Source: a virus
Strand: one strand, 5' to 3'
Length of the DNA: 59,762 nucleotides
Virus record (IMG/VR): IMGVR_UViG_3300005432_000333
Coordinates: 1-59,762 of that record
Position numbers and translations under genes: made by a program
Part shown: positions 1-59,762 of the stretch, piece by piece
Position numbering within the stretch: position 1 is the first letter of the stretch
How the letters are laid out: the number at the start of each line of letters is the position of its first letter
Notes under the pieces: generated by a model
Told to the model about the DNA's origin: nothing
Database searches by the model: none
Seen by the model: only the letters and a program-made list of their open reading frames with translations

Positions 1-269
1 ATCGCCGGAATGATTGCCATTGCAACAACGGCCCTTCCTGCTTCTTTGCCAACCAACCTAACCGTCAAGTCAGTCGCTACTACAACAATCGGAAATGTGA
101 ATGCCGCCGCCGCCAATGGGAACGATCCAAAAAATGGAAGTTCTGCTCCGGGGAATAAATCAAATCTGATTGTGACTAGATAATTCGATAAGGCAATAAC
201 TGCCGTGTGTAAAATTACTAGATTTCTTACAAGTGTTTTATCTACACCTGCCATTAATGTTTTGAACAT
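1..269 (-). CDS. yhhQ: Queuosine precursor transporter, YhhQ family (partial, 3' end outside window)
   Basis: Integral membrane protein expected to import a queuosine precursor base (preQ0/preQ1 or queuine). The 89 visible residues run from the start codon to the window edge. They match the YhhQ N-terminus: a first membrane segment (VILHTAVIALSNYLV), a second one, then the family motif TDLTVRLVGKEAGR at about residues 66-79, which E. coli YhhQ carries as TDLTVRIFGAPLAR. The ATG at 269 follows a strong AAGGAGG ribosome site. A sigma70-type promoter lies at 304-333. It sits in the same stretch as GTP cyclohydrolase, a QueD-like protein and a DpdA/TGT-like enzyme, which fits supply of a 7-deazaguanine base. 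The rest of the gene is not in the window. Confidence 0.8.
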   Translation of the reverse strand, partial: MFKTLMAGVDKTLVRNLVILHTAVIALSNYLVTIRFDLFPGAELPFFGSFPLAAAAFTFPIVVVATDLTVRLVGKEAGRAVVAMAIIPA

Positions 270-303
270 TAAGTCCTCCTTAAGGTTTAATTAATGTATG
301 CTA

Positions 304-333
304 ATTGTACTATGATTACCGCGATTGTGTCAA
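304..333 (-). promoter_or_regulatory. sigma70-type promoter for yhhQ
   Basis: Minus strand: TTGACA (333-328), 18-nt spacer, TACAAT (309-304). Unlike several other promoters here it leaves a normal leader of roughly 30 nt that contains AAGGAGG before the ATG at 269. Confidence 0.6.
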
Positions 334-346
334 CACAACCTTTAGT

Positions 347-805
347 TTATTTGTCCCACTCTTCCCATGGAAATACTATCCAACTGGGCACTTCGTCTTT
401 GTTGATCTCGTATCCATGGTAATCTACTTTTACTTCTGAAGGTTTGTTATGTATAAGTGCGGCAAATTTTATTCGTTCTTCATGTTTGCCAAAATTTTCT
501 TCTATATACTTGAATGTTGCACCAGAATCGTTTATGTCATCTATGATTAGTATTTTCTTTTGAAATGCAAATGCTTTTTCTAGCACACTTAGGTTTGGTT
601 TTGCTTTATGGTCTCTTAATCTTATATCTAGCACTTCGTGGGCAGTGTTTAGTCTGTGTGAAAGATATACTCCCGGTATGCAACCTCCCCTATTAATTCC
701 TAGTATAATGCTTGGCATCCAGTTGGAGTGCACCATTTTATCTTCTATTTGAATTAATGCATTACGCATCTGTCCTGTTGTAAAATAATTCTTCTTAACT
801 TCCAT
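347..805 (-). CDS. Phosphoribosyltransferase (purine PRTase-like)
   Basis: 152-residue type I phosphoribosyltransferase. The PRPP-binding loop ILIIDDINDSGAT lies at residues 85-97, and the C-terminal WIVFPWEEW resembles the W-x-x-FPW of xanthine/hypoxanthine-guanine PRTases. It would join a purine base to PRPP to make a nucleoside monophosphate. The substrate is not readable from sequence, but the GMP reductase next door makes guanine or hypoxanthine plausible. Its start overlaps the end of the next gene upstream by 11 nt, so it belongs to the operon that includes guaC and folE. The ATG at 805 is the only convincing start. Confidence 0.75.
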   Translation of the reverse strand: MEVKKNYFTTGQMRNALIQIEDKMVHSNWMPSIILGINRGGCIPGVYLSHRLNTAHEVLDIRLRDHKAKPNLSVLEKAFAFQKKILIIDDINDSGATFKYIEENFGKHEERIKFAALIHNKPSEVKVDYHGYEINKDEVPSWIVFPWEEWDK

Positions 806-1127
806 AATAATAATTTAAAATACCTAAAGAATAAATTGCTAATGATACTGCGTTTAAAACTATTAATGATCTGTCGTGCCACAGCATACCAACTATTAAC
901 CAACCTATAAATCCTAAATTTGCAATCCATAAATTCACAGGAAACATATTTGCAGAAGTGAAAAGCATTGCCACAATCAATGTGATACTACTTGCCCATT
1001 TGATATACCATGATAGGTCACCTCGAGGTGTAACTTTTTTGTAAACTCTTGATGAATTAAGGGCCTTGATCTTGTCGTCAAGTTTTTCTGTTATAGGTTC
1101 GATTGGTTTATTTGTCGTATTTTTCAT
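795..1127 (-). CDS. Small membrane protein, unknown function
   Basis: 110 residues: a hydrophilic N-terminus of about 40 residues, then three hydrophobic segments (about 43-60, 66-82 and 90-105) separated by a short WHDRS loop. No enzymatic motif is visible. Proteins of this shape (SWYIKW, then membrane segments, then a DR-x-LI loop) occur in marine T4-like phages, but I know no function for them. The gene overlaps its neighbours on both sides, so it is translationally coupled to guaC and the phosphoribosyltransferase. Confidence 0.65.
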   Translation of the reverse strand: MKNTTNKPIEPITEKLDDKIKALNSSRVYKKVTPRGDLSWYIKWASSITLIVAMLFTSANMFPVNLWIANLGFIGWLIVGMLWHDRSLIVLNAVSLAIYSLGILNYYYGS

Positions 1128-2157
1128 ATATCCTGTTTATAACATTATTTGTAGTCACGAAACTTGCACACTTGGGCATATCTTTCAATCTTCTTGCACC
1201 TATGTATGTGCAGGCACTTCTTACTCCGCCCAGTATATCTTCTACTGTGTGTTGCACAGGACCTCTGTACGGCAGACTTATTAATCTGCCTTCATTGCCT
1301 CTGTATCCATCTTTACGTTTGCCATGTTTTTCTCTTGCACGATCCGAGCTCATTCCGTAAAATTCTACTTTGCCGTCGACTATTTCCTGCTCTGACTCGT
1401 CATGGCCTGCCAACATGCCACCTATCATTACCATGTGGGCACCGCCACCAAATGCTTTGGCTATATCTCCCGGGTACACACAACCTCCATCCGCCATTAT
1501 GTGTCCATCTACACCGTTGGCCGCGTCAGCACAATCTAATATCGCACTGAATTGTGGTACGCCAACACCTGTCATTGTTCTTGTTGTACATACTGATCCA
1601 GGACCAATACCAATTTTGACAACATCAGCACCGTTGATAATAAGTTCTTCTGTCATTTCAGGGGTTACAACATTTCCTGCAACAATAATTTTTGTAGGAT
1701 ATTCATCACGTACCTTTTTAATAAAATCCACCATGTTCTGGTGATAGGCGTTTGCAACATCAACAGTGATCATTTTTATGTCAGGAAAACTTTTCAATAC
1801 ATCTTGCATTGTCTTCCAATCCTGTGCTTCCTTATCCCACATAATATTTGTGCCTGTGCAAACCGATACACTTTGTAACCTTACACCACTGCCAACTGCT
1901 TTCCGCCATTCTTCTATGCCGGTAGTTTTTGTGATCACAGTCATCATTTTGTACTCTTGCAATACTTTTGCCATTGAGAAGGTTCCAACACCATCCATGT
2001 TGCTCGCAAAGATAGGCAAGAAGTTCATCTGTTTGCCAGAGTTCCTAAATGTAAAGTTACGAGTCATGTCTACATCTTTACGTGATGACAATGTAGAACG
2101 TTTTGGTTGTAGTAGCACGTCCTCAAAATTCAATTTTGCGTCGTAATTAATCCTCAT
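1108..2157 (-). CDS. guaC: GMP reductase
   Basis: NADPH-dependent conversion of GMP to IMP. The 349-residue length matches E. coli GuaC (347). It is a TIM-barrel IMPDH/GMPR protein without CBS domains. The catalytic loop KIGIGPGSVCTTR puts the nucleophilic Cys at 190, and TGVGVPQ follows, which is the GMPR rather than the IMPDH form. The N-terminal LNFEDVLLQPKRSTLSSR and the phosphate-binding DGGCVYPGDIAKAFGGGA are conserved. Overlaps of 20 nt downstream and 11 nt upstream place it in one operon with folE. In a phage it may recycle guanine nucleotides from degraded host DNA or adjust the GTP pool for FolE; that role is inferred. Confidence 0.93.
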   Translation of the reverse strand: MRINYDAKLNFEDVLLQPKRSTLSSRKDVDMTRNFTFRNSGKQMNFLPIFASNMDGVGTFSMAKVLQEYKMMTVITKTTGIEEWRKAVGSGVRLQSVSVCTGTNIMWDKEAQDWKTMQDVLKSFPDIKMITVDVANAYHQNMVDFIKKVRDEYPTKIIVAGNVVTPEMTEELIINGADVVKIGIGPGSVCTTRTMTGVGVPQFSAILDCADAANGVDGHIMADGGCVYPGDIAKAFGGGAHMVMIGGMLAGHDESEQEIVDGKVEFYGMSSDRAREKHGKRKDGYRGNEGRLISLPYRGPVQHTVEDILGGVRSACTYIGARRLKDMPKCASFVTTNNVINRIYEKYDK

Positions 2158-2374
2158 CTTCTTGTTCCTTTGTTTTGCATACTTCTAAAATACTTTGATA
2201 GTGTTCCCATGCCTGTTTCAGTGCAGGATATTTTTCTCGCATATCCTCTTCTGGGTTTCCTAAATCTAAATCTCCAAAACTGTAAGTGAAACTGGTGTCT
2301 AGGTCTCCACCGTATGTTATTCCTTCGCTGAATCCCATCTCCAATTGTTGGTCTTTTTTAGATTTGCTAGTCAT
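2147..2374 (-). CDS. Hypothetical protein between folE and guaC
   Basis: 75 residues, hydrophilic and acidic toward the C-terminus, with no recognised domain, membrane segment or signal peptide. Its start overlaps the folE stop by 8 nt and its end overlaps the guaC start by 11 nt. It is therefore co-translated with two guanine-nucleotide enzymes. Any role in that pathway is a guess from position only. Confidence 0.6.
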   Translation of the reverse strand: MTSKSKKDQQLEMGFSEGITYGGDLDTSFTYSFGDLDLGNPEEDMREKYPALKQAWEHYQSILEVCKTKEQEDED

Positions 2375-3077
2375 GTCCCTTCATACTCATACAGATTTTG
2401 TAGAATTCATCTCTTGTAGCAGGATCTTCCTTGAATGCACCCAACATAATTGCAGTTGTCATGTCTGATTCGTGTTCTCTTACACCTCTGTGCGTCATGC
2501 AGTGATGTTCTGCTTTGACCACTACTGCAAGGTTGTCAGTCTTTGCATACTTTTTCAATTCATCTGCAATCTGTGTTGTCATCTCTTCTTGTATCTGCGG
2601 TCTCTCCACGATGTGATGTACGATCCTGTTGAATTTACTCAATCCAATAACTTCACCATTGGGAATTATACCTACCCAGGCATTACCCACAATGTTCTGG
2701 AAGTGGTGGGCACACGTTGATCTAATTGATATTGGACCACTGGTGTACATACTCTTGTAACCCATGTTGGGAAAACTTGTAACCCTTGGTGCTGGTTTGA
2801 ACCTACCACCAAATGTTTCTCTTATGTACATCTTGGCCACACGTTTGGCAGTTTCCTGTGTGTTGTGATCGTTTTCTGTGTCAATCACAAGGCTGTCTAA
2901 CACGCCTTGAAGTTTTTCTTGTACCTCTGCCTGCAATAGGTCCATCTCACCGTCCTCTATGAATTCTGAGATGTTGTCATTGGAGTGGAATCTCTTGCCT
3001 GCCTTCTGCAATCTGTCTTTTATCTTCTTACTGATAGGTCCTTCCGGAACCCAACTGTCTTTTAAGGAGTCGTCCAT
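2367..3077 (-). CDS. folE: GTP cyclohydrolase I
   Basis: Converts GTP to 7,8-dihydroneopterin triphosphate, the first step of both folate and 7-deazaguanine (preQ0) synthesis. 236 residues against about 222 in E. coli. Zinc ligands are present: C122 and H125 in STCAHHF, and C193 in HHCMTHRGVR. The IPNGEVIGLSKFNRIV and QIQEEMTTQIAD blocks are typical of the family. The first 45 or so residues are a phage-specific charged extension. It lies with GMP reductase upstream in metabolism and with QueD-like and DpdA-like genes in the same block. That argues for deazaguanine rather than folate supply, although thymidylate-related folate demand cannot be excluded. Confidence 0.95.
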   Translation of the reverse strand: MDDSLKDSWVPEGPISKKIKDRLQKAGKRFHSNDNISEFIEDGEMDLLQAEVQEKLQGVLDSLVIDTENDHNTQETAKRVAKMYIRETFGGRFKPAPRVTSFPNMGYKSMYTSGPISIRSTCAHHFQNIVGNAWVGIIPNGEVIGLSKFNRIVHHIVERPQIQEEMTTQIADELKKYAKTDNLAVVVKAEHHCMTHRGVREHESDMTTAIMLGAFKEDPATRDEFYKICMSMKGHD

Positions 3078-3307
3078 TATTCTACGTCCAATCTAACGAT
3101 ATGTTTTCTCAATGCTCTAACCAATTCTTCAATTTTGTCTATCACGGCAATCATGTCTCTGTCTGTGATATATTTAGATCTTTCTTTCAACTTGTCATAT
3201 TCTTTGATTGATATTTGCACCATAGGACCATAGTTGTCTTTGTGTCCCACACTCTCATTTTCCATAGAGGCGTCTAGTGCTCTTTGCTTTTCTTCTGAGT
3301 CTGTCAT
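3077..3307 (-). CDS. Hypothetical protein, helical
   Basis: 76 residues, charged, with a predicted helical C-terminal half (about 33-76) ending in a basic amphipathic stretch (VRALRKHIVRLDVE). No known domain recognised. The stop codon overlaps the folE start and the start overlaps the epimerase stop (positions 3304-3307), so it is part of the operon. Confidence 0.55.
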   Translation of the reverse strand: MTDSEEKQRALDASMENESVGHKDNYGPMVQISIKEYDKLKERSKYITDRDMIAVIDKIEELVRALRKHIVRLDVE

Positions 3308-4341
3308 TGTATCTCCTTCTTGTGAGTCTTGTTATACCATTTTACAGCAGTTGCCACCACGTTGTCAATAGAACTCTGTGCTGGTTCCCAACCTAAAATG
3401 CTTTTTACCTTTGATATGTCAGCGACCAGGTATGCTGGATCTCCCGGTCTGTTGTCATGTATCTCGATGTTCATAGCGCCTGCATGTTTCTGCACAGCAT
3501 CAAGCAATTCTTTGTTAGACGCAGGTGCTCCTGATCCTAAATTGAATACTTCTGACACTGAATTGTCATTGGCATAGTTCAACGCCTTAACGTGTGCATC
3601 TGCAAGATCCATTACATGGACATAATCTCTTACACATGAACCATCTGGAGTGTCATACTTGTCACCAAACATCTTGAACGTTTTACCTTGTTTGGCGGCC
3701 GCCACTGCAAGTGGTATTATATGTGTTTCACGATCTCTTAATTCTCCTACTTCTGCATCTGGATCGGCACCAGCCGCATTGAAATATCTTAAGCCAACAC
3801 TTGATAGTCCATATGCTCTCAAATAATCTTTGCATATCATTTCCATCATCAGTTTACTGGCTCCATAAGAACTAATTGGTTTTGCCCAGTCAGATTCTTT
3901 ACACATTTTCAATCCTGGATCACCATAAGTGGCCGCACTAGAACTATAAACAAATGTTTTCACACCACACTCTATCAACTTGTCTAGAAGTACAACAGTT
4001 GCAATAACATTGTTCTTATAATATTCCGATGGATTTACCACTGATTCGGACACAGAGGCACTGCCGGCAAAATGTATACAACTTGTTACATTGTATCTTT
4101 TTATTATCTCGTCAAGCCTGTCGATTTCCTGTGGTAGATTTATATCATATGATGGACCAAATGAAACAGGTTTGTGTTTTAATCTTAGATCTCTGTCTAT
4201 GGTTATTGGTGTGAATCCGTTCTTGACCAAAAACTTACAGGTATGTGAACCCACATATCCGGCTCCGCCCGTGACTAGCACTGCCTTGCTCAGACCTTTA
4301 ATACTTGGGCTCTGATACTGGTGTTCTATAGTGTTGTCCAT
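3304..4341 (-). CDS. galE: UDP-glucose/galactose 4-epimerase (NAD-dependent epimerase)
   Basis: Extended short-chain dehydrogenase of about 345 residues. It has the Rossmann motif VTGGAGYVGSH near the N-terminus, the YSSSAATYG catalytic serine region, and the YxxxK pair in SSYGASK (Y159, K163 with this start). It would interconvert UDP-glucose and UDP-galactose, or related UDP-sugars, in the cytoplasm. I chose the ATG at 4341 because GGAGAAGAG directly precedes it; an in-frame GTG at 4359 lacks a better site. It overlaps the glycosyltransferase by 44 nt, suggesting the two act in sequence: sugar nucleotide, then transfer to DNA, virion protein or host envelope. Confidence 0.88.
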   Translation of the reverse strand: MDNTIEHQYQSPSIKGLSKAVLVTGGAGYVGSHTCKFLVKNGFTPITIDRDLRLKHKPVSFGPSYDINLPQEIDRLDEIIKRYNVTSCIHFAGSASVSESVVNPSEYYKNNVIATVVLLDKLIECGVKTFVYSSSAATYGDPGLKMCKESDWAKPISSYGASKLMMEMICKDYLRAYGLSSVGLRYFNAAGADPDAEVGELRDRETHIIPLAVAAAKQGKTFKMFGDKYDTPDGSCVRDYVHVMDLADAHVKALNYANDNSVSEVFNLGSGAPASNKELLDAVQKHAGAMNIEIHDNRPGDPAYLVADISKVKSILGWEPAQSSIDNVVATAVKWYNKTHKKEIQ

Positions 4342-5464
4342 CTCTTCTCCATTGTTCACCCTTGCCTGTCATGATGTCTAACATTCTGTCGATTGTGCCG
4401 TTTGTCCAATCTGATATTTGACCCATACTAGGGGATGGTTTGCTTAATAGTAATTCTAACTTGTTCATTGCATCTTCCTGTGACCATGGCACATACAATC
4501 TTGTGTGGTCATTTGCAAATACTTCTGGGAAAGATCTGTATGCCGGAAAAAGAACATTACAGCCTAAAGCATCTGCTTCAGACACAGTGTTAGATGTCCA
4601 GTCCTGTAAAGCACAATTGAATAGTACTCTCGAATCAGCAAGTATATTGTAGTAATCATTTTTTTTCAAATTTTCATGAATTGTAAGTAATCCTTCTTTT
4701 TCTAGATATTTGGCTTCTTTCACGTAATAGTCATTGTTTGATCTCAAAGGACCACCCTGACATATTGCAAATTCTGTCTCTGGATGTTTCTTTTTATATG
4801 CTTGAATTAGATCCATAAAGAATTGTGGTTGCTTCTCTTGATCCCATCTTGCACCAAAAACCACTCTCTGTTTTCTTTCTATGAATGGCTTCTGTTCTAC
4901 TCTACCTTGAACCTCTTCTTTTCCAAAACTCAATCCTGATATGTTGTATATGGGTGCCTTCCAGTTTGCTATTCTCATGTTTGCCACCATTTCTTCATTG
5001 CTGGCCAATATTACAACATTTGGAATCTCGTTGCACATCTGCTCGTATAAACTCATCCATTTGCTCATACCCCATACGTGTACGAAATCATCAGGATCAA
5101 TTGCCTGTGCCAGACAACGCAAGTATATTGTTGGTCTGTACTTCTCAGGTGTCTGTTGTAAAATATAAGGAAGTGATTCCATTCCTGGTTGGAACATATC
5201 CTCAAAGAAAATTGCGTCCTTACTTGTGATCTCTCCTGCCTTCAGCATCTTGACCAAGTTCATCATCTGGCTCATGCTGAAATAACTTCTGCCATGTGCA
5301 TCTAGCACCTGTCCTGTTACTATTGCTTCTGAATCATCTATTGTTTCGCCTGGAACAATTTCATACTTCACGCCACGTTTGTCATATGCTCTTTTTGTCC
5401 AGTCAGTCAATTGAAAAGTGTATCTTGCTTGATAAGATTCTAATCCCATGTAAAATATCTTCAT
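4298..5464 (-). CDS. GT-B type glycosyltransferase
   Basis: 388 residues with two Rossmann-like halves, as in GT-B glycosyltransferases. The C-terminal half carries VVFGARWDQEKQPQFFMDLI, then NCALQDWTSNTVSEADALGC and NVLFPAYRSFPEVF. The spaced E...E pair there is the GT4-type nucleotide-sugar site. No signal peptide or membrane segment is seen, so it acts in the cytoplasm. The acceptor cannot be read from sequence. With galE next to it, DNA-base or virion glycosylation is possible. A relation to tRNA-queuosine mannosyltransferase-like enzymes was considered but cannot be shown by eye. Confidence 0.75.
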   Translation of the reverse strand: MKIFYMGLESYQARYTFQLTDWTKRAYDKRGVKYEIVPGETIDDSEAIVTGQVLDAHGRSYFSMSQMMNLVKMLKAGEITSKDAIFFEDMFQPGMESLPYILQQTPEKYRPTIYLRCLAQAIDPDDFVHVWGMSKWMSLYEQMCNEIPNVVILASNEEMVANMRIANWKAPIYNISGLSFGKEEVQGRVEQKPFIERKQRVVFGARWDQEKQPQFFMDLIQAYKKKHPETEFAICQGGPLRSNNDYYVKEAKYLEKEGLLTIHENLKKNDYYNILADSRVLFNCALQDWTSNTVSEADALGCNVLFPAYRSFPEVFANDHTRLYVPWSQEDAMNKLELLLSKPSPSMGQISDWTNGTIDRMLDIMTGKGEQWRRDGQHYRTPVSEPKY

Positions 5465-5482
5465 ACGTTTATTATAACTCCT

Positions 5483-5803
5483 TTAATCCCATTTGTCACT
5501 GAAATCTTTATACAAACTATATTCTGCTGTAAGTTCATCTCCGGCCTTGATTGTTTTGGTAGTCATTAGGTAATGTACTGGTAATTGATGCCAAAAACCT
5601 TTTACATTCCTACAATTCGGATTATCTGAATGATTGTAAAATGCTCCTAAGGCAGTTCTAATTGCTCCATGTGGAAAATTTTTATTCCGAATATGCACTA
5701 TTCCTAACACAACGTCAGCGTCGAAATCCTTTGTTGCAAATAGTCCGAGACCCTGCACATCAGATTCCCTCACAGTCAATCCGTCTGGTAATGGTTTATA
5801 CAT
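5483..5803 (-). CDS. SET-domain protein (putative protein lysine methyltransferase)
   Basis: Only 106 residues, essentially a minimal SET domain. GLGLFATKDF (18-27) is the N-terminal SET motif, YNHSDNPNC (56-64) the SAM/pseudoknot motif, and GDELTAEYSLY (88-98) the catalytic tyrosine motif. SET proteins of this size transfer methyl groups from SAM to lysine side chains; chlorella virus vSET is a comparable minimal example. There is no post-SET cysteine cluster. Its end is 19 nt from the glycosyltransferase start and its start overlaps the peroxiredoxin stop by 8 nt. The target (host or virion protein) is unknown. Confidence 0.8.
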   Translation of the reverse strand: MYKPLPDGLTVRESDVQGLGLFATKDFDADVVLGIVHIRNKNFPHGAIRTALGAFYNHSDNPNCRNVKGFWHQLPVHYLMTTKTIKAGDELTAEYSLYKDFSDKWD

Positions 5804-6347
5804 TTCCCCTTTTTGCTTTAAGGTCTTTCAAGAATTCCAACATGGTTTTTGCATCTGATACTTCAAATGGATCATTGTCTTCACTTGAATTGTTTTGTCC
5901 TTCTTCAACAAACTGTTTTACAATAGTTCCGTTTTCGACATACATAGAATATCTCCATGATCTCATTCCGAAACCCTGTGCCGGTTTGCTTACAAGAAAT
6001 CCTGCACCTTGTGTAAAAACACCTTCACCATCTCCTATTGGCTTGACCTTCTTGATATCTTGATTTTTAAACCAAGCATTCATTACAAAAGCATCGTTTA
6101 CTGAAAGACAGTAAATTTCGTCGACACCCTGTGCTTTGATTTCATCATACAGTTCTTCATAACCTGGCAACTGCTGTGAACTACAAGTGGGCGTAAATGC
6201 TCCTGGAAGTGCAAAAACGACAATTTTCTTGTTATCAAAAATTTCAACTGTGTCTACGTCTTTCCATTCACCACCTATAAATCCGCAACCACCTACTGCT
6301 GTGTCGTCGCCTGTTCTAGTTTTAAAATTTGTGTATGGTACTTTCAT
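5796..6347 (-). CDS. Peroxiredoxin, Prx5-like
   Basis: 183-residue thiol peroxidase reducing hydrogen or organic peroxides. The active-site block PGAFTPTCSSQQLPGY gives T52 and the peroxidatic Cys at 55. The YCLSVNDAFVMNAWFKNQ stretch is characteristic of the Prx5/redoxin group, and Arg in GMRSWRYSMYVENG is the supporting arginine. C80 could be a resolving cysteine. An AGGAGAG ribosome site precedes the ATG at 6347. With the superoxide dismutase at 21740-22294 it forms an oxidative-stress pair. Viral peroxiredoxins are uncommon. Confidence 0.88.
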   Translation of the reverse strand: MKVPYTNFKTRTGDDTAVGGCGFIGGEWKDVDTVEIFDNKKIVVFALPGAFTPTCSSQQLPGYEELYDEIKAQGVDEIYCLSVNDAFVMNAWFKNQDIKKVKPIGDGEGVFTQGAGFLVSKPAQGFGMRSWRYSMYVENGTIVKQFVEEGQNNSSEDNDPFEVSDAKTMLEFLKDLKAKRGNV

Positions 6348-6677
6348 TTATGTTCTCTCCTTTATAAGTTTTACTGTTCCTGTGTTTGTATGTTTTATTT
6401 TGTGATTATTTTGAATGGCAAGTTGCAAGAACGATTCGTATTTGTCTTCCTTAACCATAAGTGTAATACAATCTTCAAGATCGTCCCCTACTTCTTCGTA
6501 TCCTGCGTATGCCCAGATAAAGTCCTTGCCATACTTCATGCCAAGATTACCTGCCGTTGTGCAGATGTTTGCCACCGCATCAACTGTATCATATCCAGCA
6601 TTCAAGCCACCACCCTCTACGGGTAAATGTCCCATTCTAGTTGTTGCTCGTTTTTGTTGTATATGAATCTCTTTCAT
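6348..6677 (-). CDS. Hypothetical protein
   Basis: 109 residues with no recognised domain. The sequence contains GMKYGKDFIWAYAGYEEVGDDLEDCITLMV, which looks like a compact alpha/beta fold, and a basic C-terminus. It directly abuts the peroxiredoxin start and its own start overlaps the end of the QueD-like gene by one base. No membrane segment or signal peptide is visible. Confidence 0.55.
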   Translation of the reverse strand: MKEIHIQQKRATTRMGHLPVEGGGLNAGYDTVDAVANICTTAGNLGMKYGKDFIWAYAGYEEVGDDLEDCITLMVKEDKYESFLQLAIQNNHKIKHTNTGTVKLIKERT

Positions 6678-7150
6678 TATATTCCGCCCATTACTGGCAC
6701 TTCGTAAACCGCATGGCTTCCATTTTCACCATCTTCGCTTACGTCTATTTCAATTTTTCTTCCTGGATATCTTTTTGCTATCGCTGTGTATAAATCATCT
6801 GATATCATTTCACAAGATTTAAAATCAAGTTTCATTGTGCCATCTGCATACATATTTTCCATCCATCTTTTGAATTGTATGAACTCTATGTCCCTGTCGT
6901 CATGAAACACTTCTATGGCCACTTTGAAGTGGAATATGTGTCTGTGTGGATATCCTAGAAATGATACATCATACATATCACCAGTTTTTAATTTTGGATC
7001 GTCCAACGCCGCTGGATATTTGTGGATACCTTCTTTCCTGAATGTAACCCATATCATTTTTGATCCTTTTGCCGCTTGTTCCTTTAGTGCTTGTTCTCTT
7101 TTAGTCTCAACATCTGGAACATTATACATGTCATCTATTACGTTGCCCAT
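6677..7150 (-). CDS. QueD / 6-pyruvoyltetrahydropterin synthase-like protein (divergent)
   Basis: 157 residues. After a helical N-terminus of about 30 residues comes a segment resembling 6-carboxytetrahydropterin synthase. H43 and the HxH pair H69-R-H71 (PHRHIFHFKV, compare HGHNYxV) could bind zinc. C103-E104 in SCEMISDDLYTAIAKRYPG resembles the helix that follows the first strand pair, and IDVSEDGENGSHAVYE resembles the C-terminal ET-x-A-Y region. QueD uses the product of FolE, which is encoded 4 kb away. The ATG at 7150 follows GAGGAGAAACA and is preferred over an upstream in-frame start at 7240 lying deep inside the neighbouring gene. The family call needs a profile search. Confidence 0.5.
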   Translation of the reverse strand: MGNVIDDMYNVPDVETKREQALKEQAAKGSKMIWVTFRKEGIHKYPAALDDPKLKTGDMYDVSFLGYPHRHIFHFKVAIEVFHDDRDIEFIQFKRWMENMYADGTMKLDFKSCEMISDDLYTAIAKRYPGRKIEIDVSEDGENGSHAVYEVPVMGGI

Positions 7151-7668
7151 TGTTTCTCCTCTATTGGTTCGTCTTGTTTGTATTCTTTCCAAGATGTGAA
7201 TCCTGCTGACTGCTTGAAATGATTCATGCTCATCGTCCAAACTCCTGGATTAGTTTTGTTGAAATCGACATCATCAACCTTTATGCAAAGTTGATCATCT
7301 TCTTCACTATTTGGAAATATTACTGAACAGAATGGAATGAATTTTTCATTGTTCCATAACATATTAAATTTTTCTTTTACTTCTTTGTGTATGCTGTAAT
7401 CATAATCAACAGTTACAAAATAACCGTCCTCGATAAATTTTTTCATTTGTGCCAGTTGCATTCCGTGGTTATGCATGTATGTTCTGTTTGCACCATAGTA
7501 AATGGCTTCTGCATTTACCTTTTCCGCAATTTCTTTAATTTTATGAAATGTTAAATCGTTTCTTGCTAGGAATAGTGTCTGTTTGCCATATGCTGGAGTG
7601 TGTTCTACTTCCAATCCTGAAAATATACCTATACTATCACTCTTGCCTGTTTTGTAATCTCTGTCCAT
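7138..7668 (-). CDS. Hypothetical protein next to the QueD-like gene
   Basis: 176 residues, with an alpha/beta pattern: IGIFSGLEVEHTPAYGK, then a nucleotide-fold-like TLFLARNDLTFHKIKEIAEKVNAEAIYYGANR, then FVTVDYDYSIHKEV. There is no CxxxCxxC, so it is not a QueE radical SAM enzyme. It is the first gene of an operon: a consensus sigma70 promoter (7675-7702) ends 6 nt before its ATG, so the message should be leaderless. Its 3' end overlaps the QueD-like gene by 13 nt, making a role in the same pathway possible. Confidence 0.6.
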   Translation of the reverse strand: MDRDYKTGKSDSIGIFSGLEVEHTPAYGKQTLFLARNDLTFHKIKEIAEKVNAEAIYYGANRTYMHNHGMQLAQMKKFIEDGYFVTVDYDYSIHKEVKEKFNMLWNNEKFIPFCSVIFPNSEEDDQLCIKVDDVDFNKTNPGVWTMSMNHFKQSAGFTSWKEYKQDEPIEEKQWAT

Positions 7669-7674
7669 GTTTCT

Positions 7675-7702
7675 ATTATACTACAAATTACTTGTTTGTC
7701 AA
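7675..7702 (-). promoter_or_regulatory. Consensus sigma70 promoter abutting the start codon (leaderless)
   Basis: Minus strand TTGACA (7702-7697), 16-nt spacer, perfect TATAAT (7680-7675), then only AGAAAC before the ATG at 7668. The expected start site coincides with the A of ATG and no ribosome site is possible. The spacer contains an imperfect dyad ACAAA...TTTGT. Confidence 0.7.
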
Positions 7703-7903
7703 ACCAAGTTTTGCTTTTGCTGAAGCGATTGCGTCCTTCGTTGCCAATTTGGTTTTCTTCAAACGCATCAGTATTTGTTTGCTTTCATCACTTCTATCTT
7801 TTTTCCTATCTTTGGTAAGTTCCTCTACCTTCTTATTTAGATAGGTGTGATGGTCAATCAACTTTTTTAGCCTTTTGTTTTTCTTAAAGTTACCAGTTGC
7901 CAT
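7688..7903 (-). CDS. Small basic helical protein, YdcH/DUF465-like
   Basis: 71 residues, strongly basic (KKNKRLKKLIDHH). The pattern HTYLNKKVEELTKDRKKDRSDESKQILMRLKKTKLATKDAI is like DUF465 (YdcH): a helical hairpin ending in LKK-x-KL-x-x-KD-x-I. The ATG at 7903 follows GGAGGAAGC. Function unknown; such proteins are small coiled coils. The 3' end overlaps the promoter of the next gene downstream. Confidence 0.6.
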   Translation of the reverse strand: MATGNFKKNKRLKKLIDHHTYLNKKVEELTKDRKKDRSDESKQILMRLKKTKLATKDAIASAKAKLGLTNK

Positions 7904-7911
7904 GCTTCCTC

Positions 7912-9360
7912 CTATTCGAATAATGAACTGAAATTGTTTGTGCCTTTACCACCGCCTGTTGCTCTTGCCCATCTGTTGCCTCTAATGTCTGCCAAATAAC
8001 TTGATGCATTGCTTATGACTTCCATGGGGGTCTCACTTGTGAATACTTCTTCGACTAGGGTGTTGAAATACAATATATTCCTAGGAACGTATATACTTGG
8101 CTCGTCAGTTTTGTCTGACGCTTTTGTTTTCCGCCAATGTTTTACTTCTGGTCTGTATTTGATTGATTCGATATCATTTAAATCATTTGCTATCTGTATC
8201 GCTCTGATTTGATTGTATACGTTGTGGGCCATCATTAACACATAACTGAAACTGTCCCAACTGGTTGCACCAATTTTACCATTCTTGTTTAGATCCTTCT
8301 CACCATACCAACACACGTCCTTCATCTTCAATCTACGTCCGACACCGCTATCGAATGGAAATTGTATTTCGGAACCTTTCAATTTCTTGTCATCCGGCGC
8401 CTTGTCCATAACGAATGAGAATCTGTCATTGGCAAATGAGTTGTGTGTGTAAACAAGTCCGTTCGCTGTTGATAAAAATGCTGATGCACTATCAAAACTT
8501 ATTGTGAAATTTGGATTGATATGTTTTCTAACCTGTCGCTGTACCTGTGTAAGATAACACCCCCAATCCATCTGTGATGTACCCAGTACGTGCATCCAAT
8601 CTTTGCCGTCAAGTTTCTTTTCATCTCTCATTATGATTAGGCGTTTGAGCATTACTTCCATATCACACATATTGATACCACCCATTGCCCATCCTTCGAA
8701 TTCGAAATCTTTTACAGCATCATACCATATCTGTGCAGTGTTCCAATCGTCGCCTTGTAGCACGTTCAATAGTTTAGTTTGTCCTAATCTATTCTTTTGA
8801 AAAAATTTGTTGTTGTATATTGTTCCATCTAGTGTGTCTTGAAAACTTTTCAACCCTGTTTTAGGACTGTTCAAATCATCTGCCGCCCATGTTGGTACGT
8901 CTAGTGTCATTGCCCAATCGCTTGTCAGTTCTAGCCAGTTCAGTATATCAGATCTCACTTTGTTTGCTTTGTTACCTTCAAAGTCTTTCCAATCAAATTT
9001 GATTACACCTTTGCCGATTTGATATCCACCTGAGTCGCCTACTATTGTACTGAACTTTCTATCTCTGTTTACAAACATATGATCTCTGTCTGCAACCTTA
9101 TCCATATCAAGACAGGCATGTCCTGCCGAATACAATGCGGTAGGATAAGTGAACATTCCTTTGTCTGGATTTATAAAGTTCAATGACTCTACCCCGTGTT
9201 CGAATGTTTTAGGAATTCTTTCTTCGGCTATGTGTTTGCCCTCTGATACTCTTTGTTTTGATATGAAAGTATTGTAAAAGTTCGAAATAGCAGGCAGGAA
9301 TACAGCAAAGTCTCTACTTAACTCTCCTAAGTGTTCCTGCTTACTACTCTGTTCAGTCAT
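7912..9360 (-). CDS. dpdA: TGT/DpdA-like guanine transglycosylase
   Basis: 482-residue protein of the tRNA-guanine transglycosylase superfamily, which swaps guanine for a 7-deazaguanine; DpdA paralogues do this in DNA. TGT landmarks appear in order: GDSGGYQ (D109, general base, compare TDSGGFQ), LDVPT (D154), NVLQG (199-203, compare VQGG), GWAMGGINM (223-231, compare GGLAVG) and SFDSAS with D280 as candidate nucleophile. The CxCxxC zinc triad of bacterial TGT is absent, which separates it from tRNA TGT and favours a phage DpdA-type enzyme. It lies in the block with folE, the QueD-like gene and the YhhQ transporter. QueC, QueE and QueF are not in the window, so the inserted base could be imported or made by genes elsewhere. 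Confidence 0.75.
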   Translation of the reverse strand: MTEQSSKQEHLGELSRDFAVFLPAISNFYNTFISKQRVSEGKHIAEERIPKTFEHGVESLNFINPDKGMFTYPTALYSAGHACLDMDKVADRDHMFVNRDRKFSTIVGDSGGYQIGKGVIKFDWKDFEGNKANKVRSDILNWLELTSDWAMTLDVPTWAADDLNSPKTGLKSFQDTLDGTIYNNKFFQKNRLGQTKLLNVLQGDDWNTAQIWYDAVKDFEFEGWAMGGINMCDMEVMLKRLIIMRDEKKLDGKDWMHVLGTSQMDWGCYLTQVQRQVRKHINPNFTISFDSASAFLSTANGLVYTHNSFANDRFSFVMDKAPDDKKLKGSEIQFPFDSGVGRRLKMKDVCWYGEKDLNKNGKIGATSWDSFSYVLMMAHNVYNQIRAIQIANDLNDIESIKYRPEVKHWRKTKASDKTDEPSIYVPRNILYFNTLVEEVFTSETPMEVISNASSYLADIRGNRWARATGGGKGTNNFSSLFE

Positions 9361-10097
9361 TACTGCGCCTGTGCTGGTATAATATATTGATACTTGCCTA
9401 GTCCTGAATCAACAGAAACCATCATAGCACCCTCGTTTGAGAAGTGCAACATGACTTTCGCTGAATCAGATAGTTTCAAGATCTGCAATACTTGTCCTAC
9501 CGGCCAACTCCAACCTTTGTTAAGAGTGCCCTTAACGTCAGTTGCAAACGTAAACTCACCACCATGTGATGCTTGATCTCCGAATGTGAATATCAGGTTT
9601 CCATCTTCGGTTCTTACAACGAATGAATTGTGTTCTGTGTTTGCTGTTGCCTGGAAGTTGAATCTTTGTACACTTGCCACTGTTGGTTCTATTTCAACGT
9701 CCCACTTAACTCCCTTAAACTTCACAGTCTTAAGTTTCTCGTTGATTATCTCAGCATTCATAAATCTGTAGTCGTTCTTAAAGTCACCTTTTTCATTCTC
9801 AAAGTGTATACCTGTTGGAACTGTGGCTCCATTTCTTTCGCCGGACAATACAGTTATCTTTGCTTTATCTTTGTACTCAGGACACTTTAAATGGATATCT
9901 AATTTACCCATCTGAGGCATACCAAACGTACCAGACATTTCCGCTTGTGGTTTGTGAAAAGACCCTTGCAAGATTACTGATCTGTCTTCTGCCATACTGT
10001 CGATATTGGTTTCTTTGTCATCACCAGTAATTTTAACAAGATCTAAAAATCCCAGTCCATGCGTGTGCTTAACGATGTCTTTTAAGATGTCTATCAT
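9360..10097 (-). CDS. 45: DNA polymerase sliding clamp, T4 gp45-like
   Basis: 245 residues (T4 gp45 has 228). The trimeric clamp holds the polymerase on DNA and, in T4, also activates late transcription with gp33/gp55. The pattern fits gp45: an N-terminal FLDLVKITGDD, central strands, a C-terminal LQILKLSDSAKVMLHFSNEGAMMVSVDSGLGKYQYIIPAQ. The start overlaps a possible promoter at 10106-10134 and the stop shares a base with the dpdA-like start. Its neighbours, methyltransferase and gp43 polymerase, confirm a replication module. Confidence 0.88.
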   Translation of the reverse strand: MIDILKDIVKHTHGLGFLDLVKITGDDKETNIDSMAEDRSVILQGSFHKPQAEMSGTFGMPQMGKLDIHLKCPEYKDKAKITVLSGERNGATVPTGIHFENEKGDFKNDYRFMNAEIINEKLKTVKFKGVKWDVEIEPTVASVQRFNFQATANTEHNSFVVRTEDGNLIFTFGDQASHGGEFTFATDVKGTLNKGWSWPVGQVLQILKLSDSAKVMLHFSNEGAMMVSVDSGLGKYQYIIPAQAQ

Positions 10098-10105
10098 AAT
10101 GTCTT

Positions 10106-10134
10106 ATTGTATAGTATATTTAGATCTTAGTCTA
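10106..10134 (-). promoter_or_regulatory. Possible sigma70 promoter for the sliding clamp
   Basis: Minus strand TAGACT (10134-10129), 17-nt spacer, TACAAT (10111-10106), then 8 nt to the ATG at 10097. The -35 matches only 4 of 6 bases; an overlapping TATACT lies at 10118-10113. If used, the message would be leaderless or nearly so. Confidence 0.35.
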
Positions 10135-10942
10135 GTGTTATTTCAGAAACTTTGTATACAACCGGATTTTGTTTACCAGGCTTACGGAAAATGGCAAAAT
10201 TGGCACCTGGCCTGAATTGACTCATTTCTACAACATCATAACCAGCAGATTTAATCATCTTGGTCATTGCATTTTTGTTGTTGAACGCCCAATAACCTCT
10301 TTTTGCATTATGTAAATCAACATCATAATGGCAGTCTGCGTATTGCAAAAATACATAACCACCCGGAATCAATATCCTTTTTATCAGTCTAAGATATTCC
10401 TCTATGTGCTTTTGTGTAAAGAACACAAATGTGTCCCAACTAAAGATAAAATTGCATGATGCAGTTGGTATTTTATGTCTATTATCTAGGCCCCAGTTGT
10501 TTTCATCGGTGTTGTACCATTTTATATATTTTTGGTGGCCTGGATTGAATCTTCTACGAACTGTCCTTTCAAACTCCGGTATTATGTCAAGGAAGAAATT
10601 TAATCGCCATGCTCTAAATTCTTTTGAAAATGTACCAAATCCCGGTCCAATTTCAAGACTGTTAAATTCAGCACCGTTTCTCGCAAATTGATATATTTTT
10701 GTTTGCACCATCCTGTATAGGAATTCATCGGTTACTGGTTTTGCTCTCTTCATTTCGACATCTTTCACAAACCATTCTGGCGTTTTATCATATCTGTTGA
10801 TTGATTCCTGGTTATTGGCATCCACCGCGGTTGCTATATCACGCAGTATTTTTAGATTCGAATCTATTAACTTTTGTAAGTCTTCTTTTTTGACTTTTTC
10901 TAGTTTTTCAATTAGTAGTTTGATTTCTTCTATGCTCAGCAT
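10127..10942 (-). CDS. SAM-dependent methyltransferase
   Basis: 271 residues. A helical N-terminus (1-60) is followed by a class I methyltransferase fold: motif I LEIGPGFGTF (96-105), acidic residue in FLDI (D119) for the SAM ribose, an IFSWDTFVFF motif IV region, and the LKR..PGGYVFLQYAD strand. There is no DPPY/NPPY motif, so an N6-adenine or N4-cytosine DNA methylase is not indicated; a small-molecule, RNA or other substrate is open. It sits between the clamp and the polymerase, an unusual place in T4-like phages. Confidence 0.75.
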   Translation of the reverse strand: MLSIEEIKLLIEKLEKVKKEDLQKLIDSNLKILRDIATAVDANNQESINRYDKTPEWFVKDVEMKRAKPVTDEFLYRMVQTKIYQFARNGAEFNSLEIGPGFGTFSKEFRAWRLNFFLDIIPEFERTVRRRFNPGHQKYIKWYNTDENNWGLDNRHKIPTASCNFIFSWDTFVFFTQKHIEEYLRLIKRILIPGGYVFLQYADCHYDVDLHNAKRGYWAFNNKNAMTKMIKSAGYDVVEMSQFRPGANFAIFRKPGKQNPVVYKVSEITLD

Positions 10943-10950
10943 ATGGTTAT

Positions 10951-13614
10951 TTAGAAGTCAAATAGTTTGTTAAATGTATTTGTGGTTTCAGTTGATTGCA
11001 CGTCCCACCCTAGCACTCCTATAAGATTATCAATTTTCTGATCTAGTATTGTTGATTCCATTGCATCGCTATCAAATGGCAATTCTTTGAACCATTCTGG
11101 TATACGCATTTCATCTACAGGATATGCAATACTAGTATAACCTAATGGATTGTTTTTCAATTTACAAACAATTACTTTTGCACCATCGGTGATAGGAAGA
11201 GAATACTTGTCTCCATACATTTCTCTGCATTTATTCCAATTCATACTTGCCCTCACATGTCCAGGCATATTCGCTCTGCCTTGTTTTTCTTCTGCTTCTG
11301 TGTACTTTGTCATATTGTTTGCTCTTTTTGGTGAACCTTTTTCCCAACCTGGTCTTGCTTTGAACTCTGCTCTGAATTCACTTATTTTTTCCAGTACTTC
11401 TGTTTCTGTTTTGCCTGTCAATACCATGTATAGTAAGTCACTTAAAAAATCCTGTACAAAAACAGGCGTATCACTACGTTTAAGATCTAGTCCCATGGCC
11501 TTCATTTTGCCTTCTTTGCCTTCCACATCTGTACGTTTGCCTTCCACGTCATAGTATAACACTGCATACCTTTTCTTTGTTATGAATAATCCTTTCGAAG
11601 CAACAAGTTCCCTGCCTGCTTTAATTACATCTCCTCTTGTTGTTGGACAATGGAATGCTTTGGTCATGAATGCCTTAAAAGATCCATTGACTTCTTCTGC
11701 AATTTTATCGTATAACCCAATTACAGATTCTTTTGTCCATGGTATCAATCCATCATTGATTTCTTTTTTCAATGTTTTATGTGCTGAAAAATACACTGAA
11801 TCAGTATCACCATACACAACACTTTCACCTTTGTGATCATAGTTGCCTGCAACAATTTCGTTTACTTTGGCTCCCATGTGTTTTGTTATACATCTACCGG
11901 TCAAGGTGACTGATTGTCCTATCCTGATGTCAAAGAACCTACAGCCTGGATTAAGTATTGCGCCATACAAACTGTTCAAATTAATTTTTTTGACAAGTTG
12001 CCTTTTGTCCCAATACTCCCTTTCAATTTCATTATCGGCACAATCTCGCATTTTCTGTTGCATTTCCTGTCTTTCTGCATACCAACGTTTTAGTAATCCT
12101 GGAATAATTGCTTCATACTCGTATGTGAATATAGTACCATTCGCACTCAACATCCATTTGTTGTTGCCGTCGAATATAATATCATAAAGTTGTGCCGCAC
12201 TCATCCTCACACTTGTTTTGTCTTCCCAGTCTACAATTATTTCTGTACCTTTTTCCTTATTCATTACTGCCTGATATTCCCAACTCCCGAACTGACTGTC
12301 CCATGCCGCCGCGAATGATTTCTTGGCATGTTTGGCTCTGTTTATTTCTGCTGATGTGATCACAGGTCTTATCTGTCCTACGATTGTTTCAGGACCCATG
12401 TTCAGTGCTCTAATGACAGATGGATACAGTGAGTTAATGTCGATGGAACCAATCCAGTCATGTATACCTTTTTGTGGAGTGGCAACGTATGCACCCGCGG
12501 CCGGTTGGTTCTCTTCTCCCTCTTTCTTGTATTTTCTACCAGGAACAATCATGCCACGTCTGTGTGTTTCGTTCACTATCGCCTGTTCAGTTACTGCAAC
12601 CGCACCCATTGTAGTCTGAAGCAACACTGTGTTCTGGTGTGCAATCTCATTGGCAAGTTCTATAAACTTTAGTTTCTTCTCAAGTTTGGCCAATAGTGCA
12701 GTATCCTGCCTGTTGTATTCTATAAACAATCCAAAATCATTTTTATACAGGTTATCTAAAGAACCTTCATATATTGTTTTCTTTTCTCCAAGTTCATGTT
12801 CACCGATTGCATCTAGTCTGAAACTGTGTCTTTCCTCATATGTGTATTTCCTGTATAGTTCGAGCAAGTCCAAATGCACCCTACCCACAAGGTCAAAACT
12901 TAACTGTTCTCTGCCATACTTTTCAAACACTCTCCTCTTTGGTTTTTCGCCCCAGAAACAAAGTCGCCTTGTGTCATCACCACTCAACACTTTCTGTATC
13001 CTTCCAACAGTGTATGGAATATCATAACCCTCACTGTTCCATCCTGATAAAATATCTGCATCTTCTACTAGTTGCAAAAATGCATCAAGCATATCTTTTT
13101 CTTTTTCAAAAAGCATTGTGTTAGGAAAACGTTCTGTAAGCACCTTCGCATCTTGCATACTGATTGTTTTTGGCGGAACTGCTAGTGTGACCAGTTGATC
13201 CGTCCAACCCATGTAACAACTTATGGCAGTTATAGGCATGAACGGATCATCCGTTGTTGAATAACCTCGATCTGGATCGAAGTCAACCTCGATATCAAAA
13301 AACATAACATTCAGTTTTGGAGTTTCCTTACCTAGGTAGTTCTCCTCCAAGCATCTGAATACCGGATTGATATCATGTTCATAAAGTTGCTTGTTGGATC
13401 TTATCCTCTGCTCCTTGATGAATTCTTTGTTTGTTTGGCAAATTACCCTCTGCAACGGTTCGCCAGTCATTGACCTGTGTTTACCCCTAGCGTCAGGATA
13501 GTAGAACACATACCTAGCGTCATACTCTACGAACACACGTCCTTTTTTGGGATCACGTTCTACAACATAGATCCTGTCTTCGTCCTTTTTGTATAGTGCG
13601 TCTATATAACTCAT
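10951..13614 (-). CDS. 43: Family B DNA polymerase, T4 gp43-like
   Basis: Replicative DNA polymerase with 3'-5' exonuclease, 887 residues (T4 gp43 has 898). The exonuclease I motif FFDIEVDF puts the metal-binding acids at D107 and E109. Polymerase motifs follow in order: A, SIDINSLYPSVIRALNMGPE; B, KKINLNSLYGAILNPG; C, YGDTDSVYF. The ATG at 13614 overlaps the stop of the upstream gene in an ATGA arrangement, better than an in-frame start at 13713 inside that gene. No intein or split is seen, unlike some marine T4-like polymerases. Confidence 0.96.
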   Translation of the reverse strand: MSYIDALYKKDEDRIYVVERDPKKGRVFVEYDARYVFYYPDARGKHRSMTGEPLQRVICQTNKEFIKEQRIRSNKQLYEHDINPVFRCLEENYLGKETPKLNVMFFDIEVDFDPDRGYSTTDDPFMPITAISCYMGWTDQLVTLAVPPKTISMQDAKVLTERFPNTMLFEKEKDMLDAFLQLVEDADILSGWNSEGYDIPYTVGRIQKVLSGDDTRRLCFWGEKPKRRVFEKYGREQLSFDLVGRVHLDLLELYRKYTYEERHSFRLDAIGEHELGEKKTIYEGSLDNLYKNDFGLFIEYNRQDTALLAKLEKKLKFIELANEIAHQNTVLLQTTMGAVAVTEQAIVNETHRRGMIVPGRKYKKEGEENQPAAGAYVATPQKGIHDWIGSIDINSLYPSVIRALNMGPETIVGQIRPVITSAEINRAKHAKKSFAAAWDSQFGSWEYQAVMNKEKGTEIIVDWEDKTSVRMSAAQLYDIIFDGNNKWMLSANGTIFTYEYEAIIPGLLKRWYAERQEMQQKMRDCADNEIEREYWDKRQLVKKINLNSLYGAILNPGCRFFDIRIGQSVTLTGRCITKHMGAKVNEIVAGNYDHKGESVVYGDTDSVYFSAHKTLKKEINDGLIPWTKESVIGLYDKIAEEVNGSFKAFMTKAFHCPTTRGDVIKAGRELVASKGLFITKKRYAVLYYDVEGKRTDVEGKEGKMKAMGLDLKRSDTPVFVQDFLSDLLYMVLTGKTETEVLEKISEFRAEFKARPGWEKGSPKRANNMTKYTEAEEKQGRANMPGHVRASMNWNKCREMYGDKYSLPITDGAKVIVCKLKNNPLGYTSIAYPVDEMRIPEWFKELPFDSDAMESTILDQKIDNLIGVLGWDVQSTETTNTFNKLFDF

Positions 13615-13892
13615 TGTATGAATACCTTGTATAATCCTATTGTGTTCATAATTGTAAACCACCCTGTAAGGCAAGCGATCCAAACAAGTCTTCGTCTGTA
13701 TCCTGCCCAACACATGGTGCTAGACCCTAGCCAGTACAAAGGAAACACTATACTCATTATAGGATGAGGTGATGTAAAAGTCAAGACTGCAGAACCCATT
13801 ACTGTGACTATTACGGAAAACAGTTCTAGATAGAACGCAAAATTATCTGTCTTATAACTGTTTACCCAAAATTCTTTGAGTAATTTTATCAC
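13611..13892 (-). CDS. Small membrane protein upstream of DNA polymerase
   Basis: 93 residues with about three hydrophobic segments (20-36, 43-58 and 68-88). The start is a GTG at 13892 that overlaps the TAG stop of the upstream gene (TAGTG), and its own stop overlaps the polymerase ATG (ATGA). This tight coupling suggests it sets polymerase translation. No family recognised; cyanophages also carry small membrane proteins in replication operons. Confidence 0.6.
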   Translation of the reverse strand: MIKLLKEFWVNSYKTDNFAFYLELFSVIVTVMGSAVLTFTSPHPIMSIVFPLYWLGSSTMCWAGYRRRLVWIACLTGWFTIMNTIGLYKVFIQ

Positions 13893-14149
13893 TAAAGTTT
13901 GCCGGCTGTGTTTAGTATGCTTTCCAGCGTGTCCATCTCGTCAGCGATGTTTTGATAGTTGCCTCTGTGTGCAACAGATATCGCCTTGTTGATAAGTGCT
14001 GGTTTCAATTCTAGTTCTTCTGCTATTGCTTTAACTGTGTCTTTCAATCCCGATCTAAGATCTTCTACCTCACCTAGTACCTGTGAGCCCTGTGAAATGA
14101 TTTGGATTAATTTTTGTTTTTCAGCGTCATTAAAGTTTCTTACTGCCAT
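13892..14149 (-). CDS. Small helical protein, possibly DsbA-like late transcription/DNA-binding protein
   Basis: 85 residues, all helical: KQKLIQIISQGSQVLGEVEDLRSGLKDTVKAIAEELELKPALINKAISVA, followed by a short C-terminal helix. Size and pattern resemble T4 DsbA, a double-stranded DNA-binding protein that acts at late promoters, and its relatives in marine phages. The match is by eye only. An AGGAGA site precedes the ATG at 14149. A sigma70 promoter at 14175-14203 makes it the first gene of the unit leading into gene 43, consistent with early or middle expression. Confidence 0.5.
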   Translation of the reverse strand: MAVRNFNDAEKQKLIQIISQGSQVLGEVEDLRSGLKDTVKAIAEELELKPALINKAISVAHRGNYQNIADEMDTLESILNTAGKL

Positions 14150-14174
14150 TTGTTTCTCCTGTTGTTATTCAACA

Positions 14175-14203
14175 AGTATATAACAAATTTTGTATGAATG
14201 CAA
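14175..14203 (-). promoter_or_regulatory. sigma70-type promoter upstream of the DsbA-like/gene 43 unit
   Basis: Minus strand TTGCAT (14203-14198), 17-nt spacer, TATACT (14180-14175). It leaves a leader of about 18 nt with AGGAGA before the ATG at 14149. The -35 overlaps nothing but the last bases of the gap after the 14205-14606 gene. Confidence 0.5.
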
Positions 14204-14204
14204 A

Positions 14205-14606
14205 TTATTTTTTCTTTTTGGTAGCGACGTTTATTGCTTTACCACGCCTATTTGGATTTGGATCTTTTCTTCTTTTTCTACGTGCCGCACTTGCCCTGCC
14301 TTTTTTACCTAGTGCGTATGCTTTAGACCTCGGTAAACATTTAGGCTTGCCTTCACCCTTGCTTTTGCCACCGCATGATCCTCGGATTTTTCCACCTGGA
14401 CCCATTCGTACCCATTTGTCCTTGAACCACTTCTTAAGATTTTCATCTAATGATTCGTGTAGCACGAGTCCATGGCAGTTCACACAGAAGTCTACGTGTT
14501 CTCTCTTAACGCAGTTGGGCACACGTTTGCCGAACATGGTCTTCATGCCCTTCTTCTCGTAGCCTTTCCAACAACGTGTTCCTTCTAGAATTTCGTTTAT
14601 CTTCAT
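14205..14606 (-). CDS. Basic protein with DUF5872-like domain; candidate head-internal protein
   Basis: 133 residues. N-terminus MKINEILEG fits the shared M-K-I-x-E motif, with ILE|G as a possible prohead protease site. A Cys/His-containing region (CWKGYEKKG..., CVNCH) is followed by KWVRMGPGGKIRGSCGGKSKGEGKPKCLPRSKA, as in DUF5872, and a very basic tail of about 35 residues rich in K and R. The start overlaps the stop of the next gene upstream by one base (TAATG). The basic tail suggests nucleic-acid binding. A DNA-associated internal head protein is my inference. Confidence 0.65.
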   Translation of the reverse strand: MKINEILEGTRCWKGYEKKGMKTMFGKRVPNCVKREHVDFCVNCHGLVLHESLDENLKKWFKDKWVRMGPGGKIRGSCGGKSKGEGKPKCLPRSKAYALGKKGRASAARRKRRKDPNPNRRGKAINVATKKKK

Positions 14607-14791
14607 TACTTCTTACTCTTGTTGCCCCAATTGGCCGCGCCTTTTTTACGACACTGAACTAGAGCACCAGAGGCGTAAGCCGAAGGCCAAACTTTGTATC
14701 TTGATCTGACTTTGTGATAGCAGGCGTCTTTCTTCTCTGCTAGTTTTTCAAACTCTTCTAATGTGATTCCTGTGACTTCGTTAACTTTCAT
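14606..14791 (-). CDS. Small conserved phage protein (YHKVRSRYKVWPSAYASGALVQC type)
   Basis: 61 residues. N-terminus MKVNEVTGITLEE fits the shared motif with TLE|E as a possible cleavage point. The remainder is a compact basic domain, ACYHKVRSRYKVWPSAYAS then GALVQCRKKGAANWGNKSK, a sequence type that recurs in T4-like marine phages and large viruses. I start at the ATG at 14791, one base after the stop of the upstream gene, rather than at an in-frame GTG at 14848 inside it. Function unknown; it shares the basic Cys-containing character of its neighbours. Confidence 0.65.
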   Translation of the reverse strand: MKVNEVTGITLEEFEKLAEKKDACYHKVRSRYKVWPSAYASGALVQCRKKGAANWGNKSKK

Positions 14792-14792
14792 G

Positions 14793-15560
14793 TTACCACT
14801 TTCTACAAGACCAATATCTCGCTTTGGTCTTTGGTCCTGGGTTAGCACAGTTGTGACGTGCTCTAAAACTTTTTCTTGCTTTTGGATTGCTTTTTCTAAT
14901 TCTCATAGTTTTTCTTTTTGCACTAGTACCGCCGTGTCCAAAGTTTACTTTCTTCACGTTTCCGGATTTTGGATCCTTCACGTACACTTTAAATTTCTTA
15001 ACATCACCTCTCATTGGTTTATTAAGTGGCACTTTTCTGCCTCTGTATTCTGCGTCAAACAATTCTGTCTCGTCTTCTGGGAAACCTAATGGACCAAGCA
15101 CTTCTTCGAAATCCTCGTCCTCTTCTATGTTGAATTCATCACCTTCTGGGAATGGCTCGTAAGATTCGTCTGTTGATAAATCATCTTCAACCTGTCCAAG
15201 TGCTGTAAGAGCCGATGTCTTCCTGTCGTCGTCTATTGGCAATTCTGCTATCCTGTCTTTCATAGCGGAAATGTCTAACATCAGTTTTGTGTAATCTATG
15301 TCGCTGTCTTTCGGTGCTTCGTTAGTTGTTGCGTTCACACCGTCAATCCTGCTTATTAAAGATTTCATGTCTTCCATTGTAATCGATTCTCCCATCTGCA
15401 TTTGTGTTTTGTCTTTTGTGAATTGTGTGGTCTTAGTCAAGCCTCTGCTACCAGCACTTGCAGGTGACTGCACCTGTTTCTTAGCATCAACAACACCTTG
15501 GTCTCGTAGTTTCACAGTGTCGTCTATGTATTTGCCGTAGTTGTAAGGTATACCCGTCAT
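14793..15560 (-). CDS. Late protein with acidic middle and basic DUF5754-like C-terminus
   Basis: 255 residues. The N-terminal third is polar and low-complexity, and the middle (about 120-165) is very acidic. The C-terminal 75 residues are basic: KVYVKDPKSGNVKKVNFGHG, then RIRKSNPKARKSFRARHNC and PGPKTKARYWSCRKW, resembling DUF5754. A late promoter (15567-15574) drives it. It is the third gene in a row with a conserved basic Cys-containing C-terminal domain. The protein lacks the MKINE-type N-terminus, so it may be a virion or core protein by another route. Confidence 0.65.
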   Translation of the reverse strand: MTGIPYNYGKYIDDTVKLRDQGVVDAKKQVQSPASAGSRGLTKTTQFTKDKTQMQMGESITMEDMKSLISRIDGVNATTNEAPKDSDIDYTKLMLDISAMKDRIAELPIDDDRKTSALTALGQVEDDLSTDESYEPFPEGDEFNIEEDEDFEEVLGPLGFPEDETELFDAEYRGRKVPLNKPMRGDVKKFKVYVKDPKSGNVKKVNFGHGGTSAKRKTMRIRKSNPKARKSFRARHNCANPGPKTKARYWSCRKW

Positions 15561-15566
15561 ATGATG

Positions 15567-15574
15567 TATTTATT
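15567..15574 (-). promoter_or_regulatory. T4-type late promoter
   Basis: AATAAATA on the minus strand, 6 nt from the ATG at 15560 (AATAAATACATCATATG). Confidence 0.6.
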
Positions 15575-16211
15575 TCCACAGCACCATCTTGAAACGTTCT
15601 TTGTCTATGCCAAAAAACTTTGTTTTCCATGCACTTTGCTCAAAAAATCCTAACGAATGCCACTCATCCTTGCGTTCTAGCATTGCTTTTGCCCTTTCAT
15701 CCCAATCCTGATTGAGTAAAAATTCTTCCATTGATGCTTTCTTGTCTGCAATCTCGTTGTACTCAAAACCATCATACTCCCAATGCAGTAATTCAAAAAC
15801 ATTGCCTTCACGATCACAGTAGTCTATGCTGAAATCCAGTCCCCATTTTGGTTTCATTGCAACCAGTTTGTGGAAGTGTGGTCGATAGTCTGCCCAAGAT
15901 TTAAGTTGTTGCAGGGCATCACCTGAGTATCCCTTTCTCTCAAACATCACGGCATGATTTACATGTGGTCCAGATTCCGGTGAATCGTCTGTGAACCAGG
16001 TCTTACGCAAAGTTATGTGTTCACCGTCCCTGTGTTTTGTGGTATTTTCACCATTGGCCACAGCATATAGTTGCTCTAGTTTGGTAAGGTCATAACCATT
16101 CTGGTCAAACAGTGCAACGGTGTCTTTAGGTGGACAGGCGAATACACTGCTAATACGTTCACTCCAATAAGGGTTCGAATTGAACTTGTTGTCGGTCAAG
16201 TGTAATTGCAT
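15570..16211 (-). CDS. Hypothetical protein, Trp/His-rich
   Basis: 213 residues, soluble-looking, with many aromatic and histidine residues. GENTTKHRDGEHITLRKTWF and NHAVMFERKGYSGDALQQLKSWADYRPHFHKLVAMKPKWGLDFSIDY are the most distinctive parts. The HxD-like pairs recall oxygenase folds but no convincing motif set is present. It is preceded by a weak late-type element at 16217-16223. Similar unknown proteins occur in T4-like marine phages. Its stop lies inside the late promoter of the next gene. Confidence 0.6.
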   Translation of the reverse strand: MQLHLTDNKFNSNPYWSERISSVFACPPKDTVALFDQNGYDLTKLEQLYAVANGENTTKHRDGEHITLRKTWFTDDSPESGPHVNHAVMFERKGYSGDALQQLKSWADYRPHFHKLVAMKPKWGLDFSIDYCDREGNVFELLHWEYDGFEYNEIADKKASMEEFLLNQDWDERAKAMLERKDEWHSLGFFEQSAWKTKFFGIDKERFKMVLWK

Positions 16212-16216
16212 ACACT

Positions 16217-16223
16217 TATTTAA
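16217..16223 (-). promoter_or_regulatory. Weak T4-type late promoter
   Basis: TTAAATA on the minus strand, 5 nt before the ATG at 16211. It departs from TATAAATA at two positions. Confidence 0.35.
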
Positions 16224-16232
16224 TTTTTTAGA

Positions 16233-17081
16233 TTATTTTTTTTCTGCGGGGTCTAGATCGTTTGTAAACTTATCTTCTGCAGGCAATTCAACGTCCTCGC
16301 CTTCGTCAAACTCAGGATCTAGCATTGGCACTTCGCCTGCTTTTTCGTCTTCGTCTTCTTCTTCTTTTTCTTCTTCTTTGTCGTCTGCTTTTTCTTCTCC
16401 CCTGTGAGGCTCAGATAAATTTCTTTTGTCTTGAGAGTCATCTGCTATCACTTCTTCCTCAGGTGCCTCTGCCTTTTCCGCGTCTGCTATTATTTCTGTA
16501 GTTTCTGGAGTTTTGACAAGAATGCTTTTTTGTTCTTCGTTGTAAACTGCTTCATTGTCTGAGAAAGTGTTGTATAGTTCAACAAGTTGAGATTCTTCTG
16601 CGTTTTTGATATATTCTGCGATATCTTTTTGCATAACTTCTCTAAATGATTTTGCGTCATAAGTTTGTTCTTCTTTTTGTTCTGCTTTCAATTCAGCAAG
16701 TTGTGATTCTAATTCAGCAATTTTATCTAGTCTTTTGCTTTCTTCAGTCACTGCTTTTTTAATGCTTGTTGCTAGTGAGTCATCTGCATCTGATTCTTTG
16801 ATGGCTTTTGTTATGACTGATTCTGTTTTTGGTTCTTCTGTTATTGACTCAACTAATTTCTCTGCTTTTGCCGATACTTTTGGTTCTTCTGTGTATTCTT
16901 TGATTCCTGCTAGTTTGGCTATATCTGCCAATGAAATATCTTTATCATCTAAAACTTTAGGCTCTGATCTCGCGGCTTCCATCAATTCTGCTCGCTCTTG
17001 TTCTGGTGAACTATTGCTCATTTCCTTCAAACGAGCAACCAAGTCTGCAAAACTATTTTCTGTTGATTTATTACGTGCCAT
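16233..17081 (-). CDS. Acidic, Glu-rich late protein (possible prohead core/structural component)
   Basis: 282 residues, rich in Glu, Ala, Lys and Asp. It is mostly helical with a coiled-coil-like stretch (about 115-140, RLDKIAELESQLAELKAE) and a very acidic C-terminal 70 residues. No enzymatic motif. Size, acidity and coiled-coil character resemble scaffold or core proteins of T4-like proheads, but no specific homology is claimed. The late promoter upstream is an exact TATAAATA. Neighbouring genes carry the proposed head-targeting N-terminus; this one does not. Confidence 0.6.
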   Translation of the reverse strand: MARNKSTENSFADLVARLKEMSNSSPEQERAELMEAARSEPKVLDDKDISLADIAKLAGIKEYTEEPKVSAKAEKLVESITEEPKTESVITKAIKESDADDSLATSIKKAVTEESKRLDKIAELESQLAELKAEQKEEQTYDAKSFREVMQKDIAEYIKNAEESQLVELYNTFSDNEAVYNEEQKSILVKTPETTEIIADAEKAEAPEEEVIADDSQDKRNLSEPHRGEEKADDKEEEKEEEDEDEKAGEVPMLDPEFDEGEDVELPAEDKFTNDLDPAEKK

Positions 17082-17087
17082 ATGAAG

Positions 17088-17095
17088 TATTTATA
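17088..17095 (-). promoter_or_regulatory. T4-type late promoter, exact consensus
   Basis: TATAAATA on the minus strand, 6 nt before the ATG at 17081. It is the only one in the window that matches the T4 consensus at every base. Confidence 0.7.
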
Positions 17096-17107
17096 TTTGT
17101 TGTACTT

Positions 17108-18193
17108 TTATTTAATGCGTTGATCAAGCAGTATAGCAAGTTTTGACTCGTATGCCAATGCTTCGGTTTTTACAAATTTGCTATATTTTTCCTGCATACC
17201 TTTTACGAAACTGAGGTCTCTTCCAGATTCTAGTCTTACTTTGACTGCTGACAAGTCTTTTTTAATCATATCAGCAAGTTCTGTTTTGCCTTGATCCTGT
17301 GCTAATTCAAGTGCTGTCTCCATTGCCTGCACAGCCGGTATACTTCTGTCTATTGCGTCCTGTATCGAACCAACACCTGCCAATCCTGCCACCACAACAC
17401 CGGCCATTGCTAGGTTACGTGCCCAGTCTTTGATACCTTCATCTAACACTGCTTCTTTTTTAGGCTTGCCGTGTTTGTTATGCTGTGCCCATGCTATGGC
17501 GTAAGGTGCTCCCTTGTCTTTGAATTTTTTCTTAAGTGCTTTAACCTGTTTCTCTCTGCCTGGAGGTGCTTCCTCATTATTTTTTCTTTGTTCTTTTGCT
17601 ATCTCTTTTTCAACTTCGTTTACCCTCTTGGCAAGTATATTCATCATGCCTGGCTTTGTGTCCACATCATCTAACGAAGTTTCCCTTGCTAGAATCTCAT
17701 CAATGTGTTTCTGCACTATACCAGCATGTCTTTGTAATATGTTTGAGTCTAATTCTTCCCTGTATGGATTAAGTTTCTGATATTCTTCGTAGTTGTGTAC
17801 ACCCTGTAGGTAATCTGCCGCCTTGTTCAATTTGCTCTGCACCCAACCCTCAAGGTCATCACCCTTGTCGATCATGTCCATCAACTCTATCGCATACTTG
17901 GCAGTGTGATACAATGTGCTTTTACTCATGTGTCCTTCGCCTGCGTCTTCCGTCATGCCACCATCATCGTATAGGCCGGCCTTCTCGCCCTGCATATAGC
18001 CATGCACTTTTTTTACATAGTCACCCGCAAGGTCAATTTTCTTTGCCACCCATGCCTCCATCTCCGCGGAGTCATCGATCATGTTGTGTATTTTTATTGC
18101 GTGTTTGCCAATCTTTAACAATTGGTTAAGAGCCATCGAAGCCTCATATGTGTCTGCTTCGACTGGCTGGTTGTGTAGTTCATTAATTTTCAT
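17108..18193 (-). CDS. Late protein with duplicated helical domain; candidate head-internal protein
   Basis: 361 residues. N-terminus MKINELHNQPVEAD fits the shared motif. Residues about 24-68 and 93-137 are an internal duplication: each has I/L-H/M-x-M-I-D, then E-x-W-V-x-x-K-x-x-x-A-x-D-Y-x-x-x-V-H. Later comes a KKKFKDKGAPYAIAWAQHNKHG segment, then a glycine/alanine-rich hydrophobic stretch (MAGVVVAGLAGVG, about 268-280) that could be a membrane or fusion-like helix, and a helical C-terminus. It follows the 18195-18986 gene by one base, so both probably use the late promoter at 18995-19003. Confidence 0.65.
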   Translation of the reverse strand: MKINELHNQPVEADTYEASMALNQLLKIGKHAIKIHNMIDDSAEMEAWVAKKIDLAGDYVKKVHGYMQGEKAGLYDDGGMTEDAGEGHMSKSTLYHTAKYAIELMDMIDKGDDLEGWVQSKLNKAADYLQGVHNYEEYQKLNPYREELDSNILQRHAGIVQKHIDEILARETSLDDVDTKPGMMNILAKRVNEVEKEIAKEQRKNNEEAPPGREKQVKALKKKFKDKGAPYAIAWAQHNKHGKPKKEAVLDEGIKDWARNLAMAGVVVAGLAGVGSIQDAIDRSIPAVQAMETALELAQDQGKTELADMIKKDLSAVKVRLESGRDLSFVKGMQEKYSKFVKTEALAYESKLAILLDQRIK

Positions 18194-18194
18194 C

Positions 18195-18986
18195 TTAATT
18201 AAATCCTACGTGTGTTACTTCTGGGTGTTGTTTCTTAATTCTTTTTGCTTCCATGTCGTACATTTCTACTTCATCGTAGTATGGATTATCTTTGTCACTG
18301 ACATTCATTCTGAGGTATTTGTCTGTTGCGGCTAAAAATTTTTCAATCGGAGTTGAACCTGTGTTCTCGAAGTCTGGGTCCAATCCTATCCTTGACAACA
18401 ACATCCTTGCGTTTGCGTTTGATCTGTGTGGTGTTTTGAACTCCATGTCATCTGGATATGTCATTGTCTTACCTTCAGGATCTTTTGGATCCTTGTAGTA
18501 GCCATAGAAGTCTGCACCCTCTTCCATTGACTCGTCCTTGATCAAATCATGTTGGTGTTTCTGTAGATCGGCCATGTTGTCAAATGTGCCTGTCAGTTTG
18601 CCGTGTCTGTAAGAGTAGAACTTGCCGTCCTTGTTCCTTGCGGCCAGTCCGTACTTGTTCATGCTTCTGGCTGTGTTGTCCTCAGCATCTGTTAAGTTTT
18701 TCATTGGCTTCATTACTGACAGATAGCCTTCTTGGTCACCATACATTTTTTTGAAAGTTTCTGGATCGTGATCTGCTATTGTTTTCATTATCCACTCTCT
18801 CGGAGCAGTGTCTGAATCATCGAGAAGTTGTGCTAACGATTTCAGCATCTGTTTGTCTAGCATTTCAGCGGCATCCTTCATCACTTCATAATCCATTGAT
18901 TGTTTGCCTAACTCGTCAGCATATCTGTTGATTTGCCTCACTGCAAGTGTGGATCCTTCTGCTTTTTCAAATTCGTGGAATCTCAT
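18195..18986 (-). CDS. Hypothetical late protein; candidate head-internal protein
   Basis: 263 residues. N-terminus MRFHEFEKAEG fits the shared pattern, with KAE|G as a possible cleavage point. A helical first part (20-110, Asp/Glu-rich) is followed by KYGLAARNKDGKFYSYRHGKLTGTFDN and a Pro/Asp-rich part. No known domain recognised. A clear late promoter lies 8 nt upstream. The downstream 361-residue gene begins one base after its stop. Confidence 0.6.
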   Translation of the reverse strand: MRFHEFEKAEGSTLAVRQINRYADELGKQSMDYEVMKDAAEMLDKQMLKSLAQLLDDSDTAPREWIMKTIADHDPETFKKMYGDQEGYLSVMKPMKNLTDAEDNTARSMNKYGLAARNKDGKFYSYRHGKLTGTFDNMADLQKHQHDLIKDESMEEGADFYGYYKDPKDPEGKTMTYPDDMEFKTPHRSNANARMLLSRIGLDPDFENTGSTPIEKFLAATDKYLRMNVSDKDNPYYDEVEMYDMEAKRIKKQHPEVTHVGFN

Positions 18987-18994
18987 AGTATCCG

Positions 18995-19003
18995 TATTTA
19001 TTA
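18995..19003 (-). promoter_or_regulatory. T4-type late promoter
   Basis: TAATAAATA on the minus strand, 8 nt before the ATG at 18986. Its first bases are the stop codon of the 56-residue Cys-rich gene. Confidence 0.65.
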
Positions 19004-19171
19004 AGCACAGGCTTCACAGCGACAGTGCTTACATACCTCTATTTCATACTCTGCACCACCGTCTACAGGGTATTCATTTTGTTTGCGTTTACAAATATCT
19101 CCGCAATGGCTGTCGCAACCACAATTTAAGCACTTTACAATCCATTCCTTTAATAATTCAAGTGGTTTCAT
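19001..19171 (-). CDS. 56-residue Cys-rich small protein (putative zinc binder)
   Basis: Short gene translating to 56 residues with nine cysteines and two histidines in two clusters: CLNCGCDSHCGDIC (14-27) and CKHCRCEAC (47-55). The spacing suggests one or two small metal sites. N-terminus MKPLELLKEW resembles, loosely, the shared late-protein N-termini. The start overlaps the stop of the 19171-19434 gene, so translation is coupled. Function unknown; nucleic-acid binding or redox roles are both possible. Confidence 0.6.
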   Translation of the reverse strand: MKPLELLKEWIVKCLNCGCDSHCGDICKRKQNEYPVDGGAEYEIEVCKHCRCEACA

Positions 19172-19434
19172 TATCTTTTGACCAGTGGTCCACCCATTAA
19201 ATTTACGCCAGGCAAATTGTGTGCACCTTTGGCAGTGCCATCTGGATTTTTTGGTTGAATAATTTTTGGTAATCTAGGTGCCCTTGTACCTGATCTTCCT
19301 GGTGATCCTGTGTATGCCTTGTTGCCTCGGTCCTTACCTATGGCAATGTGAGGTGATGTCACAGTGGCTATGTTGCCGGCGCTTGTAGCACCTGCAGTGG
19401 CCTGTTCACGCATTATAACCTCATTGATTTTCAT
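19171..19434 (-). CDS. Small basic late protein; candidate head-internal protein
   Basis: 87 residues. N-terminus MKINEVIMREQATAG fits the shared motif. The rest is Gly/Ala/Pro/Lys-rich with little predicted structure (SAGNIATVTSPHIAIGKD, RAPRLPKIIQPKNPDGTAK), as in short phage proteins of marine T4-like viruses. Net charge is positive. It has its own late promoter at 19441-19449, which lies inside the end of the next gene upstream. Confidence 0.6.
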   Translation of the reverse strand: MKINEVIMREQATAGATSAGNIATVTSPHIAIGKDRGNKAYTGSPGRSGTRAPRLPKIIQPKNPDGTAKGAHNLPGVNLMGGPLVKR

Positions 19435-20203
19435 TACTTCTATTTATTAGTTTTCCATCTACGTAATACGTAAGAAATGTTTCGTTCATATAACAGTACA
19501 GTTCGTTAAGGAACTTACGGCTTACATTTTTTGGTTTTATTACTTTCATTCCTTCCCATTCTTCAAGATCAAAATCGTACCTAAAACTGGTGCCAAAACG
19601 TATTCCTCTAGATAGGAAATTTTTTTCTAATCTATTGTCATATAGTTCAGTTTCTGGATCATATACCAAGTCCTCAGTGTAAGGCCATTTCCAATCTTGC
19701 ACTTTGCATCTGTCGTATATTCCTGACCGCCTGTGCCTTCTGCCAAGTACGTCTGGCTTTTCTGTGGCAACTAGATCAATATTCTCAAAATATTTTTTTG
19801 GCATAAGGAAAATCATATCAAATATTACCCAAGAAAATTTTGACATAAAACCATTTGTGTAGTTGTTGTCATCATTCAGAACCTCTATTGAAAGATGTTT
19901 GTTTAGATTACTATCATCTATTTCGTAGGTAAAAACTTTTTCACACATGGAAAGTTTCTTGCGATTGAAGTACCATTTTCCGTATTTGTTTACGTCCCCT
20001 TCGTACCATGGAGTTTTGCCCCATATATTTCTCCCCCACCCTTGCTCCCATTCGAGGTGACTACCAGTTCCTAAACTTCCTTTGCGTCCAATGTCTTCGG
20101 TCAGATCGAGCTCGTCTATGAGATGGTCATCTGCATATGTTCTGATTTTAAGAGGTTTCTTGTAGTGTTTGTATTCTAGTGCTAGTCCGAGAATGTACTT
20201 CAT
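19421..20203 (-). CDS. Hypothetical protein, aromatic-rich
   Basis: 260 residues, rich in Tyr, Trp, Asp and Lys, with a mostly beta look. Segments such as HLEWEQGWGRNIWGKTPWYEGDV and FTYEIDDSNLNKHLSIEVLNDDNNYTNGFMSKFSWV suggest a beta-sandwich of the carbohydrate-binding type, but nothing definite. The ATG at 20203 is preceded by AATAATTAC, a poor late-promoter match. It ends 14 nt inside the next gene. Similar unknown proteins exist in T4-like marine phages. Confidence 0.6.
   Translation of the reverse strand: MKYILGLALEYKHYKKPLKIRTYADDHLIDELDLTEDIGRKGSLGTGSHLEWEQGWGRNIWGKTPWYEGDVNKYGKWYFNRKKLSMCEKVFTYEIDDSNLNKHLSIEVLNDDNNYTNGFMSKFSWVIFDMIFLMPKKYFENIDLVATEKPDVLGRRHRRSGIYDRCKVQDWKWPYTEDLVYDPETELYDNRLEKNFLSRGIRFGTSFRYDFDLEEWEGMKVIKPKNVSRKFLNELYCYMNETFLTYYVDGKLINRSNENQ
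19441..19449 (-). promoter_or_regulatory. T4-type late promoter
   Basis: TAATAAATA on the minus strand, 6 nt before the ATG at 19434; it lies within the coding end of the 19421-20203 gene. Confidence 0.6.
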
Positions 20204-20213
20204 ATAGAAGTAA

Positions 20214-20939
20214 TTATTTTGATTTTTTACGCCCTGACTTCATGTTGGCACACCAGTGGTACATCTTTGCACGTTCTCCTGATGCCTTTTTCGCCTTGCT
20301 TCTTAATGATGTTACTGATCCCTTGCAACTGGCACCTGCACGTTTCACACGTCCTGGTCTGCTCTTGCCCTTCTTTTTGCCATCTGCGAAGTTCTCGTTG
20401 AATTCCTTCCAGTCTAACTTCAATTTCTTGACGTTCATGTACTGGCCACCAACTGGTACATCTTTTGTGGCGTTCTGTTTAGTTACTATGCCAACCCCTG
20501 CGGCCTCTTCACTAATAGGCATCTTGGCATCTGCGGCCGCTTGTTTAATTTGATCTACTTTTTCTTTGGCCCTTGGATCATTTTTGTTTTGTGCCCACCA
20601 ACTGTCCATGTATTTTTGCCATGCCGCTTTACCCATTGTGTACAACGGTGTAAATGTTTCTCCAGGTCTACGTGGCTCTTTTAAATTTATCGATGTTATG
20701 ATGTTTGGTTCTCTAGGATTGGGTTTTAATCCTGCCTTCCTGGCTTCTGGACTGTTATAGAGATAAGGCATCACTGCGTCTGCCTGTCTCAGAGCATTCC
20801 AATTTATTGCGCCTTCGTTCGCTCTATTGTTGCCTACATTCTTGAAACCAAATCTGTTGTTTGGGCCTGTTCCGGGTTTGTGTATGAGACCCATTGTGTC
20901 TGCCGTGTGTGGCATTATTACAAATTCTTTTATTTTCAT
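20214..20939 (-). CDS. Late protein with basic Cys-containing C-terminal domain; candidate head-internal protein
   Basis: 241 residues. N-terminus MKIKEFVIMPHTADT fits the shared motif. The middle (25-180) is Asn/Pro-rich. The C-terminal 50 residues are strongly basic with two cysteines: KSRPGRVKRAGASC, KAKKASGERAKMYHWC, MKSGRKKSK. That domain type recurs in marine T4-like phages and looks nucleic-acid binding. The start overlaps the 49-residue gene upstream (ATGA). It is the fourth protein in this region with a conserved basic Cys tail. Confidence 0.65.
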   Translation of the reverse strand: MKIKEFVIMPHTADTMGLIHKPGTGPNNRFGFKNVGNNRANEGAINWNALRQADAVMPYLYNSPEARKAGLKPNPREPNIITSINLKEPRRPGETFTPLYTMGKAAWQKYMDSWWAQNKNDPRAKEKVDQIKQAAADAKMPISEEAAGVGIVTKQNATKDVPVGGQYMNVKKLKLDWKEFNENFADGKKKGKSRPGRVKRAGASCKGSVTSLRSKAKKASGERAKMYHWCANMKSGRKKSK

Positions 20940-21085
20940 TTCTTTACTCTATATGGATATGCCATCATGGAATGATATCCCATTCTTGATCTACCCTTTG
21001 CCTGTTTTTCGTATTTCTTTAGAAACTTGTTTACGTCATGATGGACGTACTTACGAACGTATTCTGTAATTTCTTTAATCTTCAT
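20936..21085 (-). CDS. 49-residue basic protein; candidate head-internal protein
   Basis: Short gene translating to 49 residues: MKIKEITEYVRKYVHHD at the N-terminus, which fits the shared motif, then a Lys/Arg-rich helix and a Met/Tyr-rich tail (MGYHSMMAYPYRVKK). Its stop overlaps the start of the 241-residue gene (ATGA) and its start lies 11 nt inside the FMN-reductase-like gene. The N-terminal similarity to its neighbour (MKIKE) supports it as real. No known function. Confidence 0.6.
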   Translation of the reverse strand: MKIKEITEYVRKYVHHDVNKFLKKYEKQAKGRSRMGYHSMMAYPYRVKK

Positions 21086-21677
21086 TGATGTCTACTGATC
21101 CGTGCCTGCCGTCTTTTGCGGGATTACCTTGTTTCAAAATGTTTGCCCATGTGACCATGTTGATTGTGCAATTCTTCACTTGGTTAAGTGTGTCATCGTC
21201 TTGCGTGATCTCATCCATGCCCTGTGCTTTTGATTCTATGTTGCACTGCGGTGGTATAGTGAATCCAAAGTTGCTGGCCGCCGAATATAGGACTCCGTGT
21301 ATGTGCTGGAATCCATCTCCGCCGCCTGATACAAGTGTTCCAAAAACTTTATTGTAGAAAGGTTGATGCTTGTTGTCTTTCGCCCAACTGTATATGACGT
21401 CTAGTCTTTCCAGCATTGCCTGTATGTGACAACTGTGATTACCCCACCAAATTGGTGTGGCAAATATTACACCATCCGCTTTGAACATTTTCATTATGTG
21501 TGGTTTCAATTCATCGTTGACATCTGAAGTAGAGCCTTCATAATCCAGATCTCTCATTGTTATCACTTCACACTCGTGGCCCATTTTCTCAAATGCCAAC
21601 TGTGCCATCTTGCACACTGCGAATGTGTTTGACTCTGCGTCTGGTTTTAAACTGCCATTGAATATTAAAAATTTCAT
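21075..21677 (-). CDS. NAD(P)H-dependent FMN reductase / flavodoxin-fold oxidoreductase
   Basis: 200 residues with a flavodoxin-like fold. The N-terminal phosphate-binding loop is NGSLKPDAESNTFAVC (8-23), and GVIFATPIWWGNHSCHIQAMLERLD (about 69-93) is the flavin-binding loop typical of NADPH-dependent FMN reductases. It would transfer electrons from NAD(P)H through FMN. No signal peptide. It ends 11 nt inside the 49-residue gene. It may support a redox partner elsewhere (ribonucleotide reductase or peroxiredoxin); no partner can be named. Confidence 0.8.
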   Translation of the reverse strand: MKFLIFNGSLKPDAESNTFAVCKMAQLAFEKMGHECEVITMRDLDYEGSTSDVNDELKPHIMKMFKADGVIFATPIWWGNHSCHIQAMLERLDVIYSWAKDNKHQPFYNKVFGTLVSGGGDGFQHIHGVLYSAASNFGFTIPPQCNIESKAQGMDEITQDDDTLNQVKNCTINMVTWANILKQGNPAKDGRHGSVDINED

Positions 21678-21739
21678 ACTACCAAATATATATCCCCAAG
21701 TATGCAGATATGCCTATTACAATTAACCAAAATACTATA

Positions 21740-22294
21740 TTATTCATCTGCCCTCAAAGTTATTACTCCACAGGCCAATCTATCGCCTGCGTTTCCTGTT
21801 TTCAAACTTTCTTGATCTCCGCCTTTTCCGAGATCATCCTCATCTGCATGTACCACAAGTCCTCTTCCAACAACAGATCTTTCACCAATTAGGTCTACCC
21901 TACTTGCCTTTATTGAGAAATCTGCCTTGCCAGTTTCGTCGGCTGTTATGTTGCCTAAATCTCCCACGTGTCCTTCATTTAGGTCTCCGTGATCGACTCC
22001 ATCTGGATTGTAATGTCCACCCATCGATTCACAACCTTTGCTCATGTCGCCAAACTCGTGTATGTGGAATCCGTGAAGTCCAGGTTTCAGTCCTGTGATT
22101 GTGCCTTTGATCAAAGTTGGAGTTCCGGGAGCCTGCATCAATAATATACTGCCATTGACGTCATCCGAATGTTGTAAGTCACATTGTGCAATCACAGTGG
22201 ATTCACCCTCTGTGATGCTTTTTACCCTGCTACAAGAACATTCTTTTGCTCTAGTCCTAGGACATTTTGTTTCTGTGAATTCTGTGGCTCGCAT
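21740..22294 (-). CDS. sodC: Cu/Zn superoxide dismutase with head-targeting-like N-terminus
   Basis: 184 residues. All metal ligands of Cu/Zn SOD are present: H77, H79, H94 and H149 for copper; H94, H102, H109 and D112 for zinc. The disulfide pair is C88/C175 and the active-site arginine is R172 in DRLACGV. Bacterial SodC normally has a secretion signal; here the N-terminus is MRATEFTETKCPRTRAKE, a charged segment that fits the shared late-protein motif, with AKE|C as possible cleavage. The ATG at 22294 sits 7 nt after a late promoter. I infer packaging into the virion. An upstream in-frame start at 22480 would run through the neighbouring gene and is rejected. Confidence 0.9.
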   Translation of the reverse strand: MRATEFTETKCPRTRAKECSCSRVKSITEGESTVIAQCDLQHSDDVNGSILLMQAPGTPTLIKGTITGLKPGLHGFHIHEFGDMSKGCESMGGHYNPDGVDHGDLNEGHVGDLGNITADETGKADFSIKASRVDLIGERSVVGRGLVVHADEDDLGKGGDQESLKTGNAGDRLACGVITLRADE

Positions 22295-22301
22295 ATGCGA
22301 G

Positions 22302-22309
22302 TATTTATT
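22302..22309 (-). promoter_or_regulatory. T4-type late promoter for the SOD gene
   Basis: AATAAATA on the minus strand, 7 nt before the ATG at 22294; it overlaps the stop region of the 22305-22514 gene. Confidence 0.65.
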
Positions 22310-22514
22310 TGTTTTTGGGCATTGGGTTTTCACCAGTGAGTTTAGGTTGTGCGAACCATAGTTTAAACCACTCGGGTGTACCCGGTTTGATATTGTGTTT
22401 TCTTTGATATTGTGATTTTTGTGTACCCACGTATGATAGATTTTCACCCATGGATTCATCTGCAGGTAGTTTATCCACACCTGCTAATTGCTTTATTCTC
22501 TCCAACTCGTCCAT
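22305..22514 (-). CDS. Small late protein (LAGV N-terminus, PEWFKLWF motif)
   Basis: 69 residues. N-terminus MDELERIKQLAGV resembles the start of many small T4-like cyanophage proteins. The C-terminal KPGTPEWFKLWFAQP motif followed by KLTGENP is conserved in marine phages. Function unknown. The ATG at 22514 immediately follows the TAA of the 59-residue gene upstream, so both are co-translated. Confidence 0.6.
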   Translation of the reverse strand: MDELERIKQLAGVDKLPADESMGENLSYVGTQKSQYQRKHNIKPGTPEWFKLWFAQPKLTGENPMPKNK

Positions 22515-22694
22515 TTAAATGGTCCAGTCTCTTATCTGTTGCTTGGTAGGTTTGTGCGCCTTAACTTTTTCTACCTTGCCACCTTTGGCTAGAAAGGCCT
22601 TCATCTTCTCATCTAGTTCTCTTTGTTTTTCTTGAGGTGTTTTTTCTATTTCACCTGCCGCGTATGGTCTATTGATTCCGCTGAACTTTGGCAT
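22515..22694 (-). CDS. 59-residue hydrophilic protein
   Basis: Short gene translating to 59 residues: MPKFSGINRPYAAGEIEKT, a charged helix (QEKQRELDEKMKAFLAKGG), and a basic C-terminus ending RDWTI. The stop TAA directly abuts the next ATG, and the start lies 26 nt inside the nucleotidyltransferase/HAD gene. Composition and coupling support it as real. No domain recognised. Confidence 0.55.
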   Translation of the reverse strand: MPKFSGINRPYAAGEIEKTPQEKQRELDEKMKAFLAKGGKVEKVKAHKPTKQQIRDWTI

Positions 22695-23841
22695 AGTCTT
22701 CTAGTCCTTTCTTCACTTTGTCAAGTGAGTCTCTGTTTGCTTGATATAATATTCCGTAACCGCCAGCCGCTTGCCATTTCTGTATGTTTACAGGTCTGTC
22801 GTCTATCAGAATGTTTGGGGTACCTGATGCTTTGTCTTTTGCATACGATTCTTTTCTTCCAGTGACAATTATGTCATCTGGTTGTTCTATGTTGTTTGCA
22901 ATCCATATCTTTTTGTATTTTGCTGAATTCTCATGATCACCTCTTAATGGTGAAGTGTTGATTGAAAAATTTCCACCCGTAAATTTTTTAACCATATCGA
23001 TTAATGCGTCTGCTGAGGGAAATTTAGGCAACACCGCAAAGAAGTCTGTGCCCGTGATCCTATCTATCACTTGTTTTTTAAGATCCTTTGTCTTGTCGTT
23101 TGTCAATTCTTTCCAGTGCTCAACACCATAAAGGAATTCAACACCACCGAAGAAATCTGCAAGAACTCCATCCATGTCAAGATACACAATTGGTTTACCA
23201 TCTGCCATATTTTCATTATACAACTTTTTGTTGTTTTCGTCAATCTGCTCCGCAAGTCTATCTTGTAATATGTTATATAACTTTTTACCAGTGTTTCCAC
23301 CCATTATTACTTTACTGAATTCGTGTTCTTGTCCTTTGTTGGCAAGTTCCCTTGCCTTAGATGCCGAGGCACCAGAGGCACCTTCTTGGTCTGGATCTCT
23401 TTCGCCGGCACTTACAACATCGATTGAATCAAACTTGTAAAGGTCATTTCCTGCTTTGTCTGGTTTTCCATTGTATTGATTTAGAAGTTTCTGGAATTCC
23501 ATTACTCTGTCAGAGCCAGCAATCATCACTATTCTGGTTCTGCCTTCTGCCTGTATTTTCTGTAGTGCTTGGATAATTGTTTTTACACCAGCATCGCCGA
23601 TGGCCAGTTGTGGATAAAACATTCGTAAGTAATCTTGCTTTTCTTTAAAAGTCAAAGGATCAGTTTTATTATTTTGCTTCTGTGAAAGGAACACATAACC
23701 TTTTCCGTTGACCTGTTTGGCCATCGAAATGACTTTGTCTAATAATTTCTGGTGTCCTATTGTGGGAGGATTAAATCGACCAAAGGCAAATACCGCTGTT
23801 GAACGATCGTCCTCCTTAAGAAACAATTCCCTGAGGTACAT
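22669..23841 (-). CDS. Nucleotidyltransferase / HAD 5'-nucleotidase-like fusion with head-targeting-like N-terminus
   Basis: 390 residues, two enzyme domains. Residues 14-200 form a cytidylyl/adenylyltransferase of the NMNAT type: GRFNPPTIGH (21-30, the HxGH family motif in TIGH form), the IAGSDRVMEF block, and SASKAR (159-164) in place of ISSTxxR. Residues 216-385 are a HAD domain: YLDMDGVLADF (220-230, nucleophile D222 and D224), then INTSP, then NILIDDRPVNI, as in 5'(3')-deoxyribonucleotidases. The first ten residues, MYLRELFLKE|D, resemble T4 capsid-targeting sequences with LKE|D cleavage. A role in nucleotide or NAD metabolism is possible; the substrate is unknown. Confidence 0.75.
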   Translation of the reverse strand: MYLRELFLKEDDRSTAVFAFGRFNPPTIGHQKLLDKVISMAKQVNGKGYVFLSQKQNNKTDPLTFKEKQDYLRMFYPQLAIGDAGVKTIIQALQKIQAEGRTRIVMIAGSDRVMEFQKLLNQYNGKPDKAGNDLYKFDSIDVVSAGERDPDQEGASGASASKARELANKGQEHEFSKVIMGGNTGKKLYNILQDRLAEQIDENNKKLYNENMADGKPIVYLDMDGVLADFFGGVEFLYGVEHWKELTNDKTKDLKKQVIDRITGTDFFAVLPKFPSADALIDMVKKFTGGNFSINTSPLRGDHENSAKYKKIWIANNIEQPDDIIVTGRKESYAKDKASGTPNILIDDRPVNIQKWQAAGGYGILYQANRDSLDKVKKGLEDYAKVQRNQ

Positions 23842-24172
23842 CGTATTCGCCTTGTTTTATATTTTCTAATTCTCTGTCTGAAATTACTCTAGCAACCTGT
23901 TGCCTTGTTTCTTTAGGAAACATGTCAACAACATCGTCTTGTGTAGAACCAAACTCTTTAACATATTCTTTAGCCGCATCATCCACTAGATACATCCAAA
24001 GTTTTTGTGCTTTTTCATGATCGTACACGTTCTTTTTTATTTTTCTTTTTATGTTTGATATGATGGGCATAAAACGTCTACGATACAAGTCCTCGTTGTT
24101 CATGATGTATGAATCAAGTTCGTTAACTGCGTCTGAGTCTATGCCTTCTTTAATAAATTGTGATGCTCTCAT
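23816..24172 (-). CDS. Small helical late protein; candidate head-internal protein
   Basis: 118 residues. N-terminus MRASQFIKEG is the closest here to the T4 targeting type (MKTYQEFIAEA), with IKE|G as a possible prohead protease site. The remainder is helical: RRRFMPIISNIKRKIKKNVYDHEKAQKLWMYLVDDAAKEYVKEFGSTQDDVVDMFPKETRQQVARVI. It has its own late promoter. The ATG at 24172 is chosen over an in-frame upstream start at 24271 that would lie in the next gene and remove the motif from the terminus. Confidence 0.7.
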   Translation of the reverse strand: MRASQFIKEGIDSDAVNELDSYIMNNEDLYRRRFMPIISNIKRKIKKNVYDHEKAQKLWMYLVDDAAKEYVKEFGSTQDDVVDMFPKETRQQVARVISDRELENIKQGEYDVPQGIVS

Positions 24173-24179
24173 ATAAGCA

Positions 24180-24188
24180 TATTTATTA
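24180..24188 (-). promoter_or_regulatory. T4-type late promoter
   Basis: TAATAAATA on the minus strand, 7 nt before the ATG at 24172. Confidence 0.65.
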
Positions 24189-24668
24189 GTAGAGGTTCTC
24201 CAAAAGCCACATGTAAAATGGTGATCCAAATGTGAAAGTCCATTTGCCGTTATGCCCCATTTTAGTGACATTTTTTAATGTTTCTGGCAATTTGTTGCCT
24301 GCCTCGGCCTGTTGTGTTGCCCATGGTTCAGCATACTCTGGAGTGTAAACACCTTCGAACACTAAAGAACCAATATCAATTTCATCTATTTCTATATTCT
24401 TGATGTGAAGCAATTGGTCTTTGAGTATATCGCCTTTGTCATTTACCACTGTTTGATCCAGTGTTTTGCCAGTCTTCTTGAGAACAAGTTCGTATGATTC
24501 ACCCTCCTCAAATTCGTGTGTGAATTCTATTACTTGCGGTTTGTCTTCTGTTGCAGTGATATCACCTTTGAAATAACTTTTGTCAGCAACAATGATTTCC
24601 ACGTGTGGCGCCTTCATCCACATTGTTGCAAAAAGTTCTATTTTAAATTTTAGTTTTTCGGTTGCCAT
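24186..24668 (-). CDS. Hypothetical protein, beta-rich
   Basis: 160 residues. The first 100 residues alternate like a beta-sandwich (LKFKIELFATMW, KPQVIEFTHEF, YELVLKKTGKTLDQ). The last 40 carry a striking EPWATQQAEAGNKLPETLKN and MGHNGKWTFTFGSPFYMWLLENLY ending. That ending recurs in marine T4-like phages, where the function is unknown; a carbohydrate-binding or virion role is only a guess. It overlaps the next small gene upstream by 19 nt. Confidence 0.6.
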   Translation of the reverse strand: MATEKLKFKIELFATMWMKAPHVEIIVADKSYFKGDITATEDKPQVIEFTHEFEEGESYELVLKKTGKTLDQTVVNDKGDILKDQLLHIKNIEIDEIDIGSLVFEGVYTPEYAEPWATQQAEAGNKLPETLKNVTKMGHNGKWTFTFGSPFYMWLLENLY

Positions 24669-24844
24669 TCAAATTCTAGTCCTGCTGTATGTCCTGTGTA
24701 CGGAGTATTTAAGTCCTCCCTGAACAGTTCTATGACTATTTGAGTTCCTTCTAGGGCCACCTTCATATACTTGTCTGTTTGTTGCAGTACATCCGCCATC
24801 TTAGTTTTGCCATTCTTAGTACAGGTTATTTCTATTTTTTCCAT
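24650..24844 (-). CDS. Small hypothetical protein
   Basis: 64 residues, beta-rich: KIEITCTKNGKTKMADV, YMKVALEGTQIVIELFRED, then TGHTAGLEFEWQPKN. This pattern is consistent with a small OB- or SH3-like barrel. It overlaps both neighbours (13 nt upstream, 19 nt downstream). No family recognised. Confidence 0.55.
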   Translation of the reverse strand: MEKIEITCTKNGKTKMADVLQQTDKYMKVALEGTQIVIELFREDLNTPYTGHTAGLEFEWQPKN

Positions 24845-25176
24845 TTGTACATCCTTTCGAATATTTCGGTGATTTCAATCCTACGTCCGCCCTGTGCCTC
24901 AAACTCGTCTATGAATTTGTCTATCAAGTTAGCCGCCAATCTTCTGTATTCTGGAAGTACATCTGCCTGTAATTTTTGTATCGACTTTTGTGGTACCGAC
25001 TCAACTATTGTGCCAACAGGCATACTATCAATCCAACTTCCTGCCTTGCACATATCATTCTGTATCTTGTGTAGTTCCTTGGTTGGATTAAATGTAGGTA
25101 ATATTTTACGTGATTCGTCTACAAGTACGCACATCAAAGTGCCAAAATAATCTTCTTTGTATATCTCTTTTTGCAT
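24832..25176 (-). CDS. Hypothetical protein, helical C-terminus
   Basis: 114 residues, mixed alpha/beta N-terminus (FGTLMCVLVDESRKILPTF) and helical C-terminus (LPEYRRLAANLIDKFIDEFEAQ). No domain or membrane segment recognised. It begins at the stop of the subtilisin-like lipoprotein gene and overlaps the 64-residue gene by 13 nt. Confidence 0.5.
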   Translation of the reverse strand: MQKEIYKEDYFGTLMCVLVDESRKILPTFNPTKELHKIQNDMCKAGSWIDSMPVGTIVESVPQKSIQKLQADVLPEYRRLAANLIDKFIDEFEAQGGRRIEITEIFERMYKWKK

Positions 25177-28136
25177 TACTCTTCTATTGGAACAAACATG
25201 TCCTTTTCAAGATCATACTTGAGTCCATGCATTTCTGCGTTGTTGATTGTGCCGTTTTGTGCGGCATATAATTTCTTCATATCTATTGGTGTTCCGTCCT
25301 CGTTGAAACATTTTGGATTTTTTGCCCATCCTAATTTTTTATCAAGTAGTTTGATTCCGGTGTTTGGAATTCCACAAGCAAGGTTTAATCTTTTGAAATA
25401 TTTCAATCCTACTTGTACACCATCTTCGCCTTGTTGTCCTGCTATATCCTGTCTGTATTCAGCACTGAAACTGAACGTTGCATCAAAGTCATCCGCTGGT
25501 TGATGTGCGAAGAAGAATCCAAAGTTCTTTTCCCTTGTATCCTGCTTAAGATCACTCTGTATGTTTTTGTAATTAATCGTTCCATCTAGATTAACACTTT
25601 CGGCTACTTCCAAGTCCATCGTGCCTGATGTTATATGACTTGGAAGTGAGAACGACCAACCGAAAGTTGTTTGCGTATCTTTGTGTATTTCATACGCCAA
25701 CCTGTAAGATTCTGTTTCAATGTCTGAGAAATTTTTAATCAGACTGTTGCTTGTGGTGTTTACATTTGTGTGTCCTTTAGTGTAATCAAGACTCAATACA
25801 TTATTTCCAAGTAAGTACTCTACACCTATGTTTCCAAAATTAGTGTTGTTGTTGTCTCCAACTGCAAGTATACCATCCGAAGAATTACCCAACCAAGTTT
25901 CTTGTTCACTCATCTGTCCTACACTTGTTTTCAATTTAAAGTTGTTATGCAACATAAAGTTCTTACCTATGTTTGCCGAGTAATCTCCGCCTCCGTTCTC
26001 ACCTGTGTAAAATCCAAAATTGTAATTATTAAGTAGGCTGTATTGTCCGCCTTGTGAGAAAGAACCAAAACTTTGATTCACTGGCAAGAAAGTGTTGTTG
26101 TTCACCATTAACATTTCTGTGTCAGAATATTTTCTATTATCCTGTACAGTGATGCTTGAACCAAGATTGATGTAGTAATCTCTGTCATAATCATCTAGCA
26201 CCATTATTTTCAGTCCCTGTAAATTTGAAAATGCTCCTGTAGAACCTGTGGCAAAGTATGTGTTGTTTAATGTTGTCACAGTTCCATCAACTCTGCCTGT
26301 TGTTGGAATACCTACTGCCCCTTGCGGTTTAGTTGCCTCGTCCAGGTCTAACATACCTTGTCCGTGAATATTGACATCATATCCATTAATGTTTGTGTCT
26401 GCGGTGTTCAAAACAAGTTGCACTAGGTTTTCACCTTTCATGTGTGGCCACATCTGATGTAAGATACCAACTGCACCTGTCACTTGCGGTGCCGCCATAC
26501 TCGAACCACTCATCTCAGAATAACCGTCACCGGCAACACTTGAAAATACATTATTACCTGGTGCCAATATGTAAAAATCTTTTACTTGATATTTGTCATT
26601 ACATTTGTTATCAACAATATCTAAACAGACGTGTCCTGATTTACTGCCTACAACCTGTCCGTCTTCTTTTGTGCCACCCCAGTTTCCTACAATAAGCATT
26701 TTGCCGCCTAGCACAAGGTTGCCGTTAGAGTCAACTTCTGTTGCCCATATACCTGGGTCAAGTGCAAATTCGGTGTTGACTTCTCCGTCTACCATCATAC
26801 CGTTACCTGCTGAATTTACAAGTACCACATCGTTGTCTGTGCCAACTTTCCAATAACTGGAACTGCCTTTATTTGCAGTAATTACTGAAGATGAATATGT
26901 GCCGTCGTCTAATTTTTTAATTGTGCCATAGTGATTAAATTGTATATTTTTGTTGAAACTCATATTCACTGCAACAATGTTCATGCCTTCTCCGCCATCA
27001 GACTTTTTTGCTTTAAGTTTTACAATATCATGTAAGGCGTTCTGTGCCTGGCCCATATTTGCATTTGAATTTCCGTAATAGTCAACATTGGCGCCGACTA
27101 GTTCTGCATCATAGGCCACACCGTGAAACTGATTGTCATCTTTGTTACCTGCAATTATACCTGCCACGTGTGTACCGTGCGATTGATATTTTCCTTTATT
27201 TTCAACAATCGAGTCATTTAAAACGTAATCTTTGTACCATTTGTATTTGCCATCTAATGCTTCGTGATCTGTTTGTTGATATGTGTCTATAACACCTAAC
27301 ACAGATCCTTTACCTGTCCAACCTCTTGCATAGGCCTTGTCAGCATTGATGATTGATTTACTAGTATCCTTGTTGAATTCTGTTGTTCTAAATTCGTGTC
27401 CAAGTGTTTTTACTACCTTCTTCTCTTCTTCCTTTTTCTCTTCCTTCTTCTCTTCTTTTACTTCCTCTTCTTTTTCTACTTTATTCTCTTCTTTTTTAGT
27501 TTCTTCTTTTTTAGTTTCTTCTTTTTTAGTTTCTTCTTTTTTGGCTACTTTCTTTTCCTTGTCTGCATTAATTTTTGTTTTCTTGTCTGCCACATATGTC
27601 GCCACCGTGTTTTCCTTTTCTTGCTTGATTATTTCTTCTGCTTTCTTATCACTGGCAACTTTGTTATATTCTGTAAGAGATAATTTCTGTCCTTGGGATA
27701 CTTTCTGTATCACTGGTTTCACATGGTCTTTCAAATATAATATTGCCGCATGGGCATTTTTGTAATCTTCACTGTTGTATATTTGCAATTTTGTGTCTGC
27801 ATCTTGTGATTCAATAAGGTCTAGTGTTTGCGTCCATAAAGTTTCTGCTTGGTCCAGCATGGTTAATAGATTGCCAGCCTTTGCAATATCCTTTTCTGTA
27901 GGTCCTGTGATAATTGCAGAAAGTCCTGCCAAATTACCACTAGATATTGTATTATTAAATCCACTTAATAAAGATGAATAAGAACTTATTATGGATTCAC
28001 TGCCTGTAAGACTTGACAGATCATCTTGCACAAAATTAGAAACAGAACCAATCGCACCACCGCCACCACCTCCGCCACAGGCTGTCAACGTAGTGGCCAT
28101 TACACCCGATAGTACAATGTTTCTTAACTTTTTCAC
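25176..28136 (-). CDS. Subtilisin-like (S8) serine protease lipoprotein with autotransporter-like C-terminus
   Basis: 986 residues. The GTG at 28136 overlaps the stop of the upstream gene (GTGA) and opens a lipoprotein signal: KKLRN, a hydrophobic stretch, then LTAC with lipidated C20 and a glycine run. After a helical region and a Lys/Glu-rich linker (about 195-245) comes the S8 domain: D284 (GVIDTYQQTDHE), H320 (SHGTHVAGIIAG) and S546 (GSSMAAP). The C-terminal 370 residues alternate like outer-membrane beta strands, as in S8 autotransporters, but do not end in the usual aromatic residue. A surface-located protease displayed on the infected cell, or carried on the virion, is inferred. Such large secreted proteases are rare in phages. 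Confidence 0.85.
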   Translation of the reverse strand: MKKLRNIVLSGVMATTLTACGGGGGGGAIGSVSNFVQDDLSSLTGSESIISSYSSLLSGFNNTISSGNLAGLSAIITGPTEKDIAKAGNLLTMLDQAETLWTQTLDLIESQDADTKLQIYNSEDYKNAHAAILYLKDHVKPVIQKVSQGQKLSLTEYNKVASDKKAEEIIKQEKENTVATYVADKKTKINADKEKKVAKKEETKKEETKKEETKKEENKVEKEEEVKEEKKEEKKEEEKKVVKTLGHEFRTTEFNKDTSKSIINADKAYARGWTGKGSVLGVIDTYQQTDHEALDGKYKWYKDYVLNDSIVENKGKYQSHGTHVAGIIAGNKDDNQFHGVAYDAELVGANVDYYGNSNANMGQAQNALHDIVKLKAKKSDGGEGMNIVAVNMSFNKNIQFNHYGTIKKLDDGTYSSSVITANKGSSSYWKVGTDNDVVLVNSAGNGMMVDGEVNTEFALDPGIWATEVDSNGNLVLGGKMLIVGNWGGTKEDGQVVGSKSGHVCLDIVDNKCNDKYQVKDFYILAPGNNVFSSVAGDGYSEMSGSSMAAPQVTGAVGILHQMWPHMKGENLVQLVLNTADTNINGYDVNIHGQGMLDLDEATKPQGAVGIPTTGRVDGTVTTLNNTYFATGSTGAFSNLQGLKIMVLDDYDRDYYINLGSSITVQDNRKYSDTEMLMVNNNTFLPVNQSFGSFSQGGQYSLLNNYNFGFYTGENGGGDYSANIGKNFMLHNNFKLKTSVGQMSEQETWLGNSSDGILAVGDNNNTNFGNIGVEYLLGNNVLSLDYTKGHTNVNTTSNSLIKNFSDIETESYRLAYEIHKDTQTTFGWSFSLPSHITSGTMDLEVAESVNLDGTINYKNIQSDLKQDTREKNFGFFFAHQPADDFDATFSFSAEYRQDIAGQQGEDGVQVGLKYFKRLNLACGIPNTGIKLLDKKLGWAKNPKCFNEDGTPIDMKKLYAAQNGTINNAEMHGLKYDLEKDMFVPIEE
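27420..27545 (-). repeat. Lys/Glu low-complexity tract inside the S8 protease gene
   Basis: Tandem codon-level repeats encode KKEETKKEETKKEETKKEEN followed by EE/KK-rich sequence, which on the plus strand reads as repeats of ttcttcttttttagt. It separates the helical N-terminal part from the protease domain and is prone to length change by slippage. Confidence 0.8.
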
Positions 28137-28318
28137 TGCAATAGATTCCCCATTATGAAAGCACCAAGTAAAAAGAAAAGTGCATATCTGGTTAATACTG
28201 AAGTATTCTTGAGAACTTTGTATCCGTTCTCTCGAAGGCATATAACATGGGCATCAATTGATTCCGATGTTATTTTCACATCAACTGTGTTGATCTGTTC
28301 TAGGTCATTGTCGTTCAT
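28133..28318 (-). CDS. Small tail-anchored membrane protein
   Basis: 61 residues: a soluble N-terminus (1-40) and a single C-terminal membrane segment, TRYALFFLLGAFIMGNLLQ. Its stop overlaps the GTG of the S8 protease gene, so the two are coupled. A sigma70 promoter ends 6 nt before the ATG at 28318, which makes this the leaderless first gene of the protease unit. Function unknown. Confidence 0.65.
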   Translation of the reverse strand: MNDNDLEQINTVDVKITSESIDAHVICLRENGYKVLKNTSVLTRYALFFLLGAFIMGNLLQ

Positions 28319-28324
28319 GCTATT

Positions 28325-28352
28325 AGTATAACATATAACGGTAATGTGTCAA
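28325..28352 (-). promoter_or_regulatory. sigma70 promoter abutting the start codon (leaderless)
   Basis: Minus strand TTGACA (28352-28347), 16-nt spacer, TATACT (28330-28325) with an extended -10 TGT before it, then AATAGC and the ATG at 28318. The upstream stretch holds a short dyad TCAAC...GTTGA (about 28350-28363) that overlaps the -35. Confidence 0.65.
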
Positions 28353-28393
28353 CTGAAGTTGATCTTGCTAGAACCTAGTGTTTATGGAGTTTT

Positions 28394-28996
28394 TTAGTTG
28401 TTGTATAAGATTTTTGATACTGCACCAGCACTCATTCCTGAAACTTTTGCCCTTACCCATACAAAATTACCAGTAAAATTAGAACTGAAAGCAAGTGTTG
28501 ATCCGTCTATATTGTCCCGTCCTATTGATGTTCCTGCTATGTCGAACCAATCATCTTCTGTTGGAGTTGTTGCTAGAGTCCCTTGCATCTTAATGCTAAT
28601 ATTTTCATCGTCATTCAGAGCACTATTCACATGGTACGCCACAGTGTGAACACCGTCTGGTTGAGAATAGTAGCCATCGCCTTTTGCTTTGTCGGTAACA
28701 AAACCTGTCATGTCAAGTGTAAACTCTGTAGAACCGTCAGCATCATCGCCTGTTGTAATTGTTTCTTCTACTGTGAATTCTGTCGTTGAAACAATTTCTT
28801 TTACAGTGAAAGTTGAATTATTGTTTTCAGTACCTGTGATTGTAACAAGGTCTCTTACTGCTAATTTACCAGAACCCGTCAGCACAGTTCCTGTGGATGA
28901 AATAGTGCCGCTAGTAGATATACTGATATCTGTTCCAGTGATATCAGTGCTCATGTGTGATTTTTCACTTGATAATGTTGTGCTTGTCTGTGCCAT
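28394..28996 (-). CDS. Probable virion protein, Thr/Ser-rich
   Basis: 200 residues, rich in Thr, Ser, Gly and Asp with few charged clusters, typical of fibre or decoration proteins. Beta-rich throughout: SISTSGTISSTGTVLTGSG, FTVKEIVSTTEFTVEE, then a C-terminal NFTGNFVWVRAKVSG block. N-terminus MAQTSTTLSS has no signal peptide. It has a late promoter, which supports a structural role. Exact location in the virion unknown. Confidence 0.6.
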   Translation of the reverse strand: MAQTSTTLSSEKSHMSTDITGTDISISTSGTISSTGTVLTGSGKLAVRDLVTITGTENNNSTFTVKEIVSTTEFTVEETITTGDDADGSTEFTLDMTGFVTDKAKGDGYYSQPDGVHTVAYHVNSALNDDENISIKMQGTLATTPTEDDWFDIAGTSIGRDNIDGSTLAFSSNFTGNFVWVRAKVSGMSAGAVSKILYNN

Positions 28997-29002
28997 CGTT
29001 GT

Positions 29003-29010
29003 TATTTATT
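29003..29010 (-). promoter_or_regulatory. T4-type late promoter
   Basis: AATAAATA on the minus strand, 6 nt before the ATG at 28996; its upstream part overlaps the end of the 29006-29302 gene. Confidence 0.65.
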
Positions 29011-29302
29011 CTGTATTTTTCCTTTTGAATCTTGCTGTTTTTGGTCCAAGTCCATACACTGCGGCTAGTTCGTTTGGTTCTTGTCCGTCTACTGTCAATA
29101 TGTTGATGTACTTGATTTTATAGGCTTTGCCGTCTGCTGATCCCAGTTCTTCGCAAATACAGTCATCATCACCTACTTTTTTCACACGTAGTAGGCTTCT
29201 TTTTATAACGGGAGATCCCATCCAGTTCTTTTGTATCATGCTCTCAACAATACTCTGATCGTTGAATATTTTCTTATCTCGTAGTTTTTTTATTGCCTGC
29301 AT
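29006..29302 (-). CDS. Hypothetical protein
   Basis: 98 residues, basic at both ends (KKLRDKKIF, ARFKRKNTE). The middle has KRSLLRVKKVGDDDCICEELGSADGKAYKIKYINILTVDGQEP, possibly a small beta barrel. No family recognised. It overlaps the 213-residue gene upstream by 29 nt. Confidence 0.5.
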   Translation of the reverse strand: MQAIKKLRDKKIFNDQSIVESMIQKNWMGSPVIKRSLLRVKKVGDDDCICEELGSADGKAYKIKYINILTVDGQEPNELAAVYGLGPKTARFKRKNTE

Positions 29303-29915
29303 TTTTAACCTTTCTAAATTTGATCACTTTATCAATTGCCTCCTGTGCCATCATGTATATTGGAGTGATAAAACGTTCTTGTGTTACGTAGAAATAGCCT
29401 CCGAAACAATATGGACATCTATTTTCTAAATAATCCATCACGGCATACCCTGGAATATAACAGTGGTCTATGTTTCTTTCGATGAAGTATCTTAAGTTTT
29501 CTCTTTGTGTATCATTTATGTATAGTTGTGCGTCTTTTTTTAAATGAATTTGATAATGGTACTTGCCATGTGGTAATCTGGTGCAACCAATTGTATTTGG
29601 TTGGAGATCGTTCAATTTTGGATCCACACTTTCAGACCCTATCCAGTACTCCCAAAATCTTTCGATCAGTTGCTGTGCTAGGTTTTGATCGGAATAAAAT
29701 ATTGCTTTTTTTCCTTGAAATCTAAATTTAATTTTTTTCCTATTATTCATTATAAAATCTGCAAGAAAATGCATGTCAGGAGCATCCGGGTAATTTTTTT
29801 TGACTTGTAAAAGATGTTCGTTAGTGGTAGGATAAAACATCAAACTACCAGGCACCCGCAACACTGTCTTGTGCTTGAATAAACCATAGTATAATTTATT
29901 ATGATGTTTTCTCAT
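29274..29915 (-). CDS. Hypothetical protein with Cys pair
   Basis: 213 residues. YYGLFKHKTVLRVPGSLMFYPTTNEHLL near the start, HGKYHYQIHLKKDAQL in the middle, and a CPYCFGGYFYV segment near the C-terminus that could bind metal or form a disulfide. Similar unknown proteins occur in T4-like marine phages. It overlaps the ClpA stop by 17 nt and so follows it in the same transcript. Confidence 0.55.
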   Translation of the reverse strand: MRKHHNKLYYGLFKHKTVLRVPGSLMFYPTTNEHLLQVKKNYPDAPDMHFLADFIMNNRKKIKFRFQGKKAIFYSDQNLAQQLIERFWEYWIGSESVDPKLNDLQPNTIGCTRLPHGKYHYQIHLKKDAQLYINDTQRENLRYFIERNIDHCYIPGYAVMDYLENRCPYCFGGYFYVTQERFITPIYMMAQEAIDKVIKFRKVKNAGNKKTTR

Positions 29916-32238
29916 CTGACACCGTTGGCTTGACTTGGTCTAATATCTCAGTCTTTTTTCCTGCCTTAAAGTTTACTGTAAGTTTAGGCACAACGTCATC
30001 TGAAAGTCCTACCTCTACCATTCCACCTGCTGTCAGTTCACCAAACAACATCATCTTAGATAATGGCTTTTTGATCTCGTCGTCTATGACACGTTGTAAT
30101 GGTCTAGCACCTAGTTTAGAATCGAATCCTTTTGTCATTAAAAATTCTATTGCATCGTCTGTTGCATTAACTTCAACATCTTTTTCGATAGTCATTGCGT
30201 TTAATTCTTGTAGGAATTTTTTCACAACAGATTTCATAGTCTCTTTGCCAAGTTTGTCAAATTTTATTACTGCATCTAATCTGTTTCTAAACTCCGGCGG
30301 AAAGAATTTTTTAAGAGCGACTTCGTCCTCGCCGGTTCTTTCACTTGGTCCAAAACCTATGTTGTTTCTTTCATTCTCTTCCGCACCTAAGTTAGAAGTC
30401 ATTATGAGTGTGATATTTCTACAGTCTGCTTTCTTACCATTTGAACCAGTAACCGTACCATAGTCCATAACTTGTAATAGCATATTAGACACATCTCGAT
30501 GTGCTTTTTCAATTTCATCAAACAGTACCACTGCGTGTGGATTCTTTTCTACTTCATTTATAAACATACCACCGCCCATTTGCGAATCTTCATATCCTAC
30601 ATATCCTGGAGGTGATCCAATTAATTTTGCAATTGAATGTTTTTCTTGATATTCAGACATGTCAAATCTTACAAGTTCAACTCCCAGTGTTTTTGCTAGT
30701 TGTCTAGCAGTCTCAGTCTTACCACAACCTGTTGGTCCTAAGAATAAGAATGATCCAACTGGTTTGTTTAAACTTTTTAATCCTGCTCTTGCAACAAGTA
30801 TTTTGTCTGTGATTGTGTTTATTGCTCTATCCTGTCCAAAAACTTGTAATTTCATTTTTTCTTCTAGTGTTTTCAAATTACTTGCTTGTTTCTGAGATAA
30901 TTGTTCAATACTAATTCCAGTCATTTGTGATATCTCATGGATTATTTCATCATGATCAATCTTACCATCTTTGACTCCTTTTAATCTCAATCTAGCACAG
31001 GCAACATCCAAGACATCTATTGCTTTATCAGGCAGTTTCTTGTCTGCTATAAATTTGCTCGAATAATCAACTGCGTCTTCACAAGCCTCGTCTGTAATAG
31101 TGCATTTGTGAAACTTCTCATAATATTGTTTTACACCTTTTAGTATTTTGATTGAAGTTTCCTTAGTCGGTTCACCCACTTGCAATCTTTGGAATCTTCT
31201 CATAAGTGCTCTGTCTTTTTCGAAATACTTTCTGTACTCCTCCCAAGTTGTAGAAGCAACAACTTTAATTGTTCCTTTAAGAAGTGCTGGTTTAAGCATA
31301 TTGGCCATATCCATGCTGTTGCCTTGTCCTGTTGCACCTGCACCTACCATCATATGTGCTTCGTCAACAAATAGTATTGATTTCCCTTTTTGATCAAGTG
31401 CATTTATAATCAGTTTTAATCTCTCTTCAAAATCTCCTCTAAACTTAGATCCTGCTATCAATGAATTAGTGTCCAGGCTCCATACAATATGATCTTTCAG
31501 ATATTCAGGAACATCTGCTTTGTTCTTGGCTATACGTCTAGCAAGTCCCTCGACTACTGCTGTCTTACCAACTCCTGGGTCACCAACTATTAATACATTG
31601 TTCTTGTTTCTTCTTGCAAGTATTTGTTTTAGATTCTCTGTTTCTTCTTCCCTACCAATCACGGGATCAATTTTCTTGTCAAAATATTTTTGGTTAAGAT
31701 TTTCACAGTAACTTTTTAGAATTCTATCTGCTTGATTTGGTCTAAGTCTTTGTTCTTGTCCCGGGTGTACACCGCCCATTTGTGCCATGCCTTCGTCTAG
31801 TATTGTTTCTGTAGACACTAGATCCATTAAGTCTTGTTTGTTTACTTGATGTTTCTTTAGAAAGAATGCCGCATAACTTTTCTTCTCTGCAAAAATTGAT
31901 ATGAGAATATCTATTGCATTGACATCTTGTCTGCCTTGGAATAATGCCTGAGTGAATGCTCTGTTCATTAGTCTTTCTAATGATGCAGTCTTTCTTGGAG
32001 TGACAGGCTCCTTTCCTTTTGTAACAATGTCATTACATTTTGTATCAAGGTAATCTTCTACATCACGTATCAAGGTTGGCATTGGCACTTTAAAATCATG
32101 TAGAACTGTGCCAATGTTCTCATCTTTAATAAGTGCTAACAGCACGTGTTCTATTGTGACGTACTCGTGTCTTCTCTTCTCGGCTTCCTTAACTGCATTT
32201 TCGAATATGTTTTCTAGGCTTTCGTTTGCTTCTAACAT
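29899..32238 (-). CDS. clpA: ATP-dependent Clp protease ATPase subunit ClpA
   Basis: 779 residues (E. coli ClpA 758). Clp N-domain repeats at about 1-140; AAA+ module D1 with Walker A GDPGVGKT (219-226); AAA+ module D2 with GPTGCGKTE (about 490), SEYQEKHSIAKLIGSPPGYVGYE and FPPEFRNRLDAVI. The loop NNIGFGPSE corresponds to the ClpP-docking IGL/IGF loop, so it should work with a host ClpP; no clpP is in the window. There is no ClpB middle domain. The ATG at 32238 follows GGAGTGGAA; a GTG two codons earlier is the alternative. Redirecting host proteolysis is a reasonable inference. Confidence 0.93.
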   Translation of the reverse strand: MLEANESLENIFENAVKEAEKRRHEYVTIEHVLLALIKDENIGTVLHDFKVPMPTLIRDVEDYLDTKCNDIVTKGKEPVTPRKTASLERLMNRAFTQALFQGRQDVNAIDILISIFAEKKSYAAFFLKKHQVNKQDLMDLVSTETILDEGMAQMGGVHPGQEQRLRPNQADRILKSYCENLNQKYFDKKIDPVIGREEETENLKQILARRNKNNVLIVGDPGVGKTAVVEGLARRIAKNKADVPEYLKDHIVWSLDTNSLIAGSKFRGDFEERLKLIINALDQKGKSILFVDEAHMMVGAGATGQGNSMDMANMLKPALLKGTIKVVASTTWEEYRKYFEKDRALMRRFQRLQVGEPTKETSIKILKGVKQYYEKFHKCTITDEACEDAVDYSSKFIADKKLPDKAIDVLDVACARLRLKGVKDGKIDHDEIIHEISQMTGISIEQLSQKQASNLKTLEEKMKLQVFGQDRAINTITDKILVARAGLKSLNKPVGSFLFLGPTGCGKTETARQLAKTLGVELVRFDMSEYQEKHSIAKLIGSPPGYVGYEDSQMGGGMFINEVEKNPHAVVLFDEIEKAHRDVSNMLLQVMDYGTVTGSNGKKADCRNITLIMTSNLGAEENERNNIGFGPSERTGEDEVALKKFFPPEFRNRLDAVIKFDKLGKETMKSVVKKFLQELNAMTIEKDVEVNATDDAIEFLMTKGFDSKLGARPLQRVIDDEIKKPLSKMMLFGELTAGGMVEVGLSDDVVPKLTVNFKAGKKTEILDQVKPTVSDEKTS

Positions 32239-32440
32239 TTCCACTCCAATCTATTAATCCTTTTTGTATCTTTAAATGTGTTGCTATGTCTTTGTCGTCC
32301 CATTCCAATTCCTGCTGTATGGCCGCTATCAATCTTTCCACATCTTTTTGTGTCTGTGTTTGTTTTGCATATGTGCCATTTAATATTTTCCATGCCTTAG
32401 TTTCCTTTGGTCTTTTTATTTTTTGTTTGCCATTTCCCAT
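32189..32440 (-). CDS. Small basic hypothetical protein
   Basis: 83 residues, basic N- and C-termini (KQKIKRPKETKAWK; RSKRKPRKHIRKCS). Between them is a helix-rich QTQTQKDVERLIAAIQQELEWDDKDIATHLKIQKGLIDW. It overlaps clpA by 50 nt and the peptide deformylase by 25 nt. The long overlap with clpA is unusual, but the reading frame is open and basic proteins like this are common here. Function unknown. Confidence 0.5.
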   Translation of the reverse strand: MGNGKQKIKRPKETKAWKILNGTYAKQTQTQKDVERLIAAIQQELEWDDKDIATHLKIQKGLIDWSGNVRSKRKPRKHIRKCS

Positions 32441-32910
32441 CGTAGTTTAGATACCCTTTGATTAAACGTAATACCGTCAAGGTGATCGCATTCATGCTGG
32501 AAACACTTGGATTCCATTCCATCGAGTCTTGCTGTTTTTGTTTCACCTTTTGTTGTTTCATATTGTACTTCTACTGTCTTTGGTCTTTCTACTTTCAACC
32601 ATACTCCTTTAAAACTTAAACATCCTTCTAAGTCTATAACTTTTTCTTCACTAAAACTTATCACCTTTGGATTCCAAATTATAGCATGTTTTTGAAATGT
32701 GTCAAATGTTTCATGACCTATCGCAAAGAATCTTTTGGTAATGCCTACCTGGTTTGCGGCCAGTCCCATTCCTTTCTCGTCCAGCATCAACTTGATGTAG
32801 TCGTTTTCAAATTTTTGCAGGTCGTCGTATCCTTCAATGCTGTCATCGTGCGACCACTCCGTGCTAGTCTGTAGCAGTGTCTCGTGTGGGTATTGGAACA
32901 GTTGTATCAT
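32416..32910 (-). CDS. def: Peptide deformylase
   Basis: 164 residues. Removes the N-formyl group from nascent proteins, using a metal held by C97, H139 and H143. The three family motifs are present: GLAANQVGI (49-57, usual GLAAxQ), EGCLS (95-99) and HECDH (139-143, catalytic E140). Marine phages such as cyanophages carry comparable deformylases. It is coupled to the DnaJ-like gene upstream (4-nt overlap), which makes a small protein-maturation set with clpA and the GroES-like gene. Confidence 0.95.
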   Translation of the reverse strand: MIQLFQYPHETLLQTSTEWSHDDSIEGYDDLQKFENDYIKLMLDEKGMGLAANQVGITKRFFAIGHETFDTFQKHAIIWNPKVISFSEEKVIDLEGCLSFKGVWLKVERPKTVEVQYETTKGETKTARLDGMESKCFQHECDHLDGITFNQRVSKLRWEMANKK

Positions 32911-33761
32911 AGGTCTTTAATCTTTTTCAAATCCTGTGCTGACAGTTGTGGTATCAGTATGTGTATCTTGACATACAAATTACCTTTAATATTTAATGTT
33001 TTATGGACAGGCATGCCTTGCCCTTTGACAGCCAACAGGGTGTTTGGTTGTGTGCCTGCAGGCACTTTAACTTTTATAATTTTATCCTCCAGTGTTTTCA
33101 AATTGAATTCATGTCCTCGCACCGCCTGGAAACAGTCTATTGTCTTGTCTGTGTACAAGTCGTTACCCTTACGAGTATAGCCATCGGAATCCAACACACT
33201 CATTACCACCATCAAATCTCCTCGTGGTTGATTCTTGATGCTATCATCTCCCATTCCAGAAAATTTAAATGTCACACCGTGTTGCACTCCTGCCGGTATT
33301 TTGACAGTGGCAAATTCTTCCCTACCAGATGGCAGTTTGTAGTTGATTGTTTTCTCATTATTCATCATTGCTTCTTTGATCGAAATTGCCATCCTCACTT
33401 GTACATTCCTGTTGCCTCTTTGTTGATGTCGTCTAAATGGACGTCCTCCGGTTGTAAAGTTAAATCGCCCTCCCAAATCCATATCACCATCGCCAAAGCC
33501 TGAGAAAAAATCTCCAAATATGTCTTCGTTGAAGAAAGGATGTTGTTGGTTTCCCGTACCTCCAAATTTACGCATGGTGTCGTAGTCATGTCTCTTCTGT
33601 GAGTTCTTCAGTGTGTCATAGGCTTCGTTTGCTTCTTTGAATCTTGCTTCGTTGCCGCCCCTGTCAGGATGTTCTTTCTTTGCTATATCTTTGAATGCTT
33701 TCTTTATTTGGTCAGAAGAAGCGTCCTCAGACACACCTAGTATGTCGTAATAATTTTTCAT
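32907..33761 (-). CDS. DnaJ-like co-chaperone (CbpA type)
   Basis: 284 residues. J-domain at 1-66 with H31-P32-D33. A G/F-rich linker (67-110: FFSGFGDGDMDLGGRF) and two C-terminal DnaJ substrate-binding domains (MAISIKEAMMN, LPSGREEFATVKIPAGVQHG, VRGHEFNLKTLEDKIIKVKVPAGTQPNTLLAVKGQGMP) follow. The CxxCxGxG zinc finger is absent, so it is a class B, CbpA-like co-chaperone for host DnaK. A leaderless sigma70 promoter drives it, making the DnaJ/deformylase/clpA chain an early or middle unit. Confidence 0.93.
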   Translation of the reverse strand: MKNYYDILGVSEDASSDQIKKAFKDIAKKEHPDRGGNEARFKEANEAYDTLKNSQKRHDYDTMRKFGGTGNQQHPFFNEDIFGDFFSGFGDGDMDLGGRFNFTTGGRPFRRHQQRGNRNVQVRMAISIKEAMMNNEKTINYKLPSGREEFATVKIPAGVQHGVTFKFSGMGDDSIKNQPRGDLMVVMSVLDSDGYTRKGNDLYTDKTIDCFQAVRGHEFNLKTLEDKIIKVKVPAGTQPNTLLAVKGQGMPVHKTLNIKGNLYVKIHILIPQLSAQDLKKIKDL

Positions 33762-33768
33762 TTAGTAT

Positions 33769-33796
33769 ATTGTATAACAGATTGGTGATCTGTCAA
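33769..33796 (-). promoter_or_regulatory. sigma70 promoter abutting the start codon, with palindrome in the spacer
   Basis: Minus strand TTGACA (33796-33791), 16-nt spacer, TACAAT (33774-33769), then 7 nt to the ATG at 33761. The spacer is a perfect 6-bp dyad ACAGAT-N5-ATCTGT (33777-33793), partly inside the -35. It could be an operator. Confidence 0.65.
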
Positions 33797-33806
33797 TGTG
33801 TGGTAA

Positions 33807-34127
33807 TTATTTCTTGATGTCTGTCTTCTTGCCGTTGACGTAAAGTCCAAACCAGGCCGCACCAGCACCAACCACAACAGAAACAAATCCTGCCTGTGCG
33901 TTGTTTGGAGCATCTAGGGCCATGAACCACTGCATTGTGTTGTAGAAAACTAGTCCATACAATGCCATCATTATTCTCGGCACTGTTCTCCAATTAGATA
34001 GGAACTGTGGTAATTCATCTCTTAAGAAAACCCAAACGATCTTAATTAATGCCCAACCGTCTTTGGCACCTTTTTTGACCATGCTGTCTTTTTTAACAAT
34101 AAGTTTATCTTCTTTTAATTCAGCCAT
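33807..34127 (-). CDS. Holin-like membrane protein
   Basis: 106 residues. A charged N-terminus (KEDKLIVKKDSMVKKGAKDG), then hydrophobic segments at about 29-37 and 50-66 and a stronger one at 78-95 (VSVVVGAGAAWFGLYVNG), with a basic tail. VPRIMMALYGLVFYNTMQWFMALDAPNNAQAGFVSVVVGAGAAWFGLYV resembles small phage holins with two to three segments. It precedes a DUF1353 protein and a lysis-type cluster. Assignment rests on topology and position, so it stays tentative. Confidence 0.55.
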   Translation of the reverse strand: MAELKEDKLIVKKDSMVKKGAKDGWALIKIVWVFLRDELPQFLSNWRTVPRIMMALYGLVFYNTMQWFMALDAPNNAQAGFVSVVVGAGAAWFGLYVNGKKTDIKK

Positions 34128-34717
34128 TATCTTAAACCCTCTATCTTTGCGTCTCTTTTTCTATGACCATTCCATGCAACAAATCCGCCTGCTCTCAATG
34201 ACCAGTATGCTAGTCTGTTCATTGTGTAGAATCCGTTGACGATAATGTTTATGTCTCTGAAAATTTCGTCTGCTCTTTTCTGTGTGAGTTCACCCATTGT
34301 TTCTTTTTTGTTTTTCTTTAATAGTGTTTTGTACTTGTATGCGTAGTCATGAACTAGTCCACCAATTAATAACACTCCAACCGGTGAGAAGAATGTTCTC
34401 AAGAATTTAGGAATACTTGCACCGTCAAATTGGAAACCTGATGGTATCACATATTCTTCTCCATCAATGTTGTACTTCCAATCTTCTGTCAATACCCAGT
34501 TCCTTGTAGAAAGCAACCACATCACGATGCCTTTCCAGAAACCCTTGCCCTTAGTCGCAATAGGTACAGGTCTCAAAGTTGGCATTTCTTTGTAATTGAA
34601 TTTTAATTTTGTTTTTGCTCTCTTGTCTGTGAAGTTTATTATTGCGGCAATAATAACGACAGCGATCAACACTGTCCATTGCCAAAATTTCATTGCTAAT
34701 GCTATAATCAGTTCCAT
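34127..34717 (-). CDS. DUF1353 family protein with N-terminal membrane segment
   Basis: 196 residues. A hydrophobic N-terminal helix (TVLIAVVIIAAIINF, about 15-29) is followed by the DUF1353 core: VIPSGFQFDGASIPKFLRTFFSPVG, then GGLVHDYAYKYKTLL, and a C-terminal MNRLAYWSLRAGGFVAWNGH. DUF1353 proteins recur in phage tail and lysis regions but have no proven activity. A late promoter and a GAGGAG ribosome site precede the ATG at 34717. The gene overlaps the holin-like gene by one base. Confidence 0.7.
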   Translation of the reverse strand: MELIIALAMKFWQWTVLIAVVIIAAIINFTDKRAKTKLKFNYKEMPTLRPVPIATKGKGFWKGIVMWLLSTRNWVLTEDWKYNIDGEEYVIPSGFQFDGASIPKFLRTFFSPVGVLLIGGLVHDYAYKYKTLLKKNKKETMGELTQKRADEIFRDINIIVNGFYTMNRLAYWSLRAGGFVAWNGHRKRDAKIEGLR

Positions 34718-34739
34718 AGTTCTCCTCGGTTAATATGCG

Positions 34740-34747
34740 TATTTATT
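34740..34747 (-). promoter_or_regulatory. T4-type late promoter
   Basis: AATAAATA on the minus strand, 22 nt before the ATG at 34717, with GAGGAG in between; it overlaps the end of the 34743-35228 gene. Confidence 0.65.
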
Positions 34748-35228
34748 CCCAACTTTTCTTTTCTCTGTATGCTTCTTCGTGTCTTCCTAGGATGTCCAGT
34801 ATTTCCCAAGTGCCGTCATCTTTGATTCTAACCTTTGCATCCACTTTGTCACAGGTCATTGTGAACACCGTCTCACCCGGATACATTTTCTCTCGCTTCT
34901 CTGGGTCTCTGTAATCTCTTTCTGCTTCTCTTTTATTCTTTAAACAGTCCATCAAGTTCTCACTTGCTCTATGATCAATCAAAACTCTTGATCCGTCTTC
35001 AGCAATGGCAAATATACAAACAGCAAACACAACACCATTTTCAGGTTCTGAACTTGAAGTCTTGTGTTCCTCGATCATTATTTTCTCTGCTGGTTTCTCG
35101 TGTTCATGATCATGATCTAGTTTACATTGATTGCTGTGATCATTTTCTCCACACCCATAACAATCTGCTAGTGACACAGTTGTGAACAAAAACATTATTG
35201 TCAGTATGTAGAATAGTATTCTCGCCAT
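34743..35228 (-). CDS. Secreted protein A (paralogue pair with 35230-35556)
   Basis: 161 residues. The first 21 are a signal peptide (hydrophobic ILFYILTIMFLFTTVSLA). A Cys/His-rich segment follows (CYGCGENDHSNQCKLDHDHEHE), then a domain with C-x-KNKREAERDYRD and VFTMTCDKVDAKV. The same C...KR-A-R...C pattern appears in the next gene downstream, so the two are paralogues. The His/Cys cluster suggests metal binding in the periplasm. The ribosome site is AGGAG. Role unknown; position in the lysis region suggests envelope action. Confidence 0.65.
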   Translation of the reverse strand: MARILFYILTIMFLFTTVSLADCYGCGENDHSNQCKLDHDHEHEKPAEKIMIEEHKTSSSEPENGVVFAVCIFAIAEDGSRVLIDHRASENLMDCLKNKREAERDYRDPEKREKMYPGETVFTMTCDKVDAKVRIKDDGTWEILDILGRHEEAYREKKSWE

Positions 35229-35229
35229 G

Positions 35230-35556
35230 TTATGCTCCTGAGTGTACTTTTATAATCCTCATTCCGTATTTTGTCTGCGAATCTTCTTCCAAATCCGCTT
35301 TCAATATTTTACAAGCAAACTGGACCCTGTCCTGCTTACCGTTGGAATCCATTTCCCTTTGTGCTACTCTCTTTGATTTCATGCAGGCAGATAGATTGGG
35401 TTTGAAAACGTGTTCAATCATTTTGCCGTTTAGATACAATATCAAGCCAATTACACCTTCCTTGTCAAGATGTTTCTTGCCGGGTTTGTATTCTAATGCA
35501 GTTACGGTTGTTGTTAGTAAAAATAAAACAATTAAAATTCTAGTGACTATTGCCAT
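35230..35556 (-). CDS. Secreted protein B (paralogue pair with 34743-35228)
   Basis: 108 residues with an N-terminal signal peptide (ILIVLFLLTTTVTA). The mature part has NGKMIEHVFKPNLSACMKSKRVAQRE and VQFACKILKADLE, matching the two-Cys pattern of its neighbour, probably one disulfide. It lacks the His/Cys-rich extension. It ends one base before the neighbour starts and overlaps the next upstream gene by 17 nt. Envelope or lysis role inferred from signal and context. Confidence 0.6.
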   Translation of the reverse strand: MAIVTRILIVLFLLTTTVTALEYKPGKKHLDKEGVIGLILYLNGKMIEHVFKPNLSACMKSKRVAQREMDSNGKQDRVQFACKILKADLEEDSQTKYGMRIIKVHSGA

Positions 35557-35980
35557 TTGTGTATTTCATCTCTCTGTTGCTGTCTTTCAATTTCTCGACA
35601 TCTTCTCTGAGTAATTTTACATCTTCTTGGAGACGTTTTATGTTAACACCGTTGTTCATCATGTTTTCCATACGCTCTTGAATTTTTTCCACTTGCATGG
35701 CGATGTGTTCTATCAACATGAACTGTTCTGAATCTGCCGGTGGGGAACCTAATTCACCACGTGGCCATTTAATCCTAAATTCGTTGTTCTTGTCGATGTC
35801 AGCGCCTAGCCTTTGTTCTACTTGCTGTAAGTCTTTCTCAGACAGTTGTGCTTTTGTTTCGAGGTTATTCAGTCTTTCTATGACACCAAAGTACGCCCAA
35901 ACCCCAACCGCTACTGCGGCCAAGATGGAAAGTAAATTCCGCATTGGCATTGAAATTGATGTTGAATCGCTGATCTTCAT
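35540..35980 (-). CDS. Membrane-anchored coiled-coil late protein
   Basis: 146 residues. N-terminal polar MKISDSTSISMPMR, one membrane segment (NLLSILAAVAVGVWAYFGVI, 15-34), then coiled coil (LNNLETKAQLSEKDLQQVEQRL and VEKIQERMENMMNNGVNIKRLQEDVKLLREDVEKL). The N-terminus partly resembles the shared late-protein motif but lacks the Glu. Strong late promoter upstream. Virion or spanin-like functions are both possible; none is proven. Confidence 0.65.
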   Translation of the reverse strand: MKISDSTSISMPMRNLLSILAAVAVGVWAYFGVIERLNNLETKAQLSEKDLQQVEQRLGADIDKNNEFRIKWPRGELGSPPADSEQFMLIEHIAMQVEKIQERMENMMNNGVNIKRLQEDVKLLREDVEKLKDSNREMKYTNGNSH

Positions 35981-35988
35981 AATAGTAG

Positions 35989-35996
35989 TATTTATT
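35989..35996 (-). promoter_or_regulatory. T4-type late promoter
   Basis: AATAAATA on the minus strand, 8 nt before the ATG at 35980. Confidence 0.65.
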
Positions 35997-36007
35997 CTGA
36001 TAGACCT

Positions 36008-36226
36008 TTATTTTTTCTCTACTAGGTTCATCAGATCTTGTACGGTCTGGACTTTATCACCGTCGTCCTCTGATATTTTCACCCCTGTCGCTTTTTCCAC
36101 CTGTATGCACAATTCTATTGTGTCAAATGGATCTGCACCTAGATCATTCACTAGGTGTGCTTCTGGGGTGACCTTGCTTTCCGCAACATCTAGGTGTTCT
36201 GCTATTACTTTAATTACTGTCTGCAT
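36008..36226 (-). CDS. Acyl carrier protein-like, missing the phosphopantetheine serine
   Basis: 72 residues, four-helix ACP pattern (VIKVIAEHLDV, DLGADPFDTIELCIQVEKATGVKIS, TVQDLMNLVEKK). In functional ACPs the second helix begins G-A-D-S-L; here it reads G-A-D-P33-F, so the serine that carries 4'-phosphopantetheine is a proline (codon CCA; one base from TCA). It therefore should not carry acyl groups. It could act as a structural decoy binding host ACP partners. The start lies 17 nt inside the lipoprotein gene, preceded by GGGAGAAGAGA. Confidence 0.85.
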   Translation of the reverse strand: MQTVIKVIAEHLDVAESKVTPEAHLVNDLGADPFDTIELCIQVEKATGVKISEDDGDKVQTVQDLMNLVEKK

Positions 36227-36611
36227 TCTCTTCTCCCTCGTAATATTTCTTGTACTCTTCCAGGAGACTATTGGTTTCCTGTAATTTCTGTCTTATCTGT
36301 GCGAAGTTCCTTGCAAGTACCTGGAAGTCCTTGTCTGTGATTCCGAATAGCACGGGGTCTATACCTGCGTCCTCTAGTTTCTTGAATACTTCTTCTGCGT
36401 TTTTGCTTGTGATGATGATCCATTTGATCTCTTCCATCTGCAACGGTGTGGGCATCTCGTAGTTCAATTTCTCCCTTGGCTTCTCAACTGAGAATATCTT
36501 GATCTTCTTCTCACCACCTATACTACATCCTGATAATAGCATACACACCATCAGTGGTACTGCTACTATCCATGCTAGTCTATGAGTTTTATCTTTATTG
36601 ATGTGGTACAT
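36210..36611 (-). CDS. Lipoprotein, Rz1-like outer-membrane spanin candidate
   Basis: 133 residues. A hydrophobic signal (WIVAVPLMVCMLLSGC) ends in the lipobox LLSGC, so the mature protein is lipid-anchored from Cys29. The rest is helical and acidic, with a C-terminal coiled coil (FAQIRQKLQETNSLLEEYKKYYEG). It follows an Rz-like inner-membrane gene, overlapping it by 17 nt. That pairing is the usual arrangement for a two-component spanin that fuses inner and outer membranes at lysis. Spanins cannot be confirmed by sequence alone. Confidence 0.6.
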   Translation of the reverse strand: MYHINKDKTHRLAWIVAVPLMVCMLLSGCSIGGEKKIKIFSVEKPREKLNYEMPTPLQMEEIKWIIITSKNAEEVFKKLEDAGIDPVLFGITDKDFQVLARNFAQIRQKLQETNSLLEEYKKYYEGEENADSN

Positions 36612-37068
36612 AATTTGGATTCGCTAGTGCTGGGCACTCTGGGTTGATTTGTGATTTTAAAGTTGCTTTTAATTCTTCTTCTGTGTGTTCGGCACCTGAC
36701 GCCAGTTCAATGCATCTCGCCGCATTCTTGCCACCCTTGTTTATTACCCTCTCAACAGATGTGGTTCTCTCTAATGCTAGTTTGCCGATGTCTCTTTTTT
36801 TCTTTGTGAATCTTTTGTCTAGGTCATTTAAATCTTTTTTAAATGTGTTGATCAATACATTAAGTTTCTTGTTGCTTTCCATTATTGCTTCGAAGTCTTT
36901 TTTCTGTTGTTCCAAAACTTTAGTTTGCTCAGCGACGGCAGTTTCAAGTTTAATCTGATTTGCTTTCAAGGTGGCGTTGTCTGCCCTCAATTTCATAACA
37001 TACATACCGGCTCCAGCAATACCAGTGATAAGGATCACTGCGAAAATCATTTTGATACTTGAAAACAT
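36595..37068 (-). CDS. Rz-like inner-membrane spanin candidate
   Basis: 157 residues. One N-terminal membrane segment (IFAVILITGIAGAGMYVM), then a long coiled coil (LRADNATLKANQIKLETAVAEQTKVLEQQKKDFEAI..., to about residue 90), then a domain with C118 and C145. The topology (N-in, periplasmic coiled coil) is that of Rz-type i-spanins. It overlaps the M15 peptidase stop by one base and is followed by a lipoprotein gene, completing an endolysin / i-spanin / o-spanin order. Confidence 0.65.
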   Translation of the reverse strand: MFSSIKMIFAVILITGIAGAGMYVMKLRADNATLKANQIKLETAVAEQTKVLEQQKKDFEAIMESNKKLNVLINTFKKDLNDLDKRFTKKKRDIGKLALERTTSVERVINKGGKNAARCIELASGAEHTEEELKATLKSQINPECPALANPNYVPHQ

Positions 37069-37529
37069 TATTCGTATAAGCCGGACTTATAAACAGTCTT
37101 GCCATTCTCCTTTGTAGCAGTCAGCACATGTTTTCTGTTTCCTTCTGACTTATAGGAAACGTGTACCCAACCCGAATCAGGTATGCCAGGTGTGTAAAAT
37201 TCTAATATGAGTTGATCGAACTCAAGATTTTCTCTTATCCAATTTGCTACATCATAGTTTGGCGTGCCAGGACATTCGATATCTACTGCCTCACCTTTGC
37301 AGTGTTGTGATTTACTCGAGCCTCCAACTGCTTCATTTAATGCTGGTCCCCTGTATCCTGAATTGATCACTGTGACACCAAAGTTGTCTCTTACTTTCTG
37401 CACAACATTTTCAAACAATTCTTTGGCACTTGCTAGATGTTCTTCGTTGGGAGTGTTGTCAATGCCTTGCCTGGTTGCAGTTTGACTTTTTACAAATTCC
37501 TGTAATGTGAAGTTCGCACTTAATCTCAT
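37068..37529 (-). CDS. M15 family D-Ala-D-Ala carboxypeptidase-like endolysin
   Basis: 153 residues, Peptidase_M15_3 pattern. Zinc ligands H76 and D83 lie in the SxHxxGxAxD motif (SQHCKGEAVD) and H123 in WVHVSY. The N-terminal NFTLQEFVKSQTA and INSGYRGPALNEAVGG are typical of phage M15 endolysins that cleave peptidoglycan cross-links. No signal peptide, so a holin is needed for export; the holin-like gene at 33807 is a candidate. I start at the ATG at 37529; an in-frame TTG at 37544 would place the late promoter inside the gene. Confidence 0.85.
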   Translation of the reverse strand: MRLSANFTLQEFVKSQTATRQGIDNTPNEEHLASAKELFENVVQKVRDNFGVTVINSGYRGPALNEAVGGSSKSQHCKGEAVDIECPGTPNYDVANWIRENLEFDQLILEFYTPGIPDSGWVHVSYKSEGNRKHVLTATKENGKTVYKSGLYE

Positions 37530-37534
37530 GTAAT

Positions 37535-37542
37535 TATTTATC
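37535..37542 (-). promoter_or_regulatory. T4-type late promoter for the lysis unit
   Basis: GATAAATA on the minus strand, 5 nt before the ATG at 37529. Confidence 0.55.
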
Positions 37543-37561
37543 AATATATGCGTATATTATT

Positions 37562-38299
37562 TTACCAACCGCTTTTACTTATTACGGCAGATTGACCATC
37601 TTTGCTGAAGATAAACTTATTTTCAGTTGTTTTGGTAATGTTGTAGGGACCAAAATATTTTGTCAGGTGTGTGCATTCAGCGATTGAATTCATGTCAATA
37701 GCAAATGCTTTTGCTTCTTTTATAATTTCGTTTGTGGCGCCTATCTTGTGCATTTCAAAACTTATGGTTTCATTAGATCCGTGTTTCTTAAAATTTAACT
37801 TGTTTTCTGTTATATTACATTCCAGCATTTGATATTTGTCAAAGAAACTTTTTGCTTCACTGACTTTCATTTCGTTTACTGTTTGATCATATGCTTCTGG
37901 TGTAGTTGGAACACCCTCTCCTAATCCTGCATTCAAACTTGTTGGATTTGTACCTTTGTGATATGTGTAACTGAATTCTTCTATGTTTGTAAGTTTCTTC
38001 AAGTCCTCAACAAATGCCATAATTTGATTTGCAACTTCTGGAGTTCTAGCAAACTCTATGAAAACCTTATGCTTTCCATCCTCCAAGGTGCCTGGAGTAG
38101 AGTCGGCATCTAGCACTGACGAGTAACCTGCCTCTGCAAAACGTTCTAAATCTTTAGCGGGTGCATGTCCATCAACACTGAAAGCAAGGACCAGAATGTT
38201 CCTGTCTTCGCCCATCTTTGATTTGAATTGATCAATACTAAAACTAGGTGATACAACACCCTCTAGATCACCGGCTTTTAAACCTTCGTTTATTTGCAT
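37562..38299 (-). CDS. Late protein; candidate head-internal protein
   Basis: 245 residues. N-terminus MQINEGLKAGDLEG fits the shared motif, with DLE|G as a possible prohead protease site. Residues 30-130 form an alpha/beta domain (ILVLAFSVDGHAPAKDLERFAEAGYSSVLDADS, FIEFARTPEVANQIMAFVEDL). Residues 145-245 look like two related beta-rich repeats (MLECNITENKLNFKKHGSNETISFEM; GPYNITKTTENKFIFSKDGQSAVI). Unknown function. Transcribed with the 38299-38763 gene, sharing one base. Confidence 0.65.
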   Translation of the reverse strand: MQINEGLKAGDLEGVVSPSFSIDQFKSKMGEDRNILVLAFSVDGHAPAKDLERFAEAGYSSVLDADSTPGTLEDGKHKVFIEFARTPEVANQIMAFVEDLKKLTNIEEFSYTYHKGTNPTSLNAGLGEGVPTTPEAYDQTVNEMKVSEAKSFFDKYQMLECNITENKLNFKKHGSNETISFEMHKIGATNEIIKEAKAFAIDMNSIAECTHLTKYFGPYNITKTTENKFIFSKDGQSAVISKSGW

Positions 38300-38763
38300 T
38301 AGATTATTTCTCCTGATGCTGAGTCAGTTGGTTCTTCTTTCTCAATTTCATCTTTGCCGTGTTTGAAATTGCCAATAAGTTCTTTTGGCATTTTAATTTC
38401 AACCACCCAAATATCATGAGCATCAATTTTTCCTTTTGTGGTTCCAGGTCTGTAATCCGCTGGAGTTTTAATCTGTCTTGGTTTTAATAATTCGTCTCGC
38501 TTATATGAAACTTTACAGCCTTTATCAAGCAATCTCTTTCCACCTGCTGGATCTGGCATCTTGTCTGCTGGCCACATGAAAGAACACGTGACAAAGTGTC
38601 TAGAATCTTCTGGGCCTGAAAGCAATTCGCCTTCTTCCCAATTCTTAAAAACATATACGTCTAATTCGTCTATCACACGCTCGAAGTCCTTTAATATTGA
38701 AAGAGTAGGACCTACTGCGTATAGTGATTGTACGTTTTTTATAATATCTAGAACATCATGCAT
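38299..38763 (-). CDS. Conserved T4-like phage protein, unknown function
   Basis: 154 residues. FERVIDELDVYVFKNWEEGELLSGPEDSRHFVTCSFMWPADKMPDP and AHDIWVVEIKMPKELI are conserved-looking blocks of a type found in many T4-like marine phages, usually near structural genes. No signal or membrane segment. A late promoter precedes it, and its stop shares a base with the next start. Structural or head-completion role is likely but unproven. Confidence 0.65.
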   Translation of the reverse strand: MHDVLDIIKNVQSLYAVGPTLSILKDFERVIDELDVYVFKNWEEGELLSGPEDSRHFVTCSFMWPADKMPDPAGGKRLLDKGCKVSYKRDELLKPRQIKTPADYRPGTTKGKIDAHDIWVVEIKMPKELIGNFKHGKDEIEKEEPTDSASGEII

Positions 38764-38772
38764 AGTAATTCT

Positions 38773-38780
38773 TATTTATG
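38773..38780 (-). promoter_or_regulatory. T4-type late promoter
   Basis: CATAAATA on the minus strand, 9 nt before the ATG at 38763, in the divergent gap shared with the plus-strand gene at 38844. Confidence 0.5.
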
Positions 38781-38843
38781 ATAAAATTTGGCTGACAAAT
38801 ATATGCACTGTTATTGGCTGTTTTTGCCCTTAAGTATTTGTAC

Positions 38844-39116
38844 ATGAGTCGAACACACAGACACATTATATCACAATATAAACCAACCTACGAGGGATCA
38901 TATGCTATTATACAGAAGTCTACAAATGCGGCCTTTATTTCAGCGGAAATTATGGAAATTAATGAGGAAACAAAGGGTATACGACAAGAGAGCGAAGTTG
39001 TATATTTTGAATCAACATTGGCTGAAAATCAGGAAACAGAAAGACAGAAGAAGACGGAGAGTGCTAAGGAAAATATTCAAAGCAAGGCAGTTGTCTATGC
39101 TTCGTCGTATGTATAG
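38844..39116 (+). CDS. Plus-strand small protein, unknown function
   Basis: 90 residues (MSRTHRHIISQYKPTYEGSY at the start), charged, helical, with no domain recognised. It is one of two genes on the plus strand. Support for coding: the plus strand becomes purine-rich over this interval, in contrast to the pyrimidine-rich plus strand elsewhere, and this frame has strong purine preference at codon position 1 (many G-starting codons). An overlapping frame (38902-39129) encodes a very basic 75-mer with a GAGGG ribosome-like site but worse codon pattern. No clear ribosome site or promoter precedes the ATG at 38844. Confidence 0.5.
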   Translation: MSRTHRHIISQYKPTYEGSYAIIQKSTNAAFISAEIMEINEETKGIRQESEVVYFESTLAENQETERQKKTESAKENIQSKAVVYASSYV

Positions 39117-39121
39117 TGAGT

Positions 39122-39394
39122 CTATTTGATAAATTGATCTAGTACGTTTCCGTAGGCCTTATGGAAATGTGCATAAAGACTTTCAAAGGGGATTAGGTCT
39201 CCAAAGTTCGGCTGGCCAGGAACTTCACACTTCAGGACTTCTTCGTTCACTAGATCCAGCACAACTCCTGAATCGAGTATTTTCCCTGGTCCACATTTCT
39301 TTTTTGACAATTCAATTAATTCGTCGTACCCACCTTTTGCATTGATACTATATTTTACTATTAGAAATCTTTTTTTGTCGTGCTTTTTGCCCAT
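39122..39394 (-). CDS. Hypothetical protein
   Basis: 90 residues, alpha/beta, basic N-terminus (MGKKHDKKRFLIVKYS). Central KKCGPGKILDSGVVLDLVNEEVLKCEVPGQPNF. No domain recognised. It converges with the plus-strand gene and its start overlaps the stop of the oxygenase-like gene by one base. Confidence 0.5.
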   Translation of the reverse strand: MGKKHDKKRFLIVKYSINAKGGYDELIELSKKKCGPGKILDSGVVLDLVNEEVLKCEVPGQPNFGDLIPFESLYAHFHKAYGNVLDQFIK

Positions 39395-39954
39395 TACTCT
39401 ACCGGCTCACCTTCGAATGACATCCAATATCTATCGACTAATCCGGCATTGCAACCTGAGTGCATTGATGTGCCATGCCACTCAAATGCTGTTCCTTTAG
39501 GCAGGCCATATGCAACTCTATCTTTATCTAGAAAGAATGCATGGCCAAGATGGCTTGTGACTGCCACCCACACCCTTTTGACTTTCTTAATTTTTTTATC
39601 TGGATTTGCTTTTTGTTTGAAACCGTTGTACCTGTCTATGTGCGGATGTGAAAACATTCCAGGCCTCATACCATTTATTTTAACTACTGCATTAGAATAT
39701 TCAATGCCATATTTTTCAAAATATTTTTTTGGTACACATTCTTTTACTTCCGGGAAGTCTTTGCTGTGCCATTGCCTTATGCCTGTTTTTTTTGCATATA
39801 GTTCTGTGCTTTTATCCTCTGTTCGGTTACGGTCTGTAGGAAAGAAGAATGCTTCTTCTACAAAAAACTCTTTGGGTTCTATGTTTTTTGTTATATGATT
39901 AACCTTTTCCCAATCGAGATCTAGAACTTCAGTTTCAATACCTTTTAATGACAT
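39394..39954 (-). CDS. 2OG-Fe(II) oxygenase-like (Asp/Asn hydroxylase type)
   Basis: 186 residues. A likely iron site HxD is H105-I-D107 (MFSHPHIDRYN), and H165 with R175 (MHSGCNAGLVDRYWMSF) match the distal His and the 2-oxoglutarate-binding Arg. RVWVAVTSHLGHAFFLD forms the cupin strand between them. It would hydroxylate a protein or small molecule using 2-oxoglutarate, O2 and Fe(II). Several marine phages encode such proteins; substrates are unknown. Late promoter upstream. Confidence 0.6.
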   Translation of the reverse strand: MSLKGIETEVLDLDWEKVNHITKNIEPKEFFVEEAFFFPTDRNRTEDKSTELYAKKTGIRQWHSKDFPEVKECVPKKYFEKYGIEYSNAVVKINGMRPGMFSHPHIDRYNGFKQKANPDKKIKKVKRVWVAVTSHLGHAFFLDKDRVAYGLPKGTAFEWHGTSMHSGCNAGLVDRYWMSFEGEPVE

Positions 39955-39959
39955 AGTGG

Positions 39960-39967
39960 TATTTATT
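39960..39967 (-). promoter_or_regulatory. T4-type late promoter
   Basis: AATAAATA on the minus strand, 5 nt before the ATG at 39954, immediately after the gp44 gene stop. Confidence 0.65.
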
Positions 39968-39969
39968 TG

Positions 39970-40893
39970 CTATTGGGATAGCCTTGCAAGTTTTATCATA
40001 ACACTGGCTAGATTTATTTCTGGATCTGCTACAAAAGAATGATCCACCAATCCTTGTTTTATTATCAGCACCGCCTTGTCCTGTGCGTCCTCATCTTTGC
40101 TGATGATATCCAAGTTGTCATACAGCCATCTGTATATTTCTTCACACTCCTCTGGCCTTGCCTGGGCACATACAAGTTTCCTTGCTTCTTGTATCTTGCC
40201 TTGCTTGAACAGTTCAACCATTTGTAATCTGTAATCCTGTTGTCCAGAATCTCCTGACTGTGGAGGCATCAGTTTTCCATCTCTGCAATTTTGTTGTATC
40301 ATGTTGATGCACTTTCTTAGATCAGGATATGATGCTTTTACGTATGTGTCCAACACTTCTATGTCTGGTTCCATCTGTTCCGCTATCAATATCTCTGCTG
40401 TCCTTGCCGTGAATTCGTTCTTGTCAATAGTCTCCATGTGGAATCCTTGGCACCTTGAATGTAGTGCTGGAATGACCCTGTTTGGATAATTGCAAGTCAA
40501 AATAAATCTTGCTGATGTGTGATACATTTCCATCACACCACGTAATGCCGCCTGTCCGTTTGGACTCATGTAGTCTGCCTCATCTAGCAAGACATATTTG
40601 TATGCACCAAATGGCATGATCTGTACAAACGAATTAATTTTTTCTCTTACTGTGTCTACTGAATTTTCTCTTGAAGCATTTATTTCTAGTATGTCATAAC
40701 TGCTTACTTCTAGTTCTTGAAACAATACCTTTGCAAGTGTAGTCTTACCCACACCCGGGGCACCACTTAATAATAAATGTGGGATCGCTTTGTCATTGAT
40801 CCATGTTTGTATTTGATTCCTTTGTGCTTCATCACGTACCACATATTCTTTTAGTGTTTTCGGTCTGTATTTTTCTACCCAAAGTTCTTTCAT
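39970..40893 (-). CDS. 44: Clamp loader ATPase, T4 gp44-like
   Basis: 307 residues, AAA+ RFC-type subunit that opens the gp45 clamp and loads it on DNA. Walker A GAPGVGKTT (44-52), Walker B VLLDEADYM (101-109), arginine-finger SRC (146-148), then the C-terminal collar. N-terminal WVEKYRPKTLKEYV is the classical RFC box. In T4, gene 44 lies next to 45 and 43; here it is 27 kb away, and no gp62 partner was identified in the window. A 4-nt overlap couples it to the small coiled-coil gene upstream. Confidence 0.93.
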   Translation of the reverse strand: MKELWVEKYRPKTLKEYVVRDEAQRNQIQTWINDKAIPHLLLSGAPGVGKTTLAKVLFQELEVSSYDILEINASRENSVDTVREKINSFVQIMPFGAYKYVLLDEADYMSPNGQAALRGVMEMYHTSARFILTCNYPNRVIPALHSRCQGFHMETIDKNEFTARTAEILIAEQMEPDIEVLDTYVKASYPDLRKCINMIQQNCRDGKLMPPQSGDSGQQDYRLQMVELFKQGKIQEARKLVCAQARPEECEEIYRWLYDNLDIISKDEDAQDKAVLIIKQGLVDHSFVADPEINLASVMIKLARLSQ

Positions 40894-41054
40894 TTACGTA
40901 ACCATTTCCTTGCCGCTTCTATTGGATTTTTTAATCCGTCGTATGTTGAATCTATAAACTTAATATGTTTATAAAGGCTTTGTGACAGTTTGTCAACAGT
41001 GTTTTGAAGTTTATCAATCTTTTTGTTGAGTGCTTCAAGTTCTTTTTTTGTCAT
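40890..41054 (-). CDS. Small coiled-coil protein upstream of gp44
   Basis: 54 residues: a coiled coil MTKKELEALNKKIDKLQNTV then DKLSQSLYKHIKF, with a basic C-terminus (AARKWLRK). The ATG at 41054 lies 16 nt from the formate dehydrogenase end; a longer in-frame start at 41156 would run into that gene. The stop overlaps the gp44 start. No relation to gp62 could be established. Confidence 0.5.
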   Translation of the reverse strand: MTKKELEALNKKIDKLQNTVDKLSQSLYKHIKFIDSTYDGLKNPIEAARKWLRK

Positions 41055-41070
41055 CACAAAGCCTATTATA

Positions 41071-42267
41071 TTATTTTTTGTATTTCGCCGCTTCTTCAGA
41101 GCCACCTGTTGCAGTACCTTTACTATAACTGTGGGCACCCATGCCAGCAAGTTCACCGTTCTGCACGATTAGGTATTGGTTCCTAATTGGTGTGCCGTCA
41201 AAGAAACATTCAAGTATTTCTCTGACACCGTCAGCATATCTTGTCTGTGCTGATAGTGATGTTCCTGATGTGTGTGGTGTCATACCGTGATTTGGCATTG
41301 ATCTCCAAACGTGATCATTTGGTGCTGGTTGTGGGAACCAAACGTCTCCTGCATAGCCAGACAGTTGTCCACTTTTCAATGCATCAGCGATGGCTTCTCT
41401 GTTACAGATTTTGCCTCTCGCAGTGTTCACAATGTAAGCACCTTTTTTCATCTTGCTTATCATTTCAGCATCAAATAAGTTTTCTGTCTCTGGGTGTAGT
41501 GGACAGTTGATTGTCACAACGTCACATACCTTGACCATTGATTCAACTGACTCATGGAAAGTGAGATTTAACTCTTTCTCCACTGCTTCAGGCAATCTGT
41601 GTCTGTCAAAGTAATGTAGATGTACATCAAATGGTTTCATTTTTCTCAAAGCATCAAGACCGATTCTTCCTGCCGCAACTGTTCCGATGTGCATTCCTTC
41701 CACATCATAACTTCTCTGTACTGCGTCAGCAATATTCCAACCACCTTCATTAACTATTCTATGTTGGTTGTGGTAGTCTCTGACCATTGAAACGATCATC
41801 ATGACAATGTGTTCTGCAACTGATCTTGAATTACAGTAGGTCACTTCAACAACATCAATCTTGTTGTCCATTGCCGCTTGTAAATCCACGTGATCAGATC
41901 CGATACCTGCCGTGATAGCCATTTTAAGGTTTTTTGCTTTTTCTATTTTTTCCCTTGTGAGATAGTAAGGAAAGAAAGGTTGTGATATAACAACATCAGC
42001 ATCAACAATGTGTTTGTCGGCTTCGCAGTCGTCACCATCTTTGCTAGACGTCACAACTAATTCATGTCCTGCGTCTTCCAAGAACTTTCTAAGTCCTAGT
42101 TCACCCGACACACAACCTAGCAAATCACCTGGATTGAAATCTCTTCCTTTTGGTGATGGTAGCGTCATGCCATCTGGATACTTCTCTAACTTGGGGAGAT
42201 CCGTAAGTGGATAACTCTCAGGCATTCCGCCTTTAGGGTCGTCGTATAATACGCATAGTATTTTCAT
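41071..42267 (-). CDS. fdh: NAD+-dependent formate dehydrogenase
   Basis: 398 residues, matching methylotroph FDH almost position for position (Pseudomonas sp. 101 enzyme about 400). It oxidises formate to CO2 with NAD+, giving NADH. Active-site residues sit at canonical numbers: N146 (YCNS), R284 (NTARG) and H332 (MTPHTSGTS). NAD-binding VAAGRIG is at 197-203 and D221-R222 indicates NAD rather than NADP. The end AGMGAHSYSKGTATGGSEEAAKYKK is the family signature. It has its own promoter (42291-42319) and AGGAGA ribosome site. Metabolic gene of likely host origin. Confidence 0.96.
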   Translation of the reverse strand: MKILCVLYDDPKGGMPESYPLTDLPKLEKYPDGMTLPSPKGRDFNPGDLLGCVSGELGLRKFLEDAGHELVVTSSKDGDDCEADKHIVDADVVISQPFFPYYLTREKIEKAKNLKMAITAGIGSDHVDLQAAMDNKIDVVEVTYCNSRSVAEHIVMMIVSMVRDYHNQHRIVNEGGWNIADAVQRSYDVEGMHIGTVAAGRIGLDALRKMKPFDVHLHYFDRHRLPEAVEKELNLTFHESVESMVKVCDVVTINCPLHPETENLFDAEMISKMKKGAYIVNTARGKICNREAIADALKSGQLSGYAGDVWFPQPAPNDHVWRSMPNHGMTPHTSGTSLSAQTRYADGVREILECFFDGTPIRNQYLIVQNGELAGMGAHSYSKGTATGGSEEAAKYKK

Positions 42268-42290
42268 TTTATCTCCTGTTAGTGTTATTG

Positions 42291-42319
42291 ATTATACAGA
42301 ATTCTCTAGGTATTGTCTA
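42291..42319 (-). promoter_or_regulatory. sigma70-type promoter for formate dehydrogenase
   Basis: Minus strand TAGACA (42319-42314), 17-nt spacer, perfect TATAAT (42296-42291). It lies at the 3' end of the UV endonuclease gene. The leader of about 20 nt contains AGGAGA before the ATG at 42267. Confidence 0.6.
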
Positions 42320-43332
42320 TATAATTGTTCCTGGGCCATGTTTTTACCTTTGGCCTCGACCTGTATGTCGAAGTTTTCCGAGAACGATAGTGCCCAGTCG
42401 TTAACCTTCCTGTTTGGTAATAGGTCCGAGTGTGCTCGTAGTTTCTGTTTTTTGCAACCTCTGTCTAGTAAATCTTTGATGTTGTGCATCTCTGTGTGTG
42501 TTTTGTCACCTAAGTCTGCAACTGCCAAGTGTTCATCTCTTGAATAAGAGTAGTGCATACTAGGCCTTACACCACGCCAACTGTCGATAACTCTTTTCAC
42601 TCTGTCGTCATTTGCTTCAATATATTCCTCGTCTCTGATCCAATGATGATGTATGTCTAGCACAAGAGCAAGATCCTTTTCCAATTCAAGACTGGCATCT
42701 AGTCCCCAACCCATTTCGTCATTCTCGATTGTGATCAGATTACGTGCCTCGGGAGATAACCTTGGTAGTGCTTTACGTATGCCATCAGGTCCTTGTCTGC
42801 CAGAGATGTGTACATTAATCTTGCAACCATCCTGGAATGACTTACCAAAACCCATCCAACGTGCCATGTCGGTATGGTATTCAAATTCTTCTATGCTACG
42901 TTCTACAATATCTGGTGTTGCACTTGAAAGCACACAGAATTGTCCTGGATGGAAACTTACCTTTACGCCTAGTTTTCTAGCCATTTCACCTACAGGTGCA
43001 AATAACTTAGGCAGGTGGTTCTGTAATTCTGGTCTCTGCCACCAAGACTTCCAATCTTTTTCAGTGTAACCTTGAAGCATCTCACTACCTAGTCTCACCA
43101 TCCTACGTTCAGGTGGCAGTGAGCCAACACGTTGTACCAGTCTACGTGCGGCAAGTGTGTTGTGTGTTAGTATGTCCCATTGGCGTTGTTCTGCCTCGTC
43201 CTTGTGCTCACGTAGCCAACGCATGGTTGTGGATCTGCCATTAAGTTCTCTGTCCTTGGCATTTACTTTCATGCCGCCAAATTCTTTCTCAGAGTTCAAC
43301 CATTTGCAACAGAAACCAAAACGTCTTACCAT
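42292..43332 (-). CDS. uvsE: UV damage endonuclease
   Basis: 346 residues, UvdE/UVDE TIM barrel that nicks 5' of UV photoproducts and other lesions. N-terminal RFGFCCKWLN opens the family; metal-binding residues lie in SFHPGQFCVLSS, TIENDE, LDIHHHW, MHYSYSRDEH and the terminal EAKGKN. Marine T4-like phages commonly carry it for sunlit waters. A leaderless sigma70 promoter abuts the ATG at 43332, indicating early expression. Confidence 0.93.
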   Translation of the reverse strand: MVRRFGFCCKWLNSEKEFGGMKVNAKDRELNGRSTTMRWLREHKDEAEQRQWDILTHNTLAARRLVQRVGSLPPERRMVRLGSEMLQGYTEKDWKSWWQRPELQNHLPKLFAPVGEMARKLGVKVSFHPGQFCVLSSATPDIVERSIEEFEYHTDMARWMGFGKSFQDGCKINVHISGRQGPDGIRKALPRLSPEARNLITIENDEMGWGLDASLELEKDLALVLDIHHHWIRDEEYIEANDDRVKRVIDSWRGVRPSMHYSYSRDEHLAVADLGDKTHTEMHNIKDLLDRGCKKQKLRAHSDLLPNRKVNDWALSFSENFDIQVEAKGKNMAQEQLYRQYLENSV

Positions 43333-43338
43333 GCCTTT

Positions 43339-43366
43339 ATTGTAACAGATATATGTAGTTTGTCAA
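43339..43366 (-). promoter_or_regulatory. sigma70 promoter abutting the start codon (leaderless)
   Basis: Minus strand TTGACA (43366-43361), 16-nt spacer, TACAAT (43344-43339) with extended -10 TGT, then AAAGGC and the ATG at 43332. The -35 lies in the last codons of the ParB-like gene. Confidence 0.65.
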
Positions 43367-43746
43367 TCTTTATAGAAGGCCCACTGGCCAATTATATCAC
43401 TGCACTCCAGTTTGAAACCGTATTCTCTGTCGATGTCTCGCAGTATTTTGTTTGCCTTGGCCATGTTCAATCCTATGTCTGCTGGTAATGGCAAGGCTTC
43501 TATCTCTTTTTCTTTCATTGCTTTGGCGGCCTGTACCCTGTGCCAACCATCTGTCAACAAATAGTATCCGGAATCTTTTATGGGAGTTACAAGTATTGGA
43601 TCAAACGGCTCTTCTTGTTTTTTAAGTTTGTTTATCCAACCTCTTTTTTCTTTATTAAGAGGACGTACTGCACCGAGACCCATTTCAGCCATTGTAACAA
43701 GTTTATCAATGGGCACGAGTGTCCTTTTGAGTTTGATCTTTTTCAT
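43363..43746 (-). CDS. ParB/Srx-fold domain protein
   Basis: 127 residues. The ParB-like core is P-x-L-V-x-P-I-K-D-S-G-x-Y-x-L-x-D-G-x-H-R-x-x-A at about 50-75 (DPILVTPIKDSGYYLLTDGWHRVQAAKA). The family covers DNA-binding partition proteins, nucleases and other functions. It is small, without the HTH domain of chromosomal ParB, so partitioning is unlikely. Coupled by a one-base overlap to the DUF2061-like gene. Confidence 0.7.
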   Translation of the reverse strand: MKKIKLKRTLVPIDKLVTMAEMGLGAVRPLNKEKRGWINKLKKQEEPFDPILVTPIKDSGYYLLTDGWHRVQAAKAMKEKEIEALPLPADIGLNMAKANKILRDIDREYGFKLECSDIIGQWAFYKD

Positions 43747-43985
43747 TACTTAATGCCTTTAATTTTTTTATATGTTTTGTGGAGTGCATAGAACCATAAT
43801 CCATTAATGCTTGGCTCAACAAGTGCAACAGCACCGGCCTCCCATAAACTGGCTCCTGTCATCACACTGACCACAGTCATTGCTATTATAATATGGCCAA
43901 ATGTATAAATCAGTGCAAGTCCTAAACTTGAACTAGTTAATAATTTTTGAAATGCTCCTTGTATGCCTTGTGTAAACTCAGTCAT
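43746..43985 (-). CDS. DUF2061-like membrane protein
   Basis: 79 residues. Two membrane segments (LALIYTFGHIIIAMTVVSVMTGA, about 22-44, and AVALVEPSINGLWFYALH, about 52-69). The pattern Y-x-x-G-H-x-I-I-A then SVMTGASLWEAGAVALVEPSIN fits DUF2061, a small bacterial membrane family of unknown role. It overlaps the GroES-like gene by 8 nt. Confidence 0.6.
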   Translation of the reverse strand: MTEFTQGIQGAFQKLLTSSSLGLALIYTFGHIIIAMTVVSVMTGASLWEAGAVALVEPSINGLWFYALHKTYKKIKGIK

Positions 43986-44445
43986 TGCCCGGAAGTGATG
44001 TCATTTGTTGCATTCCACCAGTGTTGACGTATCCTGCTTGTTTTCTATTGAATTCTGGTTCATCGTCTGATACAAGGAGAATGTCATTCTCGTCAATCAT
44101 TCTGACTTCTAATTCAACGCCTATCTCACCGGCAGATCCTTTTTCTTTTCTTTTAACTTTGAATGCTCTTGACCATCTGCCATGTGCAACCAATATCCAT
44201 TGTCCGACTTTAACGTCATCTTGTAACCTACCTACGGCGTATACTTTGCCCCATCTAGGGTGTATGCCTTCTGCGGTGCCGTCGTCGTCAACTAATATGA
44301 TTCCACCTTTGGATTTTGTTTCTCCAAAGTGCATATCGGATACCAACACTCTTTTCTTAAGTGGGATTATATCATTCTCCACGGTGTATTGCTTACCACC
44401 ATGAGAACCAAAACCTTTGTTCTGTAAGTCTTCTATCTGTCCCAT
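43978..44445 (-). CDS. 31: GroES / T4 gp31-like co-chaperonin
   Basis: 155 residues. The GroES beta-barrel reads IIPLKKRVLVSDMHFGETKSKGGIILVDDDGTAEGIHPRWGKVYAVG: the first strand, the mobile loop (GETKSKGGIILVDD) that contacts GroEL, then the return strand with VKVGQWILVAHGRW. In T4, gp31 replaces GroES to fold the major capsid protein. A charged insertion (about 100-120) and a C-terminal tail enlarge it over host GroES (about 96 residues). The start at 44445 lies after TATAATAC, an imperfect late-type element. Confidence 0.88.
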   Translation of the reverse strand: MGQIEDLQNKGFGSHGGKQYTVENDIIPLKKRVLVSDMHFGETKSKGGIILVDDDGTAEGIHPRWGKVYAVGRLQDDVKVGQWILVAHGRWSRAFKVKRKEKGSAGEIGVELEVRMIDENDILLVSDDEPEFNRKQAGYVNTGGMQQMTSLPGND

Positions 44446-44465
44446 ATAGAAGTATTATATAAGAT

Positions 44466-44843
44466 TTATTCTAGTCCGTCAAGAGCCGCTTCTATGCCTT
44501 TTTTAGGCGAGGCTTTTGGTTTTGTAGATTTCGTTACCTGTTTGGCTTGTGGCTTTGCAGTCATCACTGGTTTAGGTGCTGGTGCAGTCTTTCTAGGTGC
44601 CTGTGGTTTTGCTCTCGCAGGCCTGTCATCGACTCTGCCCTTTGGTTGCTCGTAGTATTTTTTTATGACTTTGTCTTTTGACGTAATTATCTGACCGCCT
44701 GGTCCTAGCACATCACCACGTGCATTCACGTTCATGTTTCCAACTGCTATTTGATCTTCGTTGGTTGCTCTCAATTTTTCTATGTCGATCATTCTGCCCT
44801 GCATAGATCTGTACATTCTTTTTCTTGTTGGTCTTGCTACCAT
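44466..44843 (-). CDS. Conserved T4-like phage protein (NARGDVLGPGGQII), unknown function
   Basis: 125 residues. N-terminal RKRMYRSMQGRMIDIEKLRATNEDQIAVGNMNVNARGDVLGPGGQII is a sequence type widespread in T4-like phages; the C-terminal half is a Pro/Lys/Ala-rich unstructured tail. It is basic. The ribosome site AGGAG precedes the ATG at 44843. Position beside the co-chaperonin suggests head assembly, but that is inference. Confidence 0.65.
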   Translation of the reverse strand: MVARPTRKRMYRSMQGRMIDIEKLRATNEDQIAVGNMNVNARGDVLGPGGQIITSKDKVIKKYYEQPKGRVDDRPARAKPQAPRKTAPAPKPVMTAKPQAKQVTKSTKPKASPKKGIEAALDGLE

Positions 44844-44861
44844 AATATGCTCCTATTACAA

Positions 44862-45887
44862 TTACTTATCATCACGTTGATCACCTGGTCCTAAAATATC
44901 TCCAGGAAGGTCGCCATAGACGATCAAAACACTCCTAGGTTCGTCGCTGTCATTTACCGCTGTGTGGGTGTGCTCTAAAGTGTTGATCAGACATGGCCTA
45001 TTCTTAAATGGTACCACGCCTGCTTTACCAAGTTTGAAATGATTTTTAGACCAATCGCCCTTCAAAGGCCAGTAAAATTTTTTACAACCTCGTATCACAC
45101 TGTATTTTTTTCTACTATAATGGTCATCCCTGTGCATGAATAGATGGCTCTTTGGATACAGAGTCTGCATTGAAATACTTAATATATTTTTGTAACCGAC
45201 TTTATCTATTAAGAGTTCTTTCATTTTAGGTGCTTTAGACCAATCCATATCTAGAAACGGAAGATCTGATTTTGTAGGTGAGTTTGTCTTTATATCCATT
45301 ACTCCTCGAAAGGCTCCTGTGATATCTCTTACATTAATAGCATTCATCTCCTCAATGATGTCATCAACTTCTGGAGTTTCGATGTCTAAAATCTTATATG
45401 GTGTGTAATCAGTGTCTGTTTTCCACCAGTGTGGACCATCACCATTTGCCAGATAACTTTTTATACTTTCAGGAAATTGGTTTTCTAGCACACAAGGTCT
45501 ATCAACAGTAAAAACATATTTTGTAAAGAGATTCTTTCCGAAATCTCCACCGTCTATTTCTGTAAAAACCCTATCTAGAAACACCCCTAATTTTGTGTGT
45601 ATCCAGAGTTTCATGACTCCACCTTCGTCCCACATGGCCGCGGCAGGTTGATGTTCACTCCCATTTCCGTCAACGTAGTATCCTGTGTAAAGAGTGTGCT
45701 CTATACTTTCATCATTCAGTTTTACATCTTTGATTTCTGTTCTCTGTCCTGTATAAGGCAAGTTTAATTCGTACCACCCATCATCTAAACTGAAATCTTC
45801 ATCCAGTTTGAAATCTGTTCTATTGCCCGATAGGTCTAGTAGGAAATTTTCTTTTATGGGCCTGTTGCTCTCAATAGAAATCTTCAT
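44862..45887 (-). CDS. 2OG-Fe(II) oxygenase / aspartyl hydroxylase-like domain protein
   Basis: 341 residues. The N-terminal 170 residues are a beta-rich domain of unknown type. The C-terminal domain has MHRDDHYSRKKYSVIRGCKKFYWP with HxD at about 249-251, then NTLEHTHTAVNDSDEPRSVLIVYG supplying the distal His and Arg. That order matches Asp/Asn beta-hydroxylase-like 2OG oxygenases. Second such protein in the window. It overlaps the DnaE-like piece by 4 nt. Substrate unknown. Confidence 0.65.
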   Translation of the reverse strand: MKISIESNRPIKENFLLDLSGNRTDFKLDEDFSLDDGWYELNLPYTGQRTEIKDVKLNDESIEHTLYTGYYVDGNGSEHQPAAAMWDEGGVMKLWIHTKLGVFLDRVFTEIDGGDFGKNLFTKYVFTVDRPCVLENQFPESIKSYLANGDGPHWWKTDTDYTPYKILDIETPEVDDIIEEMNAINVRDITGAFRGVMDIKTNSPTKSDLPFLDMDWSKAPKMKELLIDKVGYKNILSISMQTLYPKSHLFMHRDDHYSRKKYSVIRGCKKFYWPLKGDWSKNHFKLGKAGVVPFKNRPCLINTLEHTHTAVNDSDEPRSVLIVYGDLPGDILGPGDQRDDK

Positions 45888-46405
45888 CGTAAAAATTCTT
45901 TGATGTCTAGATTGTAAAGTAAAGGGTTAATCTTGTGTACTCCAATCAAGAACAAACAGAAACTGGCCACACTCGATCCTCTTCCAACTCCCCATACAAT
46001 GTTGTTGGCTCGTAGTGTGTCAACAAAATATATTAAGAACTGTAACACTTTTACAAATTTTTTCTTCTCGAATAAATCATATTCGGTTTGCACTCTCATC
46101 TTTTCCTCATCGTTTTGGCATTTGTCTAATAGCCATTGTAACACATTTATTTGATAATACTTCTCTGGCATGTGCCAATTACCAATATTTATTGTGTCAA
46201 ATTCTTCCACAGATTTTCTGTCTGGCACTGTTTTAATCAGCGGAAACCCTAATCCTGTCTGTTTTATTGCGTTGTTGTATTGCTCTGTTTCGCTGAAGAA
46301 CAATTTAGAAATATCAAAGTCTGGATTGTTGTAAAGTAGGTCTATGGTTTCCTGTTCAGAAAATACCACATCACCGTGTTCATTTGTTTTTGTCTTTGCC
46401 GCCAT
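45884..46405 (-). CDS. Stand-alone fragment of DNA polymerase III alpha (DnaE-like)
   Basis: 173 residues. The C-terminal 100 match one internal part of bacterial DnaE: Y-x-I-x-V-L-Q-W-L, then KKFVKVLQFLIYFVDTLRANNIVWGVGRGSSVASFCLFLIGVHKINPLLYNLDIKEFL. Compare GPGRGSxAGSLVAYxLxITxxDPLxxxLLFERFLN, which is part of the polymerase active-site region. The PHP domain, catalytic acids and the rest of DnaE are absent. It is intact with its own start and overlaps, so it is not simply decayed. Alternatives: a domain repurposed for DNA or nucleotide binding. Confidence 0.65.
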   Translation of the reverse strand: MAAKTKTNEHGDVVFSEQETIDLLYNNPDFDISKLFFSETEQYNNAIKQTGLGFPLIKTVPDRKSVEEFDTINIGNWHMPEKYYQINVLQWLLDKCQNDEEKMRVQTEYDLFEKKKFVKVLQFLIYFVDTLRANNIVWGVGRGSSVASFCLFLIGVHKINPLLYNLDIKEFLR

Positions 46406-47015
46406 CTAAAACCTTTGGTTGGAACTCAAATATTTTAGCATGGTACTCGTGCTGTTTGTCAACAGGAATCTTTTGATTGTTCCAACTGAAATGTCCTGTG
46501 TATATGCCTTTGTCCAATTCTTCATCATATGTCGCCGTGTCGGGTCTTAACCACCATGGATCAAACGTGTTGTATTTTTCCGAGAACCAGTCCGGTCTAT
46601 CTAAAAGTATAAGCTCTTTGCTGTCTTTGTCAACCGTATAGGTAATACCGTCGCCCTGCCAGGAACTGAGTGATATGTGATTTATGACAATCTTACTATC
46701 TAGTATGCTGTTGGCCTTGCAGAAACACACGGCCGCCATTATCTGATCGTAAGGTGGTTTTGGTAACTCGATAAACCTATTATTGGTATTAGTTTTCAAA
46801 ATACCATATAATTTTTCATCACGCCATGTGGTAATTGTATTTGCAAACACTTGTTCAAAAAGACTTTTCAATCTTTCAAAGTATTCTGTCTGTTCTTTTA
46901 AATTTGCAGTGTGAGGTGTGAGTGATATTTCTACCTTGTACTCGTTAGGAAAAAGTTCTCCGTCGACGATTATTATTGATTTAAATTTAGTTTTCCAAGT
47001 GAAACTGTTTGACAT
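46380..47015 (-). CDS. Hypothetical protein
   Basis: 211 residues. FTWKTKFKSIIIVDGELFPNEYKVEISLTPHTAN and NNRFIELPKPPYDQIMAAVCFCKANSILDSKIVINHISLSSWQGDGITY are the most distinctive parts. No motif set recognised. The ATG at 47015 is chosen over two upstream TTG codons. It overlaps the DnaE-like gene by 26 nt and so belongs to the same unit as that gene and the oxygenase. Confidence 0.55.
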   Translation of the reverse strand: MSNSFTWKTKFKSIIIVDGELFPNEYKVEISLTPHTANLKEQTEYFERLKSLFEQVFANTITTWRDEKLYGILKTNTNNRFIELPKPPYDQIMAAVCFCKANSILDSKIVINHISLSSWQGDGITYTVDKDSKELILLDRPDWFSEKYNTFDPWWLRPDTATYDEELDKGIYTGHFSWNNQKIPVDKQHEYHAKIFEFQPKVLDGGKDKNK

Positions 47016-47027
47016 CAACAATACTTA

Positions 47028-47279
47028 CTAGTCTATGTTGATCAGGTCTCCAATATCTGGTTCGTTCCTTAATTTCTTGTTGTTCTTGTGCCAGGCCTCA
47101 ATTCTTCTTTGTCTGATGGCATCACGATATGTGTTGAGAGCCATTTGTAGATTGGCCAACATTTCAGGATTACGTCCACGTCTTGCTATTGCAACTTTTC
47201 TTGTGAGATCTTTAATCCTTTTTGAAATGTCCTCTTCGGACATATTACCTATTTCTTCTTGCATTGGATGGAAATACAT
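47028..47279 (-). CDS. Small helical protein
   Basis: 83 residues, helical and charged: MSEEDISKRIKDLTRKVAIARRGRNPEMLANLQMALNTYRDAIRQRRIEAWHKNNKKL. The ATG at 47279 follows AGGAGG and is preferred over the in-frame GTGs at 47285 and 47282. Function unknown; it closes the tail-fibre unit that begins at 59002. Similar small helical proteins occur in T4-like marine phages. Confidence 0.6.
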   Translation of the reverse strand: MYFHPMQEEIGNMSEEDISKRIKDLTRKVAIARRGRNPEMLANLQMALNTYRDAIRQRRIEAWHKNNKKLRNEPDIGDLINID

Positions 47280-47291
47280 CACCACCTCCTA

Positions 47292-47855
47292 TTAGATATA
47301 GTTTTTGCCTAACTGATGCATCAATATGGTAGTGCCTCCATCTGCACTCATGAATTCATACAGATATCTACCTGATGTTGGACATGTGATTGTTTTAGAA
47401 CTGCCATCTCCGCCATCAACATTTTCTGATACTTTCACACTGTTTGGAATTGTGATTGTGTGTGCTGTACTGGCGTAGCCAATATCTAAAATTATTCTGC
47501 CCAGTTTGCCTGTTGCTGGTAGGTTCAGGAAACTCAAAGTTATTGAAGCATTGGTTGTCAAAGTTTGATAATGACCTTTTTCATGGTCTAATGTGATTGC
47601 ACCGCCTGTTGTGCCATGTGCGAACACTGTTTCTGAATTGTCTTTTAATTCTGCATCTGAAACAATATTACCTGAGAAATCATTGTTAGCATTTAGGCTT
47701 GCCTTATTACTCTGTAGGTCTTCAATTTCAGTTTTTGTTTCCGTGAAGTTGTTCTTGATTGCATTGAAGTTGTCCCTCATGCCCTGAGAACTGTTGTCTT
47801 GTCCTGCTGTTGGGTATGTCCCGTCTATGTTTCCTGGTACTATGTTACTTGCCAT
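47292..47855 (-). CDS. Virion fibre-associated protein with shared N-terminal module
   Basis: 187 residues. N-terminal NIDGTYPTAGQDNSSQGMRDNFNAIKNNFTETKTEIEDL is a weaker version of the module found at the start of the three large fibre proteins: G-x-x-x-D-N-x-x-x-x-x-R-x-x-x-x-x-I-x-x-N-F-x-E. The remainder is beta-rich (GAITLDHEKGHYQTLTTNASITLSFL...). Probably a fibre or baseplate component. It starts directly at the stop of the 733-residue gene. Confidence 0.65.
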   Translation of the reverse strand: MASNIVPGNIDGTYPTAGQDNSSQGMRDNFNAIKNNFTETKTEIEDLQSNKASLNANNDFSGNIVSDAELKDNSETVFAHGTTGGAITLDHEKGHYQTLTTNASITLSFLNLPATGKLGRIILDIGYASTAHTITIPNSVKVSENVDGGDGSSKTITCPTSGRYLYEFMSADGGTTILMHQLGKNYI

Positions 47856-50056
47856 TATGTTATATCCCTAAATCTTAGATATTTATCGTTGCTTCTCTCC
47901 ACGGTTATAACATCTCCGTCTGCCGGCACCGATGCTATGTTGAAAACAATGGTCGTTTTTTGATTACCAACATCATGCGTAAGATGATAGTCTAATCCTC
48001 CTTCATCATCCCTTGTCTTGGTTGTTGTGCCAACTTTTACCAAAATATCTTCTTCATGCACTATTTCGTCTAGGGCAAAAGATAATGTAGACCCATCACC
48101 TGTAAATGTTGATGGTGAAACTTTGCTTGTTGATACAGAATATCTGTCTATTATAAACAGTATTTTTTTGAAATCTAAGTTTAAATCTTCTATCCTCTTC
48201 TTTAATTTTCCAGATGTGCCCGGTTTACAATACAATATTGGCACTGCTTTTATGTAACCCAGCGGACCTTGTGAGCCAGCCTGTTCTGTCTTCATCCATA
48301 ACGGTAGGTAAGTCCATTCGTCATGACCCAATGCTTTGATCCTGTCTCTCATGTTTTCAACTGCATTTGGCCTTATTGTTGTTGCCCCTGTTTCTATCCC
48401 GTCATTGTTAACAAATCTATCAACAATATCTAAATAGACAACTTCGTAGATCACTGTGCCATTCTGTTTTGCAACCGCTGTTTTCAAATCACCAAAATAT
48501 AATGTCACAGGTGCATGATTAGATTCCATTTGATTCTGATACGTTGTCAGTGTCTGTGTTTCCACTCCAGCAATCATCAACATCTTAGGCGTAAGTTTCA
48601 TGCCGAAGTTTGCGTCCTCTGGTCTGTAAATCTCTTCTGGAGAATTAATATTTGGATCTTGTGCTATATTGTAGAATATATTTTCGTCTATAAAAGAAGT
48701 TGCCTGTCCTTCAAAGGATCCATATTCAATTGATGTGTATGGTATGTCAACAAGCACTGTGAATGTTTTTGTTGCGGCCAGTTCTTCATACTGATCACTT
48801 ACAGTCACAGTGAAAGTATAGGATCTAGTAGAATCTGTAAAGTCACTTGACCTGATTGTTCCAACCAGATTGCCTAGGGGAGAAAGTGTAATGCCCGGTG
48901 GTAGGCTTCCTGATGCTAATTTGTAAAACAGAACTCTGTTCGGCTGTTCAGGATCTGCCTGTATGTTCAGTGTGCTTGGAATATCGGCATGTAAAGTTCC
49001 AACGTTTTCGTCTGTTGTGAATTGGATACCTATGTCTATGTCTCCCAACACTGTCATTGTGAATGATTTGTCTGTGAAAACCTGTTGTCCTGTGTCCATG
49101 GTTCTTGTTGCTCTCATGGTAAAGACGAAATCTGTTTGTACTTCTCCCTGCCTTGGAAGGAAACCAAAAATTTCTCCTGAATTTGAATCTATCTGTAGTC
49201 CTGTTGGCAATGTGCCGTCCTGCAATGAGTAGACGAAAGCATTTCCTGTTGAGTCAGCGTCTTCTATGTCTATTTTGATAACCACTTGGTTGTCGTGTCT
49301 GAATGTTCCTAGTGCTGTGTTAGTCAAGAACACAGGTCTTCTTTGAGATGAAAGGTCCATTGTGATTGGGAAATTGTTTATTTCCGTCATGTCCGCTGTG
49401 ATATTAGGATTGTTCACGTTCCAATAGGCCGCCGAGTACACAAATATATGATTTTCTTGTGTTGTAACCGAAGTTCCGTCACTCACTCTACAAGTGATAG
49501 GAAATGTCATTGCAATCTGTCTTGTCGAATCTTCAAAGTAGTCGTCAGTGAGCCTGCATATTCCTGTCAATTCTCCTGCTTCGCTCAAAGATAATCCAGG
49601 TGGCAATATTCCTGACTGTATTTCAAATCTCATATCTCTTCCAACTGCTCGGTCACCGTCTGTTGCATGGAATTGGAAGTCTACACGTTCTCCGTCCAAC
49701 ACCCAATACAGTCCTACTCTAGTTGAGTCTGCAAGTTGTAACTGTCCAGCCGCAGTTGTGAATACTGGATTGTCTTGTCCCTCGATGTCTAATGAAAAAG
49801 TTCTGTCTGTTATGGTACTGCCGGCCGTGGCTCGCACGACGAAGGTGTAAAGAGTTCTTTTGGCAACCTCAGCCGGAGTACCTGTAAGTAAGCCTGTGGA
49901 AGTCAGAGACATTCCAGTTGGTAGGCTTCCTGCGATTATGGAGTAAGTGATGGCCGTTGAGTCACTAGTATTCGCCTCAAGTTGAAGTGAATACGTGCTG
50001 TCTTCGGCGAATGTCGCCAATTTACCTTCTGTGGTTGTCCACACCGGTGTTGCCAT
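47855..50056 (-). CDS. Large virion protein with four Ig-like (He_PIG) repeats
   Basis: 733 residues. Residues about 1-430 hold four putative-Ig repeats with the motif SG-x-LP-x-G-x-x-L-x-x-x-G-x-L-x-G: IIAGSLPTGMSLTSTGLLTG, IQSGILPPGLSLSEAGELTG, LQDGTLPTGLQIDSNSGEIFG and LASGSLPPGITLSPLGNLVG. Such repeats are common in phage adhesion proteins. The C-terminal 300 residues form other domains, including a TFTGDGSTLSFALDE block. Late promoter and AAGGAG site upstream. Likely a tail-surface or host-binding protein. Confidence 0.75.
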   Translation of the reverse strand: MATPVWTTTEGKLATFAEDSTYSLQLEANTSDSTAITYSIIAGSLPTGMSLTSTGLLTGTPAEVAKRTLYTFVVRATAGSTITDRTFSLDIEGQDNPVFTTAAGQLQLADSTRVGLYWVLDGERVDFQFHATDGDRAVGRDMRFEIQSGILPPGLSLSEAGELTGICRLTDDYFEDSTRQIAMTFPITCRVSDGTSVTTQENHIFVYSAAYWNVNNPNITADMTEINNFPITMDLSSQRRPVFLTNTALGTFRHDNQVVIKIDIEDADSTGNAFVYSLQDGTLPTGLQIDSNSGEIFGFLPRQGEVQTDFVFTMRATRTMDTGQQVFTDKSFTMTVLGDIDIGIQFTTDENVGTLHADIPSTLNIQADPEQPNRVLFYKLASGSLPPGITLSPLGNLVGTIRSSDFTDSTRSYTFTVTVSDQYEELAATKTFTVLVDIPYTSIEYGSFEGQATSFIDENIFYNIAQDPNINSPEEIYRPEDANFGMKLTPKMLMIAGVETQTLTTYQNQMESNHAPVTLYFGDLKTAVAKQNGTVIYEVVYLDIVDRFVNNDGIETGATTIRPNAVENMRDRIKALGHDEWTYLPLWMKTEQAGSQGPLGYIKAVPILYCKPGTSGKLKKRIEDLNLDFKKILFIIDRYSVSTSKVSPSTFTGDGSTLSFALDEIVHEEDILVKVGTTTKTRDDEGGLDYHLTHDVGNQKTTIVFNIASVPADGDVITVERSNDKYLRFRDIT

Positions 50057-50077
50057 TAACTTTACTCCTTACAAGGG

Positions 50078-50085
50078 TATTTATT
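50078..50085 (-). promoter_or_regulatory. T4-type late promoter
   Basis: AATAAATA on the minus strand, 21 nt before the ATG at 50056 with AAGGAG between them. Confidence 0.65.
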
Positions 50086-50090
50086 GGATA

Positions 50091-50249
50091 TCAGTGGTGA
50101 TTATTCTGTGTACGAATCCAGTGTTCTAGGTGCTGTTGGAGGTCTTCACGCTTGATCTTGTCTGATTCACGCTTGATGGCTTCCTTCAAACGATTAATCT
50201 CAGATCGGGGAGATTTATACTGTCTCTGGTACCTGGTGTATTTCCTCAT
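50091..50249 (-). CDS. 52-residue basic helical protein
   Basis: Short gene translating to 52 residues: MRKYTRYQRQYKSPRSEIN, then a charged helix (RLKEAIKRESDKIKREDLQQ) and an aromatic/His tail (LEHWIRTQNNHH). Strongly basic. It lies between the 455- and 733-residue fibre genes, in the only spot of this region not otherwise coding. No ribosome site stands out. Function unknown. Confidence 0.5.
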   Translation of the reverse strand: MRKYTRYQRQYKSPRSEINRLKEAIKRESDKIKREDLQQHLEHWIRTQNNHH

Positions 50250-50274
50250 AGATGTGTGTTGTGTCTAAATTATA

Positions 50275-51642
50275 TTAAACGTTTATTTTACATGCCTGGG
50301 TTTTGAATGTCACAGATCCAGGAGAGATGTTTGTGGCTCTCAATCTAACATTATTTCCATCAATATCAACACTGTAAGTGGCCACAGCACCTCCGCTGTA
50401 AGTTGATATAGATCCAAACGTGGCGATGTATGCGTTTGACCCATCATGTGTGACGTTGGCCTCAACCATCTCGTGTCTACCGTTTGTGGCATCAACCGCG
50501 GATATAAAAAACTTGGCACTTCTGTCAACAGTTTTGTTAAATGAAGAAATTGTGTCAGTTTGTGAACTTGCTATGTCCTTCGTTGTATCAGAAATAGCCG
50601 AGTGGGTTAAAGCCGCACCCGCAGTCGCGAATGACAATGTGCCCGAACCGTCTGTTGTCAAGAACTGTCCTGCTGTTCCGTCCGTGGTTGGGAACACGAA
50701 TCCGCTGATTGATACACCGCCTGTGCCACTACCTGATAATTCAAGGTCAGCATTAGACTCGGTGGTTGTTACAGTGTTGTCTCGTATTGTGATTCCATCT
50801 ATTACCGCCGAAGTGGTTGCAGTAAGTGTGGTGAAAGTTCCTGCCAATGGTGTCGAGGCACCTATCACTGTGTTGTCAATGGTTCCGCCATTGATGTCCG
50901 CTTTGGACATCACAACAGATCCTGTTCCTGCCGGTTCTATTGTTAAGTCAGAGTTGGATTGTGTTGTTGTAATTTTGTTGTCTGTTATCTTAATGTTCCC
51001 ATCAACGGTAAGGGTGTTAAGAACTACACTTCCTGTTCCACCTGGTGTAAGGTTTAGGTCAGCGTTTGAAGATGTGCCAATGATGTTGTCATTAAAAGTA
51101 AGATTGTCTATTGTAGTTGTACCAACTAAACTAGTTGTGCCAGTAACATTCAAAGTTGACAGTGTTGTCAATCCAGATGGAACAGCCAATGTTGATGAAA
51201 CCGAAGTTGCACCTGTCAGAGTTGATGTCCCTTCAACAGTCAGTGTGCCGTCAACAATAAGTCCATCATTAATATTAATAATAGAAGAATCATCTGAACT
51301 TAAAGTTGTTCCATTAATCTTGATTGCGCCAAAAACCACAGATCCTGTGCCCGATGGAATCAAATTAATATTCTCGTTTGATCTTGTGCCTTCTATGTTG
51401 TTGTCGTTGAATCGGAATGCTGGAAAATTCACTGATCCAGCACCTGCAGGTCCAAAAATCAAGTCATCATTACTTCTGATTGTTTTAATCGAGTTTCCAC
51501 TTATGAGGATGGCGTCAGATGATATACCAGGAGCCGTGTAGACTTCTGTGAAGTTCTCATTGATCTTACGCATCGCCTCACGTAAAGTATCACCTGTACC
51601 GTCGTTTGCGTTAGATCCTCTGTTTATTACCTGTTGTGCCAT
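50275..51642 (-). CDS. Tail fibre/adhesin-like protein with shared N-terminal module
   Basis: 455 residues. The N-terminal module GDTLREAMRKINENFTEVY is shared with the 1909- and 538-residue proteins. Residues 40-320 have repeats of the type S-N-x-D-L-x-L-x-x-x-G-T-G-S-V-V (for example SNSDLTIEPAGTGSVV), suggesting a beta-helical shaft. The last 90 residues contain one copy (SAKFFISAVDATNGRHEMVE..., then VTHDGSNAYIATFG) of the unit repeated about 13 times in the neighbouring gene. It starts one base after that gene's stop. Late virion protein. Confidence 0.75.
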   Translation of the reverse strand: MAQQVINRGSNANDGTGDTLREAMRKINENFTEVYTAPGISSDAILISGNSIKTIRSNDDLIFGPAGAGSVNFPAFRFNDNNIEGTRSNENINLIPSGTGSVVFGAIKINGTTLSSDDSSIININDGLIVDGTLTVEGTSTLTGATSVSSTLAVPSGLTTLSTLNVTGTTSLVGTTTIDNLTFNDNIIGTSSNADLNLTPGGTGSVVLNTLTVDGNIKITDNKITTTQSNSDLTIEPAGTGSVVMSKADINGGTIDNTVIGASTPLAGTFTTLTATTSAVIDGITIRDNTVTTTESNADLELSGSGTGGVSISGFVFPTTDGTAGQFLTTDGSGTLSFATAGAALTHSAISDTTKDIASSQTDTISSFNKTVDRSAKFFISAVDATNGRHEMVEANVTHDGSNAYIATFGSISTYSGGAVATYSVDIDGNNVRLRATNISPGSVTFKTQACKINV

Positions 51643-51643
51643 A

Positions 51644-54600
51644 TTAAACCTTCATTAACCTTCTCACCACTGTTACAGTGTGCGTGTTAGTATTACTTAT
51701 CGTACCTCTCAACCTGACATTGTCTCCAACTACGTCGGCAGTGATATCCACCATGTCGCCTGTGTGGTTAGTCACCCTACCAAATGTTGACAAATAAACG
51801 TTTGTGCCGTCATGTGTCAGGTTGGCATCCAGTGTTTCATATAAACCTAGAGAACCGCTGGCAGGATCACTGATTGAAATCTGATATTTTGCACTTCTGA
51901 ATTCTGTTTTGTCAAATGAGTCCAGTGTTGCAATGGAACTAGGTGCCCCGGCCGCCCTTGCAAGGTGTACCCTGTACATGTTGACAGTGGTATCTGTGTT
52001 CTGTTGATTGTTCTCTGCCCGAAGTTCAACGTTGCCGCTGTTCATGGCCGCGGTGAATTTCATCAGAGGCGTAGTTGTGGAATGTGTGCTGATGTTTGCC
52101 ACGTCATCTACGATGTAGGCATCCGCGCCATCTGATGTTACCATCAGTTCTGCTATCTGTGATTCATTCGCCGCATTTTTTCCAACAACAACATAGTTGG
52201 CAAGTTGATATGTGCTCTGTGCGAAACTGTCTAACACGTCATAAGCAAAACTTGTTCCTCGTAGCATGTGTATTCTGAATGCATTGACAATGGTGCTTCC
52301 GCCTGCTGATGAGGCCGCACTCAATGTCACAGTGTTTGATCCATCATGTGCCGCCGAAAGTGTGATCATTGGAGTCGACTTGGATGACACGTGGTTGGCG
52401 TGTGACACAAAGGCCTCCGCACCGTTGGTGATCACAGACGCTTCTTGTATCTCCGAAGTGCCTTCGGATGCGTTATGAGCCACGATCACATAGTGGGCAC
52501 CTGTTTGACTCGTGTCTTGGAAAGTGTCTATTGGAGTGGCCGAACTTGATACTGTCGCTGTGTCAATCAATTTAGAGTCAGCACCTTCGGCATTGTTTTC
52601 AGTGTCCGCCAATCGTATCCTGTAGAATTTTACTTTGACGTCAGGTATATTACCCGCACACCTCAATCTTAGATTGCCTCCAGATATGTCCGCAGTCAGT
52701 GTCACCAGTGAAACGTGTGAGAAGTGTTCGTTGAATGCAGTTATGTAGGCATCTGTGCCATCGTGCACCACAAGACATTCTATGTTGCTTGTGAAACCGG
52801 AAACAGTTTCTTTGGCAGAGATGTAATATTTTGCTCCCCTGTAACTCGAAGTTGCCCATGAGTCGAGGTTGTCAGTTTGTCCAACAGGTGCCTTCATGTG
52901 TACCCTGTATGCGGCAACCTTGGTCGAACCACCAGATGTTGAGGATGCCGACAGTGTCACAGTTGAAGAACCGTCATGTGCCGCTGTAAGATCAAGTTGG
53001 TTTGTTCCTTTCGTACTCACGTATGGTCCAGATGAAACAAAAGCACCTGTGCCATTTGTTATGACATTGGCTTCCTGTATCGATGCCGCCCCTTCAGTGG
53101 AGTTATATCCAATTATCACGTAGTGTGCACCGTCCACTTCCGTGTCTACGAATGTGTCAACTGCCGTTGAAGAACTCGATGCTACCACACCGCCTATCAC
53201 TTTGGTGTTAGTGAATGTTTGTGTTGATGGTTCATCATTTAAAATTACTTTATAGAAAGTTATCCTTGTGTTGTCCTGTGCCACCACCACTCTCAATCTG
53301 AGAAGACCACCACTTATATCTGCTGTGAGATTTCCATTGATCAAACTTGCACTGCCACTGTGGTGTTCATTGTATGAATTTATGAATGCGTTGGTGCCAT
53401 CATGTACGACCAAGGCCTCAATGTTGCTTACCTCGTTGCTGTCTAGGTTGTTTAGTGATATGAAATATTTCGCACCTCTGAAATCTGCGATTTGAAAACT
53501 GTCAATGGTTGCAGTTGAACTTGTTGGTGCTTTCAATCTGATTGCGAAAGCCTGCACAGTAGATGCTCCTGAAGTTGAACTTGCCTTGACACTTACTATC
53601 CCAGAAGATATTGTTGCAGATATCTCCAACATGTCTGTGCCTTTAGAACTAACATTTGGACCTTGTTGCACAAAAACATTTGTGCCGTCTGTTACTACCA
53701 CTGCCTCACAAATGAAATTTTCAGTTGAACCTTTTTGACCAGTGATCACGTAGTGTACAGCATCAGTGACACTGGCTTGGAATGCATCAAATTCAGTTGC
53801 AGTACTTGACACGATGGTGTTACCTATTATTTTCCTTGTGCTGTCACTGTTTGCCTCCTCGACTTCAGAGTCTCCAAATGCAACTACCCTGTTTACTATT
53901 ACTTTTGTGCTATCGCCCGCTGTGGCCGATCCTCTTAATCGTAAAGAAGTTCCATTTATGTCTGCTGTTAGATTGATAAGGCTGTTATTGCCTGTAAAAA
54001 ATTCGTTGTAGGTCGTAATGTATGCATTTGTGCCGTCATGTGTAACCAATGCTTCGATGTTTCCTGTTTCTCCTGTTGCCTGATTAACAACCGTGATGAA
54101 ATATTTGGCTCCATTGTGTGGTCCGTGTGTGAATGCATTAAGAGTGGTCTCCGTACTGTCTATGATACTCGTGTTAACAATGTCATTTACTAAACCTAAT
54201 TCTCCAGCGAACCCTGTGCCTGTGCCATCACCAAGTCCAATTCTGTAATATGCCATTGTGTTGTTGGCCGAAACACTACTGCCATCTGAGTCTGTTGATC
54301 TCAATCTTATTTTGCTTGTACTGTCACCAGCGGACACCATGTCAGTGGTGTAAATTGGATGTTGGTCCGCTTCATCTGTGCTTACTATTGACGAACTCGT
54401 CATGAATGAATCTTGTAAGTTGTGGCAAAGCGATATCTTCTGTGTCTCGAAACTGCCATTTGCAACGTCATGATTTATAACATAGAATAAAGCGCCATCA
54501 TACGTGCCTGCTGTGAACTCTGCACACGTGGTTGTGCCTGATGCTGATAGTGTGGCATGATTTCCTTCTGCCGCAACAGCATTCACTGTTGTTTCTTGTA

Positions 54601-56250
54601 TTCCTCCAACAGTCAAAGTATCTGTGTCTGCCTTGCCGTCACCACTCGTGTACCCAGAAGAGTCATTGTCACCCAATCCGATCCTGTAGTAGGCCAGTGT
54701 GTTGGAGTTCGATTTTGAAGAGTCATCTAGTCTTCCACCATTACCTAGCAATCTCACATCACTTCCACTGACGTCTGCGTCTGTCTCTAGGTGATTGTGA
54801 CTTAGGTCAGTCCGCGTGATCGAAGATGACGTTATGAATGCATCTGAATTGTTGTGCATCACTGAATATTTGAAAGTGGCCAGTCCGGAGTTTTCTATGT
54901 CATTTGAAACTCCCAAATACCATGCACTGTCGTAGGCAGATTTGTCAAAATCTGCAAGTGTTCTTTGTGTGCTTAATATGGAAGTACATGTTCCTGTCGC
55001 TGTGATGGTGTCTACCCTTGTCTCATTGGCACCACCAAACGTGACTCCTGCATTTAATCCAATTTTTCCAGTTGTGCCAGTTGAAGTGTTGTCTCCTAGG
55101 CCTATCGCATAATATGAAATTGCATTTTGTATCGCTGTTGATCCATCAGTAACACCAGTTGCTTTCAATTCTATGTTGGAACCATTGACTCCAACATCAA
55201 ATGCAGTGATGTCATTCATTGCACCTGTTTTCACCACATGTGAATCTGAAACAAATGCATCACGTGTGCTTCCATCGGAGGTGATCCCGTGGTGAACTGA
55301 CAATTTGTTTATTTTGAATTCATTGTTGGTTATATCCTTCTGTACCATGTGATAGAACACACTGTCGTAATCGGATTGAGCAACGGTGTTGATGACTTTT
55401 TGAGTGGTCATGTCAGGATTGACGTCACCTCTGAAACTGTTTGTGTCTATCGTTGTTGATGCTGTGTTGCTGACTGTCTGTGCACCAATAACCTTTTCAT
55501 AACTGTTGATTGTTGAGTCCGATTCGTTGTCTGCAAGAAGAACTCTGTACATTGTGCATCTACAAGTTCCTGCTGTACCATTGGAACCTCTCACTATTAC
55601 ATCACCTCCAAAAATAACTGCTGAAAATGTCACCAATTCGGTGTTGCCGGAATTGGTTGATAATTTATTGTATTCGGTAATAAATGCGTCAGAGCCGTTG
55701 TGTACCACAAGCAGTTCAGCGTTCATTACTTCGTTTGTTGTTGTGTTGTTCACTGACACATAATACTTTGCTCCCCTGTAACTCGAAGTTGCCCATGTGT
55801 CTATTGTTGTAGTTGCACTCTCAACGTCTGCTATGACTTTTGTGGCCACGGGCCCATCTGAGTATCCTGATGAATCATTATCTCCCAAACCAAGCCTATA
55901 AAAAGTCAATGCATTGAACGTGGATTTAGTCGAACCGTCTGCCAGTGTGCCTGCCTGTCCTTTGAATCTTACTTTTCCTACTGACGTTCTTATATCAGTA
56001 TTTGTGGAAATTATTTGATCGTCGTTATTTGTTTTAATAATTTGCGTTGTCCCATCAAAGGTATCAAATGTGCTACCATCATCAGTCCCTTGGGCAATGG
56101 TTGTCTTGAATCCTGCATACTCGATTGAACTGTCAGCGGCGTCATATCTCTGCAAACAAAGATACCATGCACTGTCATACTTTGCTTGATCCCACTCGTC
56201 TAGCAAACTGTCTGAGCCTGCACCTATATTTTCGTGAGCACCAACGGCTG
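51644..56250 (-). repeat. Tandem protein-coding repeats in the giant fibre gene
   Basis: About 13 diverged units of roughly 300-390 nt. One pair retains an identical 31-nt stretch (52830-52860 and 55767-55797, beginning ttgctcccctgtaactcg after the first base), far above the level of neighbouring copies, which suggests recent recombination or gene conversion. Confidence 0.7.
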
Positions 56251-57373
56251 TGTTTGCATCTATTTCAGTGAGTGATGAAAATCCAATCGTGTTCTTTGAG
56301 TCCTGGATGTCCGACTGTCCAAGCAAGATCGGACTGGTAACCCAACTGATTACTTTGCTACCATTCGTGCTTAGAAGTTGTCCTGAGTTACCATCTGCAT
56401 TTGGTAACTTGAAATCCTTAAGGTAAACATATCCATTTCCATTTGCCTGCATTTCCAGGTTGGCATTTGACTCGATGGCTTTTATTTCATTATGTGCAAT
56501 TTTCACTCCTGTGGTCGAAAGGGTACCATCTGCCGCAGGATCGAATGTAAGTGTTGTGAAATTTCCCGCCGCTGGTGTTGTTGCACCAATCACTGTGTTG
56601 TCTACCTCATTAGGAGTGCCACCACCATTAATGTCTATTTTTGAAATCTTCACAGATCCTGTGCCATTAGCGGCAAGATCAAAATTACTGTTGGTGGTTG
56701 TAACCCTTAAAATTTCAGCGTCCATTTCCAGATTGGAGTCAACTGTCAGTTTAGACACATTGACCACCCCTGTCCCGCCCGGCGTCAAAATAAGATCTGC
56801 GTTTGAACTGGTAGAAATTATGTTGTCATTGAAACTGAGATTGTCTACGGTTGTTGTACCAACGAACGATGATGCACCTGACACAGTCAAAGTTGAAAGC
56901 GTCGTTTCATCAGTGACATTCAATGTTGAATTGATTGTGACTGCACCTTGTAAATCCGTCCCTTGTGCAGTCATGGTGCCATCCACGTTTACATTCTCAT
57001 TGATGTTAACAATAGATGAATCCGTCCCGTGTATGCTAGTTCCAGAAAATCCTATGCCGTCTATGACCAATAACCCAGATCCATTTGGCACAATCCTGAT
57101 GTCACCGTTTGTGTTAAGATTAGAAATGTTGTTGTCATTGATCTTGAAGTCTCCCATTATGACACTGCCTGTGCCTGACACTCCTAAATCAATACTTGCA
57201 TTGGAAGATAGTGTTGCAATTTTGTTGTCTTGGAATCGTATGTCAGATTTTACAGGAGGAAATTCGAATACTTCTGTAAAGTTATCATTGATCTTTACTG
57301 CGGCAGTTCTGATGCTATCACCTGTTCCGTCTGCTCCGCCCAGTGTACCGAGATCAATTGTCTTCTGTGCCAT
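51644..57373 (-). CDS. Giant tail fibre/adhesin with about 13 tandem repeats
   Basis: 1909 residues, the largest protein here. N-terminal module GDSIRTAAVKINDNFTEVF (18-36), then a shaft of G-T/S-G-x-V repeats (to about 300). From about 380 to the end comes a tandem array of roughly 13 units of 90-130 residues, each with A-x-Y-x-I/V and V-x-x-D/N-G-T/S-x-A-F/Y-I and then L-x-A-x-I-S-G-x-x-L-R-L-R. Odd- and even-numbered units in the second half alternate between two subtypes. No protease or signal peptide. Host-recognition fibre is the likely role. AGGAGA precedes the ATG at 57373. Confidence 0.78.
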   Translation of the reverse strand: MAQKTIDLGTLGGADGTGDSIRTAAVKINDNFTEVFEFPPVKSDIRFQDNKIATLSSNASIDLGVSGTGSVIMGDFKINDNNISNLNTNGDIRIVPNGSGLLVIDGIGFSGTSIHGTDSSIVNINENVNVDGTMTAQGTDLQGAVTINSTLNVTDETTLSTLTVSGASSFVGTTTVDNLSFNDNIISTSSNADLILTPGGTGVVNVSKLTVDSNLEMDAEILRVTTTNSNFDLAANGTGSVKISKIDINGGGTPNEVDNTVIGATTPAAGNFTTLTFDPAADGTLSTTGVKIAHNEIKAIESNANLEMQANGNGYVYLKDFKLPNADGNSGQLLSTNGSKVISWVTSPILLGQSDIQDSKNTIGFSSLTEIDANTAVGAHENIGAGSDSLLDEWDQAKYDSAWYLCLQRYDAADSSIEYAGFKTTIAQGTDDGSTFDTFDGTTQIIKTNNDDQIISTNTDIRTSVGKVRFKGQAGTLADGSTKSTFNALTFYRLGLGDNDSSGYSDGPVATKVIADVESATTTIDTWATSSYRGAKYYVSVNNTTTNEVMNAELLVVHNGSDAFITEYNKLSTNSGNTELVTFSAVIFGGDVIVRGSNGTAGTCRCTMYRVLLADNESDSTINSYEKVIGAQTVSNTASTTIDTNSFRGDVNPDMTTQKVINTVAQSDYDSVFYHMVQKDITNNEFKINKLSVHHGITSDGSTRDAFVSDSHVVKTGAMNDITAFDVGVNGSNIELKATGVTDGSTAIQNAISYYAIGLGDNTSTGTTGKIGLNAGVTFGGANETRVDTITATGTCTSILSTQRTLADFDKSAYDSAWYLGVSNDIENSGLATFKYSVMHNNSDAFITSSSITRTDLSHNHLETDADVSGSDVRLLGNGGRLDDSSKSNSNTLAYYRIGLGDNDSSGYTSGDGKADTDTLTVGGIQETTVNAVAAEGNHATLSASGTTTCAEFTAGTYDGALFYVINHDVANGSFETQKISLCHNLQDSFMTSSSIVSTDEADQHPIYTTDMVSAGDSTSKIRLRSTDSDGSSVSANNTMAYYRIGLGDGTGTGFAGELGLVNDIVNTSIIDSTETTLNAFTHGPHNGAKYFITVVNQATGETGNIEALVTHDGTNAYITTYNEFFTGNNSLINLTADINGTSLRLRGSATAGDSTKVIVNRVVAFGDSEVEEANSDSTRKIIGNTIVSSTATEFDAFQASVTDAVHYVITGQKGSTENFICEAVVVTDGTNVFVQQGPNVSSKGTDMLEISATISSGIVSVKASSTSGASTVQAFAIRLKAPTSSTATIDSFQIADFRGAKYFISLNNLDSNEVSNIEALVVHDGTNAFINSYNEHHSGSASLINGNLTADISGGLLRLRVVVAQDNTRITFYKVILNDEPSTQTFTNTKVIGGVVASSSSTAVDTFVDTEVDGAHYVIIGYNSTEGAASIQEANVITNGTGAFVSSGPYVSTKGTNQLDLTAAHDGSSTVTLSASSTSGGSTKVAAYRVHMKAPVGQTDNLDSWATSSYRGAKYYISAKETVSGFTSNIECLVVHDGTDAYITAFNEHFSHVSLVTLTADISGGNLRLRCAGNIPDVKVKFYRIRLADTENNAEGADSKLIDTATVSSSATPIDTFQDTSQTGAHYVIVAHNASEGTSEIQEASVITNGAEAFVSHANHVSSKSTPMITLSAAHDGSNTVTLSAASSAGGSTIVNAFRIHMLRGTSFAYDVLDSFAQSTYQLANYVVVGKNAANESQIAELMVTSDGADAYIVDDVANISTHSTTTPLMKFTAAMNSGNVELRAENNQQNTDTTVNMYRVHLARAAGAPSSIATLDSFDKTEFRSAKYQISISDPASGSLGLYETLDANLTHDGTNVYLSTFGRVTNHTGDMVDITADVVGDNVRLRGTISNTNTHTVTVVRRLMKV

Positions 57374-57385
57374 AGAGATCTCCTA

Positions 57386-59002
57386 TTAACCCGTGCTTAT
57401 TTTGACATCGTTTCCTGATCTAAACAGTCTGCCTGCCACTCCTGGGTCCGAAGTTGGTAGTGCAGTGAAGTCTATCTGTGCACCATCAACTTCTAAATTA
57501 CCTTTTACTTGAGTTTTTGTGTGTCCAACTCTAAAACGTTCTGCCAATGAAGAGCCATCATGTGTTTTTACAAATACCTCATTGGAAGTACCTGATGTTC
57601 CATCCATTCTCAATTCTGCTCTTACATTACCTCCAGATTGTTGGAAGTCTATGCCGGGTTGGTTGGCGTCTGCTGTTCTTTGAAGTGTTATGATCGATGA
57701 GGCCGATTTGATGTGTAGTTGTGTGTCAGGTGAACTAACAGAACCAATACCCACCTGTCCGCCTGCTTTCAATAATATGTCACCAGTGCCATCTGTTTCT
57801 AGTGTGATGTCACCGTTTGTGCCATCAGTAATTTTGATTGTTCCTGAATCTGTTCCAGCGTTTGTGCTCAAAGTCAAATCAGTAGCGCCAGTGGATGTAA
57901 CTGATCCTACAACTGAAACACCAGTTGCGGTTGTTTCAAACTTTTTAACATTGTCGTGATAAAGTTCAACTGCACCGTCGGCAATACCCTTCACCATTGG
58001 TTCTGTGCCACTATCTTTAGAAAGTATTACATTGTTGTCACTCTGCAGGTAAAGGTTTCCTGTTCCTACTTCTCTTACTATTGAATGACCTCCGTTGTGG
58101 AATATCCTTAGATCACCGGAATCACCAAATTTTATTTCGTCACTATCACCTAGTGTTAGATTTCCTATGACTTTTACTGTGCCTGTGCCGGCCGCATCAA
58201 GTTCTAGATTGGCGTTTGATGCCGAAGTTGTAATTTTGTTGTCAGTGATGCTGATCCCATCATCGATGTTAAGTGTTCCTGTGACTTTGGCACCATCACC
58301 GGTTACTCTGAATTTTTCTACTAGACCTCCTGACACAGTAAAAGTGTCGAATATAATTTCGTTTGATGCTCCACTTGTGCCGTCCATCTTGATGTTGGCC
58401 GCATCAGTGCCTCCCGAGCCTTTGAAAGTTATTGCCGGCTGGTTGGCGTTGTCTGTTCTCTTCAAAAATATTGTTGGAGTAGCGGCTGTTAGAAACAGAT
58501 TACCCGTGATATCAATCACTCCAGCACTGGTGTCGAGAACCTTTGTGCCGTCATGATGTATTTCGACCTCCGCGGCATCTATAATTACTTTTCCAGTGCC
58601 ACTGCCATCTATGTTCAGTGTGGCGTTTGAACCATTAGACACTATGGTGTTTGTGACTAATGAACCTGTTGTTGTGCTACCGTTGACTACAAATGGTCCA
58701 GAGGACACGATGTTACCTGTTCCGTTTGCTACAAAGGTGATGTCTGCGTTGGTATCCAACGAACTTATTGTTGTGTTGTTTAGTGATAGCCTATCTATCT
58801 CAACAATTCCAGTTCCGTTTGCAATTATTTTCGTATCACCGTTGGTTGTTGGATTGATTAAAATTCCGCCCGATGATGTAGTGCCTGCCAAATCCGTATA
58901 GAGTTCCTCGAAGTTCGTGTTGATCTTCGTCATGGCCGTACGTAAAGTATCGCCCGTCGCTGTATTTCCTTCTATTCCTGTGTCTATTGTTTTTCTAGCC
59001 AT
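57386..59002 (-). CDS. Tail fibre/adhesin-like protein with shared N-terminal module
   Basis: 538 residues. N-terminal GDTLRTAMTKINTNFEELY is the same module as in the next two fibre genes. Then repeats of the type S-N-A-N-L-E-L-D-A-A-G-T-G-T-V-K-V-I-G (beta-helix or triple-beta shaft). A central part contains two copies of LFLTAATPTIFLKRTDNANQP- and IITLQRTADANQP-like blocks separated by a shaft segment. It is the first gene of the fibre unit under a clear late promoter. No chaperone or peptidase domain seen at the C-terminus. Confidence 0.72.
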   Translation of the reverse strand: MARKTIDTGIEGNTATGDTLRTAMTKINTNFEELYTDLAGTTSSGGILINPTTNGDTKIIANGTGIVEIDRLSLNNTTISSLDTNADITFVANGTGNIVSSGPFVVNGSTTTGSLVTNTIVSNGSNATLNIDGSGTGKVIIDAAEVEIHHDGTKVLDTSAGVIDITGNLFLTAATPTIFLKRTDNANQPAITFKGSGGTDAANIKMDGTSGASNEIIFDTFTVSGGLVEKFRVTGDGAKVTGTLNIDDGISITDNKITTSASNANLELDAAGTGTVKVIGNLTLGDSDEIKFGDSGDLRIFHNGGHSIVREVGTGNLYLQSDNNVILSKDSGTEPMVKGIADGAVELYHDNVKKFETTATGVSVVGSVTSTGATDLTLSTNAGTDSGTIKITDGTNGDITLETDGTGDILLKAGGQVGIGSVSSPDTQLHIKSASSIITLQRTADANQPGIDFQQSGGNVRAELRMDGTSGTSNEVFVKTHDGSSLAERFRVGHTKTQVKGNLEVDGAQIDFTALPTSDPGVAGRLFRSGNDVKISTG

Positions 59003-59016
59003 ATTTCGGTTTTACA

Positions 59017-59025
59017 TATTTATTA
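59017..59025 (-). promoter_or_regulatory. T4-type late promoter for the tail fibre unit
   Basis: TAATAAATA on the minus strand, 14 nt before the ATG at 59002. The opposite strand reads TTAAATAA (59023-59030) 4 nt before the plus-strand ATG at 59035, so the element may be bidirectional. Confidence 0.6.
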
Positions 59026-59034
59026 AATAATTAC

Positions 59035-59238
59035 ATGTTCGTAGAAACGCTCAAAACGTTGAAATTATACAAAAGAGAGAGCAAACTAGGAATCTGTCAC
59101 ACCGTAAGAAGGAATAACATAATATACGTGCTTAAATGCGACACCTGTGGTACAACATTCAAAAAACCAAAATCCAAGGTAGACCCAGAAAGGGTTGAAA
59201 AAGGCCACAAACATTTCTGTGATAGATGTGACCTATAG
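59035..59238 (+). CDS. Plus-strand small zinc-ribbon-like protein
   Basis: 67 residues on the plus strand: a basic N-terminus (KLYKRESKLGICHTVRR), then CDTCGTTFKKPKSK...HFCDRCD with two CxxC pairs (residues about 45-48 and 62-65). This is a typical small zinc ribbon, as in nucleic-acid-binding proteins and phage HNH-associated fingers. It converges with the partial gene at 59233 (6-nt overlap). The sequence is purine-rich on the plus strand, which supports coding. Confidence 0.7.
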   Translation: MFVETLKTLKLYKRESKLGICHTVRRNNIIYVLKCDTCGTTFKKPKSKVDPERVEKGHKHFCDRCDL

Positions 59239-59762
59239 GTTTACCCAGTCTTTTTGTTGCTGATCGTCTGATATCCATCTCATCAAGTGAGCATAGATGC
59301 CTATCTTTATGTTGGGTTGATCACAATACCATCTCAGGAAAGAGTTTCCGTCTATGTATTCTCTCCGATTAATAAAATAGAAATTGGTTTCGGGAAACTT
59401 TCTAAATGTTTGCCTTAGTTGGTACATCCATTCATATTTTAGATATGCCTTCATGCTCATACGTGATGGGTAATTTGGTGAGTTCTTGTATATGTTGTTT
59501 TGTATCCTGCTAGGTTCCTCCATCTCCCATTGTCTTGCACCCAATATGTCGAAGGCCAGTATGACAACATTTTTAACTCCAGACTCGGCCGCCATGAGCA
59601 CTGCCGAACATCCGGACCCCCTGTTCAATGAAAAATCTTCAGTCTTTATCCTGCCACCCTTCTTTAAGTTGCCACCTCTCCAGATACGATAAATTTTAAG
59701 GCCACGTGGTGTGTCGTTTTCTTTGTCTCCGTCACAGATGTAGTCCCATTTGCTTATGTCAT
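59233..59762 (-). CDS. Unknown protein (partial, 5' end outside window)
   Basis: 176 residues are visible; the frame is open to the window edge, so the start is missing. RGSGCSAVLMAAESGVKNVVILAFDILG is a Rossmann-like segment resembling the nucleotide or sugar-binding part of DUF115/sialyltransferase-like proteins, then a Tyr/Arg-rich region (MKAYLKYEWMYQLRQTFRKFPETNFYFINRREY). Similar proteins occur in marine T4-like phages, sometimes called glycosyltransferases. I cannot confirm an activity. Confidence 0.55.
   Translation of the reverse strand, partial: DISKWDYICDGDKENDTPRGLKIYRIWRGGNLKKGGRIKTEDFSLNRGSGCSAVLMAAESGVKNVVILAFDILGARQWEMEEPSRIQNNIYKNSPNYPSRMSMKAYLKYEWMYQLRQTFRKFPETNFYFINRREYIDGNSFLRWYCDQPNIKIGIYAHLMRWISDDQQQKDWVNL

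Follow-up and report, generated by a model that had tools for sequence, protein, structure and literature searches.

The DNA analyzed here is a 59,762-nucleotide stretch (the window) from an uncultured large T4-like phage, in which genes carrying a short N-terminal leader (carriers) are clustered in a block at 14.2-24.2 kb (Table 1). The original prediction had named 11 open reading frames (ORFs) with a shared N-terminus; all of them are present at the coordinates given, with exactly the N-termini quoted, and all 11 lie on the minus strand, which had not been specified. The starts of the superoxide dismutase (SOD; 22294) and of the 118-aa protein (24172) sit within longer ORFs and are backed by the N-termini of orthologues as well as by a late-promoter-like box, AATAAATA, 15 nt upstream. 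Such boxes occur 13 times on the minus strand, most of them 13-16 nt away from a start codon, and never on the plus strand; their total is not above base-composition expectation. Pfam and PHROG scans assigned no family to most carriers, and the bodies behind the common N-terminus do, as had been claimed, belong to unrelated families or lack relatives.

Table 1. Coordinates of the genes and features discussed in the text (↓, predicted cut)
Feature	Coordinates	Strand	Leader, motif or family
133-aa basic protein, RCWKGYEKKGMKTMFGK module	14205..14606	-	leader MKINEILE↓, 14583-14606
61-aa protein, DACYHKV...GAANWG module	14606..14791	-	leader MKVNEVTGITLEEFEKLAE↓, 14735-14791
361-aa protein, two LEgWVqxKL-type repeats	17108..18193	-	motif MKINEL only; no conserved cut site
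263-aa protein	18195..18986	-	motif MRFHEF; internal junction SMEE↓GADFYG
87-aa protein	19171..19434	-	leader MKINEVIMRE↓, 19405-19434
241-aa basic Cys-tailed protein	20214..20939	-	42-aa leader MKIKEF...GNNRANE↓, 20814-20939
49-aa basic protein	20936..21085	-	MKIKEITE↓Y, leader 21062-21085
Cu/Zn superoxide dismutase	21740..22294	-	leader MRATEFTETKCPRTRAKECSCSRVKSITE↓, 22208-22294
AATAAATA late-promoter-like box before SOD	22302..22309	-	similar boxes near 19002, 19448, 24187
Nucleotidyltransferase + HAD/5'-deoxynucleotidase fusion	22669..23841	-	leader MYLRELFLKE↓, 23812-23841
118-aa protein, fold unknown	23816..24172	-	leader MRASQFIKE↓, 24146-24172
245-aa virion structural protein	37562..38299	-	PHROG 13138 head/virion protein, 2.4e-21, residues 2-237
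Partner virion structural protein	38299..38763	-	PHROG 12928, 1.6e-25

The N-terminal motif is real. Eight of the 11 genes fit the proposed form M[KR][IAVF]xE[FILV]; MYLREL (22669-23841) and MRASQF (23816-24172) are close variants, and MQINEG (37562-38299) fails at position 6. In the block, 8/16 genes open with the strict motif, compared with 0/178 of the remaining genes in the window and in its overlapping 138.7 kb contig (Fisher p 3e-10). When the residues of the block were shuffled, motif starts averaged 0.03 and never exceeded 2, with 0/5000 shuffles reaching 8, and no internal Met position carries the motif (0/1167). These p-values are optimistic because the motif was defined on the same genes; evidence independent of that choice is provided by relatives and by phages whose virion proteomes are known. 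The motif codons vary (AAA/AAG, ATA/ATT/ATC, AAC/AAT, GAA/GAG), and therefore the motif acts at the protein level. Gene 37562-38299, which had been counted among the tagged cargo, belongs instead to a conserved virion structural family; it was rejected because named relatives (MKIVEGLAAGDLADLV, MKQYLREGLRENDLEELV) have the same body and no tag, and its homologues in Atu_ph07 and Phosso lack the motif.

The ends of the leaders were compared in 78 distinct junction sequences from seven gene families and the capsid protein. The last residue before the body, P1, is Glu in 77/78, and P3 is I/L/V/M in 76/78 compared with a 25% background, while P2 is variable in several families, as is P1'. Related sequences are not independent, and the counts thus overstate the statistical weight. 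Among the relatives compared, unrelated bodies are exchanged exactly after the junction Glu, and the junction signature points to a cleavable leader. With regard to the cut sites first proposed, ILE↓G, LKE↓D and IKE↓G hold across relatives, while KAE↓G (18195-18986) and AKE↓C (SOD) are not conserved; sites that had been overlooked are ITE↓G in the SOD, MRE↓Q in 19171-19434, LAE↓K in 14606-14791, ANE↓G in 20214-20939 and SMEE↓G inside 18195-18986. The motif occurs without a consistently conserved cut site in 17108-18193, in 20936-21085, whose MKIKEITE↓Y site is found only in some relatives, and in part of 18195-18986. Leaders are 8-10 aa long in several families and 19, 29 and 42 aa in others; by sequence only, they end in (L/I)-x-E, with A-x-E in the 42-aa leader and no such end in 17108-18193.

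The enzymes among the carriers illustrate this arrangement. The gene at 21740..22294 encodes a full Sod_Cu domain (Pfam PF00080, 1.2e-45), and across 26 sequences its Glu29 is nearly invariant and the His and Asp of the ligand region are invariant. The structure model is disordered to about residue 30 and folded from residue 34, which places the end of the modeled disordered leader at the predicted cut site. In some SOD relatives the first candidate site has no Glu (MLLFEFDKVGCPRT, MRFTEMTSCPRT), and the second candidate, ITE, is conserved. Cyanophage homologues of the nucleotidyltransferase fusion are virion proteins by mass spectrometry (MS) and have tagged N-termini.

The smaller carriers exchange modules at the same position. 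The body of the 133-aa protein, with its predicted cut after the Glu codon at 14583-14585, stands in relatives behind MKINEILE↓G, MRASEIITE↓K, MRITDVITE↓K, MRYAEIVTE↓K and NALVDE↓G, and its RCWKGYEKKGMKTMFGK module is internal in cyanophage proteins, mostly behind xxE. In the 61-aa family LAE↓K or FAE↓K is invariant (14 distinct sequences), and in cyanophages its module follows IEE, MVE, MTE or LLE within multi-module proteins. The junction of the 263-aa protein follows the Glu codon at 18519-18521, leaving a second module encoded by 18198-18518; in relatives this GADFYGYYKD module is a separate gene behind MRAHEFTVKE↓, MKANEFIRE↓, MKVNEVLRE↓ or MKAQEFIQE↓, and it is seen with five distinct leaders or at two fusion junctions, each time at E↓. 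The 42-aa leader precedes about eight different sequences, including SOD, and the switch comes after ANE↓ or GNE↓ every time. The 118-aa family follows MRASQFI[KNSTIL]E↓[GNQA], in which P3 and P1 are fixed and P2 and P1' variable. The 361-aa protein is related by eye to HTVC008M gp132 (MTRYTKTMAE↓A); neither 17108-18193 nor 23816-24172 matched a named phage by tblastn.

No gp21-type protease was found within the window. A gp21-type head protease (PF03420, E 7.8e-26; PHROG 207, E 6.8e-57) and a gp23 capsid protein are encoded on contig G002, which shares an overlap of 21,755 bp with the window (18 mismatches), and these similarities indicate that the phage encodes its own predicted protease from a gene outside the window. 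The gp23 sequence RYLAE↓QSTAGATSAGN resembles MRE↓QATAGATSAGN of 19171-19434 (identity spanning the junction 13/18; E 4e-6 when counted as one comparison), and QATAGATSAGN, the putative mature start of the latter, copies the predicted mature start of gp23. In this 87-aa family the Glu is present in 15/15 sequences and P3 is L/M/V/I in 15/15, and the linker before the Glu varies in length. On G002, a core-like protein, MSNNKFESLLELLINE↓EN, adjoins the protease.

Virion proteomes of other phages provide a separate line of evidence. A search pattern derived from T4 IPII and IPIII recovers both proteins in an 18 kb T4 region and matches five ORFs across two cyanophages (S-CREM2, S-SCSM1; about 250 kb of sequence). 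All five are in the MS virion lists, and at least three are enzymes (PMC10665884, PMC9602691). In S-CREM2 this pattern marks 4/13 non-structural virion proteins vs 0/116 others (p about 6e-5) and a looser pattern 6/13 vs 13/105 (Fisher p 0.007); the looser pattern is moderately selective on this phage and the T4-derived one far more so. The MS-detected cytidylyltransferase of S-SZBM1 (PMC9146016) starts MRFRQFIIE↓A. The predicted leaders in S-CREM2, S-SCSM1 and S-SZBM1 are MKNFSSFLTE, MKSFLQFLKE, MRFRQFIIE, MKDFDSFLEE, MKDLHSFLTE and [MV]KRFDAFLTE. Virion-associated cytidylyltransferases of three cyanophages with published virion proteomes carry T4-like tags, and a SAM hydrolase, a kinase and a small protein are likewise tagged in one of the three. 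The T4-derived pattern also matches the annotated SSZBM1_191 (MKSFKSFLSE↓S), which is absent from the S-SZBM1 MS list, as well as some ORFs in S-SZBM1 and HTVC008M that may not be real genes. No tagged ORFs were found in the 40 kb regions of Atu_ph07 and Phosso, and the 131 virion proteins of Atu_ph07 were left out of the MS comparison. The proteome authors caution that enzymes may be co-purified contaminants; homologous cytidylyltransferases are present in CsCl-purified virions. The three reports record MS detection of these enzymes in virions and, in the passages searched, draw no link to a targeting sequence (PMC10665884, PMC9602691, PMC9146016); a search confined to the open-access literature found no paper that does.

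Taken together, these observations are best explained by capsid targeting and prohead-protease processing of the T4 type, here serving a cluster of enzymes and basic modules; we assign this explanation a probability of roughly 0.86. The central point of the original prediction, a capsid-targeting sequence of the T4 kind on unrelated bodies including enzymes, is supported by the protease, the capsid protein, the junction signature, the swaps and the tagged cyanophage virion proteins, with the predicted cut by the head protease falling after (L/I/V)-x-E. For this phage, both packaging and cleavage are inferences from sequence, and injection into the host is an inference by analogy, resting on T4 and on the type of cargo.

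It is possible, if unlikely, that the carriers are components of the prohead scaffold or core (like T4 gp67/gp68) that serve head assembly and are degraded and lost without delivery. Several small basic proteins have multiple or internal LxE sites, and the core-like protein beside the protease on G002 would fit such a role; however, the SOD, with its conserved metal-ligand histidines, and the nucleotidyltransferase are folded enzymes, the SOD site borders the modeled fold, and homologous cytidylyltransferases are present in the CsCl-purified virions. The leader might also target the head and stay on, with the Glu being part of a binding motif and no cut being made. We regard this as quite unlikely: in several families P1 and P3 stay fixed and P2 and P1' vary, the linker of the 87-aa family differs in length, and swaps fall exactly after the Glu. 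In its favor, there are carriers in which the motif is not accompanied by a conserved site, and in T4 the targeting and processing residues are separable (PMC9026906).

Two further explanations carry little weight. AT-rich late genes might favor MK-x-x-E starts, or a conserved nucleotide element might follow the late promoter, and boxes do lie 14-16 nt upstream of four carriers; with variable codons, no motif in other late genes that have the same box, and no match among the 178 other genes or 1167 internal Met windows, such a by-product is very improbable. That the carriers are recently duplicated paralogues with a common N-terminus, as the near-identity of some leaders (MKINE) could suggest, is hardly credible when the bodies belong to unrelated families or have no relatives, and when one body has different leaders among relatives.

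Under the T4-type targeting and processing system, the 14.2-24.2 kb block would consist of late 'internal head protein' genes, and the short leader would dock each product in the prohead scaffold core. The gp21-type protease would then cut after the Glu of (I/L/V/M)-x-E, possibly also of A-x-E, releasing the SOD, the nucleotidyltransferase/nucleotidase, basic Cys-containing modules and unknown folds inside the head, from which they would probably be delivered with the DNA. The predicted cut site doubles as a module-exchange boundary, with one module found as its own tagged gene, behind another leader or as part of a multi-module protein.

The closest known system is T4 itself, for which tag rules and L/I-x-E cleavage have been described; IPI, IPII, IPIII and Alt, like the carriers, combine a short N-terminal leader, (L/I)-x-E, unrelated mature bodies and a gp21-type protease (PMC9026906). 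The T4 leader M-K-T-Y-Q-E-F-I-A-E↓ resembles M-R-A-S-Q-F-I-K-E↓, and the IPI leader MKTFKEFTS...STITE↓A (cut position by our reading) resembles the SOD leader MRATEFTET...KSITE↓G. T4 leaders are 10-19 aa long; those here are 8-10 aa in several families and up to 42 aa. In T4, packaging, processing and delivery have been assayed with an IPIII-beta-galactosidase fusion. Unlike in T4, about ten clustered genes, metabolic enzymes among them, carry the leaders in this phage; its modules are reshuffled at the site and occur as multi-module proteins as well, and the consensus has drifted to MKINE/MRAxEF. The cyanophages S-CREM2, S-SCSM1 and S-SZBM1 share the cytidylyltransferase/NMNAT enzyme family with this phage, and their cytidylyltransferase, SAM hydrolase and kinase have tag-like N-termini ending in (L/I)-x-E, with E-E (FLEE) in the SAM hydrolase; in several cyanophages the basic modules form long multi-module proteins, whereas here they are separate genes. 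In phiKZ-like giants (SPN3US, phiKZ), a different lineage, many head proteins are cut by a gp21-like protease after Glu in a short motif, and propeptide-bearing proteins are ejected with the DNA (PMC9026906, PMC10052503). The chlorovirus PBCV-1 packages a late Cu/Zn SOD in its virion that probably lowers superoxide in infected cells (PMC7019647). PBCV-1, unlike this phage, is a eukaryotic algal virus. We know of no comparable phage-type tag on its SOD.

On a bolder reading, which we consider somewhat more likely than not, cargo evolution in marine T4-like phages turns on the prohead-protease site as a universal joint: recombination exactly at x-E↓, through gain of a leader or joining into a multi-module protein, would turn an enzyme or basic module into head cargo. 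If true, virions across these phages would deliver SOD, nucleotidyltransferase/nucleotidase, SAM hydrolase, kinase and even a Cas9-like nuclease to the host at time zero. Enzymes recur in cyanophage virion proteomes and are hard to separate from contamination; a readable N-terminal tag would account for their presence, would make packaged cargo predictable from sequence in uncultured phages, and gives exact neo-N-termini to seek in existing and new MS data. The leaders would also be a natural set for putting foreign proteins into phage heads. Ultimately, 'auxiliary metabolic genes' such as SOD and cytidylyltransferase would become candidate pre-loaded effectors, active before phage transcription.

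The original prediction held that late proteins of this phage bear capsid-targeting N-termini, are cleaved by a gp21-type protease and are loaded into the head for injection. All 11 ORFs it listed are present at their exact coordinates on the minus strand, as is almost every gene of this 59.8 kb virus fragment. The DNA polymerase is nearest to that of Sinorhizobium phage Phosso (50% identity), followed by that of Agrobacterium jumbo phage Atu_ph07 (46%), itself described as close kin of the Rak2-like phages and as sharing T4 core proteins (PMC6102473). The strict motif, M[KR][IAVF]xE[FILV], opens 8/16 genes at 14.15-24.3 kb and is confined to this block, being absent from the 178 other gene starts (window plus overlapping contig) and from 1167 internal Met positions, while residue shuffles gave a mean of 0.03 motif starts (maximum 2). 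Since the motif had been picked on these very genes, the statistics show only that it is local and non-compositional; its codons vary from gene to gene, which rules out a conserved nucleotide element. For SOD as for the 118-aa protein, the start codon lies inside a longer ORF, at the same Met used by orthologues, and is preceded at 15 nt by a late-promoter-like box, AATAAATA. The minus strand has 13 boxes of this type and the plus strand none; most precede a start codon by 13-16 nt, and they are probably late promoters of the T4 type, with very short leaders. Within the cargo block, an FMN reductase family protein lacks the tag. The G14 relative of the window subtilase begins with a lipoprotein-like signal, MSKLRNLLLSGAMATTLTACGGGG, so the true start of the window protein is probably internal.

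Searching IMG/VR with three motif-bearing genes yielded 127 loci, in which the N-termini behave, as judged from sequence, like leaders with a protease site at their end (↓, predicted cut after Glu at P1). The 118-aa family begins MRASQFI[KNSTIL]E↓[GNQA], with P3 and P1 fixed and P2 and P1' varying freely; the nucleotidyltransferase family begins M[YHL]L[RK]ELFL[KRN]E↓D, two distant homologues open with MSIKSFSDFLTE↓D and MINLKNITE↓I, and in the 133-aa protein family a single body stands behind at least five different leaders. Across 78 distinct junctions from seven gene families and gp23, Glu occupies P1 in 77 and I, L, V or M occupies P3 in 76, against a background of 25% across Glu residues generally; these sequences are mutually related, and the counts are thus descriptive. 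Gene 17108-18193 shows the motif without a cut site conserved among the relatives compared, the conserved site of 18195-18986 is internal and its N-terminal site is not conserved, and 20936-21085 has a cut site in only some relatives. Gene 37562-38299 encodes a conserved virion structural protein with named relatives that lack the tag, and should be dropped from the tagged set.

Sequences are also exchanged at the site itself. The 42-residue leader MKIKEFIIMPHTADTMGLIHKPGTGPNNRFGFKNxGNNRANE precedes about eight different sequences, SOD among them (locus L076), and the change always falls immediately after Glu. The second half of 18195-18986, GADFYGYYKD, is a separate gene in relatives, led by MRAHEFTVKE↓, MKANEFIRE↓, MKVNEVLRE↓, MKVNEVIRE↓ or MKAQEFIQE↓, and the fused module is preceded by SMEE↓ or EINE↓. 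The basic modules of 14205-14606 and 14606-14791 occur inside 490-1000 aa multi-module cyanophage proteins, mostly behind x-x-E. On distant contigs SOD is one domain of a ~700-aa protein (MKIDDLITE↓...SOD...ParB-like nuclease), flanked on both sides by L-x-E-type sites.

No head protease is encoded in the window. Contig G002, which overlaps positions 1-21755 with 18 mismatches, has a head cluster of protease, scaffold-like protein and capsid protein in T4 order, the protease matching PF03420 (7.8e-26) and head maturation protease PHROG 207 (6.8e-57). Its gp23 reads ...TKRYLAE↓QSTAGATSAGNVATLN, the cut being set by T4 analogy, and window gene 19171-19434 begins MKINEVIMRE↓QATAGATSAGNIATV; a single pairwise BLASTP comparison gives 13/18 identities spanning the junction (E 4e-6), so the sequence context in which the capsid protein itself is processed recurs in this carrier. 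Three short basic proteins of distant relatives likewise resemble the capsid-like start, which suggests that gp23-arm mimics form a widespread family to which 19171-19434 is related. The tail-gene half of G002 holds a run of proteins that are possibly radical-SAM-like.

Behind its leader, the SOD protein is a complete Cu/Zn enzyme (1.2e-45) whose ligand-region His and Asp are invariant in 26 phage sequences. In its model, confidence is low over the first ~30 residues (mean pLDDT 37-52) and the folded part begins at residue 34, with the nearly invariant Glu29 (SITE↓G) at its predicted edge; the longer SOD leader is similar to that of T4 internal head protein IPI (MKTFKEFTS...STITE↓A). Chlorovirus PBCV-1 has a late, virion-packaged Cu/Zn SOD (PMC7019647), and by analogy early superoxide control is a plausible inferred role for the phage enzyme. 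Near SOD genes of distant relatives lie genes for two giant proteins with tag-like starts; a scan of one of them matched no PHROG family, and its sole Pfam match fell below the threshold. At L076, a 94-aa protein has a tag-like start directly before an apparent Tat export signal, as if the host were to export the cargo after its release.

Evidence from virions comes from other phages. A pattern taken from T4 IPII/IPIII (MKTYQEFIAE↓A) picked out exactly these two from 18 kb of T4 sequence, missing the longer-leader IPI. Applied to cyanophages S-CREM2 and S-SCSM1, about 250 kb in all, it matched five ORFs, every one of which is listed as a virion protein in the published MS data (S-CREM2 table 3, PMC10665884; S-SCSM1, PMC9602691 and record notes). 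In S-CREM2 the pattern occurs in 4/13 non-structural virion proteins vs 0/116 other tested ORFs (p about 6e-5); S-CREM2 N-termini were known before the pattern was written, so for that phage the test, although T4-derived, was not entirely blind. In newly scanned S-SCSM1 regions the sole match was the virion NMNAT, whose N-terminus was already known. For a third phage, S-SZBM1, the prediction preceded sight of the sequence: the cytidylyltransferase, MS-detected (PMC9146016), starts MRFRQFIIE↓A, one residue short of the strict pattern, and an additional annotated match, SSZBM1_191, does not appear in the MS list. Co-purification of virion enzymes has been raised as a possibility by the cyanophage proteome authors; the T4-like targeting leader common to these enzymes speaks against it. 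Some of the enzymes are homologues of window 22669-23841 and the others have no relation to it; what they have in common with the window proteins is therefore the tag, not the body. Virion Cas9-like protein/nuclease gp12 of S-CREM2 has LRFASFMAE↓A about 17 residues past its annotated start, which suggests that the protein is tagged and that its annotated start may be wrong.

Positions and N-termini of features in the window, related loci and cyanophages
Feature	Position	Strand	N-terminus	Remark
AATAAATA-type boxes, examples	15574, 17095, 19002, 19448, 22309, 24187, 29010, 39967	minus		
NADPH-dependent FMN reductase family protein	window 21075-21677			PF03358
Subtilase-family protease	window 25176-28241			1021 aa; PF00082
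Peptide deformylase	window 32416-32910			phage-encoded
Acyl-carrier-protein-like protein	window 36008-36226			phage-encoded
Protein run	G002 40-49 kb (L139)			400-470 aa; FCxxPW / CCF-type motifs
Short basic proteins	L121:6089-6277, L122:2979-3182, L115:13223-13387		MKINDIINE↓TASAGSTGAGSVATV	
Giant proteins	L114:2852-9352, L116:2929-9160		MKFTEVKTLEHLLKE↓YATP, MKFSDVKTLEHILKE↓YSYN	~2070-2170 aa
94-aa protein	L076:10533-10814		MKISEIISE↓LNRRDFLKKVGKGAAATAAFGAGAL	
S-CREM2 gp12	L169:7704-10313			
SAM hydrolase			MKDFDSFLEE↓F	pattern match, cyanophage ORF
gp13			MKDLHSFLTE↓Q	pattern match, cyanophage ORF
Kinase			[M/V]KRFDAFLTE↓E	pattern match, cyanophage ORF
Cytidylyltransferase			MKNFSSFLTE↓A	pattern match, cyanophage ORF
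S-SCSM1 NMNAT			MKSFLQFLKE↓A	pattern match

Packaging, cleavage and injection by the window phage are inferred, without measurements in this phage. Capsid-targeting leaders are known in T4, and varied protein loading by T4-like phages through them has already been proposed (PMC9026906). As far as the open-access literature shows, three points are new: tagged enzymes and basic modules form a large cluster in a phage group that is uncultured and probably marine, modules are exchanged precisely where the protease site lies, and the same kind of tag is present on cyanophage virion-associated enzymes.

Follow-up and report, generated by a model that had tools for sequence, protein, structure and literature searches.

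Repeated loss of the phosphopantetheine serine in a marine phage family of acyl carrier protein-like proteins

The serine that receives 4'-phosphopantetheine is the residue that defines carrier proteins, and a phage gene for an acyl carrier protein (ACP) with proline at this position raises the question of what kind of protein it encodes and what that protein may be kept for. The gene was analysed within the window, by which we mean the whole stretch of 59,762 nucleotides of IMG/VR record IMGVR_UViG_3300005432_000333 (Table 1). The first-pass annotation had read D32-P33-F34, with proline codon CCA, inside an otherwise intact GAD...DTIEL motif and gave no strand; the reading was borne out on the minus strand. 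Its assignment of the product to the ACPs was upheld by profile, family, structural neighbours and predicted fold. The open reading frame (ORF) matched the Pfam PP-binding profile PF00550 at 36.3 bits (cut-off 20.8) and PHROG 5934 'acyl carrier protein' with an E value of 9e-13. An AlphaFold2 model of the window protein (pLDDT 87) contained four helices at residues 2-12, 33-47, 53-58 and 62-70, and the best Foldseek matches to this model were solved ACPs with TM scores up to 0.95, placing it in the four-helix ACP fold. Both of the nearest solved chains shown aligned are ACPs and have serine opposite Pro33 of the query. Predicted helix II starts at Pro33 in the model, with Asp32 as its N-cap. 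Proline is well tolerated as the first helix residue after an Asp N-cap, and helix II should stay stable. Judged by sequence and predicted structure, the window protein is an ACP by descent and fold. As the serine that takes up 4'-phosphopantetheine is absent from it, we file it as an ACP-like protein and not as an acyl carrier.

Table 1. Coordinates of the ACP-like gene, its codon 33 and adjoining genes in the window
Feature	Coordinates	Strand	Remarks
Downstream gene, no assigned function	35540..35980	minus	PHROG 20984; directly after the spanin in relatives without an ACP there
ACP-like gene	36008..36226	minus (36226->36008)	72 aa plus stop; GADPFDTIEL
Codon 33, CCA, Pro; phosphopantetheine attachment position	36128..36130	minus	Alignment to solved ACPs
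Rz1-like outer spanin lipoprotein, upstream gene	36210..36611	minus	PHROG 812; its last 17 bases overlap the beginning of the ACP gene
Rz-like inner spanin	36595..37068	minus	PHROG 739
Endolysin	37068..37544	minus	PHROG 894

Relatives were collected by scans of IMG/VR that returned 15, 20, 45 and 5 loci. The first scan (15 loci) employed six patterns, one of which spanned the proline site and hence favoured Pro members, while the patterns of the other scans left this site out. A scan of cellular genomes yielded one family member, on a contig of a Pelagibacter metagenome-assembled genome (MAG; L316), and one other ACP. The family proper comprised 23 loci including the window, or 17 distinct proteins after leaving out six loci encoding the same protein as a kept row (L001, L002, L008, L012, L293 and L363). 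Core members were 79-100% identical to the window protein. A second group was formed by L291-L293 and L362/L363, in which L291 and L292/L293 were 54-57% identical to the window protein and L362/L363 82% identical to L292. Aligning related phage proteins had been proposed earlier as a check on whether proline is conserved, and the alignment gave a mixed picture: residue 33 was proline in 10 of the 17 distinct members, serine in 4 and alanine, isoleucine and asparagine in 1 each. Counted by locus, with duplicates and the window included, the figures were 13 Pro, 4 Ser, 2 Ala, 2 Ile and 2 Asn, and the codon appeared across the family as CCA, CCG, CCT, TCA, GCA, ATC or AAC. A simple substitution of serine by proline, as first described, is thus too narrow an account, since three further residues also occur at the site.

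The loss of serine is nevertheless real: relatives also have non-serine residues at the site, and purifying selection acts on the remainder of the protein. Median pairwise dN/dS was 0.077 among the 14 distinct core members (87 of 91 pairs usable), this and the other dN/dS and codon 33 figures being simple counts and not the output of a codon model. A sequencing error, named by the first-pass annotation as something that would undo its claim, or a pseudogene would explain a proline in one record, and apart from its being a single substitution nothing speaks for either. Proline at 13 of 23 loci by way of CCA, CCG and CCT is neither chance nor read error, dN/dS is about 0.08 despite large synonymous divergence among core members (mean pS 0.50), and stop codons were found in none of the family members. 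Error and pseudogene were both ruled out on these grounds, and their probability is close to nil.

Further analysis of codon 33 was performed on a DNA tree built without that codon. Site 33 was the most changeable of the 72 sites, with 6 changes among 5 residues against a mean of 1.2 changes per site, and its neighbours D32, F34, D35 and E38 showed no change and were invariant in all 17 distinct members. By parsimony, 6 nonsynonymous changes fell on codon 33, where neutrality predicts about 7.8; the average rate of the protein predicts 1.0 (P(>=6) 0.0005, Poisson approximation). AU tests rejected monophyly of the core Pro members (p 0.006) and, likewise, of the Ser members (p 0.012); the tree used there, built on another set of rows, needed 5 changes at the site. 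Because the trees are weakly resolved, whether 5 or 6 changes are counted depends on the tree, and recombination between phages could inflate the count; five residues require at least 4 changes on any tree. The attachment residue is released from constraint while the rest of the protein is constrained, and, as read from these alignments, serine loss at this site is repeated within the marine phage family. The data at codon 33 fit neutral release, and selection for losing serine is also compatible with them. Relatives with serine, which had been put forward as a finding that would refute the loss, do exist (4 of 17), and what they reveal is repeated change at the site. Given that relatives share the serine loss and the protein is under purifying selection, the evidence is best read in line with the earlier suggestion of a protein retained for binding and not for acyl chemistry, and this descendant of the ACP fold very probably works without a phosphopantetheine arm.

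In order to gauge how common serine loss is outside the family, IMG/VR was scanned for versions of the attachment motif. The serine version, DLGAD-Ser-[LF]-[DE], was present in at least 120 stretches, at least 111 of them above 15 bits with a small ACP profile built here. The proline version occurred in 61 stretches, of which 14 scored above 15 bits; 10 of these were clear ACPs, all in this family, and the other 4 (17-18.5 bits) shared one common frame and were not ACP-like. The alanine version gave 86 stretches and 4 ACPs, 2 of them in this family. Two IMG/VR ACPs outside the family, L281 and L279, have alanine at the attachment site (GADALE and GADALD). Serine was kept in 11 of 11 phage-collection ACPs read (10 DSL and 1 DSF, from 24 records found) and in 30 of 30 Pelagibacter-group AcpPs read, an AcpP match being present in 32 of 41 genomes.

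Beyond residue 33 the family is marked by F34, I41 and L65 (E. coli L37, M44 and A68) in 17 of 17 distinct members. The helix II acids D32, D35, E38 and E44 (E. coli D35, D38, E41 and E47) were likewise kept in all 17. Phenylalanine at position 34 was found in one of the 111 Ser-type viral ACPs listed, itself a family member; to call F34 unique to the family would be over-reading, as phage record MW202777.1 also has DSF. At the acyl pocket position corresponding to E. coli F50, all 16 members read (L362 not among them) have Thr or Leu, against Phe or Tyr in 104 of 111 Ser-type viral ACPs among the matches listed. In place of E. coli E48, 13 of these 16 members have Lys and the others Gln or Ile. 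The first-pass claim that fold-determining residues are conserved holds for the fold and for the N-terminal acidic patch of helix II formed by these four acids, but the helix II surface is retained only in part, with L37F, E48K and F50T in E. coli numbering. E48K alters the charge of helix II in its C-terminal half, and the protein may have lost the ability to bind known ACP partners.

The serine-bearing members (L013, L014, L015 and L017) represent three lineages. They could still be carriers, modified by host AcpS, with the Pro, Ala, Ile and Asn forms as escapes or decaying versions, and their number (4 of 17 distinct members) and their sharing of the fold and family marks are what such a history would leave. 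It is an improbable one given that purifying selection is stronger in the Pro members (median dN/dS 0.044 among nine Pro core members), that four different non-serine residues persist, and that the Ser members carry F34 and the altered acyl pocket just as the non-Ser members do. All four Ser members are changed at G30 or T36 (G30D in L013 and L014, T36K in L015, T36I in L017), and both residues are constant in 13 of 13 non-Ser members; with only three Ser lineages this pattern is a lead and not a test. The arm might also sit on another residue such as Thr36, one helical turn on, which is present in all 13 non-Ser members and missing from two of the three Ser lineages. Threonine is ordinary at this position, however, occurring in 32 of 111 Ser-type viral ACPs listed and in 30 of 30 Pelagibacter AcpPs, and to our knowledge AcpS is not expected to transfer the arm to threonine, which leaves this alternative very improbable.

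The gene had been placed in a lysis region, and two Rz-like spanins and an endolysin do lie directly upstream, though this location gives no clue to function. Ten other family loci, the MAG contig and nine from IMG/VR, have all or part of this lysis region. Among the cassette phages, L001/L002 left out, the ACP is 89-97% identical to that of the window, compared to 66-89% for the spanins. The gene does not stay with the cassette in relatives, where it was found in at least five other neighbourhoods (at least six including the window). L007/L008 and L013/L014 have genes homologous to those of the window with the ACP placed elsewhere; in L013/L014-type records endolysin, spanin and spanin are followed by the next gene with no ACP between, and the ACP lies about 15 kb off. 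A lysis function read from position was rejected on account of these arrangements. The ACP follows tail sheath and tail-tube-like genes and precedes further late genes in L011/L012, is located between virion structural protein and tail sheath stabilizer genes in L362, follows a large protein without assigned function in L017, and is away from virion genes in L007 and L013. Its start overlaps the end of the upstream gene or lies within 2 bases of it in all six places inspected (window, L007, L011, L013, L017 and L362). The ACP gene moves between operons, and no partner gene common to all six neighbourhoods was found.

These neighbourhoods bear on the main rival explanation, a structural or assembly adaptor, in which a late phage protein would bind a virion, tail-assembly or lysis protein with need of neither host target nor arm. 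The position of the gene among lysis or virion genes in three neighbourhoods (window, L011/L012 and L362) is consistent with this, as is the use of ACPs as subunits of larger assemblies, with MukBEF and the Nfs1-ISD11 complex among the Foldseek matches. Against it, the six neighbourhoods have no partner gene in common and the ACP of L007 and L013 is away from virion genes. In known assemblies with an ACP subunit, moreover, the ACP normally bears its arm. We regard an adaptor as rather unlikely. Very lysine-rich small proteins are encoded beside the acidic ACP in L013 (4066-5004 and 5226-5621) and L007 (4597-5001), one of those in L013 being joined to an FMN-reductase-like stretch.

The viral records were also searched for carrier machinery. 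An ACPS-type phosphopantetheinyl transferase (PF01648) was found in none of 12 viral records, window included, these records being fragments. There was no second carrier, 11 of 11 records and the window having one each, and a Pfam scan of 40 window ORFs turned up no enzyme for fatty-acid or polyketide synthesis. The gene therefore lacks the linked fab, pks, acyltransferase or activating transferase genes of an auxiliary metabolic gene, though in fragmentary records absence is no proof.

The sole cellular link of the family is L316 (CAJQJC010000070.1), a phage contig with the gene order of the window inside the Pelagibacter MAG. Its G+C content of 42% is near that of the window (40%) but far from the 28% around the AcpP gene of the MAG itself, a mismatch that makes mis-binning likely, and SAR11 (Pelagibacter) was rejected as an established host. 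PlsX scored above cut-off in 29 of 41 Pelagibacter-group genomes and PlsB in 0 of 41; as the host link of the group is doubtful, these tests say little.

The best explanation of the whole, to which we assign a probability of roughly 0.4, is a phage apo-ACP binder that is free of the arm and competes at host ACP partners. The protein would be a phage-borne descendant of a bacterial ACP without an arm; in its apo form it may bind AcpP-docking enzymes or regulators of the host in competition with holo- or acyl-AcpP, and host lipid synthesis or an ACP-sensing regulator might thereby be slowed or diverted. A decoy for host ACP partners, the partner being presumed, is our tentative first choice because no fixed phage partner gene exists, the docking acids are kept and an obligate apo-ACP is harmful. 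A host target is also easier to reconcile than a phage partner with a gene that occurs in six or more neighbourhoods and has no constant companion. Against a decoy stand the retention of serine in 4 of 17 members, the remodelled C-terminal half of helix II and the lack of PlsB in the Pelagibacter group, whose host link is doubtful. In a stronger version, marine phages would spread a natural, permanently apo, dominant-negative ACP that blocks or diverts lipid synthesis in the host or regulation by ACP sensing, serine having been removed repeatedly by selection so that host AcpS cannot make a working carrier; this version is rather unlikely and somewhat more doubtful than the decoy itself.

Binding without the arm has some precedent. 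E. coli ACP reportedly acts in the synthesis of membrane-derived oligosaccharides with no need of its prosthetic group (work attributed to Therisod and Kennedy, 1987), although it is the normal host ACP and not a dedicated serine-less one. According to PMC4736557, overexpression of the obligate apo S39A ACP of S. elongatus suppressed growth; like the phage protein this is a folded ACP unable to take the arm, but it is a laboratory mutant, whereas the serine-less phage forms are natural. PMC3896788 reports stronger inhibition of glycerol-3-phosphate acyltransferase by apo-ACP than by holo-ACP. This precedent speaks for a decoy; the lack of its enzyme, PlsB, in the Pelagibacter group tested counts against one, and so does the statement in PMC3896788 that SpoT shows no interaction with apo-ACP.

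Compared to bacterial AcpP of type II fatty acid synthesis (PF00550), the family shares the four-helix fold, the DLGAD-x-x-D motif and acids D35, D38, E41 and E47; it differs in the absence of serine from 13 of 17 members, in having no fab genes nearby and in the substitutions L37F, F50T/L, E48K/Q/I and A68L. With annotated phage ACPs (PHROG 5934), such as those of Erythrobacter phage vB_EliS-R6L, Brevundimonas phage Bajun, Xanthomonas phage XbC2 and Olleya phage Harreka_1, it has in common that a tailed phage carries just one small ACP gene, but the 11 phage-collection ACPs read all keep the serine that the window protein lacks. Phage ACPs have been described before, with a function that PMC5463345 calls unclear; no report of a serine-less phage ACP was found in the open-licence literature searched. 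An otherwise tightly conserved ACP whose least conserved site is the defining serine gives direct evidence that selection acts on something beyond acyl carriage, and the naturally occurring P, A, I, N and S forms offer a ready set for probing the role of phage ACPs.

As for the phage itself, its DNA polymerase and clamp loader point, at less than 60% identity, to large T4-like and jumbo phages (Sinorhizobium phage Phosso, Agrobacterium phage Atu_ph07, Pseudomonas phage PA5oct and their kin), and the window therefore probably covers only part of a larger phage genome. Other genes in the window include oxidative-stress genes with a Cu/Zn superoxide dismutase domain (21740-22480) and a redoxin (5796-6347), a gene for a subtilase (S8) domain protein of 1021 aa (25176-28241), and an adjoining Clp-like ATPase, peptide deformylase and DnaJ-like protein (29899-33761; DnaJ by sequence reading). 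One Pelagibacter-group genome has a weak second carrier (L354), a different protein that lies, by reading of the frames, between acyl-AMP-ligase-like and MBOAT-like genes.
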